DNA of 32,695 nt. Origin: Lachnospiraceae bacterium (lineage in GTDB: Bacteria > Bacillota > Clostridia > Lachnospirales > Lachnospiraceae). Each line of letters opens with the position of its first letter. The first letter of the stretch is position 1. This document shows, one piece after another, positions 1 through 32,695 of the stretch. The position numbers and the translations under genes are program-made. The notes below the pieces were generated by a model, which was given only the letters and a program-made list of their open reading frames with translations, was not told where the DNA came from and did not search any database. The stretch is taken from positions 1-32,695 of the forward strand of contig JAJQFO010000195.1 in NCBI GenBank assembly GCA_021201095.1, in the 5' to 3' direction.

Positions 1-92
1 AGAAGGAGCTGATGTCCGCAATAGAAAACAGCGGCAAAAGTTATGAGGAAATCATAGCTTTTCTCAATGAAATACCGGACGAAGAGGGCTGA
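1..92 (+). CDS. 3' end of an unidentified gene (partial)
   Basis: An open frame enters from the left edge (first full codon at 3) and ends with TGA at 90-92, giving 29 visible residues that finish in ...IPDEEG. The fragment is acidic and probably helical. It is too short to assign to a family. The following 232 bases before the GH3 gene contain regulatory signals, so this gene is probably in a separate or read-through transcript. That it is coding is inferred only from the uninterrupted frame and plausible composition. Confidence 0.45.
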   Translation, partial: KELMSAIENSGKSYEEIIAFLNEIPDEEG

Positions 93-139
93 ATCGCACT
101 TTTGAGAGTTAAAAAACGCGGGAAATTGACATTCAAAAA

Positions 140-169
140 CTGAGGGGTGCTCGTGCATACATCCCTCAG
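140..169 (+). terminator. hairpin downstream of the partial gene, possible weak terminator
   Basis: CTGAGGG (140-146) pairs with CCCTCAG (163-169), a 7-bp stem with a 16-nt loop. No run of T follows, so it is either an inefficient terminator for the gene ending at 92 or part of the GH3 leader structure. Confidence 0.3.
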
Positions 170-173
170 CAAC

Positions 174-209
174 GAATGGTTGCATGATCAACCAATAGAA
201 AAGTATAAT
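174..209 (+). promoter_or_regulatory. promoter and overlapping palindromic operator of the GH3 gene
   Basis: The -10 box TATAAT (204-209) is perfect. An 18-nt spacer separates it from TTGCAT (180-185), a 4/6 match to TTGACA. The -35 lies within a palindrome, TGGTTG (177-182) and CAACCA (189-194), which suggests a repressor or activator site. A very similar palindrome, again followed by a TATAATT(A/G)ATAG box, precedes the GH78 gene (29206-29254). Just downstream, a 17-bp tandem duplication (207-223, 224-240) overlaps the transcription start area. The regulator is unknown. Confidence 0.55.
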
Positions 210-324
210 TAATAGCGAAGCACAATTAATAGCAAAGAACTGCCCATAGTAAAGAGCAATAAAGAATAAAAACAGGGAATCAATAAAATTTCACATATAA
301 TTTCAGACGCAGGAGGAAAAAACG

Positions 325-2034
325 ATGATTGATTTAAAAACGAATCCATTTTTTCTGGATGACGAAGGGATAAAGTGGGTCGAGGACACACTTGCTTCCA
401 TGACAGATGAGGAAAAAATCGGCCAGCTGTTCTGCCCGATCGGGGGCAATACGGATCCGGAGTTCCTGAAGGGCTTTGTTGAGGAGTTCAAGCCGGGCGC
501 TATGCTCTATCGCCCGATGCCGGCAGCGGAAGTGCAGAAGACACATGCGCTGATCCAGAATACATCGAGGATTCCGCTTTTGTTCGGCGCGAACCTGGAA
601 TCCGGCGGCAACGGCATCTGTGCGGACGGTACCTATTTCTCCCGTCCGATGGGAGTGGCGGCTACGGACAACCCGGTCAATGCGTACCGTCTGGGCGCGA
701 TCGCGGGCAAAGAGGCACAGGCAGTGGGCTGCAACTGGGCATTTTCTCCGATCTGCGATCTGGATATGAATTTCCGCAATCCGATTACCAATGTGCGTAC
801 CTTCGGAACAAATCAGGAGCGGATTATCTCCTTCGTGAAGGAACAGCTGAAAGGCTTAAGAGACAACGGCGTAGCGGCAGCCGTGAAGCATTTCCCGGGA
901 GACGGCGTGGATGAGAGAGACCAGCATCTGGTGGCATCCGTCAATAGCCTGTCTGTGGAGAGATGGGATGAGACCTATGGACAGATCTGGCAGTCTGTTG
1001 TAGACGCGGGGACGCTTTCCATCATGGTCGGCCATATTTTGCAGCCAGCGTACAGCCGCTTCTTCAATCCAGATCTGACGGATGAGCAGATTCTCCCGGC
1101 GACTCTTTCCAAAGAGATTCTGCAGGGGCTGCTGAGAGGAAAACTGGGATACAATGGAATGATCGTCACAGACGCGACGCCGATGATCGGCTTCAACACA
1201 CCGATGGCGAGAAGTGAGGCGGTGCCGACAGCGATCGCCGCAGGCTGTGATATGATCCTGTTTAACAAGGATATCCGTGAGGATTATCAGTTTGTCCGCG
1301 ACGCACTGGCCGATGGCCGCCTGACCTGGGAGCGCGTCGATGAGGCAGTGACCAGGACGCTGGCGATGAAGGCGGCGATGGGACTTCCGGCAAAGAAAGC
1401 GGCCGGGACTCTGGTGCCGGGCGAGGAAGCGCTCTCGGTCGTAGGATGCGAAGAGCACAAAAAGCAGACCAGAGAGTGCGCCGACGAGGCGGTGACTCTG
1501 GTAAAGGATACACAGTCTCTGCTGCCGATTTCTCCGGAAAAATATAAGAAGATCCGTCTGTATCTGCTGGAAGACCGCGTAGGCGGCGGATTTAAGGACG
1601 GCGAAGGCGCTTCCGGCAGCATCAAGGCGAAGCTGGAAAAGGAAGGCTTTGAAGTATCTCTCTTTGATTACAGCAACCTGGATTTCTATGAGATGTTCGA
1701 GGGCGGCGTCGAGGATATTAAGAGCAAATTTGACCTGGCAATCTATGTGGCCTGCATCGATACGGCCAGCAACCAGTCCGTGCGCAGGATTGACTGGGTA
1801 CATCTGATGGCTGCGGATGCACCGTGGTTCTTGAATGATGTACCGGCAATGTTTATCTCCATCGCGAATCCGTATCATCTGGTGGACGCGCCGATGGTGA
1901 AGACCTTCATCAACGCTTATACGCCGAACGAGGAAGTGATCGATGCGGTCGTGGACAAGATTATGGGCCGGTCGGAATTTAAGGGTGTCAACCCGGTAGA
2001 TCCGTTCTGCGGAATCTGGGGCGCGAAGTTCTGA
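325..2034 (+). CDS. GH3 family beta-N-acetylhexosaminidase-like hydrolase (NagZ type)
   Basis: A 569-residue cytoplasmic protein with no signal peptide. The start is fixed by AGGAGG at 311-316, eight bases before ATG. It has the GH3 motif KHFPGDG followed by D199-x-H201, the Asp-His pair used as acid/base in NagZ-type GH3 enzymes. The nucleophile is D283 in the VTDA motif. A GH3 C-terminal Rossmann-like domain follows (about residues 390-565), as in Bacillus subtilis NagZ (YbbD). By family it should remove beta-linked GlcNAc (or glucose) from oligosaccharides or muropeptides; the exact substrate cannot be read from the sequence. It begins a run of catabolic genes and lies 111 bases before the MBL-fold gene, so co-transcription is likely. 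Unlike the GH65 and GH2 genes downstream it carries no low-complexity insert. Confidence 0.88.
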   Translation: MIDLKTNPFFLDDEGIKWVEDTLASMTDEEKIGQLFCPIGGNTDPEFLKGFVEEFKPGAMLYRPMPAAEVQKTHALIQNTSRIPLLFGANLESGGNGICADGTYFSRPMGVAATDNPVNAYRLGAIAGKEAQAVGCNWAFSPICDLDMNFRNPITNVRTFGTNQERIISFVKEQLKGLRDNGVAAAVKHFPGDGVDERDQHLVASVNSLSVERWDETYGQIWQSVVDAGTLSIMVGHILQPAYSRFFNPDLTDEQILPATLSKEILQGLLRGKLGYNGMIVTDATPMIGFNTPMARSEAVPTAIAAGCDMILFNKDIREDYQFVRDALADGRLTWERVDEAVTRTLAMKAAMGLPAKKAAGTLVPGEEALSVVGCEEHKKQTRECADEAVTLVKDTQSLLPISPEKYKKIRLYLLEDRVGGGFKDGEGASGSIKAKLEKEGFEVSLFDYSNLDFYEMFEGGVEDIKSKFDLAIYVACIDTASNQSVRRIDWVHLMAADAPWFLNDVPAMFISIANPYHLVDAPMVKTFINAYTPNEEVIDAVVDKIMGRSEFKGVNPVDPFCGIWGAKF

Positions 2035-2145
2035 GCTGATGTTGAAAAATGCGGATTTTGCCTGTGCAGGCGAGAGAAAATGCAGCGTTGATTATGAACC
2101 TGTACATGCATGAGAAAACGCAAGGCAGATAAGGAGAGAACAAAA

Positions 2146-3003
2146 ATGGAAGAAATGCCTCTGGAAATGATTTTTGGAAACTATGTAGCCTGGGAAGCCA
2201 AGGAAGGCACCTGGTTTCTGAATTTTATGAATGGTTCGGAAAATATGTATCTGCTGGTGGGCGAGGAAAAAGCCCTTCTGATTGACACCGGCTATGCGGT
2301 GGGAAATCTGCGTGCGTTCGTGGAAAAGCTGACGGACAAGCCGCTGCTGGTGGCAAACACCCATTTTCACCCGGATCACGCAGCCGGAAACGGCGAGTTT
2401 GAGGAAGTAATGATGCACTGGAATTACAAGGTGGATGAGCCGTCAGTGACCGCACCGGGGGCAGGCCCGTTCCCGATCGAGGCACTTCCGCATCCGGACT
2501 ATAAAAAGGTACTGTTGAAGGATGGAGATGTGATCGAGCTTGGCGGCCGGACGATCGAGGTGCTGGAAGCGAAGCCGGCGCACTGCAACAGCAGCCTGTT
2601 TTTCCTGGACCGCACGGAGCGCCTGCTGTTCTGCGGCGATGATTTCGAGGCCGCGCAGGTGATGCTGTATGACAATTCTAACAATCCGGACGCGCCCTAT
2701 GAGGTGCGGGAGCGTCTGGTAAATTTCCGCGCAAACGCGCAGCGTCTGAAGGATCGGAGCGACGATTATGACTGGCTGCTGCCGAATCACAACGGCTATC
2801 CAATCTCAAAGAGCTACCTGGACGATTATATCGGCCTGGTGAATGCGGTCTTTGCGGGAACAGCGGTCATTGAGGATAAGCTGAATCATCCGTTTGTGGA
2901 AATGGATCCGAAAGCACCGTTTTTGTGTCGGGTACGGTATGGAAAGGGCAGCATTTTCATCCTCAAGGAAGAGCTGATGAAGGTGTACGGCGCGGGTGAA
3001 TGA
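2146..3003 (+). CDS. MBL-fold metallo-hydrolase
   Basis: A 285-residue protein. I chose ATG 2146, preceded by AAGGAGA at 2131-2137, over an in-frame ATG at 2110 that has no ribosome binding site. The metal-binding signature is complete: H73-x-H75-x-D77-H78, then H146, D165 and H215, consistent with a dinuclear zinc or iron site. The order and spacing resemble glyoxalase II/lactonase-like members. There is no signal peptide, so it is cytosolic. Its substrate is unknown; its place after the GH3 gene suggests hydrolysis of a sugar lactone or related ester, but that is only inferred from context. Confidence 0.8.
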   Translation: MEEMPLEMIFGNYVAWEAKEGTWFLNFMNGSENMYLLVGEEKALLIDTGYAVGNLRAFVEKLTDKPLLVANTHFHPDHAAGNGEFEEVMMHWNYKVDEPSVTAPGAGPFPIEALPHPDYKKVLLKDGDVIELGGRTIEVLEAKPAHCNSSLFFLDRTERLLFCGDDFEAAQVMLYDNSNNPDAPYEVRERLVNFRANAQRLKDRSDDYDWLLPNHNGYPISKSYLDDYIGLVNAVFAGTAVIEDKLNHPFVEMDPKAPFLCRVRYGKGSIFILKEELMKVYGAGE

Positions 3004-3424
3004 GATTTCGCATACGGCGCAGACAAATAAGTTTTAACGAGTTTTCGTGTGCGGCAATGGTGAGTAAGCGCTAAGAAAGTGTGCACTGAAAAGAGAAAAG
3101 ATGCAGGTACAACCAACGGTAGTGTTTTACACTTGCCGTGACAGGGTGTTTCGTTGCCGGCTCACTTGTAGCGGCTGAAACAACGTAAATCTGGCGAGGG
3201 GTATGAAGCGCAGAGCAATCTGTTCTCATACCCTCTTGTCACTCGGATCATGGAATGCTGGCGTCGGAAAACTGTGAAATCGGGAACTTTTTGTACATTA
3301 CCTTTTCTGATATCATTCTGTGAACAAAAACTGTGCAGAAAACATATCCTCTGCTGCTTGAATTACCTTTGCAGAGAGAATTATCACGTGTAAGTATATT
3401 GCTGAAATTGAGAGGGATAAATCA
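3004..3424 (+). promoter_or_regulatory. 421-bp leader region of the first GH65 gene with two stem-loops
   Basis: No credible gene lies here. Two stem-loops are visible. At 3148-3181, GTTTC pairs with GAAAC, continuing into GCCG/CGGC across a 2-nt bulge. At 3199-3233, GGGTATGA pairs with TCATACCC, with an inner CAGA/TCTG stem capped by GCAA, a GNRA-type tetraloop. Neither has a T-tract, so a standard terminator is unlikely. A 6-bp pair CTCTGC/GCAGAG lies near 3350-3376. I found no convincing promoter hexamers. The GH65 ribosome binding site AGAGGG is at 3411-3416. Confidence 0.45.
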
Positions 3425-5980
3425 ATGGGAATGGATTACAGTAAGGTTTCGGAAGGAATCATCCGCGAGGATTCCTTCGAACCGCTGAAGCTGGGCAAAT
3501 GCGAGGCGATCATGAGCCTCGGCAATGGCTACATCGGCATCCGCAGCGCGACAGAGGAGCGCTATCTGCGGGAAACGAGAGGAGCCTTTGTAGCAGGTAC
3601 CTTTAATAAATTTGATGAGAATGAAGTGACGGAGCTGCCGAATGCGGCGGATATGATGGCGGTCGAGCTGACGATTGACGGGGAGCCGTTTGACCTGACC
3701 GTGGGAAGCATGGAGGGCTATACCAGGGAGCTGAATATTAAGACCGGTGAGCTGAAACGGAGTGTGATCTGGACTTCTCCGTCCGGAAAGCGCGTGTCCT
3801 ATACTTCTTACCGCGTGGTATCTCTGAAACAGCTGCACTGGATTGCGCAGCGGATCGAAGTGATGCCGCTGGATGAAGATGTGACGGTCAAAATCCGTTC
3901 TGGTATTAACGGAACGATGACTAACACCGGCAGCCAGCATTTTTCTGAGGGTGATAAGCGCTTTTATGATAAACGCTTTATCCAGTTCGTCCAGAAGACC
4001 ACGCAGTCCGGGATTGATTTTGTCAACACGACCTCGCACAAGCTGGTACTGGGCGGGAAGACCTTAGATCAGGAGGCGCAGGTGTATATTGAGCGCCGGG
4101 AAATCTTTGCCGGATACGAGGCAGAGGTAAAAGCCGGAGAGTTGCTGGAGATTGAGAAATATTCGAATGTCTATACGACGCGGGACTTTGACGCACCGCA
4201 GGTGTGTGCGGATGGAGCCGGAACTTCGGAAGATAATCCGCAGGCAGCGGTCACGGCCGGGCTGCAGAAAACAGGCCTCTCTGCCTGCAAAGAGATGGAA
4301 TCCATGGGCTATCGGAAGATCGCCGATGAGTCCGCCGATCAGTGGGAAAAAGAAGTTTGGTCCGCGGCGCCGATCCGTATTGAAGGAAAATCGAATGGCG
4401 CAGACCAGGCAAATGCTTCAGACCAGGCAAATGCCTCAGATCAGGCAGATGCTTCAGCTGGCGATGGGAAGGATGCTGCTGCATCCTGCGGGGCGTCCGC
4501 AGCTGTGGATCAGGCGCAGCTCGATCAGTTTGCGCTTTATTTCGCGCAGTATCATATGCGCGTGATGGTGCCTGCACATGACAACCGCATGAATATCGGA
4601 GCAAAGGGACTTTCCGGAGAGGGCTACAAGGGGCACTGCTTCTGGGATACGGAAATTTTCCTGCTTCCTTATTACATATTTACCAAACCGGAGATTGCGC
4701 GTAAGCTGGAGGAATACCGTTATCTGTCCCTGCCGGGCGCGCATGCCAAGGCGGCGCACAACGGCTATCAGGGCGCGATGTTCCCATGGGAGTCGGCGTG
4801 GCTGGACGACGGCGAGGTGACGCCGGAGTACTGCGACGTTGACATTCTGACCGGTCTGCCGATCAAGGTGTGGTCCGGCATCATCGAGCAGCACATCACC
4901 TCCGATGTGGCCTTTGGCGCATGGCAGTACGCAGTCATCACCGGAGATGAGCAGTTTATGGACGAATACGGCTATGAGCTGATCATGGATACCGCCTGCT
5001 TCTGGGCATCCCGCATGGAGCCCGGCGAGGACGGTTTCTACCATATCAATGATGTGGTAGGCCCGGACGAGTTCCGTGAGCATGTCAATGACAATGCGTT
5101 TACCAACTACATGGCACGCTGGAATATGAGCAAGGCCATAGAATATTATCAGATTTTAAAGGCAGAAAAGCCGGAGCTTTTTGCGAAGCTGGAGGCAAAA
5201 TGGGAGAGCCGAGCCGCAGATGGTGATGCTGCGAACAGTGGCACAGCGGACGGCGGTGTTTCTGGACATGCGCTGCAGGATGCCTGTGAAAAATGGAAGG
5301 ACGCCTGCGAGCACATCTTCCTGCCGATGCCGAACGACCAGAACGTACTTCCGCAGGACGACCGCTACCTGAGCTGCCGCGACATCGATCTGACAAAATA
5401 CAAACAGCAGGAGCATATCGGCGGCATTATGCGAGACTATAATCTGGAGCAGATCAACCAGATCCAGGTGTCCAAGCAGGCCGACGTCCTGGTGCTGTTC
5501 TTCCTGCTGGAGGATCAGTTCTCACCGGAGGTCAAGGCGGCGACCTGGAAATATTATGAGCAGAGGACGATTCACGATTCCTCCCTTTCCCTTTCGACTC
5601 ACGCGGTGCTTGCCTGCGACATGGGAGAAAAGGAGATGGCTTACGACCTGTTTCGACAGGCATCGATGATTGACCTCGGTCCATTTATGGGATCCTCCAA
5701 TATGGGAATTCATGCAGCTTCCTTCGGCGGCGTATGGCAGTGCGTGGTATACGGCTTCGGCGGCGTGCGGATGCTGGGCGGAAAGCTGCGGATCAACCCG
5801 CTGCTGCCGGATGAGTGGGAGAAATTATCCTATACCATCATCTGGAAAGGCCAGAAGCTGGCAGTGGAAGTGACGAAGGATGAGATTGTCATCGAAAACC
5901 TTACAGGAAACGCACCGGTCGAGCTGGAAGTGGCCGGACAGCCGTGCGTTTTGGAAGGGAAGATGGCGGCTTCATTATAA
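3425..5980 (+). CDS. GH65 glycoside phosphorylase/hydrolase (kojibiose/maltose phosphorylase family)
   Basis: An 851-residue cytosolic enzyme with RBS AGAGGG eight bases before ATG. The N-terminal beta-sandwich starts with the family motif GNGYIGIR. The (alpha/alpha)6 catalytic barrel includes FWDTEIF, and the general acid is E549 in GPDEFREHVNDNAFTN. The phosphate-site region QADVLVLF and a later SSLSLS motif fit a phosphorylase. Family members cleave alpha-glucosides (kojibiose, nigerose, maltose, trehalose) with phosphate to give beta-glucose 1-phosphate; which linkage applies is not readable. Two low-complexity inserts interrupt the conserved fold: codons over about 4391-4504, including three tandem 18-bp units at 4403-4456 (DQANAS, DQANAS, DQADAS), and about 5213-5272 (Ala/Gly/Asp/Ser rich). 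Both fall where relatives have short loops. A second, divergent GH65 follows. Confidence 0.88.
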   Translation: MGMDYSKVSEGIIREDSFEPLKLGKCEAIMSLGNGYIGIRSATEERYLRETRGAFVAGTFNKFDENEVTELPNAADMMAVELTIDGEPFDLTVGSMEGYTRELNIKTGELKRSVIWTSPSGKRVSYTSYRVVSLKQLHWIAQRIEVMPLDEDVTVKIRSGINGTMTNTGSQHFSEGDKRFYDKRFIQFVQKTTQSGIDFVNTTSHKLVLGGKTLDQEAQVYIERREIFAGYEAEVKAGELLEIEKYSNVYTTRDFDAPQVCADGAGTSEDNPQAAVTAGLQKTGLSACKEMESMGYRKIADESADQWEKEVWSAAPIRIEGKSNGADQANASDQANASDQADASAGDGKDAAASCGASAAVDQAQLDQFALYFAQYHMRVMVPAHDNRMNIGAKGLSGEGYKGHCFWDTEIFLLPYYIFTKPEIARKLEEYRYLSLPGAHAKAAHNGYQGAMFPWESAWLDDGEVTPEYCDVDILTGLPIKVWSGIIEQHITSDVAFGAWQYAVITGDEQFMDEYGYELIMDTACFWASRMEPGEDGFYHINDVVGPDEFREHVNDNAFTNYMARWNMSKAIEYYQILKAEKPELFAKLEAKWESRAADGDAANSGTADGGVSGHALQDACEKWKDACEHIFLPMPNDQNVLPQDDRYLSCRDIDLTKYKQQEHIGGIMRDYNLEQINQIQVSKQADVLVLFFLLEDQFSPEVKAATWKYYEQRTIHDSSLSLSTHAVLACDMGEKEMAYDLFRQASMIDLGPFMGSSNMGIHAASFGGVWQCVVYGFGGVRMLGGKLRINPLLPDEWEKLSYTIIWKGQKLAVEVTKDEIVIENLTGNAPVELEVAGQPCVLEGKMAASL
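4403..4456 (+). repeat. three 18-bp tandem repeats inside the first GH65 gene
   Basis: Units at 4403-4420, 4421-4438 and 4439-4456 differ at only a few bases and encode DQANAS, DQANAS and DQADAS. The unit is a multiple of three, so the frame is kept. They lie in an Ala/Ser/Asp/Asn/Gly-rich insert between the N-terminal sandwich and the start of the catalytic barrel. Confidence 0.9.
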
Positions 5981-6032
5981 AACAAACCGATTATGTTTTG
6001 CGGCATGCAGACTATGAAATAACGCATATGAT

Positions 6033-6079
6033 CCCCTATTTGCCAGAGCAGGGAAAAGATGCCGCAATGGCAAATGGGG
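6033..6079 (+). promoter_or_regulatory. intercistronic hairpin between the two GH65 genes
   Basis: CCCC (6033-6036) and ATTTGCCA (6038-6045) pair with TGGCAAAT (6068-6075) and GGGG (6076-6079), a 12-bp stem with one bulged T. There is no T-tract. It ends about 20 bases before the second GH65 ribosome binding site, so it may stabilise mRNA ends or tune translation. It fills much of the 129-base spacer. Confidence 0.5.
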
Positions 6080-6109
6080 TGATAGCAGAAGGTACCTATG
6101 GAGGAGAAA

Positions 6110-8680
6110 ATGAGTTACGCTGGAATGTCTTTTAAGAATGATCACATCCTCATGGAGGAGGAGTACAACCTGCTTCACGAGGCAAACGTGGCCACGCTTC
6201 TGACCACCGGCAACGGCTATATGGGCGTCCGCGCCAGCCTGGAGGAGTTTTCCAGCCTTGGCATCCAAGGCTTCCTGGTGCGCGGCGTGATGGACGAAGT
6301 GGTGGAAGTGCGGCTAACCATGTGCGACAATATGTACATGAAAAAATATTATGTCGAAGAAGAACGCCTGAAAAAGTTTGAAAAGGAAGAGCGGGCGATC
6401 AACCTTCTGGATTTTCTACTGATTCGCTTTGAAATCGGCGGTGAGGTATTTTACCCGTGGGAGGGCACGGTGCACTCCTGGAAACGGTGGCTGGATCTGT
6501 CGGATGAGACGCTGCACCGCGAGGTCGTCTGGGAGAACAGCAAGGGCCAGAAGAGCCGTATTTCCTTCCAGCGGTTCGCAAGCTTCGCGGATGACCATAC
6601 CTATTGCATGAAGGCGTCCATCGAGCCGCTCAATTATTCCGATACGGTTTCCATTTACAGCGGTCTGGATCTGCGCACCAAATCCAATGGCCAGATGCCG
6701 CAGAAACCGATTGCGGCCGGTTTCGACGGACAGACGCTCTGGCAGGAGGAAATCGTCGGGCCGAAATACGGCTTCCACGCAGTCACAGGCGTCGCGCATC
6801 AGTTCAGTCAGGGCGACGCGCGCTGGGAAAATATTGACGGAGCGAAAGCATTCTTTGGCCGGGATTCGGCAGATGCTGCTCATCAGGATTCCGCAGATGT
6901 TTCTTGCCAGAATCCGGTGAATGCCGAAGGTCTGGTCATGCAGAAAATTACCTTTGAAGCCGTGCAGAATCAGTGCTATACTCTGGAAAAGCTGATTGCG
7001 ACAGTGACCAGCCGTGATTTTGAGGAGGGAAAGGTCCTCTCCGGAGGAGACCTCCTGAAAAAAAGTGATTCGCCGCAGGACTGCGTGAAAAAGTATCTGG
7101 CTGTGCTTCAGAAGAGCAGCTATGAGGCAGAATACAAAAAGCATGCACCGATTTATCAGAGACTGATGCAGAAGCTGGAGGTTTCGATCAAAGGCGATGA
7201 GACCGCCGACCGGGCGATCCGATTCTGCAACTATCACACGCTGCTGTCGATTGAGCGGAATGACTATGTGCACAGCTTTTCTGCGAAGGGCCTGACCGGA
7301 GAAATGTATAATAACTTTGTCTGGTGGGATGCGGAGATTTTCCAGGCACCCATGTTCCAGCAGACGATGCCGGAATACAGCAAAAATAATATTTTATTCC
7401 GCTATTCCCACCTGAAGGAAGCGCGGGCGCTGGCTGCGAAGGAAGGCTACAAGGGAGCGCGTTTTCCATTTACAACCGGTGTGACTGGCGATGAGACGGT
7501 GTGGATTGATGTGCGGCATCCCTTCATGCAGATTCACTGCGTATCCGATGTGGCACTGTCCGTACTGAATTATTATGTCTGCACCGGAGATGAAGTGTTC
7601 CTGAAGGAATACGGGATGGAGATCCTGCTGGAGGTCTCCCGCTACTGGGTTTCCAGAGTCATCTGGAATGCCGAAAAGGAGCGCTACGAGATCCTGCAGG
7701 TGACCGGTACGGACGAGCATCATCCGTATGTGGACAACAACGCGTATACGAATTACAGTGTCCATCATGTCCTGTCTGATACGCTGCGGCTGCTGGGGCA
7801 GTTTGGCAGCGATCTGGCCGCGCTGAAAACCAAAATCGGCTTTACGGCGGAGGATGCGGCCGCGATGGCGGACGTGGCGGCGAAGCTGTACCTGCCGCTG
7901 GATCAAAAGACCGGCATGATTCCGCAGTTTGACGGATATTTCGACCTTTCCAGAGAGCTGGAGGTACAGGGCGGCAGCAAGAGTGGCTACACGCAGATGA
8001 AGCAGGCCGGCCTCTACAACAAGAGCCAGGTCATCAAACAGCCGGATGTGCTGATGCTGTTCGCGTACCAGAATCTGGCAGACCGGGACTTAAGCGGGAC
8101 AGCGGCGGAATGCGGCAATGGCGTGAACGGAACATCGGCTGCGTGCGGCGTCGGCGGCAATGCTCCTGGAACGGGAACATTGTCTCAGGGCGAGTGGAAA
8201 GTCCCGATGCCGGCGAAGGCCTACAGCCGGAACCTGGACTACTATCAGGGACGCTGCGAGGCAGCTTCTTCCCTGTCCTACTGTGTACATTCCATCTGCT
8301 TTGCGGACATGGATATGCCGGAGAGTACTTACGGCTATCTGATGGAGACGGCGGAGATGGATCTGAAAAATATGCACGGCGGCACAGAAAACGGCGTTCA
8401 TTCCGGGTGCGCGACCGGCGCCTGGATGGCAGTCGTCCGCGGCGTGGCAGGCATGAAGATGACAGAGACCCATGTGGAATTTGATCCGCACTTTATCCCC
8501 TGGTGGGAGGAAGTGAGCTTCCACTGCGTCTGGCATGGACAGGGCTATCAGGTCACACTGTCGAATGAGGAGATCCGGGTCAGCGCGGACGTGGAGAATG
8601 AGGAAGTGCTGCCGGTGGTCATCCACCATGTGGGACAGCTTCTGAAGCCGGGTGAAACGGGGCGCAGCCTGATTTCGTAA
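6110..8680 (+). CDS. second GH65 family glycoside phosphorylase/hydrolase
   Basis: An 856-residue cytosolic enzyme. ATG 6110 is preferred because GGAGG (6100-6104) lies five bases upstream; the in-frame ATG at 6098 overlaps that RBS. GH65 hallmarks: TGNGYMGVR near the N-terminus, FVWWDAEIF in the barrel, the general acid E536 in GTDEHHPYVDNNAYTN, and KQPDVLMLF in the phosphate-site region. Sequence differences from the preceding GH65 suggest another linkage or acceptor rather than a recent duplicate. Two inserts interrupt the fold: about 6863-6928, with two 24-bp units (DSADAAHQ, DSADVSCQ), and about 8096-8190, with two 33-bp units (GTAAECGNGVN, GTSAACGVGGN). No beta-phosphoglucomutase gene, the usual partner for beta-glucose 1-phosphate, is visible nearby. 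Confidence 0.87.
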   Translation: MSYAGMSFKNDHILMEEEYNLLHEANVATLLTTGNGYMGVRASLEEFSSLGIQGFLVRGVMDEVVEVRLTMCDNMYMKKYYVEEERLKKFEKEERAINLLDFLLIRFEIGGEVFYPWEGTVHSWKRWLDLSDETLHREVVWENSKGQKSRISFQRFASFADDHTYCMKASIEPLNYSDTVSIYSGLDLRTKSNGQMPQKPIAAGFDGQTLWQEEIVGPKYGFHAVTGVAHQFSQGDARWENIDGAKAFFGRDSADAAHQDSADVSCQNPVNAEGLVMQKITFEAVQNQCYTLEKLIATVTSRDFEEGKVLSGGDLLKKSDSPQDCVKKYLAVLQKSSYEAEYKKHAPIYQRLMQKLEVSIKGDETADRAIRFCNYHTLLSIERNDYVHSFSAKGLTGEMYNNFVWWDAEIFQAPMFQQTMPEYSKNNILFRYSHLKEARALAAKEGYKGARFPFTTGVTGDETVWIDVRHPFMQIHCVSDVALSVLNYYVCTGDEVFLKEYGMEILLEVSRYWVSRVIWNAEKERYEILQVTGTDEHHPYVDNNAYTNYSVHHVLSDTLRLLGQFGSDLAALKTKIGFTAEDAAAMADVAAKLYLPLDQKTGMIPQFDGYFDLSRELEVQGGSKSGYTQMKQAGLYNKSQVIKQPDVLMLFAYQNLADRDLSGTAAECGNGVNGTSAACGVGGNAPGTGTLSQGEWKVPMPAKAYSRNLDYYQGRCEAASSLSYCVHSICFADMDMPESTYGYLMETAEMDLKNMHGGTENGVHSGCATGAWMAVVRGVAGMKMTETHVEFDPHFIPWWEEVSFHCVWHGQGYQVTLSNEEIRVSADVENEEVLPVVIHHVGQLLKPGETGRSLIS
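6863..6910 (+). repeat. two 24-bp tandem repeats inside the second GH65 gene
   Basis: Units 6863-6886 and 6887-6910 encode DSADAAHQ and DSADVSCQ. They form most of a low-complexity insert in the N-terminal domain and keep the frame. Confidence 0.8.
8096..8161 (+). repeat. two 33-bp repeats inside the second GH65 gene
   Basis: Units 8096-8128 and 8129-8161 encode GTAAECGNGVN and GTSAACGVGGN. A further Gly/Thr-rich stretch continues to about 8190. The insert lies just after the conserved KQPDVLMLF region of the GH65 barrel. Confidence 0.75.
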
Positions 8681-8800
8681 GGATGTCAGATCTGTGAAAA
8701 AAATTAGCAGGTGGAAACATTGTAAATGAAAATAAAATGGATACAAAATCTGCTGATAAAAAACTTGTCGGTAAAGATTTGACTGGCAAAGATTTTAAAT

Positions 8801-8930
8801 GACTGGTTTTGGCCATGTCACGTACCTCATACGTGGCATGGCTTATCGTGTTTTTATTCCAGTGAGGCTGTCGCCTCTTATGACATTGCCCTCATGGATA
8901 TTTGGCGACTGTTTCAAAAGAAAACCAGTC
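8801..8930 (+). repeat. structured 130-bp element with 10-bp terminal inverted repeats
   Basis: GACTGGTTTT (8801-8810) and AAAACCAGTC (8921-8930) are perfect inverted repeats. Between them lies a strong hairpin, GCCATGTCACGTA (8812-8824) pairing with TACGTGGCATGGC (8830-8842) through one G-T pair, followed by a T-rich stretch; and a smaller GAGGC/GCCTC hairpin near 8864. It occupies the spacer between the second GH65 and the GH2 gene. It may be a small non-autonomous insertion (MITE-like) or a structured RNA leader with a terminator-like hairpin. No clear target-site duplication is visible. Confidence 0.5.
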
Positions 8931-9048
8931 GTTGAATTCTGTCTCAAGGGATGCTTGATATTCAGGCAGGATCAGACAGGAGAAGCCCTGCAGCAGGGAT
9001 CATATGAAGTCGTTTATCGAAAAAAATATAGATGAAAGGGGATGCATC

Positions 9049-11814
9049 ATGAAATCAACAAAATGGAACGAAAACTGGATGTTCTGGGAGGACAAGGACT
9101 CCTTCGCGCTGGTCTGGAACGTACCGGAAACTGCGAGGAAGGTCACACTTCCGCATGACGCGATGCTGGAGCGCCGCGCTTATGCCGGGAGCCCGAATAT
9201 GGGAAACACCGGATTCCGGGACGGCGGGATCTATTGCTACGTGAAAAACCTGTATGTACCGGAGAGCGCAAAAGAAAAGCTTCTGATGCTGAAATTTGAA
9301 GGCGTCTATATGAACGCGATGGTCTATGTGAACAGCCAGCTGGCGGGAAAAAATATGTTCGGCTATTCGACCTTTTATGTACCGCTGAATGATCTGATCA
9401 AATATGGTGAGGATAACGAGATCCGTGTGCAGGTGCGCAACAGCGGCATGACAAACAGCCGCTGGTATTCCGGCAGCGGAATTTACCGGGACGTGTATCT
9501 GCTGGAATCAGAGCAGACCTATCTGGTGCCGGAGGGAATCCGCGTGACGACGGAATCCGTGGATGGCGGTGTTTCCGGCAGCACGAACACTTGCGTGGCT
9601 GACGATGCAAATAGCAGCGCAAATGGCGGTGTGAACGGCAATGGAAATAGTTGTGCGAATGACAGCTGCGCGGTGATCAAGGTTACTTCCGAATTGAAAA
9701 ATCTGCGTCCCGCGCCTGCAGATCTGATGCTGGAGACGGTGATCCGCGACGGAGCAGGGACGGAGGTTGCCAGAGAGCATGCGGCTGTCATGCTGTTCGG
9801 GCAGGAGGAGAGAACCCTTTCTCAGAGAATTGCGGTAGCCAATCCGCAGCTCTGGTCGGATGAGAACCCGGCACTTTATACGTATGAAATTGTGTTGTTT
9901 GAAAATTCGTCTGCCAGGAGAAATGCATCGAAATCAGATGATTCTGCTGCAAATTCCGGAGAAGCTGGAGATAGCGGTAACGGCACGTCGGCGGCAGATA
10001 CGAGGGTCGTATTGGATTCCGAATCCGGCACCTTCGGCATCCGCACCTTACAGCTGGACGCGAAGCATGGCTTGCGGGTAAACGGCAGAAGCGTGAAGCT
10101 GCGCGGAGCCTGTGTACACCACGACTCCGGACTGCTCGGTGCCGCGACCTTTGAAGAATTCCATCTGCGCCAGGCAAAAATCCTGAAGGAAGCCGGATTT
10201 AACGCGGTCCGTTCTTCTCATCAGCCGATGGCTCCGGCCATGCTGAAGGCCTGCGATGAAGTGGGTATCTACGTGATGGACGAGTTTTCTGATATGTGGA
10301 ACCGCATGAAATCCGACCTGGACTACGGTCTTTACTTCCAGGAGTGGTGGGAGAAGGATGTGACGGCGATGGTGCGCCGCGACTACAATCACCCCTGCGT
10401 CGTGCTGTACTCAATCGGCAACGAAATTCCGGAGATCGGCAGTGATGCTGGCGCGAAAATCTGCTATGAGATGAACAAAAAGTTCAAAGAACTGGACAGC
10501 ACCCGCTATACCACCGCCGGAATCAACGGTGTCTTTGCGGCCGGAGACCGGATTGGTGAGATCATGGCAGATCTGACGAAGGACTCTTCGGAAGCAGGAG
10601 CTTCGGATGGAGAGGATGCTCCGGCAGCGGGCGGCAATGTCAACGATTTTATGACGATGATGGATACCCGCATGAATGACATCGTCGTCCACCGTGCGAT
10701 TTCCGATAAGCTTGAAAAAGCCTGCGCTTATCTGGATGTCGCCGGATACAATTACATGACCGCGCGCTATGAGCGGGATGCAAAGGACTATCCGAACCGT
10801 GTCATCGTAGGCAGCGAAACCTACCCGCCTGACATCGCCAGAAACTGGGGCATTATCAAAAACGCCTCCCACGTCATCGGCGACTTCACCTGGACTGGCT
10901 GGGACTACATCGGCGAAGCAGGTGTGGGCATTCCGGCTTACCACTGGGGCGAAGGCGGATTCGGCGCAGAATTCCCGGCACAGCTGGCTTACTGCGGCGA
11001 CATCGATATCACCGGCAGAAGAAGACCGGCGTCATACTACAGAGAATGCGTCTTCGGTCTCCGCGAAGAGCCGTACATCGCCGTGCAGAATCCGCGCCAT
11101 TACGGCGAGCCGCTGATCAAGACCCCCTGGGTCATCAGCGACGCGACCCCGTCCTGGACCTGGGAGGGCTGTGAGGGCAAGCCAGTAATCGTCGAGGTCT
11201 ACGCACCTGGCGATGAAGTGGAATTATTTGTAAACGGCAAATCCGTCGGCAGGAAGCCGAGCGGAGAGGCCGCAGGCTATCGGACTCTTTTCGAAACCAC
11301 CTACGAGCCGGGGACAGTGACGGCAGTGGTGTATAAAAAAGATGGTGCAGGTGCGAAAGCCGGAGTCCAGGCAGCCCCCAATGCCAAAGAAGAAACAGCG
11401 GCAGCTGGCGGCAGCGAGGCAGATGCGGCAGGGACAGATTTGACCAGGGCAGTTGCTGCCGCCGCAGCGCAGACTGAACTTCATACCGCAGCGGCACCGG
11501 CACAGCTGGCACTTACCTGCGAGGATACCGCAAAAGATGAGCTTCTGTTTATTGACGTGCAGCTGCTCGACGCTGCGGGCACTCTGGCAACCGGCGCAGA
11601 GGGCAGACTGAAGGCAGAAGTCTCCGGCGGAGCCGTCCTGGCCGGATTCGGAAGCGGCAATCCGAAGCCGGATTACAACTATCTTGACGGAGTCGCCGAC
11701 ACCTGGGGCGCAACGGCGCTGTTGATTCTTCGAAAGACCGGCACCGGGGAGGCTGTTCGGGTGAAAGTGTGCACCGAGGATGGACTCACGGGAGAGCTGG
11801 AGATAGAGGGATAA
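9049..11814 (+). CDS. GH2 family glycosidase (beta-galactosidase-like, DUF4982-type C-terminus)
   Basis: A 921-residue protein starting at ATG 9049, seven bases after the AAAGGGG RBS (9035-9041). There is no signal peptide. Domains in order: GH2 sugar-binding jelly roll (about 1-170), Ig-like sandwich, TIM barrel with acid/base E459 (SIGNEIPE) and nucleophile E590 (VIVGSETYP), and a C-terminal Ig-like DUF4982-type region (VELFVNGKSVGRK). It should hydrolyse a beta-galactoside, beta-glucuronide or related bond; the sugar is not determined. Four low-complexity inserts interrupt it: 9562-9672, 9904-10002, 10582-10638 and about 11341-11505, rich in Ala, Gly, Ser, Asn and Asp. The third lengthens the interval between the catalytic glutamates to 131 residues. 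It is the last gene before a strong terminator. Confidence 0.87.
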   Translation: MKSTKWNENWMFWEDKDSFALVWNVPETARKVTLPHDAMLERRAYAGSPNMGNTGFRDGGIYCYVKNLYVPESAKEKLLMLKFEGVYMNAMVYVNSQLAGKNMFGYSTFYVPLNDLIKYGEDNEIRVQVRNSGMTNSRWYSGSGIYRDVYLLESEQTYLVPEGIRVTTESVDGGVSGSTNTCVADDANSSANGGVNGNGNSCANDSCAVIKVTSELKNLRPAPADLMLETVIRDGAGTEVAREHAAVMLFGQEERTLSQRIAVANPQLWSDENPALYTYEIVLFENSSARRNASKSDDSAANSGEAGDSGNGTSAADTRVVLDSESGTFGIRTLQLDAKHGLRVNGRSVKLRGACVHHDSGLLGAATFEEFHLRQAKILKEAGFNAVRSSHQPMAPAMLKACDEVGIYVMDEFSDMWNRMKSDLDYGLYFQEWWEKDVTAMVRRDYNHPCVVLYSIGNEIPEIGSDAGAKICYEMNKKFKELDSTRYTTAGINGVFAAGDRIGEIMADLTKDSSEAGASDGEDAPAAGGNVNDFMTMMDTRMNDIVVHRAISDKLEKACAYLDVAGYNYMTARYERDAKDYPNRVIVGSETYPPDIARNWGIIKNASHVIGDFTWTGWDYIGEAGVGIPAYHWGEGGFGAEFPAQLAYCGDIDITGRRRPASYYRECVFGLREEPYIAVQNPRHYGEPLIKTPWVISDATPSWTWEGCEGKPVIVEVYAPGDEVELFVNGKSVGRKPSGEAAGYRTLFETTYEPGTVTAVVYKKDGAGAKAGVQAAPNAKEETAAAGGSEADAAGTDLTRAVAAAAAQTELHTAAAPAQLALTCEDTAKDELLFIDVQLLDAAGTLATGAEGRLKAEVSGGAVLAGFGSGNPKPDYNYLDGVADTWGATALLILRKTGTGEAVRVKVCTEDGLTGELEIEG
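9562..9663 (+). repeat. two 42-bp repeats inside the GH2 gene
   Basis: Unit 1 (9562-9603) encodes DGGVSGSTNTCVAD and unit 2 (9622-9663) encodes NGGVNGNGNSCAND, separated by six codons (9604-9621). The start of unit 1 (17 bases at 9562-9578) matches 5249-5265 in the first GH65 gene at 15 of 17 positions, both encoding DGGVSG. Confidence 0.75.
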
Positions 11815-11898
11815 AAATAGAATGATAAAAGGGCAGCTGCTTCACAAAGGTGAGCAATAAAAAGAAGATTAAAGAGAAGAATAAAGGGAAGAATGAAG

Positions 11899-11928
11899 AT
11901 GAGCGGCTGTTTCAGCCGCTCATTTTTT
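11899..11928 (+). terminator. rho-independent terminator after the GH2 gene
   Basis: A perfect 11-bp stem, ATGAGCGGCTG (11899-11909) with CAGCCGCTCAT (11913-11923), a TTT loop, and six T (11923-11928). It lies between the convergent GH2 and hicB genes and may work in both directions, since the - strand side also continues into a moderately T-rich tract. Confidence 0.93.
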
Positions 11929-11965
11929 GAAAGGAGGGACTAATCATCTCCTATTCGATTCATAT

Positions 11966-12391
11966 TCATGCCGTGGCATTGATCTTTGCCAGCAGGGCTT
12001 CCTGCAGTGTCTGGGAAAAATTGATCCCCTGCTCTAAGGCAATCTTGTTGAGCCACGCAGGAATGGTCAGAGTTTTTTTGACAGATTTATTAAAATGCTC
12101 TTTCGCATAGGATGTAACATCAACGGATACCAGATTGACGAACGCTTCACCGCAGTCTATTTCGAGCGTGGCGGCAACCGCTTCCGGCGAGATGGATGAC
12201 ATGGGAGATGGTGCTGGAATATCTTCGCCATCCTCCTGACACCATTTAAGATATCCGGCAAGGCAGTCCACTGCCATGGCCATAGCTTCCTCCAGAGTGT
12301 CACCACAGGTTGCCAGACCGTTCAGGTCAGGGAAAATAACAGAATAGCCGTTTCCTTCCTTAAAGAAACAAGCAGGATAAATTGATAACAT
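11966..12391 (-). CDS. hicB: HicB family antitoxin
   Basis: A 141-residue protein encoded downstream of hicA on the - strand. The N-terminal half (YPACFFKEGNGYSVIFPDL ... GDTLEEAMAMAVDCL) is the partial RNase H-like HicB fold that covers the toxin. The C-terminal part (about 105-138, TLTIPAWLNKIALEQGINFS) is a ribbon-helix-helix-like DNA-binding segment, so it should both neutralise HicA and repress the operon. GGAGG lies ten bases before ATG. The stop faces the GH2 gene and its terminator. A 14-bp perfect palindrome overlapping the hic -35 box is the likely binding site. Confidence 0.9.
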   Translation of the reverse strand: MLSIYPACFFKEGNGYSVIFPDLNGLATCGDTLEEAMAMAVDCLAGYLKWCQEDGEDIPAPSPMSSISPEAVAATLEIDCGEAFVNLVSVDVTSYAKEHFNKSVKKTLTIPAWLNKIALEQGINFSQTLQEALLAKINATA

Positions 12392-12431
12392 ATAGAATCA
12401 CCTCCAGATGATTTGGATGCAGGAAAAGACT

Positions 12432-12620
12432 TTATTTAAGCCCGGCCTGCTTTCTGATGGAATTTTCTGTTCCTTTCGGGAGCTCTTTACTGTGAAATGG
12501 TATCGTAACTTTTCCTGGCTTTTCCGGGTGTTTATAATGTCGGTGTGAACCGGTCTGATTTTCGAATATCCACCCATCATTTAAAATCTCACGTTCCATC
12601 TCAATGGGTCTCTTGGGCAT
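12432..12620 (-). CDS. hicA: HicA family toxin (mRNA interferase)
   Basis: A 62-residue protein with the full HicA pattern: MPKRPIEMEREILNDGW, the active-site His in GSH (H26), and the C-terminal PFHSKELPKGT and IRKQAGL motifs. HicA is a double-stranded-RNA-binding-fold RNase that cleaves mRNA on release from HicB. GGGAGG on the - strand sits nine to ten bases before ATG 12620. The toxin gene comes first, the usual hicAB order, with a 40-base gap to hicB. Confidence 0.92.
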   Translation of the reverse strand: MPKRPIEMEREILNDGWIFENQTGSHRHYKHPEKPGKVTIPFHSKELPKGTENSIRKQAGLK

Positions 12621-12647
12621 AACGGTTTACCTCCCTGCATTATGTTT

Positions 12648-12686
12648 ATAATAGCAGATGATACGTGTGCTGTCAATACGTATTGA
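12648..12686 (-). promoter_or_regulatory. hicAB promoter and palindromic operator
   Basis: On the - strand, TTGACA (12676-12671) and TATTAT (12653-12648) are separated by exactly 17 bases, a near-consensus sigma-A promoter ending 27 bases before the hicA start. A perfect 14-bp palindrome TCAATACGTATTGA (12673-12686) overlaps the -35 box, the position expected for autorepression by HicB or HicAB. Confidence 0.85.
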
Positions 12687-12725
12687 ACGTAATTTCTGCT
12701 TTATATTGAAAGCTTCCTTTATATG

Positions 12726-12746
12726 TTGAAAATTGGGATTTTCATC
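12726..12746 (+). promoter_or_regulatory. single copy of the GAAAA-N6-TTTTC promoter repeat
   Basis: TTGAAAATTGGGATTTTC here matches, apart from a few bases, the three-copy repeat before the DUF4143-type ATPase gene (16074-16163). It can form a GAAAA/TTTTC hairpin. It lies about 124 bases before the AAA-ATPase/nuclease start, so related upstream elements precede two unrelated ATPase genes. Confidence 0.55.
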
Positions 12747-12795
12747 AAAGTGATTTCGGAGGAAAAAGCTCAAAAGAAAAAACACTTAGAATAGC

Positions 12796-12824
12796 TTTCC
12801 ATAAAAGCCGGGATGTGCTAGAAT
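12796..12824 (+). promoter_or_regulatory. promoter of the AAA-ATPase/nuclease gene
   Basis: TTTCCA (12796-12801), a 17-base spacer, and TAGAAT (12819-12824). The -35 matches TTGACA at 4 of 6 positions and the -10 matches TATAAT at 5 of 6. It leads into the RBS GGGAGG at 12856-12861. Confidence 0.6.
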
Positions 12825-12869
12825 GTGGATAATATCGAGAGCAGAATAAGCAGATGGGAGGGCTCTGTT

Positions 12870-14624
12870 ATGCTGAAAAAAGTTGCGCTGGGCATTACTG
12901 ACTTTGAAGATATCATAGGCAGAAATGTATTTTATGTAGATAAGACGTATTTTATCAGAGACTGGTATAACAGCGCGGATCAGGTGACGCTGATTACCCG
13001 TCCAAGGCGGTTTGGAAAAACCCTGACTTTGAACATGGTGGAGACCTTTTTTTCCATACGCTTTCATGATCGAAAAGACTTGTTCGAGGGACTTTCCATT
13101 TGGAAAGAGGAGGAATTCAGAGAGCTTCAGGGGGCGGTTCCTGTCATCAATTTCAGTCTTGCAAATATCAAACAGGACACTTATGAAAGTATGTGCTATG
13201 TGATGCGGACGATGCTCTCTATGCTGTTCAGAAGGCATTCTTATTTGCTGGAATCAGATAAGCTGTCGGAATTTGAAAAGGAAAAGTTTTCAGACATTCT
13301 CTGTGAAAAAGCTTCTGATGAGGACAGCATGAGTGCTATTTTGTTTCTTTCCCAGTGTATGTATGAGCATTTTGGGAAAAAGGTAATGATTCTGATTGAT
13401 GAGTATGACACTCCCATGCTGGAGGCTTACACTGCGGGTTATTGGGAAGAGGCGATTAAATATATTCGCCGCATGTTCCATGCCGCGTTTAAAGATAATC
13501 CATGGCTGGATCGCGGATTGATGACCGGAATAACAAGAATTACTCAGGAATCCATTTTTTCGGATTTGAATAACCTATCGGTAGTGACAACTACTACGGA
13601 GCGCTTTGAAGAAAGCTTTGGTTTCACGGAAGGTGAGGTTTTTGATGCTCTGGAAAACTATGGATTTTCTGACCGCAAGGAAGTAGTAAAAAACTGGTAT
13701 GATGGGTTTCAATTTGGAAAGAAAAAAGGCATTTATAATCCATGGTCGATTCTGAATTTTCTGAAAAACGGAAACCTAAAGCCCTACTGGATGAATACCA
13801 GCGGAAATGCCCTGGTCGGCAAGCTGGTGCAGGAAGGCTCTCTGCGCATTAAGGATGAATTTGAAACGCTGCTGCAGGGCGGCTCTATCGTGACAAAGAT
13901 TGATGAATCCATTACTTACGCGGAGCTTTCCAACGATTCGAAGACAGTCTGGAGCTGGTTTTTGACTACTGGCTACGTAAAAATTGTGCAGGAACGCGAA
14001 AAAGATTATGAAATACAGCTGACAAATTATGAAGTGCGGGAAGCTTTTTACCACCTGGTCGAGAAATGGTTTGCCAGATCCTATGATAACTATACCGGAT
14101 TTATCGAGATGCTTCTCAAGGGAAATCTGGAAGGCATGCAGCGGTATATGGAAAAAGTGACGCTTCGGACCTTCAGTTATTTTGATGTGGGCAGTGCTAC
14201 CTCGGAAAGCGAGATGGCAGAGCAGTTTTATCATGGATTTACACTGGGACTGATTGCCGATCTGAATGATACGCATATCCTGACATCCAACAGAGAATAT
14301 GGAAACGCCCCCTCGCTTTGCTCGGCGGCAGGTCGAGCCGCCCATTCCGATGCGCTTCGCGCAGGGCGGCTCTGCGGTTTTGGACGCTACGATGTGTCGA
14401 TTGAGCCGCTGGATAAAACACAGGACGGCATTATTATCGAGTTTAAGGTGTTTGATCCTAAAAAAGAGAAGACCCTGGACGATACGACCAGGCGGGCTCT
14501 TGATCAGATCCGCGATATGAAATATGAGACGGATCTGAAGGCAAGAGGAATCCGCAGGGTCCGAAAATACGGGTTCGCTTTTCGGGGAAAGGAAGTATTG
14601 ATTGAAGAGGAAAAGGAACAGTGA
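12870..14624 (+). CDS. AAA-ATPase-like / PD-(D/E)XK nuclease family protein
   Basis: A 584-residue protein. ATG 12870, eight bases after GGGAGG, is preferred over an in-frame ATG at 12825 that abuts the -10 box. The N-terminal domain is the AAA-ATPase-like family with RPRRFGKT (44-51) as nucleotide-binding loop and MILIDEYDTPM as Walker B. The C-terminal domain is a PD-(D/E)XK fold: D508 in GRYDV and E524-F-K526 in IIEFK. The family is multicopy in gut bacteria and its function is unresolved; it is often thought to be selfish or defence-related. Between NREYG and GFGRYDV, just before the first nuclease residue, sits an in-frame insert of about 24 codons (14304-14375) that is a GC-rich palindromic element. 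Confidence 0.85.
   Translation: MLKKVALGITDFEDIIGRNVFYVDKTYFIRDWYNSADQVTLITRPRRFGKTLTLNMVETFFSIRFHDRKDLFEGLSIWKEEEFRELQGAVPVINFSLANIKQDTYESMCYVMRTMLSMLFRRHSYLLESDKLSEFEKEKFSDILCEKASDEDSMSAILFLSQCMYEHFGKKVMILIDEYDTPMLEAYTAGYWEEAIKYIRRMFHAAFKDNPWLDRGLMTGITRITQESIFSDLNNLSVVTTTTERFEESFGFTEGEVFDALENYGFSDRKEVVKNWYDGFQFGKKKGIYNPWSILNFLKNGNLKPYWMNTSGNALVGKLVQEGSLRIKDEFETLLQGGSIVTKIDESITYAELSNDSKTVWSWFLTTGYVKIVQEREKDYEIQLTNYEVREAFYHLVEKWFARSYDNYTGFIEMLLKGNLEGMQRYMEKVTLRTFSYFDVGSATSESEMAEQFYHGFTLGLIADLNDTHILTSNREYGNAPSLCSAAGRAAHSDALRAGRLCGFGRYDVSIEPLDKTQDGIIIEFKVFDPKKEKTLDDTTRRALDQIRDMKYETDLKARGIRRVRKYGFAFRGKEVLIEEEKEQ
14304..14375 (+). repeat. in-frame palindromic repeat element inside the AAA-ATPase/nuclease gene
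   Basis: Outer arms GAGCCGCCC (14335-14343) and GGGCGGCTC (14364-14372) are perfectly complementary. Between them TGCGC-TTC-GCGCA (14351-14363) forms an inner hairpin. The sequence is much richer in GC than the surrounding gene. It resembles the reverse complement of 26441-26505 between the substrate-binding protein and permease genes, sharing CCCCTC, TCGGCGGCAG and the CGCT/CGCG region in the same order. Removing 24 codons would restore a typical short loop before GRYDV. Confidence 0.7.
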
Positions 14625-14665
14625 TCTTTCCTGACAGGACTTGTCATTTATACTCCCCGCTGGAG

Positions 14666-14702
14666 CCGGGATTTCGAAAGGTTCGCTTCGACCCGCACCC
14701 GG
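14666..14702. repeat. REP-like palindrome
   Basis: CCGGG (14666-14670) pairs with CCCGG (14698-14702), enclosing TCGAA (14674-14678) and TTCGA (14687-14691). A GCCG-AAT-CGGC hairpin follows near 14707. It lies just after the AAA-ATPase/nuclease stop and has no T-tract. It may be a repetitive extragenic palindrome; relation to the 14304 element is not clear. Confidence 0.45.
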
Positions 14703-14720
14703 ATCGCCGAATCGGCAAAA

Positions 14721-14900
14721 CCAGCAGATGCTTTCATAGCGTGATGGGCGAATTTTCGTTTCGGCTGGGAGATCAAGGATCATGAATGCGTTTATTTTCT
14801 GCAAATTCTTTATGGATGCAGCACGGATATGAAACTGCCGGAAGAAGAGGCCTGTATCGTGTACGGGGGGAAGTATTTTGTGACGCTTTCTTACAGATGA
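14721..14900 (+). pseudogene. 3' remnant of an unidentified gene
   Basis: Positions 14766-14900 encode 44 residues ending ...CIVYGGKYFVTLSYR and TGA, with natural-looking composition but no start codon or RBS; a stop at 14742 closes the frame upstream. The adjacent +1 frame reads ...HSVMGEFSFRLGDQ just before it, and joining the two by one frameshift gives a continuous protein-like segment. It is best explained as the decayed end of a gene displaced by the neighbouring insertions. I do not recognise the family. Confidence 0.45.
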
Positions 14901-15008
14901 GGCAGGATGGAGATCAGGGACAGGAGTCGTGCTTCCGATCGACGGCGGATTTCAGGCGTATTCAGGGGTATAAGTGAAGCATACATAAAATACGGAGGAA
15001 TGCATACT

Positions 15009-15842
15009 ATGAAGACAAATTATGAAACACCAGAGGAATATGCAAAAAAGGCGCTGGAAATTACGGACGCGGCTGATGCGGTCAGCTCCAAACGGCCGGA
15101 GCAATTCAAAAAGGTGATGCGGGAAAATCGCGGAGCACTTTCTGTTTTTGGACCCTTCGGTCCGGCCGCAGACGGACTGGAGCGGAAAAATCCGGTTATT
15201 GTTGCTCTTGGCGACAGCGTCACAGCGGGACATTTTGAATTTGCAGGGGATCCCCAAACGCTCTATGATAAAGTAAACAGAGGGGAATTCGGCGAGCAGG
15301 ATGCGCTGGAGATTACCGACGCACGCGAATGCTATCTGGAGCGTTTTCGTGCCCATTTGATTGATAAATACGAGCAGACGTCTGTGAGCACTGTCAATTC
15401 CGGAATAGCCGGTGATACGATGTACGGCATGCAAAAACGACTCTACCGGGATGTCATACGCTATCAGCCGGATCTTGTACTGATCAACGGTTCTCTGAAC
15501 TGGGGAAAGGAATGCGGTAATACAGAAGCATACAAAAAGCTTCTGCGTGAAGTCGTCAGCGCGGTAAAAAACGACACGAAAGCGGACATCGTGCTTATGA
15601 CTCCCAATATGGATATTCCTTATATTAATACAGATACAGACTGTACTCTGTGGGACCGTGTACAGGTAATTCGGGAGCTTGCGGTTTTGGAGGATGTATG
15701 TCTTGCTGACACCTACGCTGTCTGGGAAGCCTATAAGGCCGCAGGATATCCGGTGAAAGCACTTTTGGCAAACGGAATGAATCATCCATCAAAGACAGGA
15801 CATGAAATGTATGCCCGCGTGCTGATGAAGCTGATGGATTAG
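15009..15842 (+). CDS. SGNH/GDSL-type hydrolase
   Basis: A 277-residue protein. ATG 15009 is ten bases after GGAGG (14994-14998); the in-frame ATG at 15000 is too close to it. Block I is VALGDSVTAG with nucleophile S70, block II is NSGIAGD, block III is LINGSLNWG, and block V is NGMNHPSKTGH with catalytic H259. The usual Asp three residues before the His is absent (Gly there), as in some acetylesterase-like relatives. There is no signal peptide. It probably removes an acyl or acetyl group from a carbohydrate or lipid; the substrate is not known. It sits between ATPase genes of the accessory island but fits better with the flanking sugar loci. Confidence 0.8.
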   Translation: MKTNYETPEEYAKKALEITDAADAVSSKRPEQFKKVMRENRGALSVFGPFGPAADGLERKNPVIVALGDSVTAGHFEFAGDPQTLYDKVNRGEFGEQDALEITDARECYLERFRAHLIDKYEQTSVSTVNSGIAGDTMYGMQKRLYRDVIRYQPDLVLINGSLNWGKECGNTEAYKKLLREVVSAVKNDTKADIVLMTPNMDIPYINTDTDCTLWDRVQVIRELAVLEDVCLADTYAVWEAYKAAGYPVKALLANGMNHPSKTGHEMYARVLMKLMD

Positions 15843-15851
15843 GATTCATAA

Positions 15852-15925
15852 CGGCGTTTCGCTGCCGATGAAATGCGAGCGATGTTATCGGCGTTTCACT
15901 GCCGTGTAAATGCGAAAGTGATGTA
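15852..15925. repeat. two 37-bp imperfect tandem repeats with compensatory stem changes
   Basis: Copy 1 starts at 15852 and copy 2 at 15889, both beginning CGGCGTTTC. Copy 1 has arms TCGCT (15859-15863) and AGCGA (15878-15882); copy 2 has TCACT (15896-15900) and AGTGA (15917-15921). The G-C to A-T change is matched on both arms. It lies just after the SGNH hydrolase stop. Confidence 0.6.
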
Positions 15926-15929
15926 GTTG

Positions 15930-16030
15930 GCAGGGGCAGGAGGATTTCTGCCCTGCTTTATATGCACAGAGCCGGGCAAGGAGTTTTGCGGCTAAAGCCG
16001 CACCTGGCGCCGCCTTTTGCTCGATTTTTT
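15930..16030. repeat. hairpin-rich region, possible degenerate palindromic element and terminator
   Basis: Two hairpins: GCAGGGGCAG with CTGCCCTGC (near 15931-15957, one bulge) and GCGGCT-AA-AGCCGC (near 15988-16001). Then GGCGCCGCC and a seven-T run at about 16024-16031, which could terminate SGNH transcription. On the - strand it shares GGCGGC, CAGGT, GCCGC and CGGCTCTG, in that order, with the 14304-14375 element, so it may be a third, decayed copy. Confidence 0.4.
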
Positions 16031-16073
16031 TACGCTTATGATTGGCGGTTCTTCCTGAAGAGCAATTACATAC

Positions 16074-16163
16074 TTGAAAAACCGGGATTTTCGGCATATA
16101 ATAGCATACAAAAACAGGGATTTTCGGCATAATGGCTATTTTGAAAACCGGGATTTTCGGCGA
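16074..16163 (+). promoter_or_regulatory. three promoter repeats phased at 33 bp before the DUF4143-type ATPase gene
   Basis: The core GGGATTTTCGGC occurs at 16084, 16117 and 16150, exactly 33 bases apart, about three helical turns. Each is preceded by an A-rich arm so that GAAAA (or AAAA) can pair with TTTTC. In copy 1 the repeat forms the spacer of a promoter: TTGAAA (16074-16079), 17 bases, TATAAT (16097-16102). Copy 3 has TTGAAA (16141-16146) and AATAAT (16165-16170). The array ends about 37 bases before the ATG. Confidence 0.8.
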
Positions 16164-16199
16164 AAATAATTTCGAAAGTATGTAAAGAAGGTGATTTTT

Positions 16200-17531
16200 A
16201 TGATATTTAAAAGAAAACTGTACGATAAAATGCTCGACTGGAAAAGCGGATTTGATGGAAAGACAGCCCTGCTGATTAAAGGCGCGCGGCGGGTAGGGAA
16301 ATCGACTCTGGTGGAGGAATTTGCTAAAAAGGAATACGAAAGCTATATTCTGATTGATTTTTCTGTTGCGTCGCAGGAGGTAAATGATCTGTTCAGTGAT
16401 TTGTCTGATCTGAATTTTTTGTTTTTGCGCCTGCAAATGATTTACCATGTGAACCTGACGGTGCGGAAATCAGTGATTATTTTTGACGAGGTGCAGGCGC
16501 AGCCCCTGGCCAGACAGGCAATCAAGCATCTGGTGAAAGACGGAAGGTATGATTATATTGAGACAGGCTCTTTGCTTTCCATCAAAAAGAATATTAACAA
16601 TATTGTAATCCCGAGTGAAGAGACCAGACTGACTCTCTATCCGCTGGATTATGAGGAATTTCGGTGGGCACTGGGAGATCAGACGACGATTCCGCTGCTG
16701 CGCGAGGCTTATGAGAAGATGAAACCTCTTGGCGATGCCATGAACAGGCGCCTGATGCGGGACTTCCGTCTTTATATGCTGGTAGGAGGGATGCCGCAGG
16801 CGGTAGACACCTATCTTTCAACCAACAACATGAGTATCGTCGACCAGATGAAGAGAAGCATTCTGGAGCTGTATGAGGATGAGTTCAGAAAAATAGACCC
16901 GTCAGGCCGTGCGGGGATGCTGTTTGATGCGATACCTGCCGAGCTTCACAAAAATGCTTCGCGCTATCAGGTGTCCAGCGTGATTGCCGGTGAGAAAGAG
17001 GAGCGGGTCAGGGAAATTATAGTGGATATGCAGGATTCTCTGACAGTGAATATTGCCTGGCATGCGGATAATCCACATGTTGGTATGGCTCTTCATAAAG
17101 ACCCGCGGCGGTATAAGCTTTTTCTGGCTGACACGGGATTATTTGTGACACTGTCATTCAAGGACAGCGATTATACAGAAAATGAAATTTATGAAAAGCT
17201 TCTCAATGATCATCTGAGTGCGGATTTGGGGTATCTTTATAAGAACATGGTTGCGCAGATGCTGAAGGCAGCCGGAAATGAGCTGTATTATTATACATTT
17301 CCCAAGGAGACATCCCGGCAGAACTATGAGGTGGACTTTCTGATTTCCAGGAAAGGAAAAATCTGCCCATTGGAGGTGAAGTCGTCCGGCTATCAGACGC
17401 ATGCTTCCCTGGATGCTTTTCAGACAAAGTTTTCCTCCAGAATCCGCAACCGCTATCTGATTTACACAAAGGACATCCGGAAGGATCAGGATATTTTTTG
17501 TTTGCCTTTTTATATGACGCCATTCCTGTAG
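16200..17531 (+). CDS. ATP-binding protein, AAA_14/DUF4143 family
   Basis: A 443-residue protein. ATG 16200 is used, after the RBS AGAAGG near 16186; a GTG at 16191 is in frame but overlaps it. Walker A is GARRVGKST (28-36) and Walker B SVIIFDEVQ (91-99). The C-terminal DUF4143 domain carries a PD-(D/E)XK-like core: D379 in YEVDFL and E392-V-K394 in LEVKSS. These proteins are multicopy in many gut and host-associated bacteria and their role is unknown. It has its own phased-repeat promoter region, and the gene after it also has a separate promoter, so it is probably monocistronic. Confidence 0.85.
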   Translation: MIFKRKLYDKMLDWKSGFDGKTALLIKGARRVGKSTLVEEFAKKEYESYILIDFSVASQEVNDLFSDLSDLNFLFLRLQMIYHVNLTVRKSVIIFDEVQAQPLARQAIKHLVKDGRYDYIETGSLLSIKKNINNIVIPSEETRLTLYPLDYEEFRWALGDQTTIPLLREAYEKMKPLGDAMNRRLMRDFRLYMLVGGMPQAVDTYLSTNNMSIVDQMKRSILELYEDEFRKIDPSGRAGMLFDAIPAELHKNASRYQVSSVIAGEKEERVREIIVDMQDSLTVNIAWHADNPHVGMALHKDPRRYKLFLADTGLFVTLSFKDSDYTENEIYEKLLNDHLSADLGYLYKNMVAQMLKAAGNELYYYTFPKETSRQNYEVDFLISRKGKICPLEVKSSGYQTHASLDAFQTKFSSRIRNRYLIYTKDIRKDQDIFCLPFYMTPFL

Positions 17532-17570
17532 TTATTTCTGCAGCTAACAACGTCGATGCAGAAGTGTATC

Positions 17571-17599
17571 TTGCTATTTCAGACTGTGCATGTTAGAAT
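17571..17599 (+). promoter_or_regulatory. promoter of the AlbA_2 gene
   Basis: TTGCTA (17571-17576), a 17-base spacer and TAGAAT (17594-17599). The start codon follows 43 bases after the -10, with a weak GGGG RBS at 17630-17633. Confidence 0.6.
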
Positions 17600-17642
17600 C
17601 AGACCATCATGAAGAACCAGGAAAGAATTGGGGTGAAACAAT

Positions 17643-19220
17643 ATGGCGATACCAACGAATATAAAAACATTATTGTCCGGGAATGTTGTGGAATGGGCAA
17701 GAATTGAATTTAAAGAAACATGGGATGCCGCAGCTTCTCTCAAGACTGTGTGCGCGTTTGCAAATGATCTGGACAATTGGGGAGGCGGCTATATTGTTAT
17801 CGGAGTACAGGAAAAGGACGGTCGGCCACAATATCCTTTGAAGGGAGTCGCGCCAGATAGAATCGACTCCTACCAGAAAGATATCCTGGAAAAGTGCAAA
17901 TTGATCAGGCCGTCCTATCTTCCGATTGCTGAAGTTGTGGAATATAATGACAGACAATTTATTATTCTCTGGTGTCCGGGAGGAGACAGCAGACCGTATT
18001 CCTCGCCAAAGACGATGAAAAAAGATAATAAGGAGCGCATCCACTATATACGGAAGTTATCCAGCACAGTGGAGCCATCCAGCGATGAGGAGCGGGATTT
18101 GTTTAGTCTTGCGAACCGGATACCTTTCGATGATCGGGTGAATCATCAGGCTGAGATTGCGGATCTGAATATCACTCTGGTTCAGGAATATTTAAAAGAG
18201 GTGAACAGTTCTCTTTATGAGAAAGCAATGACCGGAGATTTTATTGAGGTATGCAGAGACATGAATATTATCAGCGATCTTCCGGAATACAGAAAGCCCA
18301 AAAATATTGGTTTGATGTTTTTTAGCATGGAACCGGATAAGTTTTTCCCATATACACAGATAGATGTTGTCATGTTTCCCAAAGGACTGGGCGGAGATCA
18401 AATTATTGAGCAGACCTTTAAAGGCCCGATTCATGATATGCTCAGGAATGCTTTGCGCTATATCAGAAACATGGTCATATCGGAAATGGTAGTAAAACAC
18501 GAGGACAGAGCAGAAGCAGATCGGTTTTTTAATTATCCATTTGCTGCGATTGAGGAAAGTCTGTCAAATGCCGTCTATCATCGTGCGTATGATGAGCGTG
18601 AGCCGATTGAAGTTCGCGTGGAGAATGACCGAATCGAAATATTGAGTTTTCCAGGACCAGATCGTTCCGTCACCCCGGAAGGCTTAAAGAATTACCGTGT
18701 GACCAATCGCAGATACAGGAACCGCAGAATCGGAGATTTCCTGAAAGAGCTTCATCTTACAGAAGGGCGGAATACGGGATTTAAAAAGATTTTGGATGCG
18801 CTTGAAAAGAATGGTTCGCCGCAACCGGAGTTTGAGACAGACGAAAGCAGAAGTTATTTTATTACAAGATTGTTCATACATGAGGATTTTTTGAAAAAAG
18901 AAAGAATTCAGGAAGGCAGGTCCTCAGACGGGCAGGATAGTGCAGGTTTCATCGTAACAACTGATGAGAAAAAAACGGGTCAGGAGAATGACCGAAGTTT
19001 GACCGAAGTTTTGACCGAAGTTTTGACTGAAGTGAACATGAAAAAAGTAGCACCCCTGGTGGAATTCATTGAGGAAAATGGTCAGATTTCCCCAAAGGAG
19101 GCAGCAAAGCTTCTGGGAAAATCAGCGTCTACGGTATATCGATATCTTTCTTTGCTAACGCAGACAGGTTTAATTGTGAAGGACGGAAATACGAATAATA
19201 TTGTGTATCGGCCGGCCTGA
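17643..19220 (+). CDS. AlbA_2 (Schlafen-like) / GHKL ATP-binding protein with winged-helix C-terminus
   Basis: A 525-residue protein. The N-terminal AlbA_2 domain includes EFKETWD and the GGGYIVIGV strand. The middle carries a RecG-C-like GHKL ATPase region (FAAIEESLSNAVYHR, then IEILSFPGP and GRNTGFKKI). The end (about 455-525) is a winged helix-turn-helix, ISPKEAAKLLGKSASTVYRYL. Such proteins are usually called transcriptional regulators or ATP-binding proteins of unclear function. A linker before the HTH holds repeated LTEV units coded by 11- and 12-bp repeats (18990-19036). The ribosome binding site is weak (GGGG, nine bases before ATG). It does not look co-transcribed with the DUF4143 gene, which ends 111 bases earlier. 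Confidence 0.83.
   Translation: MAIPTNIKTLLSGNVVEWARIEFKETWDAAASLKTVCAFANDLDNWGGGYIVIGVQEKDGRPQYPLKGVAPDRIDSYQKDILEKCKLIRPSYLPIAEVVEYNDRQFIILWCPGGDSRPYSSPKTMKKDNKERIHYIRKLSSTVEPSSDEERDLFSLANRIPFDDRVNHQAEIADLNITLVQEYLKEVNSSLYEKAMTGDFIEVCRDMNIISDLPEYRKPKNIGLMFFSMEPDKFFPYTQIDVVMFPKGLGGDQIIEQTFKGPIHDMLRNALRYIRNMVISEMVVKHEDRAEADRFFNYPFAAIEESLSNAVYHRAYDEREPIEVRVENDRIEILSFPGPDRSVTPEGLKNYRVTNRRYRNRRIGDFLKELHLTEGRNTGFKKILDALEKNGSPQPEFETDESRSYFITRLFIHEDFLKKERIQEGRSSDGQDSAGFIVTTDEKKTGQENDRSLTEVLTEVLTEVNMKKVAPLVEFIEENGQISPKEAAKLLGKSASTVYRYLSLLTQTGLIVKDGNTNNIVYRPA
18990..19036 (+). repeat. 11/12-bp tandem repeats coding LTEV units
   Basis: Units are GACCGAAGTTT (18990-19000, 11 bases), GACCGAAGTTTT (19001-19012 and 19013-19024) and a degenerate GACTGAAGTGAA (19025-19036). 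The first unit is one base shorter, so it is read in a different frame from the others. Confidence 0.85.
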
Positions 19221-19235
19221 ATAGGAAGGGGGACG

Positions 19236-19346
19236 AGTTGGCAAAACGGATTAGTGATCGACCGCTGCAGCTTCCAGAATGTCGCGAACCTGTTGGGAGC
19301 CGACGATGGGCAGTTCACGTCAAAAATAAATTCCTGCACGTCGTGA
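19236..19346 (+). pseudogene. C-terminal remnant of a possible beta-helix protein
   Basis: The frame continuing after the AlbA_2 stop encodes SWQNGLVIDRCSFQNVANLL and then GADDGQFTSKINSCTS before TGA at 19344-19346. The alternation of VID-C-F and Asn-rich turns resembles the C-terminal coils of right-handed parallel beta-helix enzymes such as pectate-lyase-like proteins. No start or RBS belongs to it. It is probably the left-over end of a gene replaced at the island edge. The family assignment is a guess. Confidence 0.35.
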
Positions 19347-19371
19347 GAGTGTGGTATACTGGCAGAAGGAT

Positions 19372-21867
19372 TCACATCCCCAGCAGCCGTATTTCCGTAA
19401 ACCGTATCTCCAGCGGCTCCAGTGTCACCTGATAATGGAGCGTGTGGTTTTCTACTATTTTATATTCACAGCGCATTTCCGGGACGGCGCGGCTTTTCAG
19501 AAGCCGGGTGTCGGCAGCGCCAGGCTCTGCGCCGCCGAAGCTCACCCAGAGGTCAAACGCGGAGCCGTATTTCTGGTTTACAAAATATTCCTTTACCTCG
19601 TAGCGCCCGTTGGGCGAGTCGGACAGGCGCAGAGAGAGGGAGAGACGGCGCGACATGTTGAATGCGGAATAGCGGCTGGTTTCGTTGATATCAAACAATT
19701 CTCCGGAGGCAAACAGATCCCCGTAATGGATGTAATTGTAGGTGATGATCTGGATACTTCCGGATTTTTTGGTGATGAAATAGCCATCTCCGGAATCCAG
19801 GAGGTCGTCTCCGAGCCTGCTTGCAAAGGCAAATGTATAAAATACATTTTTGCGGATTCCGTTCATCGTGTAAATGCCGAGCCCGCCGTGAAACAGTGTC
19901 TCCGGGAGCTCGTGCTCTTCCATCAGATCCGTCAGGCTCCAGTATCCGAAGCTGTCGAGCCGGTCGTAATTTTTCAGCAGATTTTTCATGATATAGCAGG
20001 ACTTAAAGCAGGTATCATTGATCAGGTTGCGGTGGGACATGGTAAAGTTCCACTCGGTCATATAAACGGGCACATCTCCGTAGCCGCAGGAACGGAAGAC
20101 TTTGCGGATGCTGCCGATGAACAGACTGAAATCATCCGTACGTGTCGGGAATCGGGAGGCTCTTGTCTTTGCCGCGACAAAATCATCCGACGATTCCGGA
20201 ATGATATCAGAATAATAGTGGATGTTCAAAAACTCCGGACGGCAGTTCTCCCGGTCCGCATAGGCCAGAAAATCCTTTATCCACGTTAAATTTGACTCAA
20301 CAAGAAAAAGCAGCGAAGGAGATCCGAATACCAGCTTCTTGTGGACGGATTTTACTGTGCGGAAGGTGTCTCGGTAAAAATCGAAAAACAGCCTGTCATT
20401 GTCAAAACCAAACATTTTCGCGGGTGTGACCGGCTCATTCCAGACACAGAAAAGCCAGGAGAGGACCTCCTCCTCTCCATAACGGAAGAAAAGATGGCGG
20501 ATGAAGCTCTCTACAAGAAAATTCCATTCATTGATATCCGCAGGCGGACTGGTATTAAAAGGGGACTGATACACATTCTTATCCGGGTCGCTGGCCAGAG
20601 CCAGCGGCATAAAGGACAGCTGGATCATCGGCTTTAATCCAATAGAGAGCAGAAAGTCGAGGGCAGAATCCACTAAAGTAAAGCGGAAATGCAGCTCACC
20701 GCCGGAACGGGTGCAGACCAGCATGTCATCCGAAAAAATCCCATGGAATTTAATATACTGATAGCCGACCACGGACTGGATGTCCCGCAGCATTTCCTGA
20801 ATCTCGTGGTTTAAGAGATCTTTCGCTTTACCTACAGTAATGAATGTTTTAAACGTGTGGCGCAGCTTACGCGTCGGGCGGGTGATGGAGATCGTTCCAA
20901 TGTTCACGGCCTCTGTTTTTTCTGTGGCGGGTGCCTGATGGTGCCCGCCGTCCGAAGGCAGATATTTGGTAAGGAGATGCAGATAATTGCCAGGCTCCAG
21001 AAGATAATAATTCAGGTTGCTGCCTGCTTTTTGCTCCGAAGCATCGCGGATCATCTCCCTGCGGTATGCGCCGGGAGTCTGATTATATTTCTTTTTAAAA
21101 CAGCGGACGAATGTGTGAACCTCTGCAAATCCATTGTTCTGGGCAATGATTTCAAGCGGGTGATCGGTTTCCATCAGCTCCTGGAGGGCATGCTCCAGCT
21201 TGACATTCGTATAGTACTGGGAAAAATTGATCCCCATATACTTATTAAAAAAGCTGGACAGGTAGGGAACGGAGAGCTGCTGGCTCTCCGCAAGGTCGCG
21301 GAGACTGAAATTTTCCTGATAATGCGTATTAATGTATTCCACAATCTGCGTCAGGCGTGCCATGTATTTTTTCTGGATCCGGATTTCCTCGGTCTCCTGC
21401 ACCTTAAAATGATCCATCAGCTCCCCGATGAGATAATAGCTGAGGGACATATTTTTGTAATCGGTGCCTTCATCGCGGTGACTGTTTTCATGAACCATTT
21501 GTGCAATCCCAAAGCGCAGCCCGGAGAAAGCCTCCGGGTTTTTGCTTTTTACACTGTTGCAGTCGAAAAACAGGCTTTCCGGATTATCGTGGAAAAGTGT
21601 AAACATTTCCAGCTTCAGCTGCACGGCGATCATGACCGCGCTCTGGGAGTGAATCTCATGGATGCTGTTGGAATTGATGAGGATCAGATCCTCGCTTTTC
21701 AGGTCGTAGGTCTGCCCGTCGACAGTGATCGTAATCTGCCCGTCCAGTACCAGGAGAAGCTCCAGGCTCTTATGCCAGTGGCTCGCGACAACGCCTACCT
21801 TATGGACAAACACCTTTACAGGGATTTTCGGGGAAAACTGAATCACTTCGTATCGCTCATCTGCCAT
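19372..21867 (-). CDS. AraC-family regulator fused to a GH39 catalytic domain
   Basis: An 831-residue protein. ATG 21867 follows AAAGGAG at six bases; the longer frame upstream to 22101 lacks an RBS. Residues 1-110 form a cupin-type sensor domain (HWHKSLELLLVLDGQ). Residues 170-272 form a complete AraC DNA-binding domain with two HTH motifs (LAESQQLSVPYLSSFFNKY and IAQNNGFAEVHTFVRCFKK). From about residue 310 the rest is a GH39 beta-xylosidase-like barrel and trailing beta-sandwich, with candidate acid/base E478 (VWNEP) and nucleophile E605 (MTEWN) both kept. The 127-residue spacing fits GH39. It is cytosolic and divergent from the ABC operon, which it probably controls. The GH39 part may act as sugar sensor, enzyme, or both. 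Confidence 0.88.
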   Translation of the reverse strand: MADERYEVIQFSPKIPVKVFVHKVGVVASHWHKSLELLLVLDGQITITVDGQTYDLKSEDLILINSNSIHEIHSQSAVMIAVQLKLEMFTLFHDNPESLFFDCNSVKSKNPEAFSGLRFGIAQMVHENSHRDEGTDYKNMSLSYYLIGELMDHFKVQETEEIRIQKKYMARLTQIVEYINTHYQENFSLRDLAESQQLSVPYLSSFFNKYMGINFSQYYTNVKLEHALQELMETDHPLEIIAQNNGFAEVHTFVRCFKKKYNQTPGAYRREMIRDASEQKAGSNLNYYLLEPGNYLHLLTKYLPSDGGHHQAPATEKTEAVNIGTISITRPTRKLRHTFKTFITVGKAKDLLNHEIQEMLRDIQSVVGYQYIKFHGIFSDDMLVCTRSGGELHFRFTLVDSALDFLLSIGLKPMIQLSFMPLALASDPDKNVYQSPFNTSPPADINEWNFLVESFIRHLFFRYGEEEVLSWLFCVWNEPVTPAKMFGFDNDRLFFDFYRDTFRTVKSVHKKLVFGSPSLLFLVESNLTWIKDFLAYADRENCRPEFLNIHYYSDIIPESSDDFVAAKTRASRFPTRTDDFSLFIGSIRKVFRSCGYGDVPVYMTEWNFTMSHRNLINDTCFKSCYIMKNLLKNYDRLDSFGYWSLTDLMEEHELPETLFHGGLGIYTMNGIRKNVFYTFAFASRLGDDLLDSGDGYFITKKSGSIQIITYNYIHYGDLFASGELFDINETSRYSAFNMSRRLSLSLRLSDSPNGRYEVKEYFVNQKYGSAFDLWVSFGGAEPGAADTRLLKSRAVPEMRCEYKIVENHTLHYQVTLEPLEIRFTEIRLLGM

Positions 21868-22067
21868 GGCGGGCTCCTTTCTTACCGAAACGCAGTTTCC
21901 TGCTCTTTTGTTACGCGAAAAATATGCCTCTTGCAGCTTATGGGCTGGCAGGTGAGGCGAAGCACATTTCTTTTGGATGTATACGGGTGCGGGTACGCGC
22001 CCTTCTTTCTGGTTAGATATCGAAAATTGAAAAATGTACGTTATTTTTCTATTGTACCGAAAGAAAG

Positions 22068-22101
22068 ATGAAAAAACAACCGGAAATGAACATTTTTTCA
22101 T
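22068..22101. promoter_or_regulatory. inverted repeat in the divergent control region
   Basis: ATGAAAAAA (22068-22076) pairs with TTTTTTCAT (22093-22101), a perfect 9-bp inverted repeat with a 16-base gap. The surrounding 22020-22200 stretch is A/T rich with repeated GAAAAA tracts. It lies between the AraC-GH39 gene and the transporter operon and is a candidate regulator site. Confidence 0.4.
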
Positions 22102-22185
22102 GCGAAAAAAACGGATGAGAAAAATGGCAGGCCGAAAAAACTCTTTTTTCTGAAAAAGTATTCAGAGAAAAAGAAACCAGTGAAC

Positions 22186-22215
22186 TTGCGGGAAAAAACG
22201 TCGAACTGTTATAAT
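22186..22215 (+). promoter_or_regulatory. promoter of the ABC transporter operon
   Basis: TTGCGG (22186-22191), an 18-base spacer and a perfect TATAAT (22210-22215). The poor -35 suits an AraC-activated promoter. The transcript would have a leader of about 210 bases, with a hairpin CCTCG (22331-22335) / CGAGG (22345-22349). Confidence 0.6.
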
Positions 22216-22434
22216 TTTGCCCATAGGGACACATCAGAGAGCTTCAATAATGTAAAAAAGTACCAAAACGGCAGCTGCACGGACGGAGATTTATTTTCAC
22301 AGTGAAGAGCCGTAACGATTCAGGATAGTACCTCGTACCCGGTGCGAGGCACCCCTGAAAGCTACAGCATGATGATTCATGAGAGCGCAAAGCGTGTCGC
22401 AACTGGTACGGATTCAGAACAGATGGGAGCAGAC

Positions 22435-23940
22435 ATGGAAAAACAGGTAGTAATTGAAGTAAAAAACATGTGCAAGAATTTCGGCCCCACAAAAGCACTT
22501 AAGAATGTGGATGTGAAATTCTACACCGGAGAAATCCGCGGGCTGGTCGGTGAAAACGGCAGCGGCAAGTCCACGATCACATCAATCATCTCCGGGATGC
22601 AGAGGGCGTCCAGCGGCGAGATGCTTTATCACGGCCAGCCATGGAGTCCGTCCACGATGGTGGAGGCGCAGGAAAAGGGCATCAGCATGGTGCTGCAGGA
22701 GGCGAATACGATTCCGGGCTGCACCGTGGCAGAAAACATTTTTGCAGGGCGGTTCGATGAGTTCACCAGATTTGGGATTATCAACATGAAAAGGGTGACG
22801 CAGGAAGCCCAGAAAATGCTGGATTCTTTCGGGATTTCCCATATCCGGGCGGAGGACAATATCAACAAGTATGGTTTTGAGGACCGCAAGCTGATTGAGA
22901 TTGTCCGCTGCGTGTCGGATGATACGCAGGTCTTTGTGGTGGATGAAACGACGACGGCGCTTTCTCTGGATGGCCGTAAGATTTTGTACCGGCTGATCCA
23001 CAGGCTGAAGGATGAGGGCAAGACGGTCATTTTCATTTCGCACGATATGGATGAGATTCTGGAGCAGTGTACGGATCTGACGGTGCTGCGCGACGGGGAG
23101 ATCATCGGGCACCTGAACCGCGAGGAGATGGATCAGAAGGATGCGGAGAAAAAAATCCGTTTTATGATGGTCGGCAGGGAGATCGGGGAGGCCTATTACC
23201 GCGATGATTATGATACCTCCCATCAGCCGGAGGTGGCGCTGGAGCTTGAGCATGTTTCCTGCGGGAATATTCAGGATTTTTCGCTGCAGCTGCATAAGGG
23301 CGAGATCATCGGCTTTGGCGGCTTAAGCGGCTGCGGAATGCATGAGGTAGGGCGCGCGGCGTTTGGCCTGGAGAAGCTTTCATCCGGGCGCGTGATTCGA
23401 AACGGAAAGGAAATAAAAAGCTGCTACGAGGCGATCAATTCCGGCATCGGTTATATTTCCAAAAACCGTGATACGGAGGCTTTGATTCTGGAGGCTTCCA
23501 TCGGTGAAAACATCGTTATGCCTTCCATACCGGCACTTTCGCACGCGACTTACATCAGCCCGAAAGCGGAGAAGAAGCTGGCGGATAAGGAGATCGAGTC
23601 CTTCCGGATCAAATGTAACAGCGAAAAGCAATGGGTCAATACCCTGAGCGGCGGTAACAAGCAGAAGGTTTCCTTCGCAAAGTGGACGGCAAAGGGGTCG
23701 GATGTGATCATCATGGACTGCCCGACGCGAGGCGTGGATATCGGTGTGAAACAATCGATGTACGCGCTGATCGCCCAGATGAAAAAGGAAGGAAAAGCAA
23801 TTCTGCTGATCAGCGAGGAGATGGCGGAGCTGATCGGTATGGCGGACAAGATCATCATTATGAAGGACTTTAAGGTATCCGGTGAATTTATGAGAAGCGA
23901 GACCCTGACAGAAAACGACATGATCGAATATGTGATTTAA
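22435..23940 (+). CDS. sugar ABC transporter ATP-binding protein (RbsA/MglA family, two NBDs)
   Basis: A 501-residue protein, the usual length for this family. ATG 22435 follows GGGAG by five bases; the in-frame ATG at 22342 has no RBS and would add an atypical tail. NBD1 has Walker A GENGSGKST (39-47) and Walker B VFVVDETT, but its signature is degenerate (YGFEDRKLIEIVR). NBD2 has a degenerate P-loop (GLSGCGMHEV), a good signature (LSGGNKQK), and a Walker B IMDCPTRGVD in which the usual Glu is Cys. One composite ATP site thus seems competent and the other not. It powers import through the two RbsC-type permeases. The permease gene begins 14 bases after its stop. Confidence 0.9.
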   Translation: MEKQVVIEVKNMCKNFGPTKALKNVDVKFYTGEIRGLVGENGSGKSTITSIISGMQRASSGEMLYHGQPWSPSTMVEAQEKGISMVLQEANTIPGCTVAENIFAGRFDEFTRFGIINMKRVTQEAQKMLDSFGISHIRAEDNINKYGFEDRKLIEIVRCVSDDTQVFVVDETTTALSLDGRKILYRLIHRLKDEGKTVIFISHDMDEILEQCTDLTVLRDGEIIGHLNREEMDQKDAEKKIRFMMVGREIGEAYYRDDYDTSHQPEVALELEHVSCGNIQDFSLQLHKGEIIGFGGLSGCGMHEVGRAAFGLEKLSSGRVIRNGKEIKSCYEAINSGIGYISKNRDTEALILEASIGENIVMPSIPALSHATYISPKAEKKLADKEIESFRIKCNSEKQWVNTLSGGNKQKVSFAKWTAKGSDVIIMDCPTRGVDIGVKQSMYALIAQMKKEGKAILLISEEMAELIGMADKIIIMKDFKVSGEFMRSETLTENDMIEYVI

Positions 23941-23954
23941 GGAGGAGAAGGACG

Positions 23955-24947
23955 ATGAATGAAACAACAAAAGCTCCAGGAATCTTCTCCAGAGAGTTTC
24001 TGGCAAAGCATGTGTATGACATTGCCGCGTATGCGGGTCTGATAGTAACATTTATCCTGTTTCTGGTTTTCAGCGGTTCCAGACTGTCTTACAACCTGGG
24101 GACGGTCTTACAGAGTGCGGCGACCTATTCTATTATCGCATTGGGCGCGGTATTCGTGTATTCAATGGGATACATGGACGTGAGCGTGGGTCAGCAGGTC
24201 GGCGTCTACGCGATTCTGCTGATCATGATCACGAATAAGCTGGGCGGCGGCACGTTCGGCGTGGTTGTTGGATTTCTGGCCATCCTTGCGCTGGCCCTGG
24301 TCTGCGGCGCGTTTAACGGTGCGGTGGCGGTATGGCTGAAGCTGCCGTCGATCGTGACATCCCTGTTTCTGATGTTTTTCTTTACCGGCGCACAGCTGCT
24401 TTTGATGGAAAGCACCGGCACAAACTCCATTTCGATGCAGGCGACGATCAAACCGGCAAACCGGTCTACATACAACCTGGTACTGGTCATCTGCATAGCT
24501 GCAGTTGTCATTCTGGTCACTTACTTTTTTAAATATACGAAGCTGGGCAAGTATACCAGGGGAATCGGAGCGAATGAGCTGGCCACCGCGCAGAGCGGCG
24601 TGGCGACGACCAAATACAAGGTGCTTGCTTATATGGCTTTTGGCGCCTGTGTGGCGATCGGCACCTTTGTGATGCTGATGCGGACCGGCAGCGCCGGAAA
24701 GGGAACCGGGAGCGGCTATGCGATGGATATCATGATCTGCCTGATTTTGGGCGGGATGCCTCTCTCCGGCGGTATGAAATCCAAGGTGAGCAGCGCCCTG
24801 ATCGGTACATTTACCTATGTGCTGCTGACGAATGACCTGACTACGATGGGTGTAGATCTGAACATGATCAACTTTGTGAAAGCGGTCATCTTTCTCGCGA
24901 TAGTCCTGGTGACCTGCCGCAAGAAGGACGGTGTGCTGCCGAGGTAA
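23955..24947 (+). CDS. sugar ABC transporter permease (RbsC family)
   Basis: A 330-residue membrane protein with about 8-10 hydrophobic segments. GGAGG overlaps the end of the ATPase gene and lies nine bases before ATG. The family signature lies in the GVATTKYKVLAYMAFG and GGMPLSGG region, where the permease contacts the ATPase. It is translationally close to the ATPase gene and would pair with the second permease downstream. It has no insert. Confidence 0.9.
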   Translation: MNETTKAPGIFSREFLAKHVYDIAAYAGLIVTFILFLVFSGSRLSYNLGTVLQSAATYSIIALGAVFVYSMGYMDVSVGQQVGVYAILLIMITNKLGGGTFGVVVGFLAILALALVCGAFNGAVAVWLKLPSIVTSLFLMFFFTGAQLLLMESTGTNSISMQATIKPANRSTYNLVLVICIAAVVILVTYFFKYTKLGKYTRGIGANELATAQSGVATTKYKVLAYMAFGACVAIGTFVMLMRTGSAGKGTGSGYAMDIMICLILGGMPLSGGMKSKVSSALIGTFTYVLLTNDLTTMGVDLNMINFVKAVIFLAIVLVTCRKKDGVLPR

Positions 24948-25041
24948 GGACCGGTTAAAGAATGAATTTTTACATTGGACTTGTCTAAATCTTTCTATAC
25001 TGCGTTGCCGTCAATCGACATACCCCGAAGCCGATGCTTTA

Positions 25042-25074
25042 TACTGCAGCGGTGCCGGCGTGCAGTAACTTTTT
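25042..25074 (+). terminator. terminator or attenuator between permease 1 and the binding-protein gene
   Basis: TACTGCA (25042-25048) pairs with TGCAGTA (25061-25067) around a GC-rich loop, followed by ACTTTTT. It lies in a 279-base spacer. It could reduce read-through so that the binding-protein gene relies on its own start; I saw no clear second promoter between it and the RBS. Confidence 0.6.
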
Positions 25075-25226
25075 CACAGCCTCACAGTTATGGTTCGTGG
25101 TTCATACATGACTGAGACTTACCAGAGAGTTTATAACAGTGATTTCTTCCGCGATAGCGGTGAAATAGAACAAAAGGCAAAATACAAATCAAAACAAGTG
25201 ACAGCAAAGAAGGAGGAAATTTTACC

Positions 25227-26396
25227 ATGAAAACCATGAAAAAAATCACATCCCTTGTGCTCGCCGGCGCAATGACAGCGTCTTTGGCAGGCGGTGTTAC
25301 AGCTCAGGCGGCGGATGGAAAGAAATGCACGATCGGCGTAGCGTTCTACCAGGATTCCGGTCTGGCAGTGGACGCAACGAAAGCGTATCTGGAGTCTCTT
25401 TCGGATACTCTGAATGTCAGCTTTACCTATACAGTTCTGTCCATGACAGATGAAGCGGCGAATCTGACTACAGTCCAGGAGCTGATTTCTTCCGGCGTAG
25501 ATGGAATCATCTGTACGATGGATCTGGGTATGACATCCATTGTTTCCGAGTGTGAAGCAGCAGGAGTATATATTGGAGGTTATCTGTGCGATTATGATAC
25601 TTCCTACACCAGCGCATATGAGCAGGTGTTCCAGAGTGATTATTTTGTTGGTACGGTAATCGACGGACAGGCTCCGGATGATGTAACGGGCGGCACAACC
25701 TTTTTTGAAAGCCTGATTGAGTACAATGAGAGAGCGGAAGAACCGATCACCCATGTTTCGATGACTATTTTCCCGTCCTGGGCGTATCCGTCGCAGCAGA
25801 CCTTAGCAGATCAGTTTGTAGCAGCTGTAGAAGAATATAATGAGACGGCGGAAACCCCGATCACAGTAGACCCGCTGGATGAAGAAACAGATATTCTGCA
25901 GTTCACTACTATGGATTCTACCTATTTCTCAAAGCATCCGGATGCGCAGGCGATTATCAGCTTTGCAGCAGGCACCAGCTTTGTATATCCGACCATGGTA
26001 CAGTCCGGTGTAGACCTGAAGCTTTTCACGACCGGCTTTGAAGGCGGAGAAGAAGAGAACTTCGGCAGCAATGGCACCCAGACCTTCCAGCAGAACATGG
26101 TAACCGCAGTCGAGTCCATCACATATCCGCTGGTACTTCTCCTGAACGCAATCAATGGCGTGGAATTCGCTGATCAGCCGGAAGACGCAGAGCGCGTCAG
26201 CTGCTCTCAGTTCTGCATCAACAGTGATGAGGATATGGAAATCTTCCAGAACAGCATCTACTACACCGCCAACGCGGACGATGCGATGTTCACCGCTGAA
26301 GAAGTCCTGAACATGACCGCTTACGCTAATGAAGAAGCCACCTATGCGGATCTGAAGGACCTCCTCTCCCACATGACCATCGAAGATCTGCAGTAA
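25227..26396 (+). CDS. sugar ABC transporter substrate-binding protein
   Basis: A 389-residue periplasmic-binding-protein (type 1, RbsB-like) family member. AGGAGG (25211-25216) is ten bases before ATG. An N-terminal signal (MKTMKK, hydrophobic LVLAGAMTASLAGG) ends in AQA before residue 29. There is no lipobox Cys; the first Cys (C34) is beyond the cleavage site. Gram-positive binding proteins are normally lipoproteins, so this one may be released or held by another means. Typical core segments are VQELISSGVDGIICTMDLGM and later FTTGFEGG. The sugar bound is unknown, with rhamnosides, arabinosides or xylosides suggested by the enzymes downstream. Confidence 0.88.
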   Translation: MKTMKKITSLVLAGAMTASLAGGVTAQAADGKKCTIGVAFYQDSGLAVDATKAYLESLSDTLNVSFTYTVLSMTDEAANLTTVQELISSGVDGIICTMDLGMTSIVSECEAAGVYIGGYLCDYDTSYTSAYEQVFQSDYFVGTVIDGQAPDDVTGGTTFFESLIEYNERAEEPITHVSMTIFPSWAYPSQQTLADQFVAAVEEYNETAETPITVDPLDEETDILQFTTMDSTYFSKHPDAQAIISFAAGTSFVYPTMVQSGVDLKLFTTGFEGGEEENFGSNGTQTFQQNMVTAVESITYPLVLLLNAINGVEFADQPEDAERVSCSQFCINSDEDMEIFQNSIYYTANADDAMFTAEEVLNMTAYANEEATYADLKDLLSHMTIEDLQ

Positions 26397-26401
26397 TTAT
26401 T

Positions 26402-26535
26402 GTCGTCACTCGCAGAGTGACGACGAAGGCCGCGCCCGCGCCGTTCCAACGCGCAGCGTTTTATCATGAACGGCGCAAGCTGCCGCCGACCGCAAGGGAG
26501 GGGCATTTCCACAGCCCTTGCGCGAAGCGCAGGGC
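26402..26535. repeat. GC-rich multi-hairpin element between binding protein and permease 2
   Basis: Three hairpins in series. GTCGTCACTC (26402-26411) pairs perfectly with GAGTGACGAC (26415-26424) over a GCA loop. GCCGTTC (26440-26446) pairs with GAACGGC (26468-26474), enclosing AACGC-GCA-GCGTT (26448-26460). GCCCTTGCGC and GCGCAGGGC (26514-26535) pair with one bulge; GCGCAAG (26473-26479) can also pair with CTTGCGC (26517-26523). No T-tract follows. The central 26441-26505 stretch, reversed, resembles the element inside the AAA-ATPase/nuclease gene. In place it may protect the binding-protein mRNA from 3' decay. Confidence 0.75.
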
Positions 26536-26610
26536 GCGGCGAACAACCTATTGTGTAATTGAGACAGCCCGGGAAGCTTTTCCCCGCGGGGCTGGGAATC
26601 GAGGGATATT

Positions 26611-27615
26611 ATGATGAAGATAATAAAGAAAACCGGGCTGACCCTGCTTTTCCCGGTGCTGATGTTTCTGGTGATGCTGGCGATCACAGCTTCCACTGAA
26701 AAATGTTATGTAAACGGTAAACTCATTTTTCTGTCTTATGATCTGGTCAGGCAGGTCATTATCAATGCGTGTATGACGATTTGTGTGGCTCTGGCCATCT
26801 GGCTGCAGTTAAAAAACGGACGTTTTGATTTTTCCGGCGGTGCGACGATGATTCTTGCGGCGATTATCGGGGGAAATGTCGGAATGAATGTGAAAAGCGC
26901 ATGGGTGGCTCTGATTGTGGCTGTCGTTGTGGCTGTAATCTTAAGCTGCTTTACGGCTCTGGTCTATATTTTCGGACGTCTGCCGATTATCATCTGCACG
27001 ATCGGAACGACGCTTCTGTATGAATCACTGACCTATCTGGTTTTTGACGCGAACGGAATCCGCACATTTTACTCGAATGCTTCGCTGTCGTTCTTTGGGC
27101 GGATCCCCGGGGTATTTTTTCCGACAGCGCTTGCGGCTGCGGCCTTTGTGCTTTTCACTTACTTTACCTCTGCGGGAAGAAAGGGCAAGATTCTCTCCAA
27201 CAACCAGAGTGCGGGTGTCAATATCGGTATTGATGAGAAGAAGAATATTTTTATCACTTATATTTATTCTGGCATTATTCTTGGACTTGCGGCTATTATC
27301 TATGTTTCGCAGAATTCGGTGGAGCCTCAGTCGAGCCTCGCGACTTCTTCGATCATGTTCTCCTATATCGTCCCGGTGTTCATGGGCACCTTTATCGGGA
27401 TGGCCAGCTGCGATGTGATCGGAATCATCATAGCGGCTATCGGAATGGAGATCCTGAACTACGGACTGAACTGCCTGAACCTGGGGGCAGGCGGCTGGCA
27501 GCAGATTATCATGGGCGTTTTCGTGCTTGGCTTCTATGCATTCTCTGCACAGATCGGCACGATCCAGAACATCCTGAACCGGCTGACGCACAAAACCGCG
27601 AAGGCGGCGTCGTGA
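26611..27615 (+). CDS. second sugar ABC transporter permease (RbsC-like)
   Basis: A 334-residue membrane protein with about ten hydrophobic segments. ATG 26611 or 26614 both follow GAGGG (26601-26605). Weak similarity to RbsC is visible in segments such as GRFDFSGGATMILAAIIGG and NNQSAGVNIGIDEKK. It is encoded after the binding-protein gene rather than beside the first permease, so the order is ATPase, permease, SBP, permease. The two permeases could form a heterodimeric channel. GH43 follows after 19 bases, implying co-transcription. Confidence 0.88.
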   Translation: MMKIIKKTGLTLLFPVLMFLVMLAITASTEKCYVNGKLIFLSYDLVRQVIINACMTICVALAIWLQLKNGRFDFSGGATMILAAIIGGNVGMNVKSAWVALIVAVVVAVILSCFTALVYIFGRLPIIICTIGTTLLYESLTYLVFDANGIRTFYSNASLSFFGRIPGVFFPTALAAAAFVLFTYFTSAGRKGKILSNNQSAGVNIGIDEKKNIFITYIYSGIILGLAAIIYVSQNSVEPQSSLATSSIMFSYIVPVFMGTFIGMASCDVIGIIIAAIGMEILNYGLNCLNLGAGGWQQIIMGVFVLGFYAFSAQIGTIQNILNRLTHKTAKAAS

Positions 27616-27634
27616 GGATACGGAGGAATACCAG

Positions 27635-29080
27635 ATGAAGACGCAGGCTTTTAACCCTTATCTTCCAAGCTATGAATACATACCGGACGCGGAGCCGCGG
27701 GTGTTTGGCGGCCGGGTGTATATCTATGGAAGCCATGACCGTTTTAACGGCAAGGGCTTCTGCGAATTGAATTATGTATGCTGGTCGGCGCCCCTGGATG
27801 ACCTGGGCAGCTGGCGGTATGAAGGCGAGATTTATAATAAATTTCAGGAGCCCCTCTGCGACGGAGATCATCGGGCACTGCCTGCGCCGGATGCGATCCA
27901 GGGGCCGGACGGAAGATATTATCTTTACTATGCGTTTGATTATTTTGGCGTCATCTCGGTGGCGGTATGCGATACGCCGGCGGGCAAGTACCAGTTTTAC
28001 GGGTACGTTCACCACAGCGACGGAGCTCTTCTGGGCAGAAAGGAAGGAGACGGGACGCAGTTTGATCCCGGAATCTTTATAGATGATGACGGCCGCGTGT
28101 ATCTTTACTCCGGATTTGCTCCCAGACGATCCTTCTGGGAACAGCTTTCCCTTCCGGCCCCGGCCATGAGCGGAGGGATGGTGACGGAGCTGATGCCGGA
28201 TATGCTGACGGTGAAAAACGGCTCCCGCATGCTGATTCCTGGCGTGGAGGACGGCAGCGGCACCGAGTTTGAAGGGCATGAGTTTTTTGAGGCGTCTTCC
28301 ATGCGGAAAACTGGAGAACGATATTATCTGATCTATTCTTCAATCAAAAGTCATGAGCTGTGTTATGCTGTAAGTGATTATCCGGATCGGGATTTTTCCT
28401 ATGGAGGTACGATTGTCTCCAACGGGGATGTCGGCCTGAATGACCGCGATGAGGAGGAAGCTTTAAATTACACGGGAAATACACACGGAAGTCTCGTGGA
28501 AATCAACGGACAGTGGTATGTTTTTTACCACAGACAGACCAACCGCCACATGTATTCCCGGCAGGGCTGCGCAGAAAAAATCCAGATCCTGGAGGATGGA
28601 AGTATCCCACAGGTGGAGATGACCAGCTGCGGATTAAATGCGGGACCTCTTCTGGGGCGCGGAAAATATGAGGCGCGGATCGCCTGCAACCTGCTAAGCA
28701 GGGAGGGAACCCTGCAGTACGCCGAGGGTATTTCTGTATCGGAGGTTCACCCATATTTTACCCAGGATGGCGAAGACCGCGAGGATCATCCGGATCAGCA
28801 TATCGCAAATATGAGGGATGGCTCAATCGCGGGCTTTAAATATTTTGATCTGGATTTCCCGGCACGGATCGGGATCCGCTATCGTGGAAAAGGGACGGGA
28901 ACTTTTTGCGTCTCAACGGACATCGGAGGCGTGCCCCTTGTCCGGATAGAGGCCGCTCCTGCCCAGGAGTGGACAGAGCTTTGGGCAGAGATTACCGCGG
29001 AAGTAAAGGGCGTTTATCCTTTGTATATTGAGTATCAGGGAGAGGGCGCGGCGGATCTGTTGGAGTTTGAAATTCAGTGA
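27635..29080 (+). CDS. GH43 family glycosidase (arabinofuranosidase/xylosidase type)
   Basis: A 481-residue cytosolic protein with GGAGG (27622-27626) eight bases before ATG. The five-bladed propeller carries the three acidic residues: general base D18 (YIPDAEP), pKa modulator D144 (FDPGIFIDDDG) and general acid E219 (EFFEASSM). The C-terminal third (about 335-481) is a beta-sandwich of the CBM6-like type that often follows GH43 domains. GH43 enzymes release L-arabinose or D-xylose from plant oligosaccharides. With no signal it acts on sugars already imported by the ABC system encoded just upstream. No insert is present. Confidence 0.88.
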   Translation: MKTQAFNPYLPSYEYIPDAEPRVFGGRVYIYGSHDRFNGKGFCELNYVCWSAPLDDLGSWRYEGEIYNKFQEPLCDGDHRALPAPDAIQGPDGRYYLYYAFDYFGVISVAVCDTPAGKYQFYGYVHHSDGALLGRKEGDGTQFDPGIFIDDDGRVYLYSGFAPRRSFWEQLSLPAPAMSGGMVTELMPDMLTVKNGSRMLIPGVEDGSGTEFEGHEFFEASSMRKTGERYYLIYSSIKSHELCYAVSDYPDRDFSYGGTIVSNGDVGLNDRDEEEALNYTGNTHGSLVEINGQWYVFYHRQTNRHMYSRQGCAEKIQILEDGSIPQVEMTSCGLNAGPLLGRGKYEARIACNLLSREGTLQYAEGISVSEVHPYFTQDGEDREDHPDQHIANMRDGSIAGFKYFDLDFPARIGIRYRGKGTGTFCVSTDIGGVPLVRIEAAPAQEWTELWAEITAEVKGVYPLYIEYQGEGAADLLEFEIQ

Positions 29081-29275
29081 GATCCCGCAGCTCTTCGAAA
29101 ATCATAGCGGATGAAAAAGTGCCAGGCACATCGAAGACAATAGCAGATGGGAAGCCTACAATTATATCAATCGATCATAGCGGACGAACTGTGAGGTGCC
29201 GCCCTGGATGGTTGAAAGATCAACCATTCGGGCGGCACAAGATTATAATTGATAGTATCGGATGGGAAAAGAATT
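29081..29275 (+). promoter_or_regulatory. control region of the GH78 gene with a two-tier hairpin
   Basis: An outer stem GTGCCGCCC (29196-29204) / GGGCGGCAC (29230-29238) encloses an inner stem ATGGTTGA (29208-29215) / TCAACCAT (29220-29227) with loop AAGA. The inner stem matches the palindrome before the GH3 gene. TATAAT (29244-29249) follows, within TATAATTGATAG, but no -35 at 17 bases is evident. Upstream, a degenerate motif ATAGC(G/A)GA(T/C)G recurs near 29104, 29139 and 29176, about 36 bases apart. The GH78 RBS is weak (GGGAAAAG). Confidence 0.6.
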
Positions 29276-32200
29276 ATGTCATTTCAAATCAGTGAAGTCA
29301 GAGTAAATCAGATGATAGACCCGCTGGGACTGGACGAGAGGGAGCCGGTGTTTTCCTGGAAGTTTCAGTCTGATGAGCCGGGCATGCACCAGAAGCGGGC
29401 GAGAGTGCAGGTGCGCAGAAGCGACAGCGGCGAAATCTGTTGGGACACCGGCGTGCTGGAGACCGACCGTTCCATCGGCATCCGTTATGCGGGAAAAGCT
29501 CTGTGCGCGGAGACGGCATACAAGGTGCTGGTTACCGCGTGGAATCAGGATGGGGAATCGGACGCGGCGGCGGGCTGCTTTGAGACAGGGCTGCTGGATT
29601 CGTCCATGAAGGCCTGGGAAGGCGCCCGGTGGATCGGTGCGCCGGAATATTCGGTGGCGAGCGAGACGGTCAGCGTTTTCGTGCTGGAAAGTACGATTTG
29701 CGTGCAAAAGGGCGACCGCGCGGGGATTGTGTTTGGAGCCAATGATCCGAGGCTGCAGGATATGGAGAAGAATGAACTGGGGCTGGCCGGAGAAAATTAT
29801 TTCAGCTATGTGCTGAACATCGGGACGAACCCTGCGAACGTGGAGATTTATCGAGTAGGGTATGACCGTGCCGACCGGGCGGATGTGCCGCTGGCAGTCA
29901 TTCCGGTGGTTGGAATGGAGACCGGGGAGCGCATCCTTACCGAAGAAAATAAAAGAGAACCGCATAAGCTGACCGTCGAGGTCTGCGGAAATACGGCCTA
30001 TGCTTATGTGGATGGGATCAAAATCGACGAGGTTGAGCAGCAGACATTCTTCGGTACCGTGAAAGGGCCGAGAACCCTGAACCCGCTGGGCTCTACGGAT
30101 GTGACAACCTATCCGAGACTTTGTGAGATCGGATATTACGCCGGGAAAGGGACACGGGCATCCTTTGACGGGCTGCGCGTGCGGAACCTGCGGAAGCCAT
30201 GTGCGGAAATTGTTTCGCTGGATACGGAGCAGGGAAAAATATTGGATGCGGAACAGTGGAATGTTCCGGGTGAGGCGCTGGATACAGAGCAGGGGAAGAT
30301 TCTGGACGCGTCAGTGGATGCGGCTCAGGGGAAGGCTCAGTGCGAGTCGTTGGATACAGAACATGGGAAGGCTTCAGACGAGACCTCAAATGCAGCAATG
30401 CATGGGGAAATATTGGAGGACGGAGCCGGTGGCGTGATGGAAATAACGGATCCGTCGAAGCATTCCATTCCCATGCTGCGCCGGGAATTTCAGGCCTCGA
30501 GGCAGATCAAATCAGCCAGACTCTATGCGACGGCAAGAGGAATCTATGAGTGCCGGATCAACGGACAGCTGGTGTCGGGGGAGTATTTCGCTCCCGGCGA
30601 CAGCCAGTATGACAAGCATCTGTATTACCAGACCTATGATGTGACGAAGCTGATTCGCGAGGGAAGCAATGCGATTGGCTGCATCCTGGCATCCGGCTGG
30701 TGGAGCGATTCGATTACCTATACTTTATCGAATTACAATTACTGGGGCGACCGGATGAGCTTTCTTTGCAAGCTGGTGCTGCACTATGAGGACGGCACCA
30801 GAGACGTGATTACAACCAACGCCCGGGAATGGCAGTATTACGGAGAAGGCCCTTATCGATTTGCCGGATTTTTTAACGGAGAACAGTATGACGCCCGCAA
30901 AGCCGGAATCTGGGAGCAGTTTTCCATGCCTGGCTTTTCCATCGAAGGATGGAAATGTCCGGAAATCATTGCGCCAGTGTTTATCGAAGAAAACCGGACA
31001 GCGATGCCGCCCTGGCCAGCAGTGAATGCCACGGAGCCGGAGCTGGTCGGGAGTTATCAGGCTCCTGTGCGGGAGGCGGAGGTTTTTACTGCAAAGTCCA
31101 TGGCGGAGCCTGCAAAGGGAATCTATATTTATGATCTGGGGCAGGAGATCGCAGGTGTGCCTCGCATCCGGCTGCATGGGAAGGAAGGACAGCGCGTGGT
31201 GCTGCGCTTTGCGGAGATGCTTTATCCGGACAAAGCGGAATACGGCGCTCTGGCGGGAAGACTTCTGCAGGCAAATCTGCGGGAGGCATCGAACATTGAC
31301 GTCTATATCTGCGCAGGTAGAGAAGAAGAAGTATATCAGCCGCGGTTTACCTTCCATGGATATCGATATATTGAGATCAGCGGCCTTGAGGAGCCTTCGG
31401 CACTGGAAGATGTGCAGAGCATTTTGCTCTCGAGCGTGCCGCAGCTAACCGGCAGCTTCTGCTGCAGCGATGAGCTGGTGAACCGGCTGGTATCTAATGT
31501 GGGCTATAGTCAGCAGTGCAATTTTATCAGCATCCCGACCGATTGTCCGCAGCGAAACGAGCGCATGGGCTGGGTCGGCGATACGCATGTTTTCTGCAAA
31601 GCCGCCGGTTATCAGTGCGATACAAAGAATTTTTATCTGCGCTATCTGGATATGATGCGCGATCTGCAGACGGAAAACGGCCGGCTGCCAGACATTGCCC
31701 CGATCGGCGGAGGCTTTGGCGGGATCACCTATGAGAGCGCGATGATCCTGATGGTATGGGAGCTTTACCAGCAATATGGAGATCCGGATGTGATCCGGGA
31801 ATACTATGACGCGATGGACCGCTGGATGACGGCGATCGCTGCGACCGGACTGCCGGGGATGATGGCGGATTTCGGCCTGGGCGACTGGCTGGCCATGGAA
31901 GAGACCGACAACCAGCTGATCTGGAACGCTTTCTACTACAGAGATGCGAAGAGGATGGAAACCTACGCAACGGTTCTGGGAAAGGAACAGGACGCGGAAA
32001 AATATGCCAGGATCGCTGCTCAGACTAAGAAATTCTGGAATGAGACATTTCTGGAGCCGGAGACCGGACGGACGCTGACGGCGGACGGGAAGCTTTGCGA
32101 CACGCAGGGAAGCTATGCGATCGCATTGAGCTGCGGCGTGTATCGGGAAGCGGATAAAAGTACAGATCAGGAAGCAGAACTGAGCGAGTATCAAAATGCG

Positions 32201-32695
32201 GAACAGGAAACGGAGCTGGGCGTGTCTCGGAATGCAGAACGGGGATCGGAGCTGGGCGTGTCTCGGAATGTAGAACGGGGATCGAAGCAGGGCGTGTCTC
32301 GGAACGTGGATCGGGAGGCAAACCTGGAAATATCCCGGAAAATCGATCCAGAAGCCTGTCTGGAGCCATACAAGGAAACATGCAAGAAAATATATAAGCA
32401 GCAGGCATACGCGCATCTGGACCGCAAGGTTCGGGAAAGCGGTTACACCGTACAGACCGGATTTTTCGGCACCGGCGTGCTGAACGCGATGCTGAGCGCG
32501 GGCGGATACGAGGAAACTGCGGGACGGCTGCTCACCTCCACCGCTTACCCCGGATGGCTCTATCCGGTTACTCAGGGGGCGACAACCGTCTGGGAGCGCT
32601 GGAACAGCTATACGGAGGCGGACGGATTTGGCAGCAATAACGCCATGAATAGCTTTAACCATTATTCACTGGGCAGCGTCATTACCTGGCTTTAC
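29276..32695 (+). CDS. GH78 alpha-L-rhamnosidase (3' end beyond window)
   Basis: An open frame from ATG 29276 runs 1140 codons to the window edge without a stop. The N-terminus has the rhamnosidase sandwich domains (a laminin-G-like segment includes GIKIDEVEQQTFFGTV), and the (alpha/alpha)6 barrel follows. The general acid is E762 in DCPQRNERMGWVGD, ADFGLGDWL is present, and the general base is E1107 in TVWERWN, so the active site is complete. No signal peptide is present. It should release L-rhamnose from plant or bacterial glycosides. Two insert zones break the fold: about 30218-30420, with repeats of LDTEQGKILDA, and 32165-32374, with 36-bp repeats coding ELGVSRN units. Relatives have only a short loop at the second site. 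Few residues are missing at the end. Confidence 0.88.
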   Translation, partial: MSFQISEVRVNQMIDPLGLDEREPVFSWKFQSDEPGMHQKRARVQVRRSDSGEICWDTGVLETDRSIGIRYAGKALCAETAYKVLVTAWNQDGESDAAAGCFETGLLDSSMKAWEGARWIGAPEYSVASETVSVFVLESTICVQKGDRAGIVFGANDPRLQDMEKNELGLAGENYFSYVLNIGTNPANVEIYRVGYDRADRADVPLAVIPVVGMETGERILTEENKREPHKLTVEVCGNTAYAYVDGIKIDEVEQQTFFGTVKGPRTLNPLGSTDVTTYPRLCEIGYYAGKGTRASFDGLRVRNLRKPCAEIVSLDTEQGKILDAEQWNVPGEALDTEQGKILDASVDAAQGKAQCESLDTEHGKASDETSNAAMHGEILEDGAGGVMEITDPSKHSIPMLRREFQASRQIKSARLYATARGIYECRINGQLVSGEYFAPGDSQYDKHLYYQTYDVTKLIREGSNAIGCILASGWWSDSITYTLSNYNYWGDRMSFLCKLVLHYEDGTRDVITTNAREWQYYGEGPYRFAGFFNGEQYDARKAGIWEQFSMPGFSIEGWKCPEIIAPVFIEENRTAMPPWPAVNATEPELVGSYQAPVREAEVFTAKSMAEPAKGIYIYDLGQEIAGVPRIRLHGKEGQRVVLRFAEMLYPDKAEYGALAGRLLQANLREASNIDVYICAGREEEVYQPRFTFHGYRYIEISGLEEPSALEDVQSILLSSVPQLTGSFCCSDELVNRLVSNVGYSQQCNFISIPTDCPQRNERMGWVGDTHVFCKAAGYQCDTKNFYLRYLDMMRDLQTENGRLPDIAPIGGGFGGITYESAMILMVWELYQQYGDPDVIREYYDAMDRWMTAIAATGLPGMMADFGLGDWLAMEETDNQLIWNAFYYRDAKRMETYATVLGKEQDAEKYARIAAQTKKFWNETFLEPETGRTLTADGKLCDTQGSYAIALSCGVYREADKSTDQEAELSEYQNAEQETELGVSRNAERGSELGVSRNVERGSKQGVSRNVDREANLEISRKIDPEACLEPYKETCKKIYKQQAYAHLDRKVRESGYTVQTGFFGTGVLNAMLSAGGYEETAGRLLTSTAYPGWLYPVTQGATTVWERWNSYTEADGFGSNNAMNSFNHYSLGSVITWLY
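30218..30370 (+). repeat. dispersed 33-bp repeat units in the GH78 N-terminal half
   Basis: Units at 30218-30250 and 30278-30310 both encode LDTEQGKILDA, 60 bases apart. A third, shorter copy at 30350 encodes LDTEHGKA. The units are codon-multiples and lie in a Glu/Asp/Gly/Ala-rich insert before the conserved LRREFQ strand. Confidence 0.8.
32165..32374 (+). repeat. 36-bp tandem repeats in the GH78 barrel
   Basis: Five contiguous 36-base units start at 32165, 32201, 32237, 32273 and 32309, plus a partial sixth at 32345. Units 2 to 4 are nearly identical (GVSRN core); units 1, 5 and 6 are diverged. They insert about 65 charged residues between the conserved GSYAIAL helix and the TGFFGTGVL helix of the catalytic barrel. 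Confidence 0.92.

Follow-up and report, generated by a model that had tools for sequence, protein, structure and literature searches.

Insert-bearing genes of the window

The stretch of DNA analysed here (the window, 32,695 nucleotides from a Lachnospiraceae bacterium) carries two GH65 genes, a GH2 gene and a GH78 gene in which insert sites were found, together with two copies of a palindromic element (Table 1). The top solved match of the first GH65 protein in a PDB comparison is the kojibiose phosphorylase 3wiq. Alignment to homologues upheld the view of a first-pass annotation that in-frame, low-complexity loops have been added to otherwise conserved enzymes. The inserts are polar and of low complexity, differ even between 95%-identical orthologues, and probably sit in surface loops. 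As that annotation had anticipated, three GH65 inserts are absent from the more distant homologues in a 23-protein alignment, and copy number varies between close relatives, the DQANAS repeat of GH65 gene 1 being shorter by one 6-aa unit in L031 than in the window.

Table 1. Positions of genes, inserts, tandem arrays and palindromic elements in the window
Feature	Position	Strand	Description	Evidence
GH65 gene 1	3425..5980	+	851 aa, three insert sites	Pfam PF03632/PF03636/PF03633; 23-protein alignment
GH65 gene 1 insert	4196..4255	+	PQVCADGAGTSEDNPQAAVT; variable among L031-L038, none in remaining aligned homologues	
GH65 gene 1 insert	4388..4507	+	18-bp tandem repeat (DQANAS units)	TRF 4401-4457, alignment, p=0.005
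GH65 gene 1 insert	5207..5275	+	SRAADGDAANSGTADGGVSGHAL; in window and L032-L035, missing from L031, the nearest relative	
GH65 gene 2	6098..8680	+	860 aa	Pfam
GH65 gene 2 insert	6851..6931	+	24-bp repeat; L031 version 24 aa longer	
GH65 gene 2 insert	8090..8200	+	Borderline 33-bp repeat	Alignment, codon-shuffle test
GH2 gene	9004..11814	+	936 aa, four insert sites	Pfam, alignment
GH2 insert	9565..9675	+	Asn/Gly/Ser/Cys-rich; clear 36-bp duplication at this site in L032 orthologue	Alignment
GH2 insert	9904..10008	+	Common to window and L032; absent from L031, though closer	Alignment
GH2 insert	10582..10641	+	Length very variable among relatives	Alignment
GH2 insert	11341..11493	+	Ala-rich	Alignment
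Arrays outside called genes	11856 and 16077			TRF
AAA-ATPase-like/PDDEXK_9 gene	12825..14624	+	599 aa; holds in-frame palindromic element	Pfam PF09820, PF08011
Palindromic element	14301..14377	+	GNAPSLCSAAGRAAHSDALRAGRLCG; in-frame in AAA-ATPase gene	CM R1, 81.4 bits
Array in Schlafen/AlbA_2 gene	18989-19033		12 bp x3.8	TRF
Palindromic element, second copy	26433..26510	-	Intergenic	CM R1, 77.7 bits
GH78 alpha-L-rhamnosidase-like gene	29249..32695	+	Interrupted by contig end	Pfam
GH78 insert	30212..30436	+	Repeated DTEQGKILDA-like units	Repeat register, codon-shuffle test
GH78 insert	32150..32383	+	36-bp tandem repeat	TRF; p=0.005

Six tandem duplications had been claimed in these genes. When reexamined with TRF (score 30 listing) and codon shuffles, four beat the codon-shuffled controls, one was borderline, and one failed. 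The 18-bp unit reported three times at 4403 was recovered by TRF as 3.2 copies with a score of 93. In GH78, the 36-bp period at 32165 is real (TRF, 3.1 copies, score 171, 32195-32304) and its register spans 32163-32306, but about four copies are clear rather than the five described. The 33-bp repeat placed at 30218/30278 is also real, as 35 nt at 83% from 30216/30276, but its spacing is 60; positions 30243-30370 keep a 36-nt register throughout, and the whole segment scores above its shuffled versions, with a best shift of 72 (p=0.005). Two further repeats are weak and missing from the TRF listing at score 30: the 24-bp repeat at 6863, which nevertheless exceeds its 200 codon shuffles (p=0.005), and the 33-bp repeat at 8096 (p=0.05). 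The 42-bp pair in GH2 at 9562/9622 could not be sustained, its two places lying 60 apart with p=0.30 and a best shift of 36. By codon shuffles, 6 of the 11 insert segments of the window have no significant internal repeat.

That other genes of the window lack repeats holds for the GH3 and MBL neighbors, in which no gap of at least 4 aa was seen among the homologues shown (12 each), but not for the Schlafen/AlbA_2 gene with its array, the arrays outside genes, or the AAA-ATPase gene with its element. The periods are, as stated earlier, multiples of three; every one of the 10 segments at p<=0.05 conforms, as do 29/32 coding arrays versus 9/21 noncoding ones across 449 kb of genome sequence. Intragenic variable-number tandem repeats and contingency loci also have tandem units in coding DNA whose copy number varies, whereas the hosts here are soluble enzymes. 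Since the repeat units are multiples of three, there is no on/off switching, and a phase-variable contingency locus working by frame shift is excluded for these 10 periods. A proposed "strain-variable code" found nothing in its favor in our between-species comparisons.

Length changes across the subclade

What had been taken for a genome-specific process is a trait of seven species, whose genomes form a monophyletic subclade in an ArgS tree (support 1.000). The window belongs to this subclade, which is part of a Lachnospiraceae-like genus. Per 1000 aligned residues there are 2.2 internal indels of at least 5 aa in these genomes and 0.14 in sister species (210 in 95,399 aligned aa of subclade pairs versus 17 in 120,784 of sister pairs). 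Of the 1187 reciprocal best pairs, the 993 with a length ratio of >=0.6 and an identity of >=0.55 were used, and only indels lying 20 residues from protein ends were counted; the comparison covers one syntenic region plus extensions. The rate is higher in the subclade in each of four identity bins, and 9 of 11 gene families are higher, with none lower and two ties (Wilcoxon p=0.004). Between subclade and sisters, the subclade protein is the longer one at 430 of 445 indels. Every named subclade relative encountered is, to judge by its title, a metagenome assembly. Inserted sequence is enriched in S, A, G, and P and depleted in Y, F, I, and L.

Nor are the inserts restricted to large catabolic glycosidases; ArgS, IspE, SipL, and NAD synthase (NadE) carry them too, and essential enzymes are among those affected. 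Insert residues in IspE number 7 to 55 in all seven subclade genomes and 0 to 1 in the genomes shown from outside it, 10 of the same genus and 6 of other families, with a usable ORF shown at 23 of 30 loci for IspE and 27 of 30 for ArgS. Outside the subclade, G007 has a 25-aa ArgS insert; L046 has an insert at a fourth GH65 site. The inserts are lineage-specific, polar, of low complexity, and mostly gains, found in essential and catabolic enzymes alike and differing between orthologues of 85 to 95% identity. We regard metagenome assembly or binning artefacts as a highly improbable source: repeats are difficult to assemble, and the window genome comes in 362 contigs with 5.35% contamination, but the inserts are in-frame, partly common to genomes with records of their own (L031-L038), gathered in one clade, and for the most part nonrepetitive.

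Simple densities do not mark the lineage. Tandem-repeat density was rejected as a signature, the window genome having 8.3 coding arrays per 100 kb, within the range of eight other genomes (1.1 to 9.2). Low-complexity density is noisy, and in proteins classed as soluble by a crude filter the subclade and sister values overlap: 5.75 per 10,000 aa in the window genome, 3.36 and 8.63 in subclade genomes G010 and G013, and 2.35 and 4.95 in sisters G017 and G024. By the same filter, four other families gave 0 to 0.96 and the named loci L050-L071 gave 3.8.

A palindromic element within reading frames

The element in the AAA-ATPase gene also matches the Rfam family GA-cis (RF02987) on the minus strand, at 14297-14377 with 53.7 bits (gathering threshold, 34.7); two homologues of 36% identity are shorter by 25 aa at this site. 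Thirteen copies in ten loci likewise score above gathering for RF02987, the element here lying on the strand opposite to the RNA. Each of the seven subclade genomes has 27 to 68 copies of this 78-bp sequence, and G021 has 82, compared with 0 to 2 in 17 other same-genus genomes and none in 16 others; these counts are lower bounds, as at most 114 candidates were scored per genome. In the window genome, the element is dispersed, with 42 copies at E<=1e-5. Over 11 copies, 10 of the 19 predicted pairs of the hairpin have changed on both sides.

Among 37 full-length copies borne on ORFs, 35 are sense and 2 antisense, and 29 of the 35 share one phase; the encoded peptide is conserved. The copies come from 53 distinct full-length copies at loci L288-L346, which are best matches rather than a random sample. 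With partial copies included, the window genome by itself is more mixed in frame and strand (14 sense, 7 antisense, of which 2 are not in a called gene, and 9 outside ORFs; n=30), and the in-frame copy of the window is in a minority frame. Orthologues with empty sites were found for two L293 sites, L294, HlyD-like L291 and L300 (26 codons), and GH78 of L031 (28 aa). NadE has an empty site too, the element lying inside a longer insert, and PheT and HflX (NCBIfam names) are further hosts. A minority of the inserts are shown to be copies of this GA-cis-type element, which would be read through as protein sequence.

One could imagine that most or all inserts are decayed palindromic elements, of GA-cis type and other dispersed families, their low complexity being wreckage. 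The element is amplified in the same subclade that is rich in inserts, the G013 NadE gene has an element with duplicated flanks within one 77-column insert, a HlyD-like protein has one adjoining a variable low-complexity stretch, and two window segments fold better than shuffles (z of -2.6 and -2.2). We nevertheless think this unlikely. With filters off, the GH65, GH2, and GH78 inserts of the window reach at most 12 bits (E 0.47 at 11392-11467, a GH2 insert), and they are not dispersed in a 449-kb sample of the 4.83-Mb genome. Their mean folding z is -0.46 (11 inserts) against -0.54 for 60 controls. The element matches only 2 of 51 sampled block inserts, and just 2 of the 47 named loci (824 kb) contain it, despite the insert-rich L032-L038. 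A dispersed motif guessed from one G013 insert is present in that gene only.

Constraint, sources, and meaning of the inserts

The inserts evolve under relaxed constraint. By a rough estimate, dN/dS is 0.33 to 0.38 in window inserts and 0.05 to 0.06 in the core, a difference of about sixfold. Between genomes sharing 400 or more codons in proteins of >=80% identity, core dN/dS is 0.053 to 0.078 in the subclade and 0.037 to 0.124 in the sisters, with many dS values above 1, and so shows no rise in the subclade. That result counts against a global relaxation of selection, as in a small population, whereby neutral inserts would pile up at an unchanged insertion rate. Such relaxation would agree with essential genes tolerating inserts, but the GH3, MBL, and GntR genes have no such indels, and we consider it very unlikely. 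Loss of MutS1 or SbcD, a possible cause, was not seen in the window genome, G000, which has both genes. Among the seven subclade genomes, G008 is the sole case with no MutS1 match over the cutoff.

Hydrophilic linkers might instead be selected, for example for enzyme solubility, stability, or oligomer contacts. In favor are an insert dN/dS below 1 and the mostly single orientation and phase of the ORF-borne elements, though antisense frames are open in 25 to 30 of the 37. Insert sequence and length, however, are not kept between 85 to 95% identical orthologues, unrelated enzymes are affected alike, and the roughly sixfold excess over core dN/dS points the same way; we doubt that adaptation is the explanation.

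The reading we favor, and think reasonably probable, is that short in-frame insertions into loops of soluble proteins arise, or stay, more than 10-fold more often in the subclade than in its sisters, with slipped duplication and short elements as sources. We imagine that this mutational source would yield length changes of all phases, that frame-shifting ones would be purged while in-frame ones persist where a loop tolerates them, and that the survivors would diverge fast under weak constraint, blurring their origin. A minority of the inserts did grow through in-frame tandem duplication (18, 24, and 36 bp). As the general origin proposed earlier, duplication does not suffice, since it is visible in a minority only: 5 of 38 block inserts have internal repeats at p<=0.05, close to the control rate of 5 of 60 segments. 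Of 175 indel events, some of which overlap, 28 (16%) outscore all 40 shuffles in similarity to their flanking sequence, and 24% beat 95% of them. The pattern is explicable without any benefit to the cell. Removal by splicing or bypass may be considered; in-frame, stop-free inserts would fit translation. A broader proposal, that the lineage acquired a heritable process inserting in-frame sequence in the loops of a large share of its proteome on a Rickettsia-like scale, with the translated GA-cis element as one agent, we offer more tentatively.

Rickettsia palindromic elements (RPEs), as presented in the available part of a 2024 review (PMC10969869), are also short, palindromic, dispersed, and in-frame in unrelated genes, with a conserved peptide. 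They are about 150 bp long rather than 78 bp, and the likeness drawn here is one of features; RPEs belong to Rickettsia, whereas the element here belongs to a Firmicutes-type lineage and accounts for few of its inserts. The same part of the review treats ORFs of intragenic MITEs (ERIC, BOX, and others) that fuse in-frame with genomic ORFs as not unusual, ascribes a comparable frequency of in-frame elements to RPEs only, and allows that prokaryotes other than Rickettsia might conceivably keep palindromic DNA as protein. The low-complexity regions described for prokaryotic proteins (PMC6821194) are the same kind of stretch, but that paper, in the part available, stresses conserved, functional regions, while the inserts here are hypervariable and lineage-specific. 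Among the matches listed in open-licence literature, neither the insert trait nor the translated element is described for Lachnospiraceae.

Rfam types RF02987 as "Gene; sRNA," whereas here it is amplified in the subclade and often lies within ORFs; of eight GA-cis copies examined from other genera, none is inside a called gene, most being intergenic or overlapping the end of a gene. The element suggests that, in this lineage at least, a family curated as RNA is mobile DNA translated as protein, and it adds to the cases in which the retention of palindromic mobile DNA as protein sequence can be tested. The gap of more than 10-fold in in-frame indels between subclade and sisters of one genus offers a way to study what governs the frequency of loop insertion in bacteria. 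If the broader proposal is true, mobile DNA and duplication would remodel proteins without destroying genes, to an extent credited until now to the Rickettsia elements.

In-frame inserts in the glycosidases of the window

The genome (G000) comprises 4.83 Mb in 362 contigs, and the window is one entire contig (G000:C19). Pfam upheld the identities given to the insert-bearing catabolic enzymes in the first-pass annotation, namely GH65 twice, GH2 and GH78. Short tandem duplications had been claimed for each of these enzymes. When each insert segment was compared with 200 codon shuffles, internal repetition reached p<=0.05 in 5 of the 11 segments of the window, and the repeats described in both GH65 genes and in GH78 were recovered; the 42-bp pair described in GH2 was not (see table).

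In a search with GH65 gene 1, the closest named relatives found carry titles of Lachnospiraceae or Clostridiales metagenome assemblies. A 23-protein alignment placed the inserts of this gene at residues 258, 322 and 595; they occur only in the window and in loci L031-L038, where they are variable, and are missing from Petralouisia, Blautia and other homologues. At a fourth site, 11 aa are present in locus L046. In L031, the nearest relative at 95% identity, the DQANAS array is one unit shorter than in the window and the insert at 595 is missing. GH65 gene 2 and GH2 follow the same pattern at six further sites, differing from L031 by 11 to 24 aa. The window and L032 share a nearly identical GH2 insert that is absent from the closer relative L031, and thus loss or recombination also happens. 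The GH3 and MBL genes of the same locus were correctly described as free of inserts: across the 12 homologues printed for each gene, no gap reaches 4 aa.

Features located in the window and in compared genomes
Location	Feature	Observation
Window 4401-4457	GH65 gene 1, 18-bp array	TRF; p<=0.05
Window	GH65 gene 2, 24-bp and 33-bp repeats	each p<=0.05
Window 9565-9675	GH2, segment of 42-bp pair	no significant internal repeat, p=0.30
Window 9904-10008	GH2 insert shared with L032
Window 14297-14377	element copy, GA-cis match on minus strand	inside AAA-ATPase gene, in-frame as element
Window 18989-19033	Schlafen/AlbA_2-type gene	in-frame 12-bp x3.8 repeat, LTEV units
Window 30216-30370	GH78, repeat near 30218	units from repeat search; segment p<=0.05
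Window 32195-32304	GH78, 36-bp array	TRF; p<=0.05
G000:C316:15828-16976	MutS2-like match	open frame 1167 aa vs 795-827 in eight sister genomes
L285 1879-5808	GH2 enzyme of G008	five ENAARL-type peptide motif matches in one protein
L287 3699-3882	Cobalamin riboswitch (RF00174)	downstream of NAD synthase gene of G013

Inserts across a subclade

The process had been proposed to be genome specific and confined to large glycosidases, and neither restriction survived. In a syntenic block compared across nine same-genus genomes, ArgS (TIGR00456), IspE (TIGR00154), SipL and another GH3 carry variable inserts; two ABC transporters, a CdaR-type regulator, a GntR regulator and MalQ have few or none. Across a 449-kb genome sample, a crude filter found polar low-complexity segments inside 32 of 203 soluble ORFs, although a masked stretch accounts for one of the 32 and a few others resemble spurious ORFs. 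Pfam could name ten of them, among which are a RecD2-type helicase, two helicase-associated proteins and a second GH78.

The inserts extend across a subclade of seven genomes (G000, G001, G008, G010, G013, G014 and G015) that cluster in the ArgS tree with support of 1.000. All seven have 7 to 55 insert residues in IspE, compared to 0 or 1 in the 16 other genomes shown. In ArgS, inserts of at least 4 consecutive residues were seen in five of the seven; outside the subclade they occurred in a single same-genus genome out of 13 (G007, 25 aa) and a single genome out of 7 from other families (5 aa). Reciprocal-best pairs contained 210 internal indels of >=5 aa per 95,399 aligned residues when drawn from the subclade, against 17 per 120,784 when drawn from its same-genus sisters; the subclade rate was higher in all four identity bins and, by gene family, higher in 9 of 11 and lower in none. 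Where subclade and sister proteins were paired, the subclade protein was the longer one in 430 of 445 indels.

An unplanned check of sub-cut-off matches to the MutS1 model, which we read as MutS2-like, showed a break at model position 667/668 in six subclade genomes out of seven; the eight sister genomes with comparable matches had no such split. G008 has nothing above the MutS1 family threshold, though this genome is listed as 98% complete.

For the GH65 and GH2 genes of the window against three relatives, dN/dS was 0.05 to 0.06 in the core and 0.33 to 0.38 in the inserts, the latter values being rough due to uncertain alignment; dS was likewise raised in the inserts. Core dN/dS showed no rise in the subclade (0.053 to 0.078, compared to 0.037 to 0.124 in sisters, with many dS values >1). 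These values tell against selection having been lost generally, and for loops under weak constraint.

A palindromic element read as protein

A survey of repeats in the same genome sample revealed several families of dispersed palindromic repeats, mainly intergenic, with some in ORFs (further families in G000 lie at L078, L080, L081, L085, L086, L087, L144 and L145). One element of about 78 bp has a conserved hairpin in an alignment of 11 copies, with both-side changes in at least one copy at 10 of 19 predicted pairs. Some copies are longer, at about 118 bp, and apparently contain another palindrome. On the opposite strand the element corresponds to Rfam GA-cis (RF02987), which is present in 6 of 295 genomes of the order, G000 among them; eight copies from the other genomes were examined, and not one lies inside a called gene. 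The Rfam 15 paper mentions GA-cis in a table only. A model search (E<=0.001) found at least 27 to 68 copies in each subclade genome and at least 82 in G021, which is not on the ArgS tree. Of 17 other same-genus genomes, two had copies (1 and 2), and the 16 genomes of other families had none.

Within ORFs of 150 aa or more lie 37 of 53 distinct full-length copies, 35 sense and 2 antisense; 29 of the 35 share one phase, giving a peptide close to [VE]ETPPRxxSAAxRxxxAENAxRxxxA. This sense bias exists despite antisense frames being open in 25 to 30 of the 37. In G000 alone, with partial copies included (n=30), the bias is weaker and frames are mixed (14 sense, 7 antisense, 9 outside ORFs). Host genes encode NAD synthase, PheT, HflX, GH78, GH2, GH115, a solute-binding protein and a radical SAM protein. 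In orthologues the site is empty over 26 codons (28 in GH78), and the three DNA junctions read are 78 bp each, with target duplication absent in two and a two-base ambiguity in the third.

The closest precedent for such a translated element is the RPEs of Rickettsia. Passages of a 2024 MITE review (PMC10969869) describe in-frame fusion of intragenic MITEs as not unusual, credit RPEs with an unusually high frequency of it, and judge that other prokaryotes could conceivably host a similar process.

Relation of the element to the inserts

Both inserts and element mark the same subclade, yet the element explains only 2 of 51 inserts sampled from the syntenic block and none of those in the window's GH genes; it occurs in 2 of 47 named loci, several of which are rich in inserts. 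We therefore treat them as two agents in one insertion-prone lineage, insertion of the element and a commoner process. The readable traces of this commoner process would be the in-frame tandem duplications.
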